A DNA stretch of 64,000 nt from Wolfiporia cocos. Lineage: Eukaryota; Basidiomycota; Agaricomycetes; Polyporales; Phaeolaceae. Of this stretch, positions 1 through 64,000 are shown piece by piece. The position numbers and the translations under genes are program-made. The notes under the pieces are model-generated. The model saw only the letters and a list, made by a program, of their open reading frames with translations, made no database searches and was not told the DNA's origin. The stretch's first letter is position 1. The number at the start of each line of letters is the position of its first letter. Location: the NCBI GenBank assembly GCA_029448655.1, contig JACCLO010000010.1, positions 2,294,001-2,358,000 of the forward strand. Direction: 5' to 3'.

Positions 1-339
1 TCGACGGCTGGATTATACCAAGCCCGCACCGAGCATGAAGTCCGTGGAGTACCAGAGGCTGGTGGGGACGGATGCCGTGGAGTGCTTAGAGAAATAACGT
101 GGCTCCCAAGCCTCATTCTCGGGAGTCTGTAGGGCGTGTGTTTCGGAAGAAAGCGGGTCTTCGGGGTGAACGCGCCGCTGCACTTTGTAGGGCGCTTGGG
201 GATCGACCCTATCCATCGATGTCATGGCCCGTTGATATTCGTTATGTGGCGGATCAATGAGGTGGTGTCGTAGTTGATGGCCTTCGGAGGGGACAGATCT
301 GGGGAGATTACTATCAATGAAACTGGACATGCCTGACAT
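1..339 (-). pseudogene. Nudix hydrolase paralogue, N-terminal part, frameshifted and cut by window edge
   Basis: Reads leftward from an ATG at 339. The last ~20 residues (SLWYSTDFMLGAGLV) match the same part of the intact Nudix gene at 17727-18697 (SIWYSSDFLLGAGMV). In the intact gene the frame continues as ILQPSS; here the frame ends in a stop, but shifting by one base restores I-I-Q-P-S up to the window edge. A one-base deletion in the Val codon (about position 15) explains this. The Nudix box itself lies outside the window. The remaining N-terminus (MSGMSSFIDSNLP...) is Ser/Pro-rich and poorly conserved, as in the intact paralogue. Either a pseudogene or a sequence error; the sequence beyond the edge would decide. 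Confidence 0.6.
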
Positions 340-360
340 ACCGTCAGGTTACACACCAGA

Positions 361-490
361 TCCAACAAGCACTGAACCCCAGTGAAAATCCGAGGTATTT
401 AAATATATCTCAATGAATCCTGATGTATGTAAATCTATCCAGAAAAGTTCGATGTACCGAAATCTATCCAATGTAATCCAAATGTATCTA
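361..490 (+). repeat. AT-rich GTATC repeat, inverted relative to 4895-5130
   Basis: Contains CCAGTGAAAATCC followed by GTATTTAAATATATC and several degenerate ATGTATC/ATCTATC words. The reverse complement of 4895-5130 begins CCAGTGAGAATCC then GTATTTAAATGTATCC and carries the same words, so the two are diverged inverted copies lying on either side of the LINE. No coding potential seen. The surrounding stretch 491-900 shows nothing else I can name. Confidence 0.5.
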
Positions 491-940
491 CAGATCATGT
501 GACCTGCTTCGTAGATTGACATATGCCATTGAACGACAGATCTTACGGTAAGGTTGCGGTTACGTTGCGTACGTGTATGATTATGTAACGCAATTTCGTA
601 CGAGCAAGGGAGTTGCATCTAGAGTCGTGCATATATTGTTGTGGTTAACGCGCTTACGGCGCTACGCTTCGTTGCCGCCCTCTGTACCGCCACACTACCG
701 TTTATTAATATGCGTCCATTCATACCCCTGCTTTTAATCAAATCATTGCAAATACATTATACCTGTAGAAATCGGACTGAAACTCTACATCTTTGTGGCT
801 GAGGTGAACAATCCCAGAAGAGGATCTCTCTTTTTGGGGCAAAAGCACCTTCTACAGCCACACAGCAGCCAAGGCATATTGTGCACCATCCACGTCAGGT
901 CTTTCGTGTATATTGAGCACGTTTTCGCTGGTGATGCAGC

Positions 941-3541
941 TTGCAACCGACTCCTTCTCATCTTCACGTCACACCTACCGCCATCATCGAACGCCAACAA
1001 CACCACAACCTCTGGGATATTGCAAAATGGCCCTACCAACGTTGCCACAAACGCACTCCCCCCATCCTCACTCCCCATGGCTATGCCACCACCATCAATG
1101 ACAAAGCCACCATATTCACCGACACCTATTTCCCACCACAAGGCCCTCCTGCTCATACCACACTCCCTTACAACCCAGAACCACTCCCCACACGTACTTA
1201 CCACCCCGTCACCCCCCATGAACTTACTTACGCACTTACTCACTCATCCAACTCCACTGCACCAGGCCTCACCGGCACTAACTGGCGATTACTAAAATGG
1301 TTTAATAACTCCCGTTCCACACCATACCTACTTACATTCGTTAACTCATCCATCCAACTTGGTTACCTCCCACCCTCTTTACGTACTGGCATCGTTGTCA
1401 TGATCCCCAAACCAAATAAACCAGACTACACCTTACCAAAATCTTATCGCCCTATCACACTCATCGAAAACCTCTCCAAACTCATTGAAAAAATTATCGC
1501 CACCCGCCTCCTACACGACATCGGCAAACACAACCTCATCCCCACCACCCAATTTGGAGGACGTAACCACTCCTCCACCATTGACGGAGGCCTCACCCTC
1601 GTCCACGACATCCACTCTCTTTGGAAACAAGGACGAGTTGCCACATTCATCGCCCTCGACATATCTGGCTTCTTCAACAACATCAACCACCAACGACTCC
1701 AACACCAACTCTATCTACTAGGATTCCCCCTCGAAATCACACGCTGGATCACCTCCTTCATCCACGACCGTACCATCCAATTCCGCATAGACAACGAAAT
1801 AAGCAACATTTACCACACCGGTAATGTCGGAATTCCCCAAGGATCACCCCTTTCACCCGTCCTCTCCACATTATACGCATCACCCGTACTCCACCGCCTC
1901 ACATCCCTCTACCCCGACGCCAATCTCTACTCCTACGTTGATGACCTCAGCATCTTAGCAGCAGGCCCCACCCTAGACATCTCCACCCGACGCGCAACAC
2001 AATGCGCAAACCTCGCCTGGGCAACCCTCCATGACATCGGCCTCGACTTCGGCCACGACAAAATCGACGCCACCCACTTCTACCGCACACGCTCCCACAA
2101 TGCCATACCCCACATCACTATCACCCCACCTACCTCCCCCCCTATCACCATCCCCCCATCCCAACACCTCAGATGGCTCGGATTTTACTTCGACTTTCAC
2201 CTCACATTCAAACACCACGTCACCACCATGGCCCGACGTGCCACCACCCAAGCCATCACACTCCGCATGCTCGCTAACACCATCCGCGGCCTCAATATCT
2301 ACCCTGCACGACACCTCTACACCGCCACCATCCTCCCAATCCTCACCTATGGCGCCCCCCTCTACTACAATTCACACCGCCAAAAAACACTCATCCAACC
2401 TCTTACACTCACCCAAAACCAAAGCCTCCGATGGATACTCGGAGCATTCCGCACCACACCCATTTCCTCTATTGAAACACTCTCCGCTATTCTTCCTATT
2501 CCCATACACTTACAACGCCTCAATGACACAACAGCAATAAGATTACGTACCTTACCTACATTTTCCCAACCAATAAAACGTCTCACACAACCTATAAAGC
2601 AACCATACCCTCTCTCGAAACGTACTATACAAAAACATATGCCACACACCACCCCACTTTACTATCTCAACTCACTCTTACCTACATATACTGATCACGC
2701 TTACCCGTTTGAACAAGCACCCTGGCATCCGATGACACGATGGGGATCAAGACTACAATGGGATTTAATAGGCACGAACGCTTCCAAGGACACCAAGACT
2801 ACACACCTCCAACATATCCGCACCATCATTGACATTTCTACCACATCCCCCTCCACCCTTTGCATATACACAGATGGATCTACACGCCCACTCCTTCCTC
2901 ATCGCTTCTTCTCAGGAGCCAGCTATCTTATCACTCACCTCGGAACCAACATCTACCAACGCCTATATGGCCTTGGCCGCACTACCACCACATACGACGC
3001 CGAAACCTTTGCACTCAGCGCCGCGTCCCATTCCCTCGCAAAAATAATGATTACTCACCCGAATCTCAATACCATTCACTACTTCACCGATAACACCACA
3101 GCACTGACCACCATATACCGCGCACACAAACATCCCACACAAACCAATTCCATTCTCTTCATCACTCACACTGACGCGCTCCTCAATGCCCACCCCAACC
3201 TCACTATTATCCTACACTGGTGTCCCAGTCACAAGGGAATCCCTGGCAACGAATCCGCAGATCGTCTAGCAAAATACGCTACCACCCTCCCATCCCATCA
3301 TCCACCTACACTCACTTGGCTACGCCAACACGCCAAACGCCGCGCGTTAAGCCGATGGCAACGAGAATTCCACTCAACACCTACCTATAACCCCCACTCT
3401 ACCCGATCCTTATTCCAACCCTCTAACACCCTACACCCATCTCTACGCAAATTCACTGGAACTCGCAACGTCCAATCACGCATCATACACTGCATTACCT
3501 CCCATGGACACTACGGCGAATACTACAGCCGTCCCCACTGA
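941..3541 (+). CDS. LINE reverse transcriptase - RNase H polyprotein (N-truncated)
   Basis: About 866 residues, first codon TTG, so this is a truncated frame rather than a natural start. Linker (~1-110) with LWDIAKWPYQ, then the RT domain: SYRPITL near residue 168, FIALDISGFFNNI near 235, GIPQGSPLSP near 297, and catalytic YVDD near 332. RNase H follows with YTDGS near 643, DAE near 686, FTDN near 716 and NESADRLAK near 770, giving the D-E-D-D active-site set. The element copies RNA into DNA at a nicked target. The frame stops at GEYYSR-PH just before the expected Cys/His motif, which continues in the next frame from 3504. No stop codon or frameshift interrupts the RT or RNase H domains, so the copy may be fairly young. 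Confidence 0.9.
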   Translation: MQPTPSHLHVTPTAIIERQQHHNLWDIAKWPYQRCHKRTPPILTPHGYATTINDKATIFTDTYFPPQGPPAHTTLPYNPEPLPTRTYHPVTPHELTYALTHSSNSTAPGLTGTNWRLLKWFNNSRSTPYLLTFVNSSIQLGYLPPSLRTGIVVMIPKPNKPDYTLPKSYRPITLIENLSKLIEKIIATRLLHDIGKHNLIPTTQFGGRNHSSTIDGGLTLVHDIHSLWKQGRVATFIALDISGFFNNINHQRLQHQLYLLGFPLEITRWITSFIHDRTIQFRIDNEISNIYHTGNVGIPQGSPLSPVLSTLYASPVLHRLTSLYPDANLYSYVDDLSILAAGPTLDISTRRATQCANLAWATLHDIGLDFGHDKIDATHFYRTRSHNAIPHITITPPTSPPITIPPSQHLRWLGFYFDFHLTFKHHVTTMARRATTQAITLRMLANTIRGLNIYPARHLYTATILPILTYGAPLYYNSHRQKTLIQPLTLTQNQSLRWILGAFRTTPISSIETLSAILPIPIHLQRLNDTTAIRLRTLPTFSQPIKRLTQPIKQPYPLSKRTIQKHMPHTTPLYYLNSLLPTYTDHAYPFEQAPWHPMTRWGSRLQWDLIGTNASKDTKTTHLQHIRTIIDISTTSPSTLCIYTDGSTRPLLPHRFFSGASYLITHLGTNIYQRLYGLGRTTTTYDAETFALSAASHSLAKIMITHPNLNTIHYFTDNTTALTTIYRAHKHPTQTNSILFITHTDALLNAHPNLTIILHWCPSHKGIPGNESADRLAKYATTLPSHHPPTLTWLRQHAKRRALSRWQREFHSTPTYNPHSTRSLFQPSNTLHPSLRKFTGTRNVQSRIIHCITSHGHYGEYYSRPH

Positions 3542-3776
3542 ACCTACATCATGCCCCTGCGATAATCGCACTTTCAAAACCCGCGAACACATCCTCCGCG
3601 ACTGCCCTTTACACAACCACGCCCGCCCCTACCTCACCCGCATTTCCCCATCCATTACCATCCACATCCTCCTATCTACCACCAAGGGTCTCCAAGCACT
3701 ACGCCGCTTCCTGGAACACTCAAATGCCTTCCTCAAAAATCCCATTCAAATCCCCATTGTCATCGATCCAGGGTAA
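3504..3776 (+). pseudogene. LINE C-terminal Cys/His tail, out of frame with RT-RNase H
   Basis: Continues the LINE protein in a different frame: after ~10 residues it reads PTEPTSCPC then REHILRDCPLH, the C-x-C...H...C-type motif that ends many fungal LINE polyproteins. The junction near 3530-3541 needs a +1 shift (one-base insertion or two-base deletion) relative to the upstream frame. Translation from a separate ATG at 3504 is unlikely to be functional. Confidence 0.7.
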
Positions 3777-3972
3777 ACCCACAGGCTCACGATGAGCCTT
3801 TTCTTTCATTCACCCCATCCCTCGCACCAATATACAGTCAGACATAACTTCTATTACCGCACATCCTTACTACGATTCTACCATCACCTTGGCTTTACGC
3901 CCGCGCTAATGTACATACCGTATCTGACCGCGCGAAATAAATGTCTCTCTCTCTCTCTTCACGTCACACCTT

Positions 3973-4320
3973 AGCCACAATCCATTTATGGTAACGCTTC
4001 TACCTGAACTCGCAGTATCATCACGTCATTTCATGACTTTGTTTTAGGTTCATTCACTTTTCTGTCGCCCCTTGAACTTTATTTCGCTACACATAAACGG
4101 GCTCACGGCGCGGTGCAGTGTATTTTGTCTTCTCCCTGTGCTTTTCTCACATCCAGTTGGTCTCTGGGTCTTGGCGAGGCAACTCCATCCCCTCTAGCTT
4201 CAAGAGGAGCTAAATGACCACACGTGAGTGGATGACCACCCGTGCACATAAGTACTTAAGCCGTTAGTTTTTAGTTTTGTCTTGTCTACTTACATTTGGT
4301 TAGTGCGCAACTGTTCTTAT
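3973..4320. other. Gap between LINE tail and solo LTR; nothing recognised
   Basis: No coding frame of note. Contains two GATGACCAC / AATGACCAC words near 4213-4240 and an AT-rich tract at 4265-4290. No motif or repeat recognised. Confidence 0.5.
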
Positions 4321-4583
4321 TGTTGAAATTCACGGGAAGGCGCCCGCTCGTGAGGCTACGCGCTCCCTTTCGGACTCCAGGGACTTCGTCTGGATGGGTT
4401 ACAAACGCACGGCGTAGGTACGTACAATCCGTCCCATTCTATACTAACGGTGACTCATCTGCCCGTACCGCCCCGATTATCAGCCCCCCGACTCCCGCCG
4501 CGCCCGCCATTTCCGCCTATTGACTCCGATCGATGTGCGACTCCGATCGCACCATCGCGCGCCGAGCGCGTCGACTTCTAACG
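4321..4583 (+). mobile_element. Solo LTR, copy 1
   Basis: 263 bp beginning TGTTGAAATT and ending ...CTTCTAACG, flanked by a 5-bp direct repeat CTTAT at 4316-4320 and 4584-4588. A second copy at 34757-35021 begins TGTCGAAATT and ends TTCCAACA with its own 5-bp flanking repeat CTCTG. TG...CA ends plus 5-bp duplications are diagnostic of LTR retrotransposon insertion; here the terminal CA has decayed to CG. No internal retrotransposon sequence is present, so this is a solo LTR left after recombination. Confidence 0.75.
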
Positions 4584-4894
4584 CTTATTGCGAGATGTAA
4601 CCGCTACAGTGAACAGACTGGTATGTATTTCATCACTCCGAAATATCCTAAAAATACTCATTCATATACTGCAGAATGCAAGACAATTCTATGAACATGG
4701 GGAAAACTGTCAGTTTTCCGCAATGGGGATTTGGGGCAGGAAGTAGGGACAGGGAGCAGGCATGGGGGGAGCATGAATATAGGTAGATTGAGATATTTCT
4801 GGGGCGCGTTCGGGTACCGCCGGTAGTATATGTCGATACTTTTGTATGCATTAGGTTACAGCTGAATACATATTTTGAGCTATATTGAGCTACA
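4584..4894. other. Gap after solo LTR; nothing recognised
   Basis: Unremarkable sequence with purine-rich run GGGGCAGGAAGTAGGGACAG near 4733-4752. Only short unconvincing frames. Confidence 0.4.
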
Positions 4895-5130
4895 TTGAAG
4901 GATATCTCTGGACCTTCTTATGCAACACTGAGGATACACTCAGATATATTTGATGTATCAAAACTTCTCCGAGATACATTTGGATACATTTAGTGTAGAT
5001 GAGATACATTGTATGAGCGTCTATGATGTATCCTAATGTAGTCTATGGTTCGCGTTATATCCAAATGTATCCGACACATCTGGATACATTTAAATACATT
5101 GGATTCTCACTGGGACTGAACAGTCAAAGA
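4895..5130 (-). repeat. GATACATT-rich repeat
   Basis: About a dozen degenerate copies of GATACATTT / AATGTATCC occur in both orientations, for example GGATACATTTAGTG, AGATACATTG and GGATACATTTAAATAC. The right end (reverse-complemented: CCAGTGAGAATCC) matches 390 onward on the other strand. Looks like decayed low-complexity DNA within a larger repeat rather than a tidy tandem array. Confidence 0.55.
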
Positions 5131-6880
5131 TCAAACCCAAGTGCGGCGTCGTTGAGTGCGATAATAGCTGGCGAGGCTGCTACTCAGATCCATGGGTATA
5201 TAGCGTTTAAATACCCATTATGTTGGATTTACTTACCTGCTTCGAATTAAATTATGGTGAACGCGGTGACGAGTTGAACGAAGGCGCGTTAACACATTGT
5301 GGCAAAGTAGACGCCACAGCTGTGTAGCGGTCCCGCCTCATGGCGATACAGATGCCGTGATAAAAATGTGATAGGACTTTCTTTCACCATGCCAAAATTG
5401 TGTTGTTATAGTTGGGCCGACAGCTTGCTCAAGGATAAACCACTCGCCTGTAGGCCTGACATGCCGCGTGTTCACAGCTTTATAGCTTATGTAAGCTATT
5501 TTCGATATTACTGCCAAGTGCTGTGCATGTTCCTTAAGGATTATCACCGTGCATTATATGTTTGACCGTGATTGATGCAGCCATATATCAACATGAGGAC
5601 ACTAGCGACTATGAATGCACAGCTCTCAGGAATCGTATGCGGGAAGCACTGGGTTATGGTTGTTCGTATTATTCTGTGTGTACGGAAATACATGCTCGCT
5701 AATATACAACAACATATGCTATGTATCAGAATGAACTACCTCCTCGGATACCGGGCAGACTGATGGCGCGGTGATGGGCAAGCTAGCGGGTCGCTAGGTC
5801 CATTAGTATATAGGCTGGTCGGAGCGATGGGACTCACCAGCGGTTTGTAACCCCCTTATCACTCGTATTCGGACCCGGAACGAGTCAGGCCTCAGGCCCC
5901 GACGGGCGATTTCGACACGAGCCTCATAGTATCTAGTATGGGCATGAAATAATATCATTTATGCGCGCATTGTCTTATTGAACTCGCGGCGAATGCGTCG
6001 AGCAGTTTGCATGCATGTGATCAGAGACCACATGACCGCGTTCTGTGGCGATGACTCCTGTAACGTGCCCTGGCATTGATAATGCGTTGAGCTGCTGGTG
6101 CATACTCTTATTCAAGTATGACTCTCAGTCAACTTTGCGTAAAATGTGTTCGCATCTACAAACATCCATACTAATGGCGCTCATGCTCCAGCAATATGGG
6201 CGAAAATCTACGCGGATCACCACATGGACGGAAAGTACAGAGATATGATCATGATAACTGATTAATGGGCCTCGGTAGTCTCTGATGTACCACGGTATAT
6301 GGTATTCCTCCGCTTTACGGGGTATTCAATACTGAAAACGACTTGTCACCAATACAACCGACGTAGACTGTCATGATCAGCTGCAGAGGCTGACATGGAG
6401 GATGAAAGACAAGCCGCCATTACCCAAGAGAGAATACGCCTCTAGAGAAAATGAATGCCGTACAAGACCACGGAAAACACAGTATATTCTTTTGTAATCG
6501 AAGCCGTTAATGTGCAGAAATATACGGAGGTGGTTTATGAGATGGCTTGGACGAGGTGATCGTCATTGATCTACGTCGACGATACAAGGAAGGGAAGGTA
6601 TGTCGGCCTGCTGCTAATCATTGATGCTCTGTCATCAGAACTGCAGAATTATCTGCGGCATACTTCTGTGAGCCAGCTGCAGTGGTAATATAGAACTCGA
6701 AATCGAAAGGGCGCTATGAAATACATGAAGAGTTAGCTGAAGCTGCCGAAAGATAGAAGATAACGGAGATCACGACATCTGTAACACTGCTGATGGCAAA
6801 ATGCAGAGATCCAACGAATCCGACTGCTCTCATTCATGGACCAATCGTACGTCGACGGTTACTGAGATCCAATGAGACGT
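5131..6880. other. Gene-free stretch upstream of peptide cluster 1
   Basis: Only short frames without recognisable motifs or splice-linked continuation. Probably decayed repeat DNA. Confidence 0.4.
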
Positions 6881-6911
6881 GGCCTATTGCGGCGCTATAC
6901 GTGGGCAATCT

Positions 6912-6943
6912 CTGTGGCGTTTAGCGCCACAGCGCATATAAAA
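6912..6943 (+). promoter_or_regulatory. Palindrome plus TATA box of peptide gene at 7002
   Basis: CTGTGGCG (6912-6919), a 5-base spacer and CGCCACAG (6925-6932), followed at 6937-6943 by TATAAAA, about 65 bp upstream of the ATG. The same arrangement is kept upstream of the copies at 22471 and 37529, and the TATA box upstream of all type I copies. A palindrome this long directly abutting the TATA box is likely a dimeric regulator site; the regulator is unknown. Confidence 0.6.
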
Positions 6944-7001
6944 CAGCTGCAGAGTCTCCAGCTCACTCCAGTCATCGACTACACACTCTACATCTATCAA
7001 C

Positions 7002-7155
7002 ATGTCTGTCAGTCCGATATACAATCCAGTCTCTTGATGGAGCGTTAACCACAGCATGCTATCAGGAAACCGCACAGTGCGCTAACGTCAAGGCCAACGG
7101 TGGCACCTGCTCTTACCCCGCATGTGGCTGCTCTGAGCCTCCCAAGAGCAAGTAG
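7002..7155 (+). CDS. Cysteine-rich mini-protein, type I, copy 1
   Basis: Two exons, 7002-7007 and 7066-7155; intron 7008-7065 (GTCAGT...ATCAG). Encodes 31 residues starting MSETAQCANVK and ending CGCSEPPKSK, with four Cys at 7, 17, 22 and 24 (C-x9-C-x4-C-x-C). No signal peptide or membrane segment; probably cytosolic. The same protein is encoded at 9726, 20552-20705, 22318-22471, 34162-34315 (one change) and 37376-37529. Differences among copies in exon 2 are almost all synonymous while introns and flanks differ more, supporting a real, selected gene. Cysteine content suggests metal binding, similar in size to some short fungal metallothioneins, but I do not recognise the family; function is inferred only. 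Confidence 0.75.
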
Positions 7156-8019
7156 AGATCGGGTATATCAAAGGTATGAATTGTGAATCATGCGCAGGCG
7201 GGAATCGGTTGACACTGACCTGTCGTATAGATGTCGTCGTGCTGCCAACCTACCGCCGTAGCAGATGTGTTCATATGTCGTCCGCGAGGCTTTGAGTACT
7301 ACGACATCTGAATGTACCGTTCTGCGATCGAAATCATATTTCTAGTCCCGCGATAAGCAATATTGTCTGATGCACATAGCGGGGTCATTGTCATTGTCGG
7401 AGTATATGGATCCGCATCGTCTGAACGGCAGTGCCGTCATTTAGTGAGTAGTAGGCTCCGATGTTCTTTGGGAGCGTCATCTGTAAGGTACCGGTACTCG
7501 TGATTGTATGAATTTATGGGCTCATAGCTGCTCACGGCATACATTTGAGCTTTTCTGCATCGTTTGTCGTTGGTTCTCACTATAGATGGGTTATAACTGG
7601 CGTTGGTTGTCGCGCTTAGCCGCAGAAGGTGACATAGAGGTCGACATCGAGGCTTACAATGCGGCATCTCACTGTCAGCATGAAGTCTTCATAGGGTATC
7701 AAAGCACTTATTTCACAAACCCCTCTCGTAGAACTCGGGTATGCTGGCTCTTGTAGCTGACTATATCGGGCAGTATTGTGGCCGTTTCTGTTTTCGTTGC
7801 GCAATATACATCACTGTGATTGTCATACAGACAATGTCATGTATCCGTTGGTTCCTTGTCTCGCTGCCGAAGCCCTTTTCCTCAGTCACTGTGCAGCCAT
7901 CATGGCTGAGGTAAAGGACTTAGGGGCGAGACGACCTATACGAACCAGGATACATGTGACGCTGTCAGTATGACAATGACAGGTTGTCGCGAGGTATCAC
8001 ACATAGCGACGACAGTACT
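7156..8019. repeat. Cluster 1 spacer, repeat-unit DNA
   Basis: Matches, in reverse complement, DNA in cluster 3 around 36620-37370 and in cluster 2 around 21990-22320. Examples: the block around 7255-7320 (CTACCGCCGTAGCAGATG) recurs downstream of every type I gene, and 7830-8060 matches 36600-36800. No gene is seen here. Confidence 0.6.
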
Positions 8020-8310
8020 GTCATCCTGTATCGTGTGGCGGACTATTGCCTCTGCAATGGCCCGTTGCGCACCTACTCCCATTGCGAGACCAAAGTGGCA
8101 GAATCAAGGCAAAAACAACAGCATTCCGGCGTGGTGCAGTGTGAGTATAGCGGAGAGAGACGGCGGGGAGTTAGGGGCAGAGTGCTTTCCGAGCTACGAG
8201 TCGGCTCGCATGGCGCGAGCTTGTCCTGATGCAGGCATCTTTGTGGCTCTCGGGATAGCCACCCGCCTGTATATCTGCAGCGAAGAAGCTAACGTGCACC
8301 GAGCGTAGCT
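8020..8310 (-). repeat. Repeat A, diverged copy
   Basis: Shares order and words with repeat A on the minus strand: the GTGTGGCGGACTA block, an ACTCCCATTGC(A/G)AGACCAA block, a GTGAGTATAGCGGAGAG block, then GATGCAGGCATCTTTGTGGC and CTCGGGATAG, ending in GCTAACGTGCACCGA. A truncated relative lies at 36480-36620. More divergent than the other copies. Confidence 0.55.
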
Positions 8311-9640
8311 GTCGTTGATGGTGAATACATATGGTTAATTCCTTGCATATAACGTTGGATGCTATATGACCAATCAGACTTACGCTTGAACTCCAAGAGT
8401 CATGAGAAGGGCCTTGATATTCCGACACGTGTAATTAGCCGGTGCAGATACTGTCTCCACAATCATCCGCCTTGATGAAGCGATCGTTCTTCGAGAAGCT
8501 CTCATTCCTGCGATCTGGGGTCAGAAAATTTAGAACGTCATACTAAATCGATGTGCAGAATGGGTGATAGGCCATATACTTTGATCGGATTACTTGAGGA
8601 GAGCTGCACTGCCTGTTCAGTCAAACGATTGATTTGAAATCGACCTGAGGAATAGATGCGACCTGGACAGAAGTGGATGTTAATGCCGCCGTGCTATGCA
8701 GTTTGAGAGTCCCATTTCAGAGGCATTCTCGAAGCTGCCATGCTTCTCATGACCAGACATGAAAGCATACAAGTCAGCGGCTGTATTGTCCACCTGACAA
8801 ACGCCGGCATTCCCGTTGGATGATTGAAAAGGCCCATAGCGGGCAGAAGGTCTGTGAATACCACTACGAAAGACCGTTTGCAGCAGTAAGGCCGCTTCTG
8901 ACGAGCCGTTCCAATCATGATCGTTGATGCACGACACAGTAAGCCAAGCGTTGAGTGTTCCGTGGCTATAACTCGCAACACTTCGCATGACTCGACGCGT
9001 GTTTGAAGATTTGACGTGCATACCTCGCAGGTCATGGGGCTTGTTTTGAAACAAGCGCGACTCACCTGGCGCTCACAGTCTCATGTACTAGGCAAATGCT
9101 TTTGGGTATGTTCAAAATGGATAGGCGCTCGCCGTAGGATCACAGATACGCCAAGACGCGATCGAAATGGAAGTAACAAATTCGCACGCGGCCAGCGGGA
9201 GCGCTTTCCTGGAAAAGTACAGGCGTCTCATTCTGGATCGTCCAGTCCATCGGATAAAGATGAATATCGTGATCAGCGCAGGCACGTTCAAATGCTGGCA
9301 TCTCGTGTCGCAGCTTTTGGTAATGAGAATATGCTATTGGACGGACAAAGAAATGATGCAAACAATAATATCGGTTCCATCTGTCTTGACTCTACTTATA
9401 CTGAGATGTAGAGGTCGAAGTCCTTGGATTGCATTGCATAAGGGGATGACCGAGACCCGGAATTGATATGATAACGGGAGCATCGACACCGGGACTCTAT
9501 TGATGGCACAATAGAGAGATCCAACGAATACGACTGCTGTCGTTTACATGAAGGAAGACGAGCCAATGATATCTCCACAGTTACCATGGCCCAATAAGAC
9601 GTGGTCTATTGCGCCATCATACGTTGGGAATCTTTGTACC
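8311..9640. repeat. Cluster 1 spacer, repeat-unit DNA
   Basis: 9060-9310 is the inverted counterpart of about 21105-21290 in cluster 2 and 35030-35240 in cluster 3. A segment at about 8694-8830 (GACATGAAAGCATACAAG) resembles 11780-11880 and, inverted, 32420-32520 and 36060-36150. No protein-coding gene supported. Confidence 0.5.
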
Positions 9641-9650
9641 TCTTAGTGCC

Positions 9651-9665
9651 ACAGCACATATAAAA
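9651..9665 (+). promoter_or_regulatory. TATA box of peptide gene at 9726
   Basis: GCCACAGCACATATAAAA: half of the palindrome seen at the other loci (GCCACAG) directly precedes TATAAAA at 9659-9665, 61-67 bp before the ATG. The left palindrome arm is degenerate here (TTTGTACCTCTTAGTG). Confidence 0.55.
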
Positions 9666-9725
9666 CGGTTGCAAGAGTCTCCAGCACACCCCAGTCATCG
9701 ACTACATACATCTACAACTATCAAC

Positions 9726-9880
9726 ATGTCTGTGAGTCCGATTAACAATACAGTGCTTTGGTAGAATGCTGACCACATCACGCTTACCAGGAAACTGCAC
9801 AGTGCGCTAACGTCAAGGCCAACGGTGGCACCTGCTCTTACCCCGCATGTGGCTGCTCTGAGCCTCCCAAGAGCAAATAG
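9726..9880 (+). CDS. Cysteine-rich mini-protein, type I, copy 2
   Basis: Exons 9726-9731 and 9791-9880; intron 9732-9790 with GTGAGT donor, a TGCTGAC branch-like site and ACCAG acceptor. Protein identical to that at 7002-7155 (31 residues, C-x9-C-x4-C-x-C); coding differences are synonymous (ACC/ACT, AAG/AAA). The intron differs clearly from that of copy 1 and groups with those at 20552-20705 and 34162-34315, so two promoter/intron lineages carry the same peptide. Confidence 0.75.
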
Positions 9881-10734
9881 AGATCGGATATATCAAAGGT
9901 ATGAACTGTCAATCACGCATTGATAGGCATCGATTGACGTCAAAAATTACATAGATGTCGTCGTTCCGCCAACCTACCGCCGTAGCAGATGTGTTCATAT
10001 GTCGTCCGCGAGGCTTTGAGTACTACGACATCTAATGTACCGTTCTATCACGGAAAGGACTATATGGGATTGCACTCTGCAGTGCTTAGTGAAAGTCAGC
10101 GTTGCTGTCAGAGTACTCGGGGCCGCGTCATCAGCATGGCAGTCATCTTTCCACCCACATTAGCGTTGCAGCTCTTTTTAAGTCACATCTAGTGAGCACC
10201 AACAATCTGATATTCTTTGAAGATTATACCACATGATTTATTCAGTATAATTTATCGGTGATTGCTGCAGATATGCACGGTGCGTGAGGTATAATAGGAC
10301 GACGAGTGGCGCGCGATAGCCGCGCAGACTACATGTGCCACCGCCCGCGAACTATTAGTCTCGAGACTATTAACGTTCACATTACATGCGGGTCTACAGC
10401 AAGTCTCATCGCAGAAGAGAGTAGCATGGAAAGCTTGATTCGGGGAACGCGTCGTACATTCCACGTGACCGCGCTTGGACGGGCCTCGAGTTTCGGTTCT
10501 GACCGACGTGGTATGTCGCGGTCAGCCGCAGAGGTTGGCATGGAGGCTGACATAGAGGTTTACAATGTGGCTGGCTACAGTCAGCGAGAAGTCCCGCCGG
10601 GACATAAAACGCTCTCCTTCATGAACGCTCTCCTTCACAAATCCTCTCCCTCATCTCGTCACCTTCCTCCTCGACTCATCAACCTCGTATGTAGCATTTT
10701 ATCACGACAACTGAACAGTAAGCACTCATATACA

Positions 10735-11395
10735 TCATCCCAGCCGACTTCCGTGCCTCAAGGGGGATAGGCGCATCGTCCTCAGGTATGTCACGGCGCA
10801 TATACCCCCTGCATGCTGATGACCCGCTCCGTTTAATAGTTGAGCATTGCTCGTGAGCTGTACTGCACAGGCCAGCCGCCGCATATCGGGATGGACGCAG
10901 CTGCCACTCGGGCCTTCGACGAGTAGGTATGGACAGCGTAGCCATATCGTATGTCCGGGGGTCGGGCCCAAGGGACCGTCCCTGACGATGCCGTGGTCGC
11001 ATCTCCGCGTGGGGTGAGCGATCGCTCCCACGGAGATCGACCATTCTGGCCAGTCATATTCTCCGTGGCTGACTGTGTCGGGCCGTGTCGTGTGGTCGTG
11101 TTGGTGGACTAGTGCCCCCGCGATGGCCGGCTGTGTTCTTTATCCCATCCCAAGGCCAAGATATCAAGAGCAAGAGCAAGATCAGGAGGGCTAGTGATGT
11201 AGTGTAAGTATGGTAGAGTGAGACGGGGTATGGGAGGCGGTGGGCAAGGGGGGGGAGTCCCGAGGTATGGGTTGGTCCGCATACTATTGCGAGCTGATCC
11301 TGGCGCAGGCCTTTTCGTGGCCCTCGGGATAAGTACTCGTCCGTATATGCACGGCGGGGAAACTAACGTGCGCCGAATAAGGACGTGAATGATGG
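10735..11395 (-). repeat. Repeat A, cluster 1 copy
   Basis: ~660-bp interspersed repeat seen on the minus strand. Landmarks in element orientation: GCGCACGTTAGTTTCCCC, CTTATCCCGAGGGCCACGAA, CCTGCGCCAGGATCAGC, an ACCCCGTCTCAC block, CACTAGTCCACCAACACGAC, GACTGGCCAG, and an end near CCTATCCCCCTTGAGGCACG. Full or partial copies lie at 18996, 32846, 40468, 50271 and 63718. No terminal inverted repeats and no conserved protein recognised; the long frames in it are not conserved between copies. Confidence 0.7.
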
Positions 11396-11639
11396 TTAGC
11401 ACGTAAGGTCAGGTTGTTTGTGATCGTCGGACGAACGCAAGAGGACTTTGCGACTCGCACTTCGTGCATGACTTGGCGATGTAGCTGGTGAATGAACTAA
11501 GTGATATACTGCATCTACATCGTTAAAGCGATGTGTGTGATCGAATACGGTGCTATTGGCCCCCCCATAGTCAACCACGATGAAGCGGATGCCACCTCTT
11601 GAGACATCAATACCCCCAAAGTTGTATCACAGCATGTGG

Positions 11640-12060
11640 GACGTCACATCATTCTCTTAGTGTGGGGCCGGGTCAGAAGAACATGCCCAGATCACCGCGT
11701 CATGGATATGGCGGCGAAAAACATGGACACTCTGAAAGTCGAATACGGCATGGGCGTTCAGAAACTCATCTTGGCATGCAGTTTGAAAGAATTTGAATAC
11801 AATGGAGTCTTTAGAACAGCCATTATTCTCCTGCTTCGACATGGAAGCATACAAGCATTTTGCTATATTGTATATCTGACAAAATCCAGCACCGTTGTTG
11901 GGTCGCCAATAGCATGCAAAGATATCAAGAATTCCAATAAGAAAACGCCGTTTTGTCTCGATGGAGTTGTGCCAAAACGGCTGGCTATGTCAGAGATCAG
12001 CGCCACAGCACATAGAGAGGCCCGAAGGTCCCCAGTAAGCCTCAGTATTTGACTACACTC
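11640..12060. repeat. Upstream region of type II peptide gene, related to repeat D
   Basis: The minus strand of 11750-11900 shares interrupted words (GTATGCTTC, GCAGGAGAATAATGG, ACTGCATGCCAAG) with 32420-32530 and 40040-40140. The same sequence type lies upstream of the decayed type II copy at 35699-35853. No independent gene seen. Confidence 0.4.
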
Positions 12061-12072
12061 GTATACACTACC

Positions 12073-12209
12073 ATGTCTGTAAGTGAAACGTACTGGACAA
12101 CCGAATGTGGGCGCCGATGACATCGAAACAGTGCGCTAACACCGAGGCTAATGGTGGCGCCTGCTCCTGGCAGACATGTGGCTGTGCTGAGCCGCCCAAG
12201 AGCAAGTAA
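12073..12209 (+). CDS. Cysteine-rich mini-protein, type II
   Basis: ATGTCT followed by GTAAGT donor; relative to type I the acceptor region has lost five bases, so the nearest acceptor is AAACAG at 12131, giving exon 2 at 12132-12209. Predicted protein is 27 residues, MS then CANTEANGGAC, SWQTCGCAEPPKSK, keeping all four Cys with C-x9-C-x4-C-x-C. The Trp in SW(Q/P)TCGCA replaces Tyr-Pro-Ala of type I. Two more type II loci, at 21737-21885 and 35699-35853, are disrupted. Whether the shifted acceptor is used is unknown, so this may be functional or in early decay. Confidence 0.55.
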
Positions 12210-13400
12210 AAACTGGCCGCCTAATACAGGTACTCTCAGCGCCATGCTTACTATGATATTGTAATTAACCAATAGCGCACAGTGATCGTCACTTCCAAAC
12301 ACGTAAAACGTGGGTAAGGCGGAGCTGCTTTCAGTGACCCTGCATGGTTTGGAGGATTTAAATGTCTGAGTCTAGCTATCAATCCACATTGCTGTATGAA
12401 AGCTTGTATAGAGCAATCGTTCACAGCAGAAACACAACTTCCAAGTTCCGAGGAGCTGCCCCCGTCAAGATAATGTCCTCCGCGCCGTCGATGCACAGAT
12501 TGAGAAGGCCAGGTGAGGAGTATGATACCAATCCTGCAGCTACCTCCGCAATGCTTCATATGGCTCAACGCGTAGCGGATTTCCTGACGCGGAAATCTTG
12601 CGAACAGCAGCACCAAATGTAACAGCCCGCTAGACAGAACATTACACAATGCGCGACTCAATCAATTTACAAGATCGTACGGAGTATTACTGTTGGGTCC
12701 GCTGGATGAGTGTAGTTGCGTTCAGCAGCCCAAGTAGCTGAAATGTGAGAGCAAGCGGATCGAACGAGATCAGGATAGGCGCTCGCTATAGGGCGATATC
12801 AAATTCGGCCAGAGCGTCGGAATGCGCGTGTAAATGATCGAGACGCGATCGACGTGACGTTCATGCACGCGACCGCGACCGCGTTGTAGTATCTGGTAGC
12901 GCTTCAATACTACTGTTCGAATCAGTCGCATCCGTTTACATGATCCATGTATGTGTCGGATATTACAGATAGGATAGACGTATGCCGACGCTGATCGCCC
13001 ATCGGCCTCGTAGTGAGGCTGTGACAATGTACGATTGCATCAACCGAAAACCTGCATAATCAAAGATAAGATTTCCATCTGGCTCGCTTTCCAATTATTC
13101 AGAGTTATAAGGAACGAAGTCCTTCGGTTTGACCATGAGCGACGCATTGTTTTCCTTCGCCCGATTGGATCTTGGTAATGTGACTCAACGCAATTAGTCA
13201 TCCATACAGCTTCGGCTATTGTTCAGTCATCCGCGCAAATGACCCAACAATCTCTCGCAATCACTCTCACCTCTCACATACTCTGGCCTCCGACAGCACT
13301 CGCCTTCGAGCCCGGGGTTTGATAGCCCTGCTTACAATATCGGTAAAACTGCCGGACGATAACTAATCGGACAGCCCGGGCTTGCGGGGACACTTCATCG
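12210..13400. other. Gene-free stretch before the F-box gene
   Basis: 12770-13020 has words resembling the cluster DNA (GGATAGGCGCTCGCTATAGG also seen near 9121 and inverted near 35170). From 13050 onward it appears to be promoter DNA of the F-box gene. No coding features. Confidence 0.4.
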
Positions 13401-13415
13401 TTGTCTTCGACCGCC

Positions 13416-15269
13416 ATGCACACTCTCGCGACGATACCTCAAGAGGTGCTCGAACACATTGCATTCTTCAGCGCGACCGATCCCTTTCTCGGCCCGCCTG
13501 CGGGGGTCGTCCCGCTGCTCGCTGTGAACCGCCGCATCAACGACGCACTCTCCCTCCGCACCAATCCGCACCTCTGGGCGCGCATATTCGCGTACAAATT
13601 CGATTTGGCCCCCGCCGTGCGCCGTCTCGGCACCGAATGGACGACTACAGCTACGATTGCGCAGGAGCTAGTGCACCGATGCACGCTCATGTCGCGCATA
13701 CGCAGACGCACCGATACGACTGCGCCCTCGCATCAGATCAGCAGTAGGCACAAGAAGTCGGTTTTGGCGACGCTGTGGATGGCGTATCTGATGATGCTAG
13801 AGAACGACGGGAATAATGCGGCGCAGTTGCGTGAATATGCGATGATCGACGAATGGCTGAAGGAATATCTATTTCACTACCATGGCGCGTCGCGTATTCG
13901 GTGGTGTAACCGGACAGATTACTGGCCCCCTGCGAATGAAGACCACATATCGCTCGCGGTGTGGCTGTTCTGGCTCACGTTCATTCCAGGTGAGTATGAT
14001 CATACGATATGCAGGGACAGTCATCACTGACAAGAGTTGGTAGACGAGTACGGGAGAGATGACCCAACGTTCCGCGACGCTGTGACCGCCTTCAAGATCA
14101 TCGCGCTCGGCGCCCACGAGGTTCGCATCCTCGGTAGACCTCCCATGAATTCGCACCGCTAACTCACCACAGTACGACCTCTGCATCCCACCCTGGCAGC
14201 ACTTCGTTCCCTCCAATTCACCACCCTTTACACCGGTAGTGCACTTCGGCGCCACACTGCACCTCGTGCCGCCCCCGCCCGCCGCCCCCGCGTTCCTCGC
14301 GTACATGGCGCTCGTAAGTAAACTCATCGTCGCGCTCGACACGATCAGCTATATGAAGCGGCCAGACCTGGGAGTGCCGAGCATGTCCGCGATGACCGAC
14401 GCGCGCGAGTGGGACGCTGAGTGGGGCCGGGCGGTGGGGTCGGGTGACGTCGCGGCGTGCGCCCCGGGGCCCGCACCCGCGTTCATCCCGGGCAGTCTGG
14501 AGGGGTCGTGGGAGGGCCTATTCACCGTGAGTGGTGGTATCCGTGATGCGCGATGCGCGATGACGCTGACGGCCCAGCGTAGTACACGGATTTCACCGCG
14601 TACGCGGAGCTGCTGTCAGGTGGGAAGCCATCCGTGCTGGAGCAGAGCCTTGTTGCGCAGCATTCACAGCTGTGGCGGCTGCGCGAGCACCATATGTATG
14701 CCCCGGACGACGAAGGCGGAGACGGCAAGGTTGGCAGCGTCGTTGACCCGCTGTCGCCTGGGAACCCGCTCCGGGGCTACCTCCCCCTGCACACCGAGGT
14801 GGATGAGCGGCCAGAAGGGCTGGAGGTCAGCGAGCCCGGGAAGAGTGCGGTATTCTACGAAAGCTGGGCAAAGGCGAGGAAGTTGGCGGACGGGAAGCCG
14901 CGGAGGGTGCGGGATACCATCATCATTGGCGAGGTGCGTATCATTCGCCTCTCAGGCTTCTCGTCCACTTAGCCTTGCATGCAACTAGGGCCATTCTGCG
15001 TGGGGTCAGTTCAACCTGATCGGACGGGTGAGGCCGTGCGACGGTTTCATCAGCTTGTCGAAAGATTATGTATGTATCCAGCTACGCTCTAGTCGCGACG
15101 CAGAGACTCACAGTGCTTATAGATGAACGGTGAACGTGGAAGATGGCTCTACCGCGGCTATCTGGTTGGTAACGCGAACGGCAATCTCTCCGGACGGTGG
15201 CGAGATACGCTCAGCCCGCCTGATGTGCCGGGTTACGAGGGCTGCTTCCTGATGAGCAGACGGAAGTAG
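13416..15269 (+). CDS. F-box domain protein
   Basis: Six exons: 13416-13989, 14044-14120, 14173-14526, 14583-14933, 14989-15069, 15123-15269; 527 residues. ATG context CCGCCATGC. The N-terminus (IPQEVLEHIAFFSA, then VPLLAVNRRINDALS and NPHLWARIFAYKFDL) is a degenerate F-box, the motif that ties substrate receptors to Skp1 in SCF ubiquitin ligases. The rest follows an agaricomycete F-box layout with WLFWLTF, REWDAEWGR, GSWEGLF, LREHHMY and a C-terminal GRWLYRGYLVGNANG plus LSPPDVPGYEGCF block. All introns are short (49-57 bp) with GT-AG ends and frames join without a break, so the gene looks intact. Its substrate is unknown. It lies between two inverted peptide-gene clusters. Confidence 0.8.
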
Positions 15270-15462
15270 CCTATGTTCGACAGTGGTATCGATGTATAGA
15301 GTGTCCTTCTTGATATGATATCTCCGGTATTGCGATGCTGCGTTTTGTGACTGCTGTGTATACTGCTTATGATGTGCTCTATCCAGTCCTATATTGCTAT
15401 CAGAGTATTGGGGACGCCCGTATATACGATAATCCGTGGATCTACACCCGAGAAGTTCACTA

Positions 15463-16305
15463 CTAAGGATGGACACAGGTTGCAAAGCGGACACAGGTTG
15501 CAAACTGGCTCACATAGCGAGAAGTAGTAAGGGCTGGCCCCCTGAAATAATCATAACAATACCCATGCTTCTGATCTTGAATTTGATTCCAAAATATTTC
15601 CAAGTGACGGACACTGTAGAAAATCATTAGTGTCGCAAATGCAGGCTCCAAGATTGTGAAATTCATGCATTGATTTTCAGATCTAGTCCGATCCAGTGAT
15701 TGAAACGTCTCACTACCACCGCACATTCAAACTCCGTTTCGGCCACTTCGGCATGTTGGCCACCTTGCCGCCGCTGGATGCGCTGTCTTCTCCCACAAGA
15801 ACCAGCATCAGCAATGCCTAAGGCCAAAGTTCTCAGCGATCGAATTCGCAGAAATAGCGGTGGCGACACTTACTATCACTCAGCTTATCCCTTCTATTTG
15901 CCATCGAACATTGGCAGTGACTTATAAACAGCATTTGCGCGCCGTTAGTTTGAACATATCTGTTTTGGTTCTCGGTATCCTGACGGAGGTCTGATCATAA
16001 GTCCTTCAGTGGCCTGAATCACGGTAAGACCTGCGTGCCGGTCAAGCCGGCTGACTGCCGCGATCTCGGCATGCGCGGCAGTGCGTGATGATCTGTGACA
16101 TAATCTTGCAACCTCTGTCCATTTGACACCCTCCACTTGGAACGTCTCGCTCACTCGTTCAACATACGCATCCGTTGACATCATATTTTTTCCCATAGAC
16201 AGGACACCTGGCTATCCATCTGAAAAGATCCGGTGGCAAACGGCGGCGCGCTGAATTTACTATCCACGACTTTCTGAAAGTTTTGCAACCTGTGTCCATC
16301 CTTAG
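15463..16305. mobile_element. 843-bp TIR element with TA target duplication
   Basis: Begins CTAAGGATGGACACAGGTTG and ends with its reverse complement CAACCTGTGTCCATCCTTAG; inverted repeats run about 24 bp. TA flanks both sides (15461-15462, 16306-16307). The left end carries a second copy of GGACACAGGTTGCAAA right behind the first, and 16105-16120 has a related CTTGCAACCTCTGTCC. No transposase recognised, so a non-autonomous Tc1/mariner-type element is the simplest reading. Only one copy is in this window. Confidence 0.75.
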
Positions 16306-16316
16306 TACCACAGTTA

Positions 16317-17029
16317 AGATAGACCCAAGTCATACTCAATCACGTCACATGACCAAAATCTGTCACGCCGAGGCAAGTTTGACAGAGTGGGCAACTTGCA
16401 TTTGACATAACAATGGTCAAAGACCATTTGAGTAAAATCTAAAACCTGAGATCTCTTGCAAACACAAAGGTTGAGGATTCTCAGGTTTTCGATTTTTGAT
16501 AAAGTGCATCAGTCCCTTCTTATGTGGCTATTTATGTGGCCGACCTGTCGAATTAGTCAGCATCGCACAATTTAGGAGGATGACATTATCCATCGAATAT
16601 ATGCCCAGACATACAGATTGTGTCTTCCAACATGTAGTCTCGAGAGACCATTGCTAAGAGCATACAATCCACAAAGCGAACATTCAAAGGTATGATATAC
16701 TGCCTCGTTATATTGTGAGTTAATTGTTGACGTTTACATAAATTCTATATGCGTTCGCAGATGTTTATGGATGCATACCGCAAGGGACTCTCTGGCTCCC
16801 AAGCAGCTTGGGCGGCGACCATGGTCGTAGAGTGACCCCAGAAGGTGTCTCGGCCAAGCTAGACAATGTAACATAGATTGAATCCTTTCATGCCCAGGAC
16901 AGCACGTGTACTCTGTTTTTGTAATTTACATATCATGTAATAGACAAGTCCTGATCATGCCGGATTAGTCTGCGGCACGTGGATGTCACGGTGTGACACC
17001 CCCTGGTTGAGTATGACTTGGGTCTATCT
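16317..17029 (+). mobile_element. 713-bp TIR element with spliced mini-ORF, copy 1
   Basis: Starts AGATAGACCCAAGTCATACT and ends AGTATGACTTGGGTCTATCT, flanked by TA (15 bp... 16315-16316 and 17030-17031). A copy of identical length lies inverted at 30233-30945 with unrelated flanks. Inside is a 71-bp GT-AG intron (16690-16760) followed by a 24-codon frame. No transposase. Non-autonomous TA-type element, inserted 9 bp beyond the TA of the 843-bp element. Confidence 0.8.
16761..16835 (+). CDS. 24-residue peptide frame inside TIR element
   Basis: ATG directly follows the acceptor of a canonical intron (GTATGATA...TTCGCAG). The peptide contains FMDAYRKGLSGSQAAWAA and ends MVVE. In the second copy at 30427-30501 it differs by one residue (Val to Ala). 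No upstream exon frame could be joined, so the upstream exon would be 5' untranslated, or this is a truncated captured host exon. I do not recognise the family. Confidence 0.35.
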   Translation: MFMDAYRKGLSGSQAAWAATMVVE

Positions 17030-17061
17030 TATGTAAAACTCATGGATTCGCGACCTGGGAA

Positions 17062-17100
17062 TAGTCTCGTGACGGAGTTTACCGTCTGGTCACGAGACTA
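17062..17100. promoter_or_regulatory. Perfect 12-bp inverted repeat
   Basis: TAGTCTCGTGAC (17062-17073) and GTCACGAGACTA (17089-17100) with a 15-base spacer, about 30 bp beyond the 713-bp element and about 630 bp upstream of the Nudix start. Could be a hairpin or a regulator site; no evidence chooses. Confidence 0.4.
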
Positions 17101-17726
17101 GGCTGGGAACTCTTCATCAGGACTGTGGGTTAACATCCGAGATCGGATCAGATTGCTGTGAACGGGCGCCAGATCATGACATAGAATCAGGTGTGGCGTT
17201 CAACCCACGGGGCACCACCATGCGAACGTCCGTACCTCCTGCATAGGCTCCCCGTTTATCGTCATACCTACGCTACTTACTTGGAATCCACGTGGATCTC
17301 AGCTTTCAGGACGCAGTAAATTGACGTCAAAGTCTGACCACGTAAATCAATAGCGGCATCTGCCATCGTCATCACCGTTTGAATCGACGGGGCTCTAACT
17401 ACGCGGCGCGGCACCAGTCTACCTTCGAGAGCGTGGATTTGGTACTACTCTTCTTGCGGAACTCGAATCATTGGAAGTTGAGGACTTTACTACCCGCCAA
17501 GCCCACTTGTTACGAGGTCAGCACACGACGCCACTCTGCTAATCTAAGCCTATCGTAAGTCCGAATCGAACTCAAACATCCGCTAACGAGAGCCTACTTG
17601 TCACTGTGCAGGACACTGATAGAGAGAAGTCACTAGCTAGAGTGAGCTTATTGGTATATCAACTAGTGCCAGGTTCATGTTTGTGACTGTAGGCCCCGAG
17701 AGAAGTTGCTATCATCGATTTCAATC
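17101..17726. other. Upstream region of Nudix gene
   Basis: No coding frame supported; assumed to hold the promoter. No TATA box of note. Confidence 0.4.
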
Positions 17727-18697
17727 ATGAGCATAGATCGCCAAACAACGAATCGATTCATGTCCATCATGAGAAGAGGTGGGACGCCGCAGCTCACGAA
17801 TCACCATCCGGAAAGTCATTCGACCCAGCAAAACCCGCCGGAACATAGTTCTACCAATGCACCAGAATACCGACAGGCATCACGCCCCTCCAGGCGATCA
17901 TCAACGCCGGCTGCGCCGTATGGCCACAGGTTCTCCGAGTTCTCCTCGCCTGCTGTCCCTGCCAGCATCTGGTACTCCTCGGACTTTCTGCTCGGCGCGG
18001 GCATGGTCATTCTGCAGCCGTCTAGCGGGAAGGTGCTACTGTGCTGTGAAGGCGAGAGATGGTTCTTACCCAAGGGCCGGAAGGATGTCGGCGAGAGCCT
18101 CGAGCAGGCGGCACTGAGGGAGGCGTACGAGGAGGTAAGTCTAAGTAGCCTGTACTGAAGTCGTTGCGTGGCGCTCATGTAAGCTGTGTTTCTGATAGTC
18201 CGGGTACCGAGTAGAGTTTCTGCCGGTTGTCCAGGACATGAACGCGCCGCGGCCCCCGGGATCGAGGCGTCAAGGCAATAGCCTCACAACGGAGCCATTC
18301 TACGTCAGCGCCACCGCATACGGCCCCGGGTGCATGCGGTCAAATGGGATCGAGTACATAATCTTCTGGTACATCGGTCAGATTGCCGCGGACGCAGTGC
18401 GTACAACAAGATATCTAATTTGCGCATGATCTTGACCGCGTCTGTTTTGTGGTCAAGGTTCGCGAAACAGGTACCGGTATGCCCGACGAGCAGCACTATG
18501 AGGCGCATCTCCTGGATTTTGACGCTGCCTTGAACGCCCTGAACAATTCAGGTAGTCAGGAGTCCGTTTTGTTGCTACGGATGGCGCACAGCATATGGCT
18601 CCAGACAAGGAAGGTGATCAACGGGGGATCTCCATCTAACAATCGGGTTGGCGGCAGTGTCTTGGAAGCTGAACGAAAGGATGATATCATGACTTGA
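17727..18697 (+). CDS. Nudix hydrolase
   Basis: Three exons, 17727-18134, 18199-18396 and 18458-18697; 281 residues. Nudix enzymes cleave nucleoside or inositol diphosphates linked to another group, using a Mg-binding helix. The Nudix box G-x5-E-x7-REUxEExGU spans residues ~117-139: GRKDVGESLEQAALREAYEE at the end of exon 1 joins SGY at the start of exon 2, which confirms the intron. Preceded by SIWYSSDFLLGAGMVILQPS and EGERWFLPKG, the usual beta strands. The N-terminal ~65 residues are low-complexity. The C-terminus (QESVLLLRMAH) is unassigned. Substrate cannot be told. A frameshifted paralogue lies at the left window edge. Confidence 0.85.
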
Positions 18698-18779
18698 TTT
18701 CTCATTTATGCGACATGCACGTAGCATCATGGACGTAATAATTCAGATCCCATGTTCAGCTAATCACAGAGAAGCTGTC

Positions 18780-18995
18780 ACAAACTTTCATGCCCCTGAA
18801 GTGACTGGCGGGCTGTAGCTACACCGGATTTGCGCTCACGTATCGACATGTCTGTGTTACTGTCGATGATCTAGCTGAAGTGTTACAGTTACTTCAGTTA
18901 CTCGTCACCTCATCGAGGCATGAAAGGAGCGTGGGTCATCAAATACCATGGGTTTGCCTAAAGATAAACAAGCAATCTGACCGTGCACTCTCATC
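18780..18995 (+). repeat. Remnant of repeat D beside repeat A
   Basis: GGCGGGCTGTAGCTACACCGG and GACATGTCTGTGTTACTGTC match, with changes, the GGCGGGCTATAGCTTCACTG...GACATGTCGCCGTTCCTGT stretch that precedes repeat A at 32720-32845 and 40335-40467. So the D-A junction is shared by three units. Confidence 0.5.
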
Positions 18996-19680
18996 ATTAC
19001 TCACGTCCTTACTCGGCGCACGTTGGTTTCCCCGCCGCAAATGTACGGACGAGTACTTATCCCGAGGGCCACGAAAGGGCCTGCGCTAGGATCAGCCCGC
19101 AATAGTATGCGGACCAACCCATACCTCGGGACCACCCCCCCTGCCCACCGCCCCCCACACTCCGTCTCACTCTACTATACTTACACTACATCACTAGCCC
19201 TCCTGGTCCTGCTCTTGTTCTTGATAACTTGGTCTTGTTATGGGATAAAGGACATAGCCGGCCATCGTGGAGGCACTAGTCCACCAACACGACAACACGA
19301 CACGGCCCGACACAGTCAGACACGGAGGACATGACTGGCCAGCATGGCCAATCTCCGTGGGAGAGATCGCTCACCCCACGCGGAGACACGACCACGGCAT
19401 CGACAAGGACGGTCCCTAAGGCCCGACCCCCGGACATACGATATGGCTACGCTGTCCATACCTACCCGTCGAAGGCCCGAGTGGCAGCTGCGTCTATCCC
19501 GCTATGCGGTGGCTGGCCTGTGCAGTACAGCTCACGAGCAATGCTCAGACTATTGAACGGAGCAGGTCATCAGCATGCAGGGGGCATGTACAGTATATGC
19601 GCCGTGACGTACCTGAGGACGATGCGCCTATCCCCCTTGAGGCACGGAAGTCGGCTGGGATGATCCATATGAGTGCTCAG
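18996..19680 (+). repeat. Repeat A, cluster 2 copy
   Basis: Nearly complete + strand copy of the repeat described at 10735-11395, from TTACTCGGCGCACGTTGG to CCCCCTTGAGGCACGGAAG. Followed by the same cluster DNA as in clusters 1 and 3. Confidence 0.7.
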
Positions 19681-19699
19681 CGTGCAACATTTAGCTGTC

Positions 19700-20551
19700 T
19701 TGATAGACTGTACCACATACGAGTCGATGAGTTCAGGAAGGCCATACGAGTCGATGAGTCGATGAAGGCCGAGTCAGGTCGAAGGTGGGCGTCGAGGTGT
19801 GAAAGAGGATTTGCGAGAGAGGGGGATTTTATGCCCTATCGACACCCCATGGTGACTGTGGTCGGCAACGCTTCCAGCCTCCATGTTAGCCTCTGCGGCT
19901 GACCGCGACAAACCACGTCGGTCAGAAGCCAAACTCGAGGCCCGTCCGAGCGCGGTCACGTGGAATGTACGACGCGTTCCCTGAATCAATCTCTTATGCC
20001 ACACTCCTCTGCGACGAGACTTGCTGTAGAACCGCATGTAATATGAACGTTTATAGTTCTCGAGACTAGTATCCGAAGTTCGCGGGCGGTATTGGCACAT
20101 GCAGTCACTGCGCGGCTATCGCGCGCCACTCGTCGCGTGCATATCAGCAGCCTCGGTCACCGCCAAGTCATACTGAATAAACCATGCGGTATATTTCCTG
20201 AAATTTCGAGTAGATATTTGATGTTTACTAAATGTGACTTATGAGAGCTGCAGCACTAATACGAGTGGAAAATGACGCTGCCATGCTGGCGACGCGGCCC
20301 CGAATATTCTAACAACAAGAACAACATCGCTGGCTTTCATCAATAGTTTTCGAGTGCAATCAGATAAATCCCATTCCTGTGAAAGAATGGTACATTCATA
20401 TGTCGTAGTACTCAAAGCCTCGCGGACGATATATGAACACATCTGCTACGGCGGTAGGTTGGCAGCACGATGACATCTATACAGAGTGTCCGTGTCAGCC
20501 GGTGCCTGCCAACGCATCTTACATAATGCATACCTTTGATATATTCGGAGT
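19700..20551. repeat. Cluster 2 unit DNA
   Basis: 19870-20110 is the inverted counterpart of 10306-10560 (CGTGACCGCGCTTGGACG and the palindromic TCTCGAGACTA motif), and a direct counterpart of 33500-33720. It ends with the block GCTACGGCGGTAGGTTGGC downstream of the peptide gene. No gene seen. Confidence 0.6.
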
Positions 20552-20705
20552 CTACTTGCTCTTGGGAGGCTCAGAGCAGCCACATGCAGGGTAAGAGCAG
20601 GTGCCACCGTTGGCCTTGACGTTAGCGCACTGTGCAGTTTCCTGGTAGTGTGATGTGGTCAGCATTCTACCAAAGCACTGTGTTGATTATCGGACTCACA
20701 GACAT
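20552..20705 (-). CDS. Cysteine-rich mini-protein, type I, copy 3
   Basis: Minus strand; ATGTCT at 20700-20705, intron 20642-20699 (GTGAGT...CCAG), exon 2 20552-20641. Protein identical to the copies at 7002 and 9726. A TATA box (plus-strand TTTTATATGTGCTGTGGC near 20765-20782) lies about 60 bp upstream and its flanks match those of copy 2, so this gene is the inverted duplicate of 9726-9880. Confidence 0.75.
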
Positions 20706-21736
20706 GTTGATAGTTGTAGATGTGTGTAGTCGATGACTGGGGTGTGCTGGAGACTCTTGCAACCGTTTTATATGTGCTGTGGCACTAAGAGGTACAAAGA
20801 TTCCCAACGTATGACGGCGCAATAGACCACGTCTTATTGGGCCATGGTAACTGTGGAGATATCATTGGCTCGTCTTCCTTCATGTAAACGACAGCAGTCG
20901 TATTCGTTGGATCTCTCTGTTGTGCCATCAATAGAGTCCCGGTGTCGATGCTCCCGTTATCTTATCAATTCCGGGTCTCGGTCATCCCCTTATGCAATGC
21001 AATCCAAGGACTTCGACCTCTACACCTCAGTATCAGCAAGACAGATAGAGCCGATATTATTGGTCACACCATATATCTGTCCGTGCGATCGCATATCCCC
21101 GTCGCCGAAAAGCTGCGACGCGAGGGGCCGGCATTTGACGATCCAGAATGAGACGACTGTACTTTGAAGGCGCTCCCGCTGGCTGCGTGCGAAATTGTCC
21201 TTTCAATCTCCGACGCGTCTAGCGCCGTAACGATCCACTTCGGACATAACCAAAGGCATTTGCCTTACTCCTAGCGTGCCATGAGATTGTGAGAACTGGG
21301 CGAGTCGCGCTTGTATTGTTTTTCTAACAGGTCGTTGCATTCAGTCACATGGCCCACAAGGTATCCGCGTCGAAAATTCAACCACGCGTCGAGCCATACG
21401 AATGGAACGGCGATAACACTCTACGCTTGACATACTGTGTCGCGCATCGACGACACGGAGACCGTTATGCTGACGGAAATGGTTTGTCATGAGCTGCCTT
21501 CCTGTTGCAAATGGTTGCTTCATCTCATCCCACAACCTTCCGCAAAAGAAGATGGATGGATACGATCCATAGATATCGGCATACATCCAGATCGCACTGC
21601 CACTTCCAAACAACAGACTAACATTCTCCCTTGCCCGCGGTCCGCAAATTTGATTGAAGGTGACGGTTACTGCGGGCTATCGGTCAACTACCACGCCATA
21701 ATATGCATGAGATTCACAGTACCTTTTACCGGATTC

Positions 21737-21885
21737 TCATTTACGCTTTGGCGGCTCAGCACCAGGATCAGGCCTCAGGTGCCGCCGTTAGCTTGGGTGC
21801 TTGCACACTGAGTTGTGACCTTAGTACATGTCGGTGTTAGAGTCGTCTGCCTTTAGTCCTGTCGGCACATTGGACTCGCAGACAT
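21737..21885 (-). pseudogene. Cysteine-rich mini-protein, type II, decayed
   Basis: ATGTCT is present (21880-21885) but the donor reads GCGAGT. After the CTCAG acceptor the frame reads CASTQANGGT then meets TGA where the second Cys is expected, and the remaining C-terminal part is scrambled before PPK-R-K-stop. Compared with 35699-35853 and 12073-12209 this is a type II copy. About 1.1 kb of its upstream DNA, present in cluster 3, is missing here (junction near 21973). Confidence 0.6.
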
Positions 21886-22317
21886 GATGATGGTTGTACA
21901 CAATCGTAGTCGAATCCTGGGGCTTGCTTTGATTTTTGAGACCTCTTTATATGCTGATCTTAGACATAGCGTAAGTGCCTTACATATACAGCTGACGTTC
22001 CCAAAGACCATCGGAGTCCTACTACTCACTAAATGACGGCACTGCCGTTCAGACGATGCGGATCCATATACTCTGACAATGACGATGACCCCGCTATATG
22101 CATCAGACAATAATGCTTATCGCGGCACTCGAAAAATAATCTCGATGACAGAACGGTACATTGGGACGTCGTAGTACTCAAAGCCTCGCGGACGACATAT
22201 GAACACATCTGCTACGGCGGTAGGTTGGCGGCACGACGACATCTATACGACAGGTCAGTGTCAACCGATTCCCACCTGCGCATGATTCACAATGCATACT
22301 TTTATTATATTCGAACT

Positions 22318-22471
22318 CTACTTGCTCTTGGGAGGCTCAGAGCAGCCACATGCAGGGTAAGAGCAGGTGCCACCGTTGGCCTTGACGTTAGCGCACTGTG
22401 CGGTTTCCTGATAGCATGCTGTGGTTAACGCTCCATCAAGAGACTGGATTGTATATCGGACTGACAGACAT
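22318..22471 (-). CDS. Cysteine-rich mini-protein, type I, copy 4
   Basis: ATGTCT at 22466-22471, intron 22408-22465 (GTCAGT...ATCAG), exon 2 22318-22407. Protein identical to copy 1. Intron and 5' flank closely match copy 1 at 7002-7155, so it is its inverted duplicate. Confidence 0.75.
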
Positions 22472-22529
22472 GTTGATAGATGTAGAGTGTGTAGTCGATG
22501 ACTGGAGTGAGCTGGAGACTCTGCAGCTG

Positions 22530-22561
22530 TTTTATATGCGCTGTGGCGCTCAGCGCCACAG
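22530..22561 (-). promoter_or_regulatory. Perfect palindrome and TATA box of copy 4
   Basis: Arms CTGTGGCGCT (22541-22550) and AGCGCCACAG (22552-22561) around one central base: a perfect 21-bp palindrome. The TATA box reads TTTTATA on the plus strand at 22530-22536, about 60 bp upstream of the ATG at 22471. The best preserved version of the element. Confidence 0.65.
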
Positions 22562-22699
22562 AGATTACCCACGTATAGCGCCGCAATAGACCACGTCTAA
22601 TTGGATCTCAGTAACCGTTGACGTATGATTGGTCTGTCATCTTTGTGAATGAGTGCGATCGTATTCGCTAGATAGAGTCTGTGTTTCACCAGTGTCGGT

Positions 22700-24234
22700 C
22701 ATACCGAATTCGAGATGCATCATCTCAATGAATACCATCATGTGTACTGCTCGACGAGCCTCGATATCAACTTCATTCTAATTGTGCTGAGCAGAATGCA
22801 TGTTGTTGAAATTAAATCCTCCCGCTACCCAGGGATTATCGTGTGGCTCAATCACATTACAGGACAGAGCGACCCTTGAATACAGCGTGCATAAGGTGTG
22901 TATACATTATCTATACACAACGCAATGAGTTGTGCACGCTAAGAGGAGCGGCACATCGAAGGATCAGCAGGACTCGCCGCTATAACACGCAGTCATGCGG
23001 ATTCTTACCAGCGCTGTTTCGATTGCGTTTTAATCATGAATCCGCGTGCTGTTGAATAAATCTGCCGTATGTTCAGTAGCGATGTAATTTAGATGTGGCT
23101 GTATTGAGCGTAGTATACTGAGAAGTGATACCATCATATGTAAGAAGGCTTATTCATAGGAGATATCCATAACCCTCCAGTAGGTTCAGGCGGCATTCGA
23201 GCATTTCATCTCTCCGATGATGAGGTCAACCGGCAAGTACCTCCTCTGTATTATGAGTACATAGGAACGATGGACGTGAAACGGAGGAGCCGCTCTCATA
23301 TACGGCAGACGGAATAATTAATTGAACTCATTGCACTGTGGTGCGATCTAGGGTTCCGATATAATTTGTCGCTGCGCGGAAGGAGATGTGAGGAGGTAGC
23401 TCATCCTATGTGTTACATACCTCATATCAGTAAAATACGTGCGCCACAGCATCCAGTGTGCTCCTGGTGATATATTGCTACGTCAGGCACAATACACCGT
23501 ACTTTTGGGACGGTTTGAAGGTAATGGGATTGAATCTGGGAGTATCTCTGTGCAGAAGAATCCATTCCCACGGATGGTAATTCTTTAACACTTCTTACGC
23601 TAGGTATTGCTGCGTCAGCTGCTGTTGAGGTTTGATATGGAGAACGAGGTGTGGAGGGTTAACAAGGACAGCTGTTTGTAATCGGTAATGCTGAGTCTCA
23701 ATCCCTTGTGTGTAGATGCCACATAACCAGGCCGCTTGTATGAGTATATCACTGGGCGATGCAGTGTGCCTGTAGTCTTCCGGACAGACTACTGGGCTCT
23801 CGGTGTAAGGGTACTTTGCCATCAAGTGTGCACATTTTGCAGGGCCCGTACGCGTCATCGATGGAGACGGCTTGACGCGAGTGTGACATATTGCACGTGT
23901 ACGTGACCGAGCGCATCCCGGTCCTACCCAAATTGGCAGGAGCGGTCGGGGTTGAGCTGAGTATCAATATTAGGCGCCCTAAATCGCTCTAACCGAAGTT
24001 GGATGGAGTGGATGGACATAATTGAGCTCTTTTCGCGTTCATGCACAGCCGGCCGGATCAGAGACGAAATGCGGCCTGACGTCGCCGTAGCGGCGTCTAT
24101 GCACGCTTATACGCAGCCTACTGTCGGCGCGCGGCGACATGTGCCCGAGTATTGATTTTCAAATTTCAATCTTCAAGCGAAGATAGTAAACTCCATGATC
24201 AACTTCTGTCAGGCATCATCGACATCGCCTCTTC
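22700..24234. other. Repeat-derived gene-free stretch
   Basis: 22840-22870 resembles 37930-37950 (GGCTCAATCACA). 23725-23830 (AACCAGGCCGCTTGTATGAG...CTCGGTGTAAGGGTACTTTG) matches 37951-38055, where the matching repeat is interrupted by the LINE ORF1-like fragment. No genes recognised. Confidence 0.5.
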
Positions 24235-25410
24235 ATGAAAACTCGGAGGCATTTAGACTTGAGACGATCTCTGCACAGCAATACTCTGCCGCCAGAAACA
24301 TCTATCGGAGAAGGCCAGCGAGAGATGGAGACAACCTGGGATGTATACGCTAAGCTATTATTGGAGAAGGGATACGGCCATCCTCTGTGGTATCCAGAGC
24401 CTCACGAGAAGGGTGAAGTCAACATTGGCGATGTTGGCTTCATCTGGGAAGGACGCTTCCACTGCCTCCTCAACGCTTCCCAACCGTCTGACGCTGATGT
24501 AAATCGGCGTTGGGGAGACCTGGGTCCTTTCCGCTTCCAGCCGTTCCACATTGATCCCACAGATCAGATTGACAAACAGCGGAGCATCTACCCTCGCATG
24601 CTCAGCAGCAGCGGTATGAAGCTTAAGATGACAAGAGGGTACGCTTTCTATTCCCACTGGCGTACATAAAAGCCATCATCGAACGCTCACGATCCACGTT
24701 GGTTCAGGGACTTGGGGGAAGTCGGTCTTCTTTTTGATTATCCCGACGAGCAAGCGGCTCTGCTGCTTGTGCCTAGTGGGGTCGCCTATGAGAGACGCTG
24801 CTGTAGCCGAGGCATCGAAGACTACATCAGCCGGAACGCAAACGAGTGGTACCGTATATTGGCAAAGCATGTCGATTTGGACTTCAAGCGAAGCGATTTA
24901 GTCTTCGTCACCGGTTGGATCAAGACTTCCGACTGGTTAATTGCTGCATGCACACACGGGGCCCGTAATGCTAGCATATCTGCCGACCCTATCGAAGCCC
25001 GTGATGGCACCACGACGGGAATGTCGGTGAGGTTCCTCAGACAGGAGGGCGTGGCATCTGGATGGCAGTACAGGGCGTCGTTACAATCTCGTAATGAGGT
25101 CAGGGCAAGCGGTTCCGATGGAGACCAGAGCGACAGCAACAGAAGCGATCAATGCATATTCATCCAGTATCATAAGATCGAGCGGCGTGGGATCCTGGAT
25201 TCATTACTCGCGATGTTCAAGGGCAGTGCTCCACCGCATGATCCTGATGATCAATCTAGGGGCGATGAAAGGACAGAAGACTCCAAGGTTTCCAGATGCG
25301 ATGAAGGCTCTTTGGATAGCTGCGCAGCAGAAAATTCTACTTCTCATAGGCGCGTTCCCGCCGAAAGTGATGTAGGTGAATCTCTCACTGACATTCTACC
25401 CCAGAGGTAA
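24235..25410 (+). CDS. Hypothetical protein of an agaricomycete family
   Basis: Two exons, 24235-24638 and 24708-25410; intron 24639-24707 (GTACGC...TTCAG, phase 2); 368 residues. Not recognised by any enzymatic motif. Seen: METTWDVYAKLLLEKGYGHP near residue 31, NIGDVGFIWEGRFHCLLN, an internal DLGEVGLLFDYPDEQAALLL after the splice, LVFVTGWIKTSDWLIA, and an acidic/Ser-rich tail. The layout resembles uncharacterised proteins found in expanded families of wood-decay basidiomycetes, often with a short GDVG motif near the N-terminus. The start at 24235 is the first ATG; the MET at residue 31 is an alternative that better fits the beginning of the conserved part. Confidence 0.65.
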
Positions 25411-26444
25411 CCTGTGAGAATACATAGAACGGTCCGAGGAATAAAATGCTGGACTTGTTCATGAGCGTGAGTTATTGTCAACCGTTCGCACGGCTGACGG
25501 GGAACTTTGCTCATTGATCATTTTGCTAGGACTCTGCTGCAGGTATTACAATCGCTACAGAGGATGTGGATTGGTTGTTATGCCCGACCTGTCATTGCCG
25601 TCACTGATGTAAAACTCGCTTGCGGATAGTAAATGCTGGATGTGTGTCTTCTATGAGGGAGATCAATAACGAGAATCGTCCACATCATTACGTTGATGAT
25701 CCCGGGTGCGAGTAGAATACTCTACAAATTGACGCGGTAGAAATTACGTGAAGAGATGTTACATAAGTGGGGTATCTGTTCTTGGATCAAGGTCGACGCT
25801 CTGAAGCTCCTGCGCGCTCTTCTGTTCGTCATGACCATTCGCCATCGCGGGGCGAACACCCCTCTACCTTGGTGGAAACAGGCAACGAGTCACCGGCGGC
25901 AAGGGAAACCGCCACTGTTCGAGGGCTATGATGCATTCGTATATGTTGTGGCTTTGCTCGGCGTTGCTGATTTGAGAAGGCAATCAATAAGCATCGCGCA
26001 CTCACCCTGAGTATACGTTTTGGCGACATAATCCACCGTGAGGCTGGATTCACTCGGAGAAGAGCGATAGCGCCAGCACAGACAAGCTCACATAATTCGC
26101 ACCGTGGCGATTGTCGCGCCTGCCATAAGTTGGAGGCGACTTTAAATAGTTTCTAGGATTGATGGATATCTATGGCACCATTCGCCAAAGCCTGATTAAG
26201 GCGAAACGACATATCTCTCGCAGCGAAGCAATTAATGCTCATATTCGTATCCCAACTTTAGGCCTCAGCATTTTATTATTGCTTTGCTGCAGCGCTTTGA
26301 TCGAATCGCAGAAATCTAAATACGACAGGGAGAATAGAGAAGCACGGAGAGAGAGAGAGTGGGTGTGTGTGTGTGTGTGTGTGTATGGAGAAAGTCTGAG
26401 AGACTAGCAGGCGGCTCAGAAAAATATGGAGCACACGTGTCTTA
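25411..26444. other. Intergenic between convergent genes
   Basis: No supported gene. Contains the dinucleotide repeat listed at 26347-26385. Confidence 0.45.
26347..26385 (+). repeat. (GA)n(GT)n microsatellite
   Basis: GAGAGAGAGAGA followed by GGGTGTGTGTGTGTG up to TATGG. Simple-sequence repeat in the 3' region of the minus-strand gene at 26445. Confidence 0.85.
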
Positions 26445-27430
26445 CTACGCCTGGATGCGACGAACGGATAACTCAACCTCGAAACTTCTTGAAGGTGGGA
26501 TGGTCTTTACGGCATCAAGATATAGATCCTCGAGTTGGATACCCTCAGGGCTCAACCACCACTCCGCCGACGGTGGGCGCACGCCGCCTTGATGGTTCTT
26601 GTTTCGCGAAGCATGCAAATTCTCAACATGAGCAAGAGCGCATAGAGTCCCACGGAGCGGAGCCATCACCTTATAGAACTTGACCACGCCCTTACAAATC
26701 TCATGGATTATCTTGTTGATGTCAAACAACTCTCTTTCCTGGTTTTCTTTTCTAATTCGTATCTGCTCGTGCCACGGCTGGAAATTGGGCCACTGTTCAA
26801 CAGAAGATCAGTGAAATGCTTTCTATCAAGTCAATGAATGATCACATGTATCTGCAGGCTGGCCTTCATAGCATTGTCCATCCCATCGAAGATATGTCCA
26901 CCTTCCGGAAACTCACACGCGTCATGCGATTTGCCATAATCATCCTGCGCGCCGAGAATGACTCTAACTCCCTGACCGTCGTTCACGTAAAATGTTCGTG
27001 CCTCAGCCTCGTTGATTCTCGTCTTGTAGTTGTATGGAATTAGAGGAGCTTTTTCGCGAATTTCCTTCTCGTGATGAACGGCTTCGTTGGGCCTGATATA
27101 TTGCTGGTAGAAATTGCATTACGATTAGTCGCACTGTGCGACTGATTAACGGGTACATACCTCGTCGACTGCGTGCTCAAGTGTCGAATAGGTACTAACG
27201 GGGACGGGGCCAATATCGCGAAGCGACTCAGCCATACCACGGTGGCTGTCAGCGATATTGTATTCAGTTATACCAGGGGGGCTGTCAGCGGTATCGTATT
27301 CGGCCATGCCAGGGTAGGTGTCAGCGGTATCGTTTTCAGTGACTGCAGGTGCATTATGACAGTGCTGGGGCATTTGTGTGCTTAAATATTGAGACTCCAG
27401 CCGGCGCTGTGTCAGTCGACTACCAGACAC
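26445..27430 (-). CDS. Hypothetical protein with short internal repeats
   Basis: Minus strand. Three exons can be joined in frame: (start unresolved, within 27161-27430), 26846-27103 and 26445-26792; introns 27104-27160 (GTATGT...CCAG) and 26793-26845 (GTGATC...ACAG). The first exon has three repeats of about 13 codons with cores AVTENDTADTYPG, MAEYDTADSPPG and ITEYNIADSHRG, then STLEHAVDE. The second reads QYIRPNEAVHHEKEI ... FYVNDGQGVRVILG ... FDGMDNAMKASLQIH and the third WPNFQPWHEQIRI ... VVKFYKVMAPLRG ... SFEVELSVRRIQA. No known domain. The first exon opens with GTG in the available frame and a stop lies upstream, so a further 5' exon is likely. Confidence 0.5.
27236..27352 (-). repeat. 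Three imperfect ~39-bp tandem repeats
   Basis: Plus-strand units start GGTGGCTGTCAGCGATATTG, GGGGCTGTCAGCGGTATCG and TAGGTGTCAGCGGTATCG, each ending in a CCAGGG / GCAGG word. They encode the protein repeats of the gene at 26445-27430 and stay in frame. Confidence 0.7.
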
Positions 27431-29409
27431 TACTATCCGCCTCTCCGTCCTCGCTCCAAGGGCAAATTCGTGCGACGCTCAGAAAACATGGCAGGATATG
27501 AGGATACGCACCACAGATCACGACTTTTTCAACTGAAGTAGCCAGTTTCAGACACGCTGCAGAAGATATATTTCTCGGCCGGTAGGCGAAGCACGCACGG
27601 CCATCAGGGCCCGCCTCGTTGCCCGACCGCCGCCAACATCAAACCACCGCCCCCCGGACAGCCGCATATCTGGCTGGAAGGAGAGACAGAGACATCTTAT
27701 GTGCTGTCTGGAAAGAGCGACCGCCGGCCCCGCGGTGTGTGTCCGCGGCGCTGATGCCCGCGTCGCATGACCAAGCCGCGGAGCCAACGAGCAACGGATA
27801 TCCTTGTGGGAAGATTTCCTCATGAATCATAAGCAGCACATACTTAGTACGTGATTTATGCCAGGCATTACCACATAAAAAAGATGATATCGACCACCGC
27901 AACCGCAGAGTGATTTTGAACATGCCATCAGCGGCACGAACAGCAGTTGCCCGTACTGCCAGGCAATGTATATCAGACCTCTCGACGCATTGTCGGAGAA
28001 GCGAAAGTATGAAGACAACTGCCACCGTAAAGCATGCCGTCAGGCAGATGGGAAGGTATCATCCATTGGCTAGCGTCTCCGGATTAAGCTCAATCAGTTC
28101 AACAAACAAAGCTCTGGTGACGCCCACCGAGATGATATTATTCTGGTATCCGTCCACCCTGTTTTCGTCCCGATCAATAGCAAACGGCAAGACCGTCCCT
28201 AGGATATCGGTATAGTACTATCTCTGCAGCTTCCAGCTGGTCTTGTTCGCTTCGTCGTCGCTAGTCGCAGTCACACACGCTGATAGAGCCTCGAAAGAAG
28301 AACGCTAGCGGACCGAGCGAATATCCTGTGCCAAATGACATATCTGGCTATGACCGGGGGGTGAGGCGACGTGGAAGATCATGACGTCGAGTAGACCTGT
28401 CGGCCTACGTGCCACAGGGGCATAGACTCCGCGAACGGCGACCTCCTTCCGGTAGGCGAGCATGGTAAGCACCTATCTCGCATTCGGATAAGCCTGAGCT
28501 GCTAGTGGCATGACAGACTGGGGTCTCACCGAATCCGCTTCCTCGCCATCGATGACACGCTGTTTAGACGGGAGACATGTGAGTGTGCGACGGGCAAGCA
28601 CACTTGAACCTGGGTGGGTTGCACTAGACCGGGTGAGCCTTGGGACGCATGGATTCCCACTGCCCAAACTGACAGGTAGTCGAGACACTGATTATCCTTG
28701 ATGACACGACATCAGGCCTCAGGCCTTGCTAGCCAATCAATCCCACGTCCCATATTGTCGACGTGGGATGCCATTGAACATTCAGTGAACCTAATTGCAC
28801 ACCTGCTGCACATACAACCCCTGAGCAACCGCGACCCACCGTGATACTGAGCGGCGCAGTCACTACTTCCCGCTAGTAGCTCGGAGGTGAGGGCCTGACC
28901 TTGTCAGAACTCTTCGTCTAATTGAAATACGTGTGCCTATCGACGTCTACACAGTGAAGAGGAGCTGGCTGAGGCTCCCAAGGACCGTCGAATGCACAGT
29001 GATGAACCACTGACCTCTATTCCGTCGACCCCAACTCCGGCCACCCTTCTCATATACAGAATCTGTGGATCACCTCGATCGAGTTGATGAAGGATGGGCT
29101 TGTTCGGTGTGACCCAGTGGGCGCAGGTTCGCGGTCGCTGAATCATCCTTGGCCATTTAAGCCCTAGTTCGGTCTGTTGATCAGCGACGCCTCCGCGCTG
29201 GGCCGCTGCGCTGGGGCCGGAGATCAACTTCGCGGGCCGCCTAGCGTCCATGGCCACAGATCGGCCCACCCGCGGGCTTCCTGATGCCGCTATGTCACCG
29301 CAAGAGGCCCTGCAACGACTCGCGAGGCCGTTCGCGGGTCGCGTTCGAGCGGTGTTGCGTGTCTGGCTTTCGAATTAATTCAGCAGGAGACGTCCGCGCG
29401 AAAGCGCCG
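27431..29409. other. Stretch with no confidently supported gene
   Basis: Minus-strand 27548-27823 holds a GC-rich open frame with GGRWFDVGGGRATRR that might be an upstream exon of the gene at 26445, but no splice-supported link was found. Minus-strand 28937-29269 has an open frame with WPRMIQRPRTCAHWVTPNK, also without support. A short inverted repeat CCCACGTC / GACGTGGG lies near 28742-28768. Confidence 0.3.
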
Positions 29410-29637
29410 CTACGATTCATACGATTCTCCGACGCTCATAAGCGGTGAAGGGTGTGTGATACCCAGCACGTCCATGATGTTGCCGGATAACAACATCAAT
29501 GAAATAGCTTGTATCGAGAACATCACCGACTCGGCGACTGCCCTAGACATAGACTCAGCATCCGGTGGCCAGGCTGCATAGTCGGAATGCACCGGTACGA
29601 TGGTCGTTTTAGGCTTCAAGCACTCTGTGATTGGCAT
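29410..29637 (-). CDS. Possible exon of unknown gene
   Basis: 75-codon minus-strand frame from ATG at 29637. The middle (HSDYAAWPPDAESMSRAVAE, then SIQAISLMLLSG) reads like ordinary protein and a GTATCA donor follows at MDVLG, but no partner exon was identified. Unrecognised; could be chance. Confidence 0.25.
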   Translation of the reverse strand: MPITECLKPKTTIVPVHSDYAAWPPDAESMSRAVAESVMFSIQAISLMLLSGNIMDVLGITHPSPLMSVGESYES

Positions 29638-29819
29638 ACACTCTGCGATTCATGCTTTCGTGACCAAGCGGTGTAACAATGCATGACGGTTCTCTATGAC
29701 GCTGATATGCTTTCATTTCTCGTAACTCTGACGCGTCAGACTCTTCACATCGTGCGGACGCTTCTCCGGGACTTCTGTGGAGCAAGATAATTGACGTTAC
29801 CTAACAAACTGGGTTCGCC

Positions 29820-29999
29820 ATGCAGATAGTCCCTTCATTTCCTTGTCTGCCTCGAGTCGCTCCATCTATTCCACCTCTATCCAGATTGGAAGGCAGTCTT
29901 CCTTCGCGGTCTTTCTCTCTGAGCTTATTCGAACAAGCCCGTGAACGACTACAAAGGCACAGACCGAAGGTGCCCCCGAAGGTTCCCTCGAGCACTTAG
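29820..29999 (+). CDS. Small frame, possible 3' exon
   Basis: 59 codons from ATG at 29820 to TAG at 29997-29999: starts MQIVPSFPCLPRVAPSIPPL, later SFSLSLFEQARERLQRHRPK and ends VPPKVPSST. Composition is protein-like and basic, but no family is recognised and no upstream exon is evident. Confidence 0.25.
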   Translation: MQIVPSFPCLPRVAPSIPPLSRLEGSLPSRSFSLSLFEQARERLQRHRPKVPPKVPSST

Positions 30000-30232
30000 C
30001 AAGCGCAATCCACAGGGGTGCGGGTCCACGCAGACATCAGGCAGCCCATAAAAGATCCTTCCACCGTGTCAGAACAATTAGCAGAGCGCCGTTACGAAAC
30101 TAGGAAGGAGAAGCCACGAAATCATGCATCATGGTTGAGGATGCGTTCATTTGTATTTGCATGGTCCAAAGTTTCACTCGCAGCAAGTCCAGAGTAGCTT
30201 CTTATGTAATGATGTCATGGACCACGTTTGTA

Positions 30233-30945
30233 AGATAGACCCAAGTCATACTCAACCAGGGGGTGTCACACCGTGACATCCACGTGCCGCAGACTAATCC
30301 GGCATGATCAGGACTTGTCTATTACATGATATGTAAATTACAAAAACAGAGTACACGTGCTGTCCTGGGCATGAAAGGATTCAATCTATGTTACATTGTC
30401 TAGCTTGGCCGAGACACCTTCTGGGGTCACTCTACGGCCATGGTCGCCGCCCAAGCTGCTTGGGAGCCAGAGAGTCCCTTGCGGTATGCATCCATAAACA
30501 TCTGCGAACGCATATAGAATTTATGTAAACGTCAACAATTAACTCACAATATAACGAGGCAGTATATCATACCTTTGAATGTTCGCTTTGTGGATTGTAT
30601 GCTCTTAGCAATGGTCTCTCGAGACTACATGTTGGAAGACACAATCTGTATGTCTGGGCATATATTCGATGGATAATGTCATCCTCCTAAATTGTGCGAT
30701 GCTGACTAGTTCGACGGGTCGGCCACATAAATAGCCACATAAGAAGGGACTGATGCACTTTATCAAAAATCGAAAACCTGAGAATCCTCAACCTTTGTGT
30801 TTGCAAGAGATCTCAGTTTTTAGATTTTACTCAAATGGTCTTTGACCATTGTTATGTCAAATGCAAGTTGCTCACTCTGTCAAACTCGCCTCGGCGTGAC
30901 AGATTTTGGTCATGTGACGTGATTGAGTATGACTTGGGTCTATCT
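30233..30945 (-). mobile_element. 713-bp TIR element with spliced mini-ORF, copy 2
   Basis: Inverted copy of 16317-17029, same length, same terminal repeats (AGATAGACCCAAGTCATACT). Left flank TA at 30231-30232; right flank CA instead of TA, so one base of the target duplication has changed. Sequence differences from copy 1 are few (for example the Val to Ala change in the internal peptide), pointing to recent movement. Confidence 0.8.
30427..30501 (-). CDS. 24-residue peptide frame inside TIR element, copy 2
   Basis: Minus-strand equivalent of 16761-16835 with the same acceptor (TTCGCAG) before the ATG and a single amino-acid change near the end (MAVE versus MVVE). Confidence 0.35.
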   Translation of the reverse strand: MFMDAYRKGLSGSQAAWAATMAVE

Positions 30946-31596
30946 CAGCAGGTGTAGACAAAGCGAGGCCAAGCTTGTTGATGAGCAGAATGTCAAGCGG
31001 TGTATTGCAATTGCAATTGCATTCTGAGCTTCAGTAGCTTGTATGGCCGTATTACATAATGCCGTGGGTTATGTAACTAGTTTCCCAGCAAGAGAGCCCT
31101 ACCCGGCGCCAACGAAGGACGCGAGCGAGGCTGCGCACTGCTCTCAGCAGCCAACGAAGACTAGAAGGTGAGGCACGGTCAATTGTCGGGGATGGAGATC
31201 TCGACGCGGTGCTTGCGCTCAAGAATCTACGGAGTCTCGGACGTGGTCGCTCGCGGACCGCAGGAGCGTCGCTTGAGTGCACGATGATTGCTGGAACTGT
31301 AAGCGTCGTGGCAGGTGATAGGATACCTTCAGATCCGTCGCCTGCGGGAGCCTAACGCTCCCCTCTCTGTGTGATGCGTTCTGCAGTATCTATGGGTGCA
31401 GTGACAATGTGAGTGATGTATGAAGATTCCTGTTTGACGTTGAAGACCGGAATATGGAGGGGTAAGCTGTGGTGAGAGTCGACTACAACGAGACGCTCGG
31501 GCCACACATATGTGAGTGCCGCGAAGTTGTTCATAGCCGTGTGACTCGAGAGGCGTGGGACGGGCGTGTTTGCGGGGGCAGTATGCGTGAAATTCT
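30946..31596. other. Gap with no recognised gene
   Basis: An arginine-rich plus-strand frame runs through about 31090-31360, and overlapping minus-strand frames exist, but none has motifs or splice support. Direct repeat TTGCAATTGCAATTGCA at about 31006-31022. Confidence 0.35.
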
Positions 31597-32845
31597 GCTG
31601 ACACGCGGGAAATATCAACCGTACTAACGGGCGCTACCATCACCATCTTCATCATATTCTAGGGCACAGTAGGAACTACGCTACAGTCGAGATCTGGTGC
31701 TCTCCCTGCAATCAAGGCTTATCGCGATTGATCAGAGGTTGGAGGGGTTGAATCGAATGCATCATGAAGACCTCAATTACCTCCAAAGACATCGTCCTCG
31801 GAAAATCTGTTCCGCGAGCGCGGTGTGCTGGTGAAACCGGGAAGTAAATTAACCTCTACATCGTGACTCTGTATCGCACAGTATGATTGCCTGTCCTGTA
31901 TTCGCATTCACATTGTTTCGAACTCATTTTCTAAGACATATACTGAAGCTCTCGCTGTGGCAAAAGCAAGAAGGAGGTGCCTCTCCCCGGGTACTGATAT
32001 CGAAATTTCAAAATTCGTCCACAAGATATGGTATCTTGCACGGTGCACGATTAGAGTACATGACACTGTCGAGTCACACAGAGGTACACAGGATTTGATG
32101 CCATGCTATGAATGCACGGCGAGTTCCCGGCTTAGACATAATAATGTTTTGGAATGGTATGTGCAAAGAGAAATCGCACACCTGGACCTATGGCGTATGC
32201 CTTGCCACAATGTATTGACAATCTGCCCTTGGTCTTCTCTCGTCCCTTATCGACGCGCCCATAATCACATGCGGCTTGTACGATACATGAGATATGTTCA
32301 TTAAGGCTGCATTCAACATAGCCAACGGTATTTACGAAACGCCACTAAGATCTACCTCAGTGGCAGTTTATAGCCTGTGTTCAGTAGGCCTTTCGATTAC
32401 CCAGCAGCCGCTTTGTCAGATGTACAAAATAGCAGAATCCTCGTATGCTTTTATCCGGACGCAGGAGAATCATAGTAGTTCAGAAGACGCCGCTGTATTC
32501 AGTTACTCTCAAACGGCATGCCAAGGCGAGCTGCTTCTATACACGCCTTAGGTCAACTATTCGTTCTTTCGCCTCCACGTTCACAATACGATCAAGTGCG
32601 GATCGTGTAACGATGATTAACTCACGGTGGCCTAACATAATATACTTGATGCAGTGCGACATCCCGCATGCGTACTCTATTATATGTGAGGAAGCGATGG
32701 CCCATGGAGTGATTATGGCGGGCTATAGCTTCACTGAATTTTATCGCGCGAATCGACATGTCGCCGTTCCTGTAAATGATATGGCAGAAGTGCTACACGT
32801 ACCTTATAATCTGACCTTGCGCGCTCATCATCATTCACGTCCTTG
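31597..32845 (+). repeat. Repeat D, copy 1
   Basis: ~1.25 kb closely matching 39226-40467 in the same orientation, including AGGCTTATCGCGATTG, CCTCAATTACCTCCAAAGAC, GAGTACATGACACTGTCGAG, GCCAACGGTATTTACGAAAC and GATGGCCCATGGAGTGATTA. Both copies run straight into repeat A. Copies differ by small indels (for example the AGGTACACAGGATTTGATG insert at 32081-32099). No protein recognised. Confidence 0.75.
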
Positions 32846-33465
32846 TTCGGCGCACGTTGGTTTCCCCATCGTACATATACGGACGAGTACTCATCCCGAG
32901 GGCCACGGAAAGGCCTGCGCCAGGATCAGCCCGCAATAGTATGCGGACCGACTTGTACCTCGGGACCCCCACACCCCGTCTCACTCTACTATACTTACAC
33001 CACATTACTAACCCTCCTGGACTTGCTCTTGAGACCTTGGTCTTGCAATGGGATAAGAACACAGCCGGTCATCGTGGGGACACTAGTCCACCAACACGAC
33101 CACACGACACGGCCCGACACAGTCAGCTACGGAGGACATGACTGGCCAGCATGGCCGGTCTCCGCTGCAGCAATTGCTCACGCCACACGGAGACACTGCC
33201 ACGGCATCGTCAGGGACGGTCCCGACTCCCGGACATAGTACGATATGGCTATGCTGTCCATACCTACCCGTCGGAGGCCCGGGATGTAGCTGCGTCCATC
33301 CCGCTATGCGGTGGCTGGCCTGTGCAGTATAGCTCACGAGCAATGCCCAGACTGTCGAAGGGAGTGGGTCGTCAGCATGCAGTGAGCATGTATGTATATG
33401 TCGCAACGTACCTGAGGACGATGCGCCTATCCCCCTTGAAGCACGGAAGTCGGCTGAGATGATGT
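32846..33465 (+). repeat. Repeat A, cluster 3 copy
   Basis: Plus-strand copy from GGCGCACGTTGGTTTCCCC to CCCCCTTGAAGCACGGAAG, slightly shorter than the 19-kb copy in the C-rich tract. Followed by cluster DNA matching 19700 onward. Confidence 0.7.
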
Positions 33466-33479
33466 ATATGAGTGCTCAC

Positions 33480-34161
33480 TGCTCAGCTGTTGTGATAGAA
33501 TTCTACATACGAGTCGATGAGTTCAGGAAGGCCATATAAGTCGATGAGTCGAGGAAGGCTACAAATCAATCTTCTATGCCACTCTTTTATACCACTCTTT
33601 TCTGCGACGAGACCTGCTGTAGAGCTGCCTGCAATGTGAATGTTCATGGTCTCGAGACTAGTATCTGTAACTCGCGGGCGGTATTGGCACATGCAGTCAC
33701 TGCGCGGCTAACGCGCGCCACTCGTCGTCTCCTACACCTCAAAGCCTCACGCACCGTGCATATTAGCAGCGATCACCGATACGTTATACTGAATCATGCG
33801 ATATATTCTCGGAATCTTGAATAGATTGCTGATGCTTACTAGATGTGACTTATGGGAGGTGCAACACCGATACGGGTGGAAGATGACACTGCCATGCTGG
33901 CGACGCGACCCCAAACATTCTGACGACAAAAATAACATCGCTGGCTTTCATCAATAGTTTTCGAGTGCAATCAGAAAAATCCCATTCCTGTGAAAGAACG
34001 GTACATTCATGTCGTAGTACTCAAAGCCTCGCGGACGATATGAACACATCTGCGGCTACGGCGGTAGGTTGGCAGCACGACGACATCTATACAGAGTGTC
34101 CGCGTCAGCCGGTGCCTGCCAACGCATCTTACATAATGCATACCTTTGATATATTCGGAGT
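33480..34161. repeat. Cluster 3 unit DNA
   Basis: Direct counterpart of 19700-20551 and inverted counterpart of 9960-10690; includes the TCTCGAGACTA motif near 33651 and GCTACGGCGGTAGGTTGGC near 34056. No gene seen. Confidence 0.6.
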
Positions 34162-34315
34162 CTACTTGCTCTTGGGAGGCTCAGAGCAGCCACATGCAGG
34201 GTAAGAGCAGGTGCCACCGTTGGCCTTGACGTTAGCGCATTGTGCAGTTCCCTGGTAGTGTGATGTGGTCAGCATTCTACCAAAGCACTGTGCTGATTAT
34301 CGGACTCACAGACAT
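34162..34315 (-). CDS. Cysteine-rich mini-protein, type I, copy 5 (Glu3 to Gly)
   Basis: ATGTCT at 34310-34315; acceptor CCAG then GGA ACT GCA CAA TGC. The protein is the same 31-residue type I peptide except Gly in place of Glu at position 3; another change, CAG to CAA, is synonymous. TATA box and flanks match the copies at 9726 and 20552-20705. Confidence 0.72.
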
Positions 34316-34756
34316 GTTGATAGTTATAGATGTGTGTAGTCGATGACTGGGGTGTGCTGGAGACTCTTGCAACCGTTTTATATGTGCTGTGGCACTAAGA
34401 GGTACAAAGATCCCCAACGTATGACGGCGCAATAGACCACGTCTTATTGGGCCATGGTAACTGTGAAGACATCATTGGCTCGTCTGCCTTCGTGCAAACG
34501 ACAGCAGTCGTATTCGTTGGATCTCTCTGTTGTGCCATCAATAGAGTCCCGATGTCGATGCTCCCGTTATCTTATCAATTCCGAGTCTCGGTCATCCCCT
34601 TATGCAATCAATGCAACTCAGGGACTTCGACTCTACATCTCAGCATCAGCAAGACAGATATTATTGGTCACATCATATACTTGTCTGTGCGATAGCATGT
34701 CCTCGTTGCCAAAAAGCTGCGACGCGAGGGGCCGGCATTTGAATATACCTGCTCTG

Positions 34757-35021
34757 TGTCGAAATTTACGGATAGCCGCCCGCTCGTGAGGCGAGCTCCC
34801 TTTCGGACTCCAGGGACTAGGTTCAAACGCACGTCGTAATTACAATCCGTCCCCTTTTATCTAACGGTGACTCATCTGCCCGTACCGCCCCGATTATCAG
34901 CCCCCCCCCGACTCCGGCCGGATCCCGCCGCACCCCGCCATTTCCGCCTTGGCGCGCTATTGAGTCCAATCGATGCGCGACTCCGATCGCACCAGCGCGC
35001 CGAGCGCGTCGACTTCCAACA
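34757..35021 (+). mobile_element. Solo LTR, copy 2
   Basis: 265 bp, TGTCGAAATT...TTCCAACA, with 5-bp target duplication CTCTG at 34752-34756 and 35022-35026. The empty site is visible in cluster 1: the reverse complement of about 9255-9300 reads across CCTGCGCTGATCACGATATTC without the insert. So the element entered cluster 3 after the clusters were duplicated. Same family as 4321-4583. Confidence 0.85.
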
Positions 35022-35029
35022 CTCTGTTC

Positions 35030-35698
35030 ACAATATTCATTTCTATCCGATGGACTGGAATGAGACGACTGTACTTTTCCAGGAAAGCACTCCTGCTGGA
35101 CGCGTGCGGAATTGTCATTTCAATCTCCGACGCGTCTAGCGCCGTAACGTCACGCCAATGCGATCCTACAGCGAGCGCCCATCCACTTCGAACAAGGCAT
35201 TATTTGCCTTACTTCTAACGTGCCGTGAGGCTGTAAGCACTGGGTGAGTCGCGCTTGTGATGTTTTCTCTAACAGGTCGTAGCATTCGGTCCCATGGTAC
35301 ACGAGGTATCCGCGTCGGAAATTCAGCCAGGCATCGAGTCGTACGAAGCGTCGCAATGGTAATTGCAACCATGGAACGGCGATAACACAACTCTTGACCT
35401 ACTGCGTCGCGCATCGACGACGCAGAGACCACTATCATGACGGAAATGGCTCGTCAGGAGCTGCCTTCCTGTTGCAAATGGTTGCTTCATCTCATCCCAC
35501 AACCTTCCGCAAAAGAAGATGGATACGATCCATAGATATCCGCATACATCCAGATCGCACTGCCACTTCCAAACGACAGACTAACAACATTCTCCCTTAC
35601 CCGCGGTCCGCAAACTTGAAAGTGTCGGTTACTGTGGACTATCGGTTAACTACCACGCCATAATATGCATGAGATTGAGAGCACCTGTTATCGGATTC
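35030..35698. repeat. Cluster 3 unit DNA
   Basis: Matches 21140-21735 of cluster 2 almost throughout (for example CCTTCCTGTTGCAAATGGTTGC and CCGCAAAAGAAGATGGAT). No gene seen. Confidence 0.6.
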
Positions 35699-35853
35699 TC
35701 ATTTACTCTTTGGCGGCTTAGCACAGCCGCATGTCGGCCAGGAGCAGGTGCCGCCATTAGCTTAGTGCTTGCACAATGATTTGTGTCCTTGGTACGTATC
35801 GGTGTTAGAGTCGTCTGCCTTAAGCCCTGCCGGCACATTGATCACACAGACTT
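35699..35853 (-). pseudogene. Cysteine-rich mini-protein, type II, decayed
   Basis: The start position reads AAG instead of ATG (35851-35853), the acceptor AG is lost (ATCAT), and one base is missing after CASTK-, but the rest is a clean type II tail: ANGGTCSWPTCGCAKPPKSK then TGA. The preserved four-Cys tail shows the family motif well and makes the type II consensus readable. Confidence 0.65.
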
Positions 35854-35941
35854 GATCATGGTTGTATCTAATCGTAGTCGAATCCTGGAGCTTGCTCTGA
35901 TCTTTGAGATCACTTTATATACTGATTTTAGACATGGCGTA

Positions 35942-37016
35942 TTGATACAGCGCCATCAATGCGAAACAGTCTTTCCTAGCGGTGATCATTTACCTTCCGC
36001 GTACTATTGGCTTTTTCCAGCCATCCAAGGGGGATTCCGGCGTTCGTCAGGTGCACAATACAGCTGAAGACTCGTATGCTTTCATGTCGGGTCATCAGAA
36101 CCATGACAGCTTCGAAGACGCCTTCTAACGGGAACTCTCAAAATGCAATGCAATGAGGCATCGTTGATCTCCTCTAATGTGCACGTCGAATTCAATCCCC
36201 GTATGGATCTCAAATCGTCTTTTGATCGAACTGTGCAGTGCATCTTGTGCCAACGTAATCTGACTAAGGTATCCGACTTATTACCCATTTTGCGCAATGT
36301 CGTGTTATGACGTCCTTCCAAAACGCAGGGATTAGAGCAACAATCGCTATAACACGGCGGGTTGTGGAGGAAGTATCTACACAGGCTAATCATAGGCGTC
36401 GGCATATCAAGGCCCTACTCATGACTCTGGCGTTCAAAACGTAAGACTAAGTTGGTCATATAGCATCTAACATTATACGTACGCTATGCTTACACTGCAC
36501 CACGCCGGAATGCTGTCATCCTGGACTTGATCCTGCCAATTTAGTCTTGGAACGGGAGTAGGTGCGCAACGGGCCGTTGCGGAGGCACTAGTCCGCCACA
36601 CGATGACAGCACTGACGTCGCTATGTGTCAAAGTATCTCGCGGCGACCCCATTGTAACACTGACAGTGTCACATGTCTCCTGGTTCGTATAGCTCGTCTT
36701 GCTCCCTAAGTTCTTTACCTCAGTCGTGATGGTTGCATAATGACTGATGAAAATGGCTTGAGGAGCGAGACAAGGAACCAACGGATACATGGCACGATAC
36801 TGCCAGACAGTCATCCACAAACAGTATGACTCGCCCGCATGCCCATTCCCACGCAAAGGGTTTGTAAAGCAGAGGTTTTGATACCCTATGAAACCTCCAT
36901 ACTGACAGTGAGCCTCTGCGGCTAACAGCGATAGCTAACGACAAACGATGCCGAAAAGCTAGAATAGACTCTGTGAGCAGCTATGAGCCTATCTGTACAT
37001 GCAATCCCGGATACCG
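35942..37016. repeat. Segment present in clusters 1 and 3, deleted from cluster 2
   Basis: ~1.08 kb. In cluster 2 the flanking words GACATAGCGTA and GTGCCTTACATATACAG are joined directly near 21973. Parts match cluster 1 in inverted orientation (36490-36810 with 7830-8110). Contains a truncated repeat A relative at 36480-36620. No gene recognised. Confidence 0.6.
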
Positions 37017-37375
37017 GTGCCTTACATATACAGCTGACGTTCCCTAAGAACATTTGAGTCCTAACGCTCACTAGATAAGGTAAATAGAAAAAGACGACAC
37101 TGCCGTTTAGACGATGCGGATCCATATACTCTGACAATGACGATGACCCCGCTATGTGCATCAGACAATAATGCTTATCGCGGGACTCGAAATATGATTT
37201 CGATCACAGAACGGTACATTCAGATGTCGTAGCACTCAAAGCCTCGCGGACGACATATGAACACATCTGTTACGGCGGTATGTTGGCGGCACGACAACAT
37301 CTATACGACAGGTCAGTGTCAACCGATTCCCGCCTGCGCATGATTCACAATGCATACCTTTGATATATCCGATGT

Positions 37376-37529
37376 CTACTTGCTCTTGGGAGGCTCAGAG
37401 CAGCCACATGCAGGGTAAGAGCAGGTGCCACCGTTGGCCTTGACGTTAGCGCACTGTGCGGTTTCCTGATAGCATGCTGTGGTTAGCGCACCATCAAAAG
37501 ACTGCATTGTATATCGCACTCACAGACAT
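37376..37529 (-). CDS. Cysteine-rich mini-protein, type I, copy 6
   Basis: ATGTCT at 37524-37529, donor GTGAGT, acceptor ATCAG, exon 2 from GAA ACC GCA CAG TGC to TAG at 37376-37378. Protein identical to copy 1. Upstream lies the palindrome CTGTGGCGCT/AGAGCCACAG (37600-37620, one arm slightly decayed) and a TATA-like TATTATATGG (plus strand 37589-37598) in place of TTTTATATG. Confidence 0.75.
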
Positions 37530-37950
37530 GTTTATAGCTGTAGATGTGTGTAGTCGATGACTGGAGTGAGCTGGAGACTCTGCAGCTGTATTATATGGGC
37601 TGTGGCGCTAAGAGCCACAGAGATTGCCCAAATATAACATCACAATAGGCCATGTCTCATTGGATCTCAGTAACCGCCGACGTAGGATTGGGTTGTCGTC
37701 TTTATGGATGAGAAGAATGGTATTCGACGGATATCTGTATTGTGCCAACAACAGAAACCCACGAGTTGTGCCTCTGTCTCCGTGCCAGTCATACCAAGTT
37801 CGAGATGCGTCATCTCACTGAATACGATCGCGCGTACTGTTCGACGAGCCCCAAGATTGAATCCATCCTAATTGTGCTGGGTAAGATGCATGTTCGTTGC
37901 ATTTGAATCCTCCCTCAACCCGAAGGATTATTGTGTAGCTCAATCACACT

Positions 37951-38055
37951 AACAGAGATAACCAGGCCGCTTGTATGAGTATATCATTGGGCGATGTATG
38001 TGCGCCTGTAGTCTGCCGGACAGCTCTCGGTGTAAGGGTGCTTTGCCATCACGTG
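37951..38055 (+). repeat. Repeat interrupted by LINE fragment; matches 23725-23830
   Basis: AACCAGGCCGCTTGTATGAG...CTCGGTGTAAGGGTGCTTTG is shared with 23725-23830; similarity ends at TTTGCCATCACGTGT (38044-38058), where C-rich LINE-like sequence begins. Confidence 0.6.
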
Positions 38056-38139
38056 TCGAATCGCAACCACCACCATCCCCTCGTCCCCGCTACGGCGACA
38101 TTCATAACCCCTGCCATCTCCAGTCCACCCACTTCCATT

Positions 38140-39168
38140 ATGCTCCCCTCTACCAGCCGCCCTACCCCAACGAGCATTAGCGCCACTCTTGCTTTTGATC
38201 TCCTTCACAACGCTGCCCAAAGCATCATCCACGCACATTCCACCTATCCCAGCGACTACGCCCTTCCCCTTTGGCGCACCCACATTGGGGCTGTCATCGC
38301 CGCCATCACCACTGGCGCTGATGAATTGGCCGTCAGCACCCACAGTGACCCGACCATTCTTACACGAGTCCGCAACGACCTCCGCGCGGTCTCCGACCAT
38401 CTCGATCACCTCCTTCTCCCCTCCATCCCCCCAACCATAGCCCAACCCATGCACCTTCCCATGCGCTCAAGGTTACCACACTCTACATCACATCCCCCTC
38501 ACATCACTGCCCCACAGCGGCCTCATGTATCAATGGCATCCATTCCCGCAACACCTTCTCACACCCCACGCACGATGCCCGCACCGCTTCCGGTCGAGGA
38601 GCTCTCCCCTCCCGAAACCCCGAAACCCCGCACCACCAAAACCCCCTCCTCCGAACCTCCTCCGCCTCCACCATCTGCCCCTTCACCGACACACCCTTCT
38701 TCTACCACTCCCAACCCCACGCCCACCCCATTGCCCACTCCTTCCTCATCCCAGCCCTGTGCAACCCCTTCTCTGCAATCCAAACCACATGAATGGATCA
38801 CTGTTCAAAAATCCTGCAACTCCGACAGAGCCACACATCCCAAAACCCTTATCTCTCCTATCCACATGATCTTCAACTTTGTCCCGTGCCGCCCTCACCC
38901 TGACGCCCCTGTCTACACCAATTCCCAGCTCATTTCTGAATTTCTCTCCATGTATAATGCCTATATCCAATCATACAACTGGCCTCCCATACAACTTGTT
39001 GACCCTCCCCGTTGGCTCAATGCCAACCTTCCCCAACCCAAATTGAAGTCCTCCGTCATCTTCTCATTCTTAGATCCCTCTGGTACCCTCTCTACTGGAT
39101 TCCTAACCACCCCCTTCTGTCTGTTTGACCAAGATGTTACTGCCAAGCTATTTGCCGACCCCCACTGA
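38140..39168 (+). CDS. LINE ORF1 (gag-like) fragment
   Basis: Open frame, C-rich on the coding strand like the LINE at 935-3972. From Met at 38140: MLPSTSRPTPTSISATLAFD, a helical region, a long Pro/Ser/Thr-rich linker, then HEWITVQKS and a block MIFNFVPCRPHPDAPVY ... WPPIQLVDPPRWLNANLP ... SVIFSFLDPSGT ... DQDVTAKLF. The layout (disordered linker then a compact domain) fits ORF1 of Tad/I-like LINEs, but no Cys-knuckle is present and the frame ends where repeat D begins, so the 3' part is missing. Identification is by composition and layout only. Confidence 0.55.
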   Translation: MLPSTSRPTPTSISATLAFDLLHNAAQSIIHAHSTYPSDYALPLWRTHIGAVIAAITTGADELAVSTHSDPTILTRVRNDLRAVSDHLDHLLLPSIPPTIAQPMHLPMRSRLPHSTSHPPHITAPQRPHVSMASIPATPSHTPRTMPAPLPVEELSPPETPKPRTTKTPSSEPPPPPPSAPSPTHPSSTTPNPTPTPLPTPSSSQPCATPSLQSKPHEWITVQKSCNSDRATHPKTLISPIHMIFNFVPCRPHPDAPVYTNSQLISEFLSMYNAYIQSYNWPPIQLVDPPRWLNANLPQPKLKSSVIFSFLDPSGTLSTGFLTTPFCLFDQDVTAKLFADPH

Positions 39169-39225
39169 GCCATTTACTTATCTCGACGCCCGCGGCCCGC
39201 GCGTAATAGATGTTTTTGCAGTTCT

Positions 39226-40467
39226 GCTCACACGCGGTTTCGTCGAGGAAATATCAGCCATACTAACAGTCGCTGCCGTCTCCATCTTCCGAGTCGTAAT
39301 ATTATAGGATACAGTAGGAACTGCACCACAGTCAAGATCCGGTGCTTTCCCTGCAATCAAGGCTTATCGCGATTGGTTAGAGGTTGGAGAGGTCGAATGT
39401 ATCATGAAGGCCTCAATTACCTCCAAAGACATCGTCCTCGGAAAATCTGTTCCGCGGGCGCGGTGTGTTGGTGAAACTGGGAAGTAGTTCGATCTCTACA
39501 TTGTGACTCTGTATCACACAGTATGATTAGACAATCTCTGTCCTGTATCCCCATTCACATTGCTTCGAGCTTATTTTCTAAGACATTTACTGAAGCTCTC
39601 GCTATGGCAAAAACGAGAAGGAGATACCTCTCGCCGGGTACTAATATCGAAATTTCAAAATCCGTCCACAGAATATGGCATCTTGCACGGTGCACGATTA
39701 GAGTACATGACACTGTCGAGTCACACAGTGCCATGCTATGAATGCACGGCGAGTTACCGGCTTAGACATGATAATGTCTTGGAATAGCATGTGCATTGCA
39801 CACCTGTGGCGTATGCCTTGCCACAATGTATTGACAATCTACCCTTGGTCTTGTCTTGTCCCTCATTGAAGCGCTCATAATCACCTATAATTCATGCGAC
39901 TTGTACGATACATGAATATGTTTATTAAGGCTGCATTCAACATAGCCAACGGTATTTACGAAACGCCACTGAGATCCACCTCAGTGGCAGTTTATAGCCT
40001 GTGTTCAATAGGCTTTCCGATTACACAGCAGTCTCTTTGTCAAATAGCAGAATCCTCGTATGCTTTGTCCGGAAGCAGGAGAATCACAGTAGCTCAGAAG
40101 ACGCCGCTGTATTCAGTTACTCTCAAACGGCATGCCAAGGCGAGCTACTTCCTATACACGCCTCAAGTTAGCTATTCCATCTTTCACCTCCACGTTCACA
40201 ATACGGTCAAGTGCGGATCGTGTAACGATGATTAGCTCACGGTGGCCTAACATAATATACTTGATGCAGTGCGACATCCCGCATGCGTACTCTACTATAT
40301 GTGAGGAAGCGATGGCCCATGGAGTGATTATGGCGGGCTATAGCTTCACTGGATTTTATCGCGCGAATCGACATGTCGCCGTTCCTGTAAATGATATGGC
40401 AGAAGTGCTACACGTACCTTATAATCTGACCTTGCGCGCTCATCATCATTCACGTCCTTGTTTGGCG
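39226..40467 (+). repeat. Repeat D, copy 2
   Basis: Second copy of 31597-32845, same orientation, again joined to repeat A at its right end. Confidence 0.75.
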
Positions 40468-40722
40468 CGCGTTGGTATCCCCGCCGCACACATACGGACG
40501 AGCACTTATCCCGAGGGCCACGGAAAGGCCTGCGCCAGGATCAGCTCGCACTGCACCCGAGCCGACCCGTACCTCGGGACCCGCCCCCCACACCCCGTCT
40601 CACCCTACTATACTTACGCTACATCACTGAACCACCTTGATCTTGCTCTTGAGACCTTGGTCTTGCGATGGAATAAAGAACACAGCCGGCCATCGTCACG
40701 GGGGCACTAGTCCACCAACACA
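40468..40722 (+). repeat. Repeat A, truncated copy
   Basis: Matches repeat A from GGCGCGCGTTGGTATCCCCG to CACTAGTCCACCAACAC and then stops; the rest of the ~660-bp unit is absent. Lies about 320 bp beyond the 3' end of the GH115 gene. Confidence 0.7.
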
Positions 40723-41040
40723 GATTTCCAGGTGTCCTGAATCACGTTATCTGGTAGCTTCCGGCAGCGCCACCTGTCTCTTCATGTATCTTTATAGTGC
40801 CGTTCTGGTCTCGGGTCCGCCATCGCTACTGCAGCTGATTCACAGAATCATGCTGCAGAATATCCTCCGGATCGAATAGCAAGCATCAATGACCAATTGC
40901 AGGGCACGCCTTCACATGATCGATATAGAACAGTGGCAATTTCCAAACTATTTCACAACCTATCCCCGCATACACACAGCTTCGATCACAATTGAAGACA
41001 TCGTGCCATCCGTCTACCTGTATGGCATCATTTTCCTTGA

Positions 41041-44000
41041 CTAGACCCGTATACTCTCGGGAGGCCCGAGGTAGCTTGGCTGAACCCCGCCAGTGTCTAC
41101 CGAAAAGATCAGTTGGTGGCCAGTCGAGACAAATATCGGGAACGCGCACCGATGACGATCTTCTGCACGATGACCGTCGGTTCGATCATCCAGATCTGCA
41201 GATAATGAGCGTCAATTCCATCTAAGATGAGTCGAGCAACTCACAGTGAGAGTGTGGGCTCCAGGTTCTGCAGTCAGATTGAACGGAACGGTGACGATGT
41301 TGTTTGCCGCCCAACCATCCATGCCGTCCCACTGTGATGGCAAGCTCCCAGGCGTCGCGTTTGGGATGTAATAGCTGACTTGTGGGATGTTAGAGTCAAC
41401 CTGCACGCCAACCGCGAGCGGTCGATCCGGGCCCAGAGAGTTTAACGACGGCGCCACGTATAGAGTGACGGTGACGTTGCCGGTGTCATTATAGGCGTTG
41501 AAGTTGTAGAAGTCATATTCACTATCATCGACATTAGCGTAAGGTTTAATAAACTAGGTCGAAACGAATGGCTTACATGCTTGGTCCAGTGCCAACGGTG
41601 AAATTGAGCTCATCTCCGCCTCGAGGCCAAGGGGTTACACCTGAGAGCGTACGTCCGTAGCCGGGTAGATTAGTCCAAGTGATACCCTCTACGGAGGTGT
41701 TCCGGGCGGCGTGCGCAGCTTCAATGGAGATGGTACCATCGCCTTCAACAAAGCCTAAATTCACGTCAGATCAGGACTGCGTACACGCGTCACCTATGAA
41801 ACTGTTGCACGATACCCGTGAATGAGCTCGGCACCTGAGTGTAATTAGCGACAAGCGTCGATGTGAACGACATGGACGGTTGGTTTGGAATGGTGGCATT
41901 GAAGGCGATCAGTGCAATCTCCGTCGCATCAAGCTGACTCCAGTCAACAGTAGCAAAAACCCGCTGCTCCGGCATGCTCGGCGATATGTAGCCTTCGGCG
42001 GGAGTAAGCGTCAGCCATGTCGCATTGCTCGTAGCGGTGAAGTTGAACGGGACCGGTCCACCAGCTCCTATATCGAAGTATCTGCTGCCCGACGGAAGGT
42101 ATGGGTCTATGTACAATGTCGGGTTTGGGCAGTCATAACCCGCAGCGCATTGGTACATATTGTCTCCCGGCCTGTATATAGCATTTGAGCGCAAAATCTC
42201 GCTGAGACAATACGACTGACCATGCCGCTGCAGTACCCTCCGGGGCAATGCGCATTGCTCCTGCGAGCGCTTGCTTCTGCGATTGCACCCTCGTAATCAT
42301 TGGCATGCTGAAAGGTATGGGCAATTAGCTTCATAGAGAAGTAGCAGCGTGATTGCGCACGTATTGGCTTGCGGCTCTTGCCAGTAGTAGTACATGACGT
42401 GTGTCTGACTCATCATATGAGCCCTGGACAATGTCGTTAGTATATGATCACAATAGTTCAGGCATCGTACGGGACTCACCATTTGCCTGATCAGTACAGG
42501 TCACATTAGCCACCCGCCATCAGTCGTTGAGTGAATACTTCTTACCGTCCAACTGATTGTCGTAATCGAGCTCAATTTCCCAGTCCTGCTCGAATAGCTG
42601 TTCTACCACTTGCGCGTAGTAGTTGGCGCTAAGGAACGCCTGCGACGCCCGCAAGTTGTTCATGCCTGCCGCAATCCACATGCTTGCCAACGTGTAGCTA
42701 GCCTGCACAGAGTGATAGACAAGCTCAAAGTATGCCGGGAGCATGCTCTCCGGAAGTGAGTCGCGAATGGCCGTCGCAGATGCATTCGTCGCCTCCCACA
42801 ACGCCAGCATATTCTCCGCTCTGATACAGTCATCATCAGATCGCGGTTATGGATCATAGGAACACTCACTCTCTGTAGTTGTAGAGACTATATGTCGTCG
42901 AGTTCAAGAACTCAGGCTTCCTGTTGGAGTTGAAGCGCGTCACATTGGCGATGATGTCTGCCACTATTTCCGCATCCTGAAGAGACAGAGCGAACTCGCG
43001 CTGCGCCCAGCTGACAACATAGCTATTGATATTGTTCATGTCCCACAAGGTCGTGTCCCATCCATATGTGAGGAAGAACTCCGTCTCCATCTCGTATGGC
43101 TTCAGGTCACCTACGTTGACGATCCAGATGCGAGTGGCATTGCGTGCGGCAGCCAGAGACATCTGATCGTAGGTCTAAACCGAGGTCCAGTCAAATTCCA
43201 TGCAATCATAGATGGAAGCGTAGCCACCTTGGTCAGTTGACTGCTCTGTTGAATCGTCAGTGATACTCATCAGACTGCAGACGAAATGTCTCTCTTACGG
43301 TAATCCACTTGTAATTTCTCGGGTCTCCAACCTGCGGCACGTTCAACGCTAGCGCACTAGACTATTTTATACTACTCACGTAATCGTACTGTTGGGTACG
43401 TCGTATCAGAGTCTATACATCGAGTCTAGAACTGCTACATACGTGGTAGTACACTCCTGCACCGCCAGTACGGTTACGCTCAGCAAGAGTGGGCAAGCGC
43501 TCGATATTCCCATAGCTGCAGAAACTGATCAGCGAGGCTTTATAATAGAAGGTTGTGTGCTAGTCGACTGACTTGTCATCGGTCCACAACAGGGCGATGT
43601 CGTCAGGCACAGTCATGCCATCCTCGTAATAGCCCAGGACCTCCTTGTCTATATGGACGCGCGATCAGTCACAGATGGTCTGAAGGTAGCCGTGCTACTC
43701 ACACAGGCACCACATCTGCGGGATGGTAGTAACATTGATGCCAGGGTAAGTGTTGCTTAGAATCGTCCGCTGGTTGGAGATAATCGTCTCCAGTAGTGGA
43801 ATATCTTGACCGCCAGCGAGCGGTTCTGACGGCGGAGATATGTGAGCAACTCGTACAGCTCGGTGGCTGCATTCTCACCATCGCCTAGGCAGAATCGGAT
43901 CAGTGTTTTTCTTCTTAACATAACACCAGTCGCTGCAACTCACCGTCACCTCGCATGCCTACTGTGAAGACATTCTCATATGGCTCGGCACGCTCAGCGC

Positions 44001-45190
44001 CAACTACCCAAAAGTCGTAGATGTTTTGTGCATTTGTGCTATAGTCCCAAGGGCCTACACCGAAGAGCGTCCATTCGACTGGAATGGAGCGCATCATAGG
44101 CTCTTCGTGACTTGTGCCCATCACAATGCCATACCAGTTGGCCAAAGGCTGATTTAGCACATCGTCCACGCCAAAAGCGCTGCAAATAGTTCAATGAGCA
44201 ACAATACTGCACCAATTCTCATCTACACACCTAGCCCACATAGCTTGTAGCACGCAGAGCAAATGCATAAGCAGGCTTATTACGTTGTAAGTGAAGCAAT
44301 GAGCGTACCTGGCCAGAGGTAGTTGCCCTTCATGCGCAAAATCAACTCGAACCTGAGGAAGTGAATATCGGCGCGTTACAGACTAAAGAATGTAATGCGT
44401 ACACTTTAGTGTAGAAGAAGTGATTGAACGGTGAGTTTGTCAGTGGAGCACCCGTTCCATTTGTAAACCGAACCATGGCCCAATTTTGTAGTGCCGGCTG
44501 CTCGTCGTTGAAGAAGAAACCACGGTACTGAACCGTCGGTGAGCCGTGTGCGCAACCAGTTGAGTCGACATAGAGCTCGGGATGTGTCTTTACGGGTACA
44601 TCAGCCCACCTGCACAACTGGTATTCAATGTTAATCGGTACGGATTTCATGTGGTCCACCTACCAGTACCACGGAGAAACACCAAACTGCTCTGAATGAT
44701 CGTACAACGCGTATATCGTTCCTCGCTTGTCGGCACCAATCATTACATACGCGCTGCTGATTCCGGGAAGTGGGTTCGTGACCTCCCTCGTCATGAACGC
44801 CTCCCAGTGCCCCTCTACAGATGAGACATCAAGCTTCGTGTTGTTCACGACCTCATCGATGAGGGACGACTGGCCGAGCGTCCCGACAATGATGGCACGA
44901 GTGCCAATCGATGACAGATTCGTTTCTGCGGTTGGTACTGAGACATTGTACAGCGAGGGCAAGACACCAGTGACGTTATGAATGTCGGTTGCGAAGTCAG
45001 ACGCAGCGCGTTGTACGCCGCCCCATTCATCCTCTGAGAGAAGAATGGGCGCAGCAGAGCCACCACTGACGATGGCAAACGACGACGAGGATGGTGCAAA
45101 GGCGACGCAGGTAGCCTGGCCGATAGCGTACACCCCGCTGGGCACGGCCAGCAGGCCGAGCAAAGCGAGACTCCTCCAGTGTCGCAGCAT
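41041..45190 (-). CDS. Glycoside hydrolase family 115, xylan alpha-glucuronidase
   Basis: Minus strand, 22 exons by my reading (21 introns, mostly 45-90 bp), roughly 1,000 residues. GH115 enzymes remove (4-O-methyl)glucuronic acid from glucuronoxylan. Start at 45190 gives a signal peptide (MLRHWRSLALLGLLAVPSGVYA), so the enzyme is secreted. Exon 1 runs to 44664. Conserved blocks in order: SEQFGVSPWYWWADVPV, VQYRGFFFNDEQPAL, FELILRMKGNYLWPAMW, YGIVMGTSHEEPMMR, PLAGGQDIPLLETIIS, PQMWCLYKEVLGYYE, IALLWTDDNYGNIERLP, YYHYDYVGDPRNYKWI, ATRIWIVNVGDLKPYEMETE, MYYYWQEPQANTMPMIT, GYDCPNPTLYIDPY, FVEGDGTISIEAAHAARN, and the C-terminal TGGVQPSYLGPPESIRV at the TAG 41041-41043. Apparent frame breaks near 42200 and 43815 are resolved by short introns, so the gene appears intact. 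An in-frame ATG at 45295 exists but would bury the signal peptide. Confidence 0.9.
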
Positions 45191-46092
45191 GGCTACGTGG
45201 CAGCGAGACTCAGAATGAGCAACGGACCGTATCGCCCATCCTACGCGACATGCTCTATAAGTACTCGGACGCACAACGTACGGTGCATGCAGCATTAGGT
45301 CGTTGCAGGTGATGGCCTTGTGACCCCCGGCAGATGTGGGCTGACTACACGCGGCGGTAGTTTGTCGGGGTCAGCCCGCGAACACACAGCATCTGTGTTA
45401 CCGGTCGCCTGGACATGCAGGGCTGGGCTCGATGGTCGACCAAATCCGAAGGGACGAACGGGAACGAACATGGTGGTGGAGACGGAGAAATCGCGCGCGA
45501 CGCGTCCAGCGGACCGGGGGTATCACCTGACTAAGTGACATCACGCGTCAATTCCTCACACTGTGGCGAAAGGGTCAGCAGTGTAGATTGTTACGCTGTT
45601 AAGAGGTTTAGGTTCGGCAGCGGAGCGTGAAGTCCAGGGTACATCTGAGCCAGAAGGCTAAGGTGTGTGGCAAGTGAAGCCAGCATGAGCTATATTCGCA
45701 TCAGAAGTGTAACGGCCCGCCATTACCACAAAGCTGCCGAGGGTTCACGAACGCCGCCCGCGGCAATACCGAGGCATTCTGCTGGCCGAAATGCAGCAAC
45801 ATGCCGAATGGTACCGGTGCTGAGAACACGTCTTGTGGCCAAGATGCTTCGCTGGTGTTCAAACAAATGAGTGAACTAAAATTCGTTAGGTGCACTTGTG
45901 AACAAGCGATACAACGATGCGACCGGTCGGGCAATAGCCTCGTCCATTGCTTTGGAAGACTTCCCAGCAATGGATGTCAGATATAGTACAAGGAATTGCA
46001 GTGCACAGAGCAATAGGTTGTGAGAGATCGAAGTCTAGCCCGGCAGTTCAGATAGCGGCTTCCTGATATAAAGCGAACTTTACAATTATTAG
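45191..46092. other. Intergenic, no gene recognised
   Basis: Contains the GH115 promoter side (45191-45540). No frame with motif or splice support. Confidence 0.4.
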
Positions 46093-46700
46093 TCACTTGA
46101 GCGGAGAAGCAGAAGGTAGCTCATGATCAATCAGACCCTCCATGCCTGACTCTGCTTCGGCTACTCCAGACGCGGTACCGTCCACGTCCGGCTGTGCCGA
46201 TGCGATGACCTCAAGCTCACGGTCTACCAGCCGTCTATTGTCCTCGTCGTATTCATCCTCGTCCAGAAATTCTCGTGCGGGAGGACCATCATCCTCGGAA
46301 AGGCGGATCCTGCCCTCCTTACGCGTCCAGGTGTTCAATCTAGCCATCGAAGTAACTTGAGCGGCGTGATTTAGTGAGGTAACGGCAGCAATGCTCACTG
46401 GTGAGCCACTACAGCCTTGAGCGTGGATGCGCGCCGCCATAGCAGGAATACCGCACATAGCGTACATAGCATGAAGAGAATGATGAACGGCAAGTTGCCT
46501 AACGGCTGAGGCTTGGGGGCCTGACGTGGCTCTGAACTTGACGATGTATCAGAGTAGTCTACTGACAATGAGGATAATCAACCACCTCCCACAGGTGCCA
46601 TATGTAGGAATCTGAAGACTGGGTAGTCCTTTGTACGCGGTCGCAGCAGTGGTGGTAGCAGCGCCACAACCACAAGCACAAGGCGAGGGATCAGCACCGT
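46093..46700 (-). CDS. Small membrane protein, start unresolved
   Basis: Minus strand. Secure part: LGNLPFIILFMLCTLCAVFL, a membrane segment followed by LWRRASTLKAVVAHQ; donor GTGAGC, acceptor GGCTAG; then LNTWTRKEGRIRLSEDDGPP and an acidic tail (FLDEDEYDEDNRR) ending SASPLK at 46093. Upstream, a hydrophobic stretch PRLVLVVVALLPPLLRP suggests a first membrane segment or signal. Joining it to DYSDTSSSSEP needs either a 74-base intron starting at GTACAAAG or an implausibly short one after MAPVGG. No ATG lies in frame upstream of the hydrophobic stretch; the first downstream ATG is at 46601. Function unknown. Confidence 0.5.
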
Positions 46701-47149
46701 TATGGCGACAGATTAGATTAGATCGTAGCTATGTCACGTGATAGGAGATCTAGGCGCGGCCACAAGATGCGCGTCTAACTTCCACTGTCAGCTTTATTCT
46801 TGACAATTGGCGGCGGGCAGCCGAACACACGGAGTTTCAGCTCCAGAAGGTCAATCTGAACTGTAATGCTAGCAATATGCTGAGAAGCTGATGTACGGCT
46901 CATGGCCAGACCGAACACTCGGATTTAGCAGTGAGACACTGAATCGCGAGAAGCGTCTATCACTTAACGCACGCATTCTATCTCCTCCTACACTTGAATT
47001 TGAAGACTTGTTCCTGAGATCTCAAGTTGTCTAATCTATCAAGCTCGACTCGCTCATAGCTCATAGTGGTAGAGTCACGAGATCTCCTCAAGGTATGTCT
47101 CGGCTGTCTTCCGGGGCGACTATCGTTGCTAAGCATACACTGTTAGGCC
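46701..47149. other. Divergent promoter region
   Basis: Lies between the minus-strand membrane protein and the plus-strand Cdc20-type gene. No motif assigned. Confidence 0.4.
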
Positions 47150-48768
47150 ATGGATAGTGATGCAAGTCTTCTGCCACAACTATGCGTTACACCTCCCAGG
47201 AAGCGTACATGGGCCCCAGGCTCAATCACCAATGCATTATCCACGAAAAGACGTCGGATATCTATGGCGTCGACTGTCGACCTAGACTTTGCCTCTGAGA
47301 TTGACTTCAATGGTCCAGGCCATACCTCCTCGGTATGTATACCTATGCCTATCTCTGCTCGATGACATATTGTCATTCCAGCAGGCCGACCGCTTCATCT
47401 CAGCACCCAGAGAGTCCGCTATCCCACTAAATGTCACGCCGCGCACCAACCGCATCGCCCGAAACTTCGGCCTCGCAGACGAGCGCATGCTCAAGTTCGC
47501 TGACAATGCGCGGCGCTCGGCGAGCGGAAACGATCTGACCTTGCAACGCACACACGTCCAGCCACTGTTTGCTGCGGCATCGAAAGCCTCATCACTGTCC
47601 GCATCCGCGCATCTTGGTGCACGGAAACAGTTCTTGCTTGCTCTGGACGGGCCAGGGATACCTTCGGATCCATTCGCGTTTCCGTTGTCGTGGTCGAAGC
47701 GCAACGCGATCGCAGTGGCGTGCGGGCGAGATGTCTACTACCAGGACCTCAACACGCGTGATATCACGCATCTGAGCACCCTCGCGAAGCGCAGTTACGG
47801 CCGCTTAACCAGCATTGAGTGGTCGCGCGACAGCCCAGGTCTGCTCGCAGTCGGCACGAGCCTCGGCTCCGTGCAGCTCCTAGACGCAGACTCAAAGAAG
47901 CTCATGCGGGAGTGGCGGTGCACAGATTGGGGTGTGGTCGGTGGCATGAACTGGAACGAAGACTTTCTCGCCGTGGGCGTGAGCGACGGGACTGTCGAGC
48001 TGTTCGATGCGCGCGAGTCGAAGGTGGTCGGCAAGCTTTCGATGCACAAGAACAAGGTGCACGGCGTGCAGTGGAGTCTCGACGGGAACTATCTCGCCAC
48101 GAGCGATCACGATGGCATTGTGCAAATATGGGATGCGCGCGCGAGCCGCATACTCTCCAACACGGATAGGAAGAGTGGCAAGATGCGGCACGGTACTGCG
48201 CCTGTCAAGGTACGTCTATCAGTCCACATCTACCCATCCCGAGATACTGAGGCCGATCTCATCTCCGTAGGCCTTGGCATGGTGCCCGTGGAAGTCGGAC
48301 CTCCTCGCGACAGGCTCGACATACCCAGACGGCAAGATCCGCGTCTGGAGCGTTAACTCCTCCCTTGCATCGCCGCCCGTGCACACCATCTCCGTCAACA
48401 CCTCGATCACGTCCGTGGTATGGTCGCCGCACTGCAAGGAGATCCTGAGCACGCACGGCACGTCGTGGCAGCAGCTCGCGCCGACAGCGGAGCCGCCCCC
48501 GGGCGTGACTGTGCTCCCAACCGGTGCAATCCCGGTGAAGACCACGTTCACGAACTCAGTCACTGTGCACGCATACCCGAGCCTCAAGCGCGTCGTAAGC
48601 ATCCCCGCGCACTCTGCTGCTGTTGGGCACAGTTGCTTGAGCCCCGATGGTACAATGGTGTTCACTGTGTGTCCCGCGGAGGAAGCGATGAAAATGTGGA
48701 AGGTGTGGGGCATGCCCCAGAATAGGGTGCGTCGCGAGAGTGCATTTGACAAGTGCACCATCCGGTAG
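47150..48768 (+). CDS. Cdc20/Cdh1 (Fizzy) family WD40 protein, APC/C activator
   Basis: Three exons, 47150-47332, 47382-48209 and 48271-48768; introns GTATGT...TTCCAG and GTACGT...CCGTAG; 502 residues. Members bind the anaphase-promoting complex and present substrates for ubiquitination. Seen: basic N-terminus (PPRKRTWAP), a C-box-like ADRFISAPRES at ~residue 63 (consensus DR[FY]IP; here Ser replaces Pro), a WD40 propeller from about residue 170 with SIEWSRDSPGLLAVGTSLG, HKNKVHGVQWSLDGNYLATS, SDHDGIVQIWDAR, LAWCPWKSDLLATG and KIRVWSV, and a C-terminal Ile-Arg tail (CTIR) that docks to APC/C. The family's usual LDAP...DDYYLNLLDWS is replaced by LDGPGIPSDPFAFPLSWS. A divergent paralogue, perhaps of Ama1/meiotic type; a short upstream exon before TGTTAG cannot be excluded. 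Confidence 0.8.
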
Positions 48769-50270
48769 CGGCACTGGCTTGACCGAAGTGCTGCGGTATT
48801 TTACTGCCGTCCCTGGGTTGTCGAGGGTCTCTGTCGAAGAAGCATATGCGTCTTTATATTGATCAATCTCTGACTGTATCGTTGGTCTATTGTGTCTCGC
48901 TATTTTGGTGTCATGTTTGTCAATCTCAATCGGACGTTGCCCACCATTAACATACAGATAGTACAGTTCTAATAAGCTACAATTGCCGTGCGTCCATTGC
49001 GCCGCGCGTCGTGCACTCCACCCGCGTAGCTTATATAAATTGCCCTGGCTTGTTTAGGCGTCTGCTTTTCTTGGCTGATCTGTTAGGTACGACACAAACC
49101 TCTCGCATAGCGCGTCCGTTGCGCATGAAAGTCCCTGGTGTGACCAGCAGGTCTGGACACTAGGTGGTATTTGAAACTATGCATGAGTACTCATCTTTGA
49201 GGTATGATGTGGGCATGATTTTATGACTTTGATATCGGCCTGGATGCTGGTGACTAGTAAAAAAGCTTGATATCAGAGCTTGCTGGCTTCAAAAGTCATA
49301 GATGAGCGAGCATTCGACATCGGAGACTGGAGAATGAGAAGTCTGTGAGACTACTGCACCATAACTTTACCAATTTCTTTGTGCAATTACTACAAGCTTA
49401 TTGCCACGCGTCAAGAACACCTCACGGCCGCGATCTCTCATGCTACGCGTTGGATTCGGGATATGGAGGAATCCCCACTGCTTGCCCGCTTTCGACGCAA
49501 ACTTTTCTTCCTGTTTGAAATCGAGCTCTGCAGCCTTCGCCAAGGAATGCGAAAAGCCGACATTCAAAGAAGAATCAACAGCGAGCATTTCGACTCGACA
49601 AAGTTAGTCCCATCAAGACCTGGCAAGTGGAAAGCGTGTATAAATCCTTGAGATATCGGATGATGAGTATGCGGAGTATACCTGATAAGAGCGATTCACA
49701 GGCCTTGGGTTTCACGACATGACCGGCACTACCGTATCAGTAGACGCAGGCGAATGAACGAGGATAAACATATAGGATCCACGATTGGATTCATTCAATG
49801 CGTCGATGGAACACAATGAGCAATGGCCTTTGCATGCTGCCATTTGAGGGAATACGATCTAGCCATGGCGGCGAAACCCTATCTATATCAATGTCTACGG
49901 AGCTTGATATTTTGAGCTGTGAGCACTCGTAGCAAACACTTCAGGAATATACTTAGGAAGCTCAATCGTGGTACGTATTTACGCGCAGAGATGCAACCCG
50001 GCCCCATTTGATTTCTGACCGGCCTAGGTGGCGTCAAACAGGCTGACTGAATGCCCGGGAACCAGACGTTCCGGAGGCTGACACAGAGACTGAAACAGAG
50101 GCTGACACGACAACACCGGTGGCTGGCCAGTCACCATCGGGCCACCTTGGTCCATAAAAGCCGTATGCTCTGCCCATCCCTTCTCTCACCTCGACGCCCA
50201 CCATCCTCTCGACTTGACTTTCTTCTTCTTCATTCATTCGTATGTGATCCCTATCTTGCCTGAGACATAG
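48769..50270. other. Intergenic, no gene recognised
   Basis: A possible promoter-like GCTTATATAAATTGCC at 49027-49042. At 50075-50115 imperfect 12-18 bp repeats of GAGGCTGACACA / GAGACTGAAACA. No supported coding frame. Confidence 0.4.
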
Positions 50271-50945
50271 CATTCACCAGCACTGTGTACTTCCAGCGCT
50301 CGCACATCAAGAGGGATTGGGCGCATCGTCCTCAGGTAAGTCGCGGTATGCATATGCGCACAGCTAACATACTGACCACCTCGCTCAATAGTCTGAGCAT
50401 CGCTCGTGAGCTGTACTGCCAGGCCAGCCACCGCATAGCGGGATAGACGCAGCTGCCTCCCGGGCCTCCGACGGGTGGGTATGGACAGCGTAGCCATATG
50501 GTATGTCCGGGGGTCGGGCCTTAGGGACCGTCCTTGTCGATGCCGTGGTCGTGTCTCCGTGTGGGGTGAGCGATCGCTCCTGCGGAGGCCGGCCATGCTG
50601 GCCAGTCATGTCCTCCGTGGCTGACTGTGTCGGGCCGTGTTGTGGTCGTGTCGTCGTGTTGGTGGACTAGTGCCCCCGCGATGACCGGCTGCGCACTTTG
50701 TCCCATAGCAAGACCAAGACATCAAGACCAAGACCAAGAGGACTCGTGATGTGGTATAAGTAAAGTAGAGTGAGACGGGGTGTGGGGGGCGGGGGGGAGG
50801 GGGGGTCCCGAGTTACGGGTTGGTCCGCATATTGCGGGCTGATCCTGGCGCAGGCCTTTTCGTGGCCCTCGGGATAAGTACTCGTATGCGCGTTCACGCG
50901 CGACGAGGAAACCAACGTGCGCCGAAGTTACTGTGGACAGAAGAG
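50271..50945 (-). repeat. Repeat A, full minus-strand copy
   Basis: From CATTCACCAGCACTGTGTAC (50271) to AACGTGCGCCGAAG (about 50930). Together with 63718-64000 it forms a subtype whose first part reads CCTCGTCGCGCGTGAAC, different from the copies in the peptide clusters. Confidence 0.75.
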
Positions 50946-51474
50946 GGGACGACACAGTGTTAGCATAACCGTTTGAGGCCATATGAGAGTGCAGGAATGG
51001 CGTGATGACCGGACTCCTGTAGACAACGAGAGATATTAGCGTTCACCTTCGAGACAGAGAATAAGACCAACCGCGAGTATCAGAAATGTGACGTTTGACG
51101 CGTACTGTCACGACATTTGTCACACGCTGTGCAGTGTGCAGTGACATGAGGGTCAGTAACCAAGTCTCCAACACCCGCAGGGCAGATCATCCACGTATCA
51201 GCCACGTGCGACTACCGTCAATTACCCTGCGGCGGCTTGGGTCAGAATTGGAGCGCGTCATTGTGGCGGATGCGAAGAAGTTAAAGAAATGCTACAACAT
51301 CCATTGCGGTATATGCGGTATACAATACTTGTCCCAGCTATGGGTAGCGAATACCAGGGGCCTGAAAGAATTTTGACTTCGACATCGATGTGACTAGATA
51401 GCAAGGGCAGAGCGCTGTGGGAGAACGTGAAGGGATACTAGAAGACGACGAGGAGATCTCGGGTACGATATGTA
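50946..51474. other. Intergenic 3' of Asf1
   Basis: A plus-strand frame at 51095-51376 has no recognisable features. Confidence 0.35.
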
Positions 51475-52259
51475 TTATGAGGAACCGTTCGTGCTGGGCG
51501 TCGCATCGTCCATATCAACGTCGAGATCGTTGGCCGATGGAACAGCGGCAGAGTTCACGGCGCCTGCTGAAACTGCGTGGCCAGACTGCGGTGGTGCGAT
51601 GTCCCTGTTGCAGCACAATATACTTTCGGTACACACAGCCAAGCGAGGAGCAGGACACGCACCACTTTATCTGGAACCGCGTTACCCTCGGCTTGGAGTT
51701 GATATCCCTCACGAGGCGATCAAACTGGATAGGCTCAGGTAGCGCCTCTTTCATCTCTTCATTGTCGTATTCCGTATTTTGATAGTATCCGACGCGGACA
51801 AACTCCTGGTCCTTGTACGAACCGGTGAGGATGAGCGCGGCGACGCCGAGGACGTCCTCGGGCGGAATCTTCGCGGGGTTCGGCGGGGATCCCTCAAAGT
51901 CAAACGCGTTGACTCCTGCGGGAACAGGTCCAACGAGACAGTCGTCAAGCTCCTGGTCGAGCTCTTCATTTCCGGGCGAGGAGACGTAGATAAGGCGCCA
52001 CTCGAGGTCTATACGAGACGAAGGATGCGGGTACAGGGAGATCGTGAGGATGGGCATCAGAATTTCGGCAGCACAAACAGACACATGGAAACAGTACCTT
52101 CTGGTAGGGGTGCTATGCATTCGAAAGTGACGCGGAAGTGGTATGGATCGAGGAAACGCGCTGGGTTGTTCAGGAACTCTACGTTCTGTACGTGGTGAGA
52201 ACGCGAGCGTTTGGCCACAGGGCTCTTGGGCAACTTACGCGGATTGTTACAATAGACAT
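51475..52259 (-). CDS. ASF1: Histone H3-H4 chaperone Asf1
   Basis: Minus strand, four exons: 52239-52259, 52098-52185, 51663-52008, 51475-51604; introns of 53, 89 and 58 bp; 194 residues. Asf1 hands H3-H4 dimers to CAF-1 and HIR during replication-coupled and independent nucleosome assembly, in the nucleus. The conserved immunoglobulin-like core is complete: MSIVTIRNVEFLNNPARFLD, FRVTFECIAPLPEDLEWRLI, GNEELDQELDDCLVGPVPAG, IPPEDVLGVAALILTGSYKD, EFVRVGYYQNTEYDNEEM, QFDRLVRDINSKPRVTRFQI then KWDIAPP. The tail is short and ends acidic/polar (NDLDVDMDDATPSTNGSS), as in fungi. Sequence and length are typical; no damage seen. Confidence 0.95.
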
Positions 52260-53118
52260 ACTTGTAGACAGAGGACTGGAGGTGCCTAAGGCAATGTTGG
52301 TTGGGAGATGGCGCGATGGCGAGTGGCAAGTGAGACGCGGTGAAGGTCGAGTTTTACAGCGTGACAGCCTACTTTGGTCGTTGACGCGTCTGTCACAGAC
52401 GCGCTACAGAAGTATCGCTGTGTGACGATACTGCTTACTGCTTATCAACGCACTTGACCAGCCTGAACAACCTCCCTTAGACGCATCTGGTCGGCAAACC
52501 TGACTCGTTCTGCTGAGACCATAGCAGCTGCTCAACCATAGCATACGGGCGTGTGGCAACAATCAAGCTAGCGAGCCGAACCCTAGTCTGGCATTGTCCT
52601 GATTTCGTATTGGAAACTGCTCGAATGCACGGCTCCCCCTGGCAGCGAAGGGCTCTACTGGCTGGCGGCTGTGGTTTGGCATTCTCGCCAGGGAAGGCTT
52701 GAAACATTTAAAGTGATATCCTAAACAGTTTGATACGAATCGCGATGAATTGCGGGTCGCAACTCGCCAAATGCCGAATGTCATTGGCTTCACTGGCACC
52801 AATAAATCCTTGCACTAAGCCCTCTCTTCTCTTGCTTTCTGTTACACCAGGCAGACTTGCGGGCTTTCATAATCTGTTTGTATGCTAACTATCAAGATGG
52901 TCTGCAATTGTGGCAATTTCTCGCTGCTGTGATGCATCGTCAAATGTACGAGACTCTCCTATCAAGCGTCCAAACCCCGTGTATTGGTCATCCAATATGC
53001 CACAATCATCGTGTGTATGTACACATTGCCGTAGCCCCTCGTTCGACTCTGAGCTGTTGTCCAGTACTGGTGTAACTTCACTTGGCCGATATGATCATCC
53101 ACAGGACGTTCGAATAGC
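52260..53118. repeat. Intergenic, part of CE16 tandem duplication
   Basis: 52915-53060 (TCTCGCTGCTGTGATGCATC and GTACACATTGCCGTAGCC) matches 55466-55600 downstream of the second esterase, so the duplicated block includes downstream DNA. No gene. Confidence 0.55.
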
Positions 53119-54338
53119 TCAAATGAGCCACGTAATCCAGTCCGACGAATTCCGAATAATGGCCCCCGCGATCTCTCTTGCGATGACTCTATCCGTCTGT
53201 TCCGAAGGGTGCAGCTCGTCGTACCTATTCGATGCAACCACCGTGCCGGTCAACATACGGGCCGCTAATTCCGCACAACATAACACATCACACACCACAG
53301 AAAGCTGTCCCTTGCCGTCCCCTCAGCAATGGTGCAGTCGCCCGGGCCTGACGTGCTTTCGTTGATCTGCAGGATGCACGACCGGATGCAGCCCGTGACA
53401 TTGTACGGCACGGTGCCGTTCAGGTAGTCTTGTGGATAGCTTCGGACATTTGAGATTAGGCCGTAGGAGTCAAAGATGCCTACACATTGACTCGTCAGTC
53501 AGGTCATCAGGAAGTATATTGAGGCAATGCGATCGCACTCACCAAGATGTGCGCCCTTGAGCGTCGGTGCAAGCGCTTCGAGCATCATTCTTGAAAGCGC
53601 GTTGCCTGTGTTGGTGATCTCAGTCATGAACACATTCCACTCGGTCGTATTCCGTTGTTCCGACCAGTACCCGTTCGGGTACGAGTTTGCGGAGTACAAC
53701 ACGGTATCTTGCAGCGGAAGCATCTGCACAAACGTACGTTATAGGCACATTGACGTACTAAAGCACTTTACTCACGTTCTGGAAAATGAAATTCCGCGCA
53801 CCACTAGCATACAGCACCTTGACCCATTCAACTGCACAGCTGGTGGTATTCACGAGCGTAACACCAGACGTTTGGCTGCCGGTCAGCAAGGCGTTCGCAC
53901 CGACGTCGTTCGTCCCTATCCAGAGCGTGTACATTGTCGTTGTGGGGTCAAGCTCGAGCGAGCCATTCTTTTCCTCCGTGAAGTACAGCGGCAGTTGGGA
54001 CTCGAATACGGACGGGTACGGCCGGTATGTCAGATTGTTGGAACACGTGGCGCCGGATCGCGCGAACGGGTACAGCGTGAAGTTTCCGTACATCGCCGCG
54101 TACACTGGCCATGCTGTTCCGTTGTCTCCTGTTTGGTGCTGTGCAGAACAAGTGAAGGGTCGATCACAGGCTAGGACTTGTGGCTAGGAGAGCGAGCACG
54201 CACAACGTCCGTGTAGGAGTCTCCGAATGTCACGAGGTTCTTGATCTGCCCGGGGTACGGTCCCTGGGCGACACCCAGGCGCGTAAACGCGAGCAGCAGT
54301 GCAAGCGTCGTGAGACGGAGGAGGTCAAACACGGCCAT
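53119..54338 (-). CDS. GDSL acetylesterase, carbohydrate esterase family 16, copy a
   Basis: Minus strand, five exons, 322 residues. CE16 enzymes release acetyl groups from xylo-oligosaccharides and xylan. Signal peptide MAVFDLLRLTTLALLLAFTR-LGVAQ. Catalytic serine in VTFGDSYTD (Ser41), Gly block near GATCSNN, Asn122 in LWIGTND, and the Asp/His pair in YDELHPSEQ near the C-terminus: the SGNH set is complete. Many Asn glycosylation sequons (NLT, NGT, NVT, NST). Introns all start GTGAGT/GTGCGT/GTGTGT. Ends RNSSDWITWLI. Secreted; tandem neighbour of copy b at 55670-56895. Confidence 0.88.
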
Positions 54339-55669
54339 TTCGCGTCGAGGGCACCGCGCTCTCGCACCGCGGTTTCTCTTATACACTACCTCCTTTCTGC
54401 ATGCGCGCATCGACCCTTGGTCATGGGTTACAGCTCATTTCAACTGCCTGCATTCTCACTTTCATTCGAAACGATCTCTTCGCTTGAGAGGACGAGCGGC
54501 GCGTGCGGCGCGTGACCACAATGAATGGCTGCGATTGGAATTCGAGCAGATTTTACTTCGGCGACGCATACTTCGATGTGCATCGAAGCCGTGTTGAGCC
54601 GACATTTTTCCAGCAGACAAACTGGCGTCCCGCGGTCGCGGTGTGCGTTGATGCAATACGCTGAACAGCTGATCAGACGCGTTTGTCACGATCTCGTGAT
54701 CTGCAGTCACGGAATGAGAGATCAGAATGTGCACATGCCTCGGTACGGCACTCTCCTTGATCTAAAACGCTAGCAGCTACATCTCCCTGCTTTCGCCAAG
54801 GCGGTATTTGCGCCCAAAGGCTTTCTAAATAAATGCCGCGATCGGGTCGAGCACTTTGAGTGATGGGACAGGAAGATCTGGATTCAGAATACGCCGCTCG
54901 AGTACCGCAATGATGATAGCAGATGAAGTGATAATCCTCATCTGATGCACTATCCTTGTGTGAAATCATGTTATTAAGCACCGTGATTATTGTAATCTCG
55001 CCTCTTTATCAGATTCGGACTAGCTCCTGTCGTATCGTGCGCTTTGGACACGATACTTCTCCTAGAGCGATTAGGACATGCGCCCTTCAGCCATCTATCT
55101 CAGCCGTCACCGGTCACCACTGACTATGGTCTGATGGACTAGCCGATATATGCGGTTTGGATACTAGGATAGTGCTACTCACAAGTCGCATCAGGTCACT
55201 CATCATTCCGATGCGACGACTCATGGAGGACTACACTCAGGGTAGAAATGTTACTTTACTATGCCTGTTGCTCACCTCAGCGCCGTCAACAACGCTGCGA
55301 CTTGTGAACATCTCAAAGCGTGCTGAATCCGTCACGAAAGCCAGGTACATCACTTCTCCTCTCACAGATTATCAGAGGCAAGCTGATATTAGCTGCGCAT
55401 GCAACTGGCTCTAATTGCGCAGACCTCGTACGACGCATTGAAACTCTGCCAACTGTAGCAATCCCTCGCTGCTGTGGTGCATCTTTGAACGTACAAAACT
55501 GTACTATTGAGCATCCGCAATCTCTGACTTGGTCATCAAAGTCTGCCAAAACAGAACAATCATGCAGTATGTACACGTCGCCGCAACCACTCCTTGCTGC
55601 GTCAATGTCTGCGCTTAGTCATTGTTAGCAATCCCACTTGATTGACAAGGTATTCGATGGAACGTTCGG
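54339..55669. repeat. Intergenic between the two esterases
   Basis: 54340-54730 matches 56896-57250 upstream of copy b (GCATGCGCGCATCGACCC, CTTGGTCATGGGTT, CTGCATTCTCACT). 55157-55420 matches 57900-58150 (TCACTCACAAG..., GGAGGACTACACTCAGG, ACTTGTGA...GCTGAATCCGT, CTGATATTAGC). No gene. Confidence 0.6.
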
Positions 55670-56895
55670 TCAGATGAGCCAGGTGATCCAGTCCGACGAG
55701 TTCCGAACAATGGCCCCCGCGATCTCCCTAGCAATGACCCTATCTGTCTGCTCCGATGGGTGCAGCTCGTCGAACCTGTCCAGTACGAATACCACACCAA
55801 TCAACACATCGACAACGGTTCACAAGACTGCACAGCACGCACCACAAGTAGCTATCCCTCGCTGTCCCTTCTGCGATGGTGCAGTCGCCCAAGTCCGACG
55901 TGCTCTCGTTGATCTGCAAGATGCATGACCGGATGCAGCCCGTGACATTGTACGGCGCAGTGCCGTTCAGGTAGTTTTGCGGGTAAGCGTGAATGTCTGC
56001 GACGAGACCATACGAGTCGAAGATACCTGTTTGCCGCCCCACGGCCGTTAGATGACACTAGCAGAAGGTGCGTAACGAACGGGCCGGGCGTACCGAGATG
56101 CGCACCCTCGAGCGTCGGTGCGAGGGCTTCGAGCATCACTCTCGAGAGCGCGTTTCCGGTGTTAGTAAATTCGGTCATCACGACGTTCCACTCAGTCGTG
56201 TTCCGCTGCTCGGTCCAGTACCGATTTGGGTATGAGTCCGCAGAGTATAGGACCGTGTCTTGCAGCGGGAGCATCTATACATAGGTGAGACACTTCTTGT
56301 GACGAGCGCACCACGTTCTCTCACGTTCTGAAAGACGAAGTTCCTCGCACCACTCGCGTAAAGCACCCTCACCCACTCGACTGCACAGCCGATGGTGTCT
56401 ACGAGCGTGACGCCGGGCGTCTGGCTGCCCGTGATCAGCGAATTCACGCCAACGTCGTTCGTACCGATCCAGAGCGTGTACATCGTCGATTCCGGATCGA
56501 GTTCGAGTGAGCCATTGTACTCCTCTGTGAAGTACAGCGGCAGCTGATACTCAAACACAGACGGGAATGGCCGGTATGTCAAGTAGTTCGAGCACGTGGC
56601 GCCGGCTTTCGCAAACGGGTACAGTGTAAAGTTTCCGTACATCGCTGCGTAGATTGGCCATGCCGTGCCATTGTCTCCTGCGTTAACCTGGTGCGCACAT
56701 GGGAATCAACGTTTGCACGGATTCATCAACGAAAGGCGGCACGACGCAAAGGGTACGCACGACATCCGAGTAGGAATCTCCGAATGTCACGAGGTTCTTG
56801 ATCTGCCCGGGGTATGGTCCCTGGGCGACACCTAGGCGCGTAAACGCGAGCAGCAGTGCAAGCGTCGTGAGACGGAGGAGGTCGAACGCAGCCAT
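55670..56895 (-). CDS. GDSL acetylesterase, carbohydrate esterase family 16, copy b
   Basis: Minus strand, five exons in the same positions as copy a. Signal peptide MAAFDLLRLTTLALLLAFTR-LGVAQ; Ser in VTFGDSYSD, LWIGTNDVG, and FDELHPSEQ, so catalytically complete. Differences from copy a include VNAGDNGTAWP versus HQTGDNGTAWP after intron 1 and SYLW versus SFLW before the last exon. Copy a's HQT looks like the derived form. Likely product of a recent ~2.55-kb tandem duplication. Confidence 0.88.
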
Positions 56896-58582
56896 TTCGC
56901 GTCGAGGACGCCGCGCTCTCTCACCGCGGCTGCTCTTATACACTATCTCCCTTCTGCATGCGTGCATTGATACTTGGTCATGGGTTGCGGCTTATTTTTT
57001 TGCCTGCATTCTCACTCTCACCGGAGGTGCTCCTGCATCCCGAGGTTGTCTGCTTGCTTGTATTTTTGCGAGGAAGCGCCCCGCGTGATCACGTTCCTCG
57101 GACGAGATTGGTGACTTTTACTTCGGCGACGCGGATTTTTGTGTGCATGAAGCCGTAGTAAGCCGACATTTGTCCAGCAAGCGGACTGTGGCGTCCCGAG
57201 GTACGCGTTAGGCCTGAGCAGCTGATCAGACACGTTTTGTCACGGCCTCGTGATCTGAAGTCACGAAATGCTGAGTATGCACATACCTTGCGTGGGATCT
57301 TCCTTTATCATCCTCCCTCCGCTAGCGGTCACATCTTCCTACTTTCGCCAAGGCGGTAACAAGGTTTAAGGATGGTCTCAATAAATGGTGAGCATGCCAA
57401 GTGACAGGACCAGACCGTGGAAGACGCCGTTCGAGCGTTCGCAACAGTGATAGCAAATGAATTGATGATCCTATTCGATATATTTGTCTTATGAATTTTT
57501 CATCGAGGCAGACGGCTTTTAACCATCGTGGTTGTCGTAGCTATATCTGCACTGACGTGAGTGCACTGAGACTCATTTAGATTGGGGCATTTCCCTTCAA
57601 AGCCAGATCTGTTCCCCTTATCAAATTCGCACTCACTGACGAGATTATGTGTGCAGCCGACGCACCTGTAGTAGGTCAGACTATCGACTGCTGTAAACGT
57701 CAAGGTAAGCCATGTCGTGCCAATATTGCCTAACCTACCGAAGCGCGCGCCTTGGAAGCGTTACTTATAGTGTTCCTTAGCTTATCACCCACCCGCCTCA
57801 TCCCCCCTGTTCCTGGGGCGGGTATGAAATGCGTTCTACAGCAATATGTCTCAGGCGTCACTACTGACCAAGGTAAGGTGGACTAGCCTGCACATGCGAT
57901 CTGGATAGCGATAGGGCCACTCACAAGCTGCAACAAGTCATTTATCATTCTAATCCGGCTCTCGGAGGACTATACTCAGGTGAGATATTGCTACTTAATG
58001 TCCGCTACTTATCACAGCGCCGCCACAAGTACTGTAACTTGTGAGCACTTCACAGTGGGCTGAATCCGTGATAGCTAGGTATATCGCTTTCCCTCTTGCA
58101 GATTGTCGAAAACAAACTGATATTAGCCACGCATGCAAGGCTGATAATGGTGCAGGCTACTTACAATGCTATACGAAAATGTTGTTATTCATCAGATCAG
58201 ATGAGTCGTATCTCGTTTCCGAGACCCTTGTTCCCTCTCGCATAACGATTACATGAGGCTCGAGACCTTCTGACGCACAATGTGTGTACTCTGCACTTCA
58301 GATCCACTGTGGATGTCTGCATTGAGGACCTCCAAAATCTACTGCTCACAAAGAGTCTCTCAAATTGCTTGCCGGTGCTTGGACGAAACGCTCGTCGGGC
58401 GGCATCTCGTCACCGGTAAGAGCGTATCATCGGTCTGCAATAACACAGGTCTCTCATAAAGGATAACTGCGCAGTTCTCGTGCTCCCGTGCGCTGCCTGC
58501 ATCCCTGATCTAGAATGTTCCGAGTCCACCATCTCACGATACAAACAACCAGCGCCAATAATCCCGAGACCCGTCTCCTCGG
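56896..58582. repeat. Upstream DNA of copy b, part of duplicated block
   Basis: Matches 54340-55420 in patches as described there. 57500-57703 has a minus-strand frame with no features. Confidence 0.5.
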
Positions 58583-58873
58583 TTAAGAGGCGCCTGATGC
58601 GGCAGTCTCCAAGAGTAAAGACCTGATTGGCGAACATCCATGGCGCTCGGGGCTAACTGCGCAAGCGATTCCGAGTCCCTTCTCCTTTGTGCCTTGGCTC
58701 CGAATTACGTCTCCGCCGAAGCTCATGGCCTGGAGCGCATGTGGTGAGTACTGTATGACCGGAACGCTGAGATGGGCGAGAGCGGCATTGAGTAGAGGAC
58801 ATTTGCCCATCAGACGTGCAGAAGGTGGTGAACTGTCGATTACTCGGGACACCTTAATACCGCATGGCAGCAT
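58583..58873 (-). CDS. Possible exon of unknown gene
   Basis: ATG at 58873. MLPCGIKVSRVIDSSPPSAR followed by LNAALAHLSVPVIQYSPHAL and MSFGGDVIRSQGTKEKGLGI reads like ordinary protein, but no family is recognised and the C-terminal part loses that look. Could be a decayed gene. Confidence 0.25.
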   Translation of the reverse strand: MLPCGIKVSRVIDSSPPSARLMGKCPLLNAALAHLSVPVIQYSPHALQAMSFGGDVIRSQGTKEKGLGIACAVSPERHGCSPIRSLLLETAASGAS

Positions 58874-59452
58874 CTATGATCGCCCTGGCCTTGGGCGGTC
58901 GATGCGGACTTCGCCGTCTACGAATCCTCCCGGGGAATGCAGCGTTGTGCATCTATCAGGTACCCCCGCATTATCGCATAAATGTGCACGAGGCGTGGGC
59001 GTTGGCACGGCGCGCACAAGGCGGATCGGCGCCGAAGGTCGTCGGCAAACGCGCCGATCTCCCTTCGCGCTTCTCTTCGCCAGGCTCAAGTTCATATGTC
59101 CACTATGACCAAATAACGAGCTTCGCAGACGATCTGTATGAGCTCGATAGCTCGGATGTAATAGGCTGTACAGGAAGCGCCGCCCACGCGACCGTGCGTC
59201 AGCCATTAAAATGCGTCGCATTTCGTGTGTTATCTGTATTGTGACCGTAAGCGATGCGTTAGTACTTACATGTCAACAGGGACAACCATTACTTCAAGGT
59301 GGTCTGATATGCATTACCGCTGATCCAACGTTCATATGGCCGCTAGTCTTGACTGATGTCATGATCTGCTAGACGAGATGTCAGTCAAGGCAAGCGGCGG
59401 TTTCACTCTGCTGAAACCGACTCGTCAGGAGGCTCGCGAGCTCGCAAGGATG

Positions 59453-59785
59453 TCAGACCCTTGCTTCGTTACGTACAAGCCTATATACCGCAACCTGTTT
59501 ATTTCCGCGGATGGCAGACACCATTGCTGTTCTAAAGTTGTAGTGAATGAGGGGAGCGCCCTCCTCCATGGGGGGGGGTCGGGACTCCGGTGAGCCTTCA
59601 CGTCCACTTTGCGGCTTCTTCACGAACTCCTTCAGCGAGCAGTCGCTTCGGAGTGTATCAATGAGCCCGCGACGATTGGTGCTATTAAGTGTATCCGCAA
59701 CCATGCTATTGAGTGTATCCGCAGCCACGCATCTTTTTGGAATGTCTCCACTAGCGTTCTTTTTCTGAACCTTATTATGATTCAC
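59453..59785 (-). CDS. Open frame with a short duplicated segment, uncertain
   Basis: 110 codons on the minus strand; includes VAADTLNSMVADTLNS from a 24-bp tandem repeat (plus strand AGTGTATCCGCAACCATGC, then AGTGTATCCGCAGCCACGC at about 59688-59733). No family recognised. 59786-60765 shows nothing else supported. Confidence 0.2.
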   Translation of the reverse strand: MNHNKVQKKNASGDIPKRCVAADTLNSMVADTLNSTNRRGLIDTLRSDCSLKEFVKKPQSGREGSPESRPPPMEEGAPLIHYNFRTAMVSAIRGNKQVAVYRLVRNEARV

Positions 59786-60765
59786 GCGGTTGCGAACCTC
59801 AAGACAAGTTCACGCTCCCGACCTCTGGAAGCCAGTTGCTGCCTTTGCGGAAAATGACGCACCAGCAAGGGTTCTCTCTCTGACGTTACCCCGGTTCGAA
59901 TGTCGAACAGTCAACCTGGGACACGGCTCGACGGCGTTGTATGTCGCAGAACAGCCGAGGCTTGACGGCCCCTCAGGTGCCTCTCTATCCCCGCGCTCGC
60001 CCTGAATACAGTCGATAGACGTGGTGCTCTGGCAATTCCGCTGAAATCATAATCAGAAAATTCGCCTGGGCATCATGAATTCGGCGACTGCCACAACAGG
60101 TCGATTCCACGCTGTCCACCCCGCGTCGTATAGAGCACCGTCGAGCCAAAATTAGGTGAGCCCTCTTCTTCATACCAGCTTTAATGACTTGCTTCCGCAG
60201 TTCTGTGAGGACATCATGAACGTGCTGGCTATACTTATGGACCGTTCAAGCGTCGCGCATTATTCGAGATGTGGCGGTCCGGCTCGCATGCAGTTGATTA
60301 GATAGCATCTTGCCGTTATCTGATTACCCCCTCAGGTGATTATCAGATAAGGCTAGATCGTGATGGCTCGGTTGCGTATTCTCTTGGCAAGCGGGTGGAG
60401 ACCACAGCGCACCACGACGAGCTCGATGCCCACACAATGGGTCCATGACAAGGACAAGAGACCAACACACAAACATTAATCTAGCTGTGGGTGCACGGCG
60501 CCGGCCACAGCGCCGTCGGGAACTGCCTAATCCGGATACCCAGATCTTGATCAGACGTGACGCGCGCCCCAAAATTTCGGATGTGCATGCCGACTCCGAC
60601 CTGCCGGGACTCTCCACTTTCTGTTCAGCCCTGGAAGATCCAATCGACCCGTGCCCAGAGTATCTGATAAGATGAGCCGATGCGTCCCGTTCTCGTGTGG
60701 TTCCCCCTCCCCGCTCATTCACCCGCCCTGCTTGGCATTTTGTCGAGCGGCCCCTCCGTCGTGCA

Positions 60766-63219
60766 ATGAGCCCAGAATTACCAGTCGTCGAGAAGGCCCC
60801 TTACTCCCCCGACGTCCAGCTCGATGACAATGACGACAAGTCCGAGAGTGTCTCCTACTCGTCCGAGGCCAGCCCGCGCAAGCGGAGGCTGCCCATAGGG
60901 TGGCAGCTTGTGATGATTGTATTGACTTGCCTGTGTTCGTGTAAGTGTGTGTCCAGCTTTCCGTACGGCCTTGGCGTTGATTATTACCGGCACGGTAGTC
61001 GGCAACCACTGGTCAAATGTGAGCTGTGCACTCTCGGCGCGCCACCGCGTCTGTACTAACCTCGATTGATTACAGGGCCTCGTCGTGTTCGTGACAATCG
61101 CAAAATTCGCGCATGCGATGTTGACTTTCTCGCAGGTCGCTGAAGACTACGATTATCAAGGAGACACACATTAACAACTCTCAGTTTGCTACTCTTGTAT
61201 GTTTTATTTATTTCTGGTTATTCATGAAGCTTACCCCGGCCATCTAGGTTGCCATCACTAACCTTGTACGTCGTCCGCATCATCGTCAACTCAGCGGCCA
61301 AGCTTACCCCACATGCTTGGCAGATTAACACGTTCCTATGCATCGGGTTCGGCTTCTGCATTGACAAATGGGGCGGTGCTTCGACGACCGTCATATTTGC
61401 CGCGTTCCACTTGGCCGGGTCCGTAATTCAGGCCGGCGCGGCGACCAACAATCTTAACAGTTATGCACTGCTCATTGTCGGCAAAGTTGTTGCCGCGATC
61501 GGCGATGGTTCATTGGACAATGCCCAGCATAGGATATTCACGACCTATTTTGCACCTGGTCGTGGTTTTGCGTTCTCTATCGGTCCGTCCCACTCCGAAT
61601 ACCCGCTGAGTGCTTTCGGTCTCATCTTCAGCCCTCCCGATATTAGGTGCCATCTGGTAGGAAGATCTGTTCGCGCGCCGTCCGCGCTGTACTGACCGGT
61701 TCCGCTCCAGGGGAGTCGCCAACCTTGCCCAATTTACGGGTCAATCAACCGCAAACGTCATCGCCTCGCACTTCAACTCATATGCGTACGCCTTGTGGAT
61801 CGGCGCGGCTATCGGGCTATTCTCCTTCCTCTGCGCCGTCGGCGTCGTGATCCTCGACAGGTACCTCCGCGTGCGCTACGTCATCACGGATCACAGCAAC
61901 GGGCGACAGCATACAGGGACGACACGCGGCCCAACGTTCACTCTTCAAGCAATTCGCCACCTCCCGGTCACATTCTGGATCGTTGTCGCGTTCGCCGTCT
62001 TCGAGAACGCGGGCGTCCAAGCGTTCGTGTCGATCTCCACGTACGTCACGTGATCGCATCATGTTTCCCATGAAGGCTGCTGATTGCTGCGGGATCTGAT
62101 CGCCCGCTCTCGCACAGGCAATTCGCACAGCAGCGCCTGAAGAAGGGAGCTGTCATTGGAGGATGGGTCTCGAGCTTTTACCTGCTGCTTCCCGCGTGCC
62201 TGACCCCATTCCTTGGGATCTACATTGATACGTTCGGGCAGCGGATAAGCTTCCGTGAGGACGCCACTGCATGTGTGCGTCTTGAGATGCTGATAGAATC
62301 GGTTTTATTACAGTCTTCCTTTCCGGACTAACCTTCCTGATTTCTATGCTGTTCCTGAGATTCTCGCAGACTGTGCCGACTTTCAGTATGTCGATATACA
62401 CTCATTTTGCAAAGATACATTCAGACTGAGCGGTTCTGCAGTTGCTGCGTATGTTTTCTACGCTTTGTCGCAGGTAATATTCAATATCCAGTATCCATTG
62501 CGACTGCGACTAATTGTTTGCTCCCTCAGGCTGTAACACCAGCACCACAAGTCGAGATCGTGCGCACAATCATTCCGGATCCACAAAACTACGCAACTGG
62601 GTGAGTACATCATAAAGTCGCCTATGTACACGTTCTCATTTCCGACCACAGATTTGCTATCAAGAGTATGTATCGTTGTTCGAACAGCACCCTCATATGA
62701 TACTGAACACGTACCTTTACCCTTGATTGGACTGGATTCTACACCGATGGTGTAGAATCCGTTGTCCAAGCATCAATTGTCATCATCACGACAGCGGCGG
62801 GTAAGCTGCAGGACGAGTCTCCCACGAACTCCCTCGAGAACGCCGTTTCGCTCTGGCTCGCATACGCGTTCATCTCCGTCGCCATCTCCGGCGGCCTGCT
62901 CATAGTCTCATACGTTTCCCCGGGCCTGCTCCCTGCCGCGCGCCTCTCGCAGATCTCGCCGCGCGCCCTCCCCGCGGAGGTCGAGCGGCTCGCTGCGAAG
63001 AAGGATGTCACCGTGCACAAGGAGGATCTCGGCGAGGGCGCGACCGAGCTCACGCTGAAGGAGAAGCAGCTGAAGGCACCGAACCCGCGGCTGGCGTGGA
63101 TCGGGTGGACGAGCTGCGCGCTGGGTGCGGCCGTCATTGTGATCGGCTGGGTGCTATTTGGCGTTGGCATCGCGTGGGGCGTGCACGGCTCTGTCATTGC
63201 GGGGACCGTCGGCACGTAG
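60766..63219 (+). CDS. Major facilitator transporter, MFSD1-like
   Basis: Plus strand, about 14 exons; first exon 60766-60940 (donor GTAAGT). The acidic cytosolic N-terminus (MSPELPVVEKAPYSPDVQLD) is followed by RRLPIGWQLVMIVLTCLCSF-GNHWSNGLVVFVTIAKFAHA, ETHINNSQFATL-VAITNL-INTFLCIGFGF, CIDKWGGASTTVIFAAFHLA, KVVAAIGDGSLDNAQHRIFT, ANLAQFTGQSTANVIASHF, LWIGAAIGLFSFLCAVGVVI, PVTFWIVVAFAVFENAGVQA, YLLLPACLTPFLGIYIDTFG, AVSLWLAYAFISVAISGGLL, and last SCALGAAVIVIGWVLFGVG. These give about 12 membrane spans. The order matches MFSD1-type transporters, which in animals export dipeptides from lysosomes; vacuolar location and substrate here are inference. No frame break needed. Confidence 0.75.
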
Positions 63220-63717
63220 CTGCGTGGTTTGTATGTCCGATCAATGTACCATCTTGTTTATTGCATTGTCGCTATCGAGACAGTCATCGGAGGATGGACA
63301 TTCCAGTCGTCATTGGGAAAGTGACTTAAATTTGGTCAGCCTATTGGCTGTTCCATGAGCGTCGTATGCATGACATGCAGGAGATCTTGTTGCAATTCGG
63401 GATTTGCGGCCGATGCGAGGGCACGCGGACGTCGCGTGCATGGCGGGCAAGCTTGCGGGCAAACGAGTTTCTCCGTAGCAATACTTAGGCCGTCAACGTA
63501 GTGACCGTGATGTTACGCAACATCGCGTAACCTTGTGACGTCGCGTCCATTAATGCTTGGCGACGCAGGATCTTACATAACTAGTGATCTTTCGATTCAT
63601 CTGCTTCTATGCGGTGGTACCGCTCTTACATAAATGACTGGCACAACAAGCACCTCTGTACAGTCTCTAGCGCAAGTTATGACCACTCACCGGCACCGAC
63701 TACCCTATTTTAACAAT
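63220..63717. other. Intergenic 3' of MFS gene
   Basis: Holds an inverted repeat GTTACGC / GCGTAAC at 63511-63530. No gene. Confidence 0.45.
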
Positions 63718-64000
63718 TCGGCGCACGTTGGTTTCCTCGTCGCGCGTGAACACGCATACGAGTACTTATCCCGAGGGCCACGAAAAGGCCTGCGCCAGGG
63801 TCGGCCCGCAACACGAGCCGACCCATACCTCGGGACCCCCCCTCCCCCCGCCCCCCACACCCCGTCTCACTCTACTATACTTACACCACACTACAGGCCG
63901 TCGTGATCTTGCTCTTGCTCTTGATGTCTTGGTCTTGCTATGGGACAAAGTGCGCAGCCGGCCATCGCGGGGGCACTAGTCCACCAACACGACGACACGA
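63718..64000 (+). repeat. Repeat A, plus-strand copy cut by window edge
   Basis: TTCGGCGCACGTTGGTTTCC, CTCGTCGCGCGTGAACACGC and onward to CACTAGTCCACCAACACGAC; same subtype as 50271-50945. Confidence 0.75.

Follow-up and report, generated by a model that had tools for sequence, protein, structure and literature searches.

An amplified family of spliced four-cysteine micropeptide genes with HapX-type promoter motifs in Wolfiporia cocos

The genome of the polypore Wolfiporia cocos encodes a multi-copy family of small, intron-containing genes for a 31-residue peptide with the cysteine pattern C-x9-C-x4-C-x-C. Amplification of the family is supported by its copy number, and the presence in its promoters of the composite element CCAAT-N12-RWT, a HapX-type motif whose association with these genes is new here, is well supported. 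The window, a 64,000-nucleotide stretch of contig JACCLO010000010.1, contains six near-identical copies, two on the forward and four on the reverse strand. A preliminary description had claimed six spliced 31-residue genes with an intron after codon 2, and in silico splicing showed all six to be real: five yield MSETAQCANVKANGGTCSYPACGCSEPPKSK and one a variant with the substitution E3G. In each, a GT-AG intron of 58-59 bp with the pattern GTSAGT...CAG follows the second codon.

On the forward strand lie copy 1 (7002-7155, intron type A; exon 1 7002-7007, intron 7008-7065, exon 2 7066-7155 including the TAG stop codon; 31 aa) and copy 2 (9726-9880, type B; exon 1 9726-9731, intron 9732-9790, exon 2 9791-9880). 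The reverse strand carries copy 3 (20552-20705, type B; exon 1 20700-20705, intron 20642-20699, exon 2 20552-20641), copy 4 (22318-22471, type A; exon 1 22466-22471, intron 22408-22465, exon 2 22318-22407), copy 5, the E3G variant (34162-34315, type B; exon 1 34310-34315, intron 34252-34309, exon 2 34162-34251), and copy 6 (37376-37529, type A; exon 1 37524-37529, intron 37466-37523, exon 2 37376-37465). The single positions first assigned to the loci thus mark different ends: 7002 and 9726 are start codons, whereas 20552, 22318, 34162 and 37376 are the 3' (stop) ends of reverse-strand genes. Our recount of coding differences among the six copies gave the same four synonymous changes against one replacement, and the division of the introns into two types held, with identities of 69-75% between types (three pairs computed) and of 92% and 100% within types (two pairs).

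Two further loci in the window were absent from the preliminary description. A diverged seventh copy (12073-12209, forward strand, ATG at 12073) retains the junction ATGTCT|GTAAGT and has lost the usual acceptor. If splicing used the in-frame CAG at 12129-12131 instead, the product would be a peptide of 27 aa in which C-x9-C-x4-C-x-C is preserved. Upstream of this copy there is no CCAAT-N12-RWT site. The eighth locus (L052; 35702-35767, reverse strand) is a decayed remnant with an internal stop. Copy 1 may possess a second intron, in its 3' UTR (GTATGA...TAG, 7174-7230, forward strand), and a donor-acceptor pair 3' of the stop codon was found in 10 of 13 group representatives with a loose regular expression; this overlooked types A, B and L037, of which A and B were read by eye.

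Genome-wide, the family counts at least 26 loci. Of these, 22 are intact, show the pattern ATGTCT|GTNAGT...AG and represent 18 distinct coding sequences, which excludes a chance origin. All four cysteines are invariant in the family, 22 of the 31 positions are invariant among the 22 intact copies, and position 19 is W or Y in every one of these. The purifying selection suspected from the six window copies extends genome-wide: pN is below pS in all 153 pairs of distinct coding sequences (ratio of means 0.16), and the 13 group representatives have a mean identity of 85% in coding sequence versus 58% in introns. Direct pairs and near-perfect palindromes indicate duplication and gene conversion, and four loci (L051-L054) are altered or decayed.

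Relatives of the peptide were found in Laetiporus, Rhodonia and metagenomes, the family profile search returning eight hits. Two relatives (P0001 and P0003) include MSDTVKC, while in three others (P0004, P0006 and P0008) MS is followed by Val-Ser, with 20-24 residues in all to a final Gln, and then by the conserved exon. As Val-Ser fits GTNAGT and the terminal Gln fits CAG, we take this N-terminal insert for a read-through intron, probably at the same place. The idea that such genes are hidden from gene callers stands only in part: the Laetiporus and Rhodonia members exist as "uncharacterized" or "hypothetical" proteins, with extended N-termini. The family was earlier said to be of no recognised kind, and indeed searches of Pfam, NCBIfam and the PDB gave no family that fits. 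A Pfam scan of three peptides returned no family at E<=10; FibroRumin appeared in the Pfam/NCBIfam scans (E 0.04-0.05, 13.5-14.1 bits) far under its cut-off of 45 and was rejected. PDB searches produced just weak matches to Cys-rich chains unrelated to each other, and no solved-structure family fits. AlphaFold prediction of P0005 with seven relatives gave no confident fold (pLDDT 61.9), and the 31-residue peptide is described in no title or abstract opening covered by our search of the open-access literature. Prokaryote genomes scanned with the family profile yielded 15 pattern matches and no confirmed relative, hence no sign of a bacterial source.

The promoters of the family are enriched in TATA elements (in copy 1, TATAAA at 6937-6942, forward strand) and in CCAAT, with 27 occurrences versus 11.4 expected, a number reached in 0 of 300 first-order resamples. 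An RWT at exactly N12 follows 15 of 25 promoter CCAATs versus 19 of 311 control CCAATs (Fisher 8e-11), and 4 of 88 in an earlier control set; at any other spacing between 6 and 19, RWT occurs 0-6 times. The resulting 15 CCAAT-N12-RWT sites compare with 0.42 expected. They are found in 9 of 13 paralogue groups (binomial 1e-9; 8 of 12 without type B, 2e-8), statistics in which the motif was picked post hoc and the paralogues are only partly independent. A site precedes 17 of the 22 intact genes; the exact element is absent from the remaining five, and from four of the 13 group representatives, and the L047 promoter has no CCAAT within 500 bp. Between groups, type B excluded, the N12 spacers share a mean identity of only 26%, so that it is the motif and not its flank that is conserved. 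Twelve of the 16 CCAAT-N12-RWT sites in the whole window form pairs, with starts 28 bp apart, upstream of the six genes: at 6841-6888 for copy 1 (6841-6860 and 6869-6888) and 9563-9610 for copy 2 on the forward strand, and at 20821-20868, 22585-22632, 34431-34478 and 37644-37691 for copies 3 to 6 on the reverse strand. CSAATN12RWT is given as the HapX-binding motif in PMC10602907. MRE elements, in contrast, are not enriched in the family promoters (8 versus 8.7 expected), nor are STRE, Zap1-like, TTTGCTG or AP-1-like motifs. In place of the metal or oxidative stress that the preliminary description proposed to assay, the promoters point to iron, through a HapX-type motif.

Both partners expected to recognise this element appear to be encoded in the same genome. 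A match to Hap4_Hap_bind (PF10297) above cut-off lies at a locus where RAAQRAFRERKQ and CGFCNTTSSCVC can also be read, the latter agreeing with the pattern CGFCX5CXC given for HapX CRR-B in PMC4232046; a HapX-like protein with a Hap4-type domain, a bZIP stretch and a CRR-B motif is therefore encoded, although in the frame read the basic-region signature of HapX, NXXAQXXFR, lacks its Asn. A CBC subunit is represented by a PF02045 match above cut-off. No CSAAT-N12-RWT was found at the FTR1 and HapX loci (about 3 kb each), and the only forward sites at VIT1 lie about 906 and 811 bp before the first matched exon, so the motif lacks validation on the known iron genes of this species. The family resembles the CBC:HapX iron regulon in its composite promoter element and in the presence of HapX and CBC in the genome, but the HapX literature, in the portions available, names no such micropeptide as a target. 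The peptide itself recalls the CRRs of HapX and SreA, being short, with four Cys and a C-x4-C-x-C end where CRR-B ends in C-x5-C-x-C; it differs in its spacing (x9-x4-x1 versus x2-x5-x1) and in being free-standing, whereas the CRRs are parts of a transcription factor. According to PMC12390756, citing its ref. 23, peptides with four Cys that mimic the CRRs of HapX bind [2Fe-2S] in vitro.

Amplification of a metal-binding peptide has a precedent in yeast CUP1, whose copies are amplified for metal tolerance, and the Wolfiporia family may be a copper (or zinc/cadmium) thionein that sequesters Cu(I)/Zn(II), its copies amplified for tolerance and CCAAT/HapX acting as a secondary layer of control; we regard this as possible but unlikely. 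Metallothioneins are marked by a very high Cys content, several CxC or CC motifs and few or no aromatics, whereas this peptide has four Cys in 31 residues (13%), a single CxC and W/Y19 in 22 of 22 copies. PF12809 and PF02069, searched exon by exon, have no match above cut-off in the genome (PF02069 gave one sub-threshold match elsewhere, E 0.8), so the family could be the metallothionein of this fungus, and W. hoelen is termed a copper-tolerance fungus in PMC9503964. The yeast copper motif, ACE1-like HTHNNGCTGD, occurs 10 times versus 5.5 expected, a marginal excess reached by 12 of 300 resamples for one of eight motifs tested. The agaricomycete heptaCys MTs (AcMT2, of 32 aa, and homologues), with the motif C-x4-C-x-C-x2,3-C-x-C-x4-C-x-C in PMC12508003, are similar in size, in introns of about 50 bp, in gene duplication and in the terminal C-x4-C-x-C, the sole part of that motif present here; they have seven Cys, against four and a conserved W/Y in Wolfiporia. 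SlMTa/SlMTb is described in PMC9320278 as a Cu-thionein that is ubiquitous in Agaricomycotina and has been detected in Rhodonia placenta, which also has a member of the four-Cys family. We think that SlMTa/SlMTb is probably a separate family, because a ubiquitous conserved family should exceed eight profile-search hits. A single-sequence PDB search gave weak matches to the bacterial-type metallothionein (PF02069) chains 6gv7/6gv6 (E 3 and 7.7), that with E 3 being an equal-length local match of 20 residues over the four Cys; it is not significant, these matches vanish with the family profile, and no prokaryote locus was confirmed. Further against a thionein stand the MRE count, no higher than expected, and the iron motif as the dominant promoter signal.

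Multi-copy families are also common among effector and antimicrobial peptides, and a disulfide-bonded, defensin-like peptide of this kind, or a RiPP precursor, is a further candidate that we judge improbable. The NGG before the second Cys of C-x9-C-x4-C-x-C recalls half a CSab fold, and ergtoxin, Ts1 and kalata were among the weak PDB matches (E 0.85-9.5). CSab defensins, however, carry at least six Cys as well as a signal peptide; here there are only four Cys, the reading frames begin MS[DEG]T, and neither a signal peptide nor an N-terminal hydrophobic segment was seen by eye in any of the 22 copies. RiPP precursors combine a conserved leader and a hypervariable core with modifying enzymes nearby, whereas the invariance of 22 of 31 positions leaves no leader/variable-core pattern and no hypervariable segment, and Pfam scans of the neighbours, confined to single unspliced ORFs of this window, revealed no recognisable modifying enzyme in 20 of the 24 ORFs of 150 or more aa. 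Far less probable still is a copy-number relic, an array of little function spread by segmental duplication. The pairs, palindromes and four altered or decayed loci would suit such a relic, but pN is below pS in every pair, splice sites, cysteines and promoter motifs are retained while spacers and introns diverge, and the peptide is conserved in other species.

Building on features read directly from the sequence (gene structure, purifying selection, copy number, invariant cysteines, and promoter enrichment in TATA and CCAAT-N12-RWT), we propose a functional, amplified, intron-containing micropeptide family of Wolfiporia, Laetiporus and Rhodonia whose product would be a cytosolic four-Cys metal-binding peptide of the HapX iron regulon, a proposal to which we give an even chance. 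The CCAAT-binding complex and the bZIP factor HapX would bind the promoter elements and tie transcription to iron, a step that has good support. As a guess, the response may follow that of the Aspergillus vacuolar iron-transporter gene cccA, repressed when iron is scarce and induced in excess. In the cytosol, the 31-residue peptide would form one metal centre on its four thiolates, the metal being most likely iron, as Fe-thiolate or a labile [2Fe-2S], and the many gene copies would supply a dosed iron buffer. Against this iron reading count the five intact genes without an exact site, the L047 promoter without CCAAT, a Cys content and conserved W/Y odd for a metallothionein, and a Cys spacing (9, 4, 1) unlike that of CRR-B (2, 5, 1). 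More tentatively, the family may be a new class of free-standing four-Cys peptide that carries Fe or a labile [2Fe-2S] cluster. Such a peptide would act in the cytosol, next to storage in the vacuole, as a buffer of iron or of clusters whose dose is set by gene copies, and might compete for clusters with the four-Cys sensors of HapX and so feed back on HapX; amplification would be a brown-rot adaptation to iron-based wood decay.

A short spliced gene whose first exon has only two codons is easy to overlook or to model wrongly, and here one such family has more than 20 conserved copies. Wood decay by this fungus uses iron chemistry. If the link to iron is true, the family would represent an overlooked gene-dosage system for iron or iron-sulfur clusters in these fungi, with a bearing on HapX iron sensing and on wood decay that depends on iron, and would place CSAAT-N12-RWT at work in a polypore, an element that the literature, in the parts available, describes mainly from ascomycetes.

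All six peptide loci proposed in the preliminary description were borne out: each could be read and translated from ATGTCT through a phase 0, GT-AG intron of 58-59 bp to a second exon ending in TAG. Copies 1 and 2 lie on the plus strand and copies 3-6 on the minus strand; in silico translation gave MSETAQCANVKANGGTCSYPACGCSEPPKSK for five of the six copies and an E3G variant for the remaining one. The tally of four silent changes against one replacement, on which purifying selection had been proposed, was also correct. A further, diverged copy begins at 12073 and has lost the usual acceptor, and judging from its sequence a nearby in-frame CAG would, as acceptor, retain all four cysteines. A decayed remnant at 35702-35767 contains a stop.

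A search of the whole genome (64.43 Mb, 76 contigs) at the protein level revealed at least 26 family loci, 12 on C2 (the contig carrying the window, at 2294001-2358000), 12 on C56 and two on C12; this total is a lower bound, the DNA search having given 20. Excluding four altered or decayed loci (L051-L054), the 22 intact genes comprise 18 distinct coding sequences and 11 distinct proteins, and all have introns of 55-83 bp of the form GTNAGT...AG; the 3' UTR may contain a further intron. Among distinct coding sequences pN was lower than pS in all 153 pairs (ratio of means 0.16), and 22 of 31 positions, including every cysteine, are invariant across the intact copies. Mean identity among representatives of the 13 promoter groups defined below was 85% for coding sequences versus 58% for introns.

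Within the window, the three pairs of type A and type B genes, named for their intron types, are segmental duplicates. C56 carries two cassettes of three family genes each (L060, 1517800-1527700; L059, 1414500-1424400) inside palindromes, each arm carrying one gene and the spacer a third. The arms are 99.7% identical over 4148 bp, running to the edge of the examined stretch, and 99.5% over 1170 bp, whereas the two cassettes are only ~87% alike, which suggests arm-to-arm gene conversion within the palindromes, an assembly artefact being the alternative. The window also holds a repeat of up to ~640 bp in several copies (10758-11377, 19013-19640, 32846-33439, 50307-50926 and 63717-64000), perhaps a transposable element and in some cases close to peptide genes, a LINE-like ORF with reverse transcriptase and RNase H (941-3541), and a diverged (72%) duplicate pair of ~1.9 kb (52901-54806 and 55445-57358), where a Pfam scan of three ORFs gave no match. 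Other ORFs encode a NUDIX protein (17706-18158, plus strand), CDC20-like WD40 proteins (47289-48768, plus) and an ASF1-type histone chaperone (51515-52120, minus).

For promoter analysis the 22 intact genes were grouped by similarity into 13 promoter groups, each represented by a single 500-bp promoter. TATA-like motifs (34 versus 11.5 expected) and CCAAT (27 versus 11.4) were enriched, each with 0 of 300 first-order resamples; ACE1-like motifs were marginal (12 of 300, uncorrected for the eight motifs tested), and MRE, STRE, Zap1-like, TTTGCTG and AP-1-like motifs showed no enrichment in these promoters. Inspection of the CCAAT flanks revealed, post hoc, RWT 12 bases downstream in 15 of the 25 usable CCAATs (two close to the ATG were dropped for short flanks), versus 4 of 88 in the remaining window; across 184 kb of control DNA the figure was 19 of 311 CCAATs (Fisher, 8e-11). 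Alternative spacings from 6 to 19 gave only 0-6 RWT matches. Site density was 15 per 6500 bp of promoter, against 6 per 93,777 bp or 19 per 184,386 bp of control. The exact site occurs in nine of the 13 groups (A, B, 36, 38, 39, 44, 45, 46 and 50) and upstream of 17 of the 22 intact genes, those without it being L035, L037, L043, L047 and L049; promoters p35, p37 and p49 have near matches, and that of L047 has neither. Twelve of the 16 sites in the window form 28-bp pairs preceding the six genes. Spacers are just 26% identical on average between groups (B excluded); therefore, the motif is conserved and its flank is not.

This motif, including its spacing, has been published as CSAATN12RWT (PMC10602907). 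In the work of Gsaller et al., the CCAAT-binding complex (CBC) and a HapX dimer bind a bipartite element made up of CCAAT and a 3' submotif (PMC4232046). PF10297 (Hap4_Hap_bind) exceeded its cut-off at one place in the genome, C12:2334884, within a HapX-like gene (L069, C12:2333384-2336434) that has an AQRAFR bZIP stretch and additionally encodes RAAQRAFRERKQ... and CGFCNTTSSCVC. The latter has the CGFCX5CXC pattern described for CRR-B, the HapX iron sensor (PMC4232046), and further Cys-rich stretches are present. bZIP_1 scored below cut-off in part of the locus (16.8 versus 27.6 bits), the scanned stretch beginning inside the basic region. The CBC subunit family PF02045 was also found. Among known iron genes, taken as a control for the motif, the FTR1 and HapX loci had no CSAAT-N12-RWT site; a VIT1/CccA-type iron transporter (L070, exon at C6:1780965) has two distant forward CCAAT-N12-RWT sites, which lie ~906 and ~811 bp upstream of the first exon that was matched.

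Three protein database searches (6, 4 and 8 hits) yielded eight relatives in total, all with the conserved exon: two from Laetiporus sulphureus, one from Rhodonia placenta and five for which no source is given. A long spacer ahead of the 5.8S rRNA fits Wolfiporia, as do these relatives, and the genome is probably that of Wolfiporia hoelen SS20. MSDTVKC, the reading expected of a spliced junction, occurs in P0001 and P0003, and P0004, P0006 and P0008 read MS-VSI...Q-DKATC, which at the protein level fits a read-through intron of 60-72 bp starting with GTNAGT and ending in CAG; therefore, other species probably share this exon-intron organization.

In Aspergillus and other fungi, HapX with the CBC represses iron-using genes when iron is scarce and switches on its storage in the vacuole when it is in excess (PMC10602907, PMC4232046, PMC12390756); the four-Cys regions of HapX bind [2Fe-2S], as do short peptide mimics of them in vitro (PMC12390756). 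The family peptide may instead serve copper or zinc: W. hoelen has been called copper-tolerant (PMC9503964), and one study of R. placenta found no classic metallothionein besides an SlMT homologue (PMC9320278). An iron role is our best reading, in which a cytosolic four-Cys peptide, controlled via CCAAT-N12-RWT, would act as an iron-responsive thiolate ligand, the bound metal being putative.
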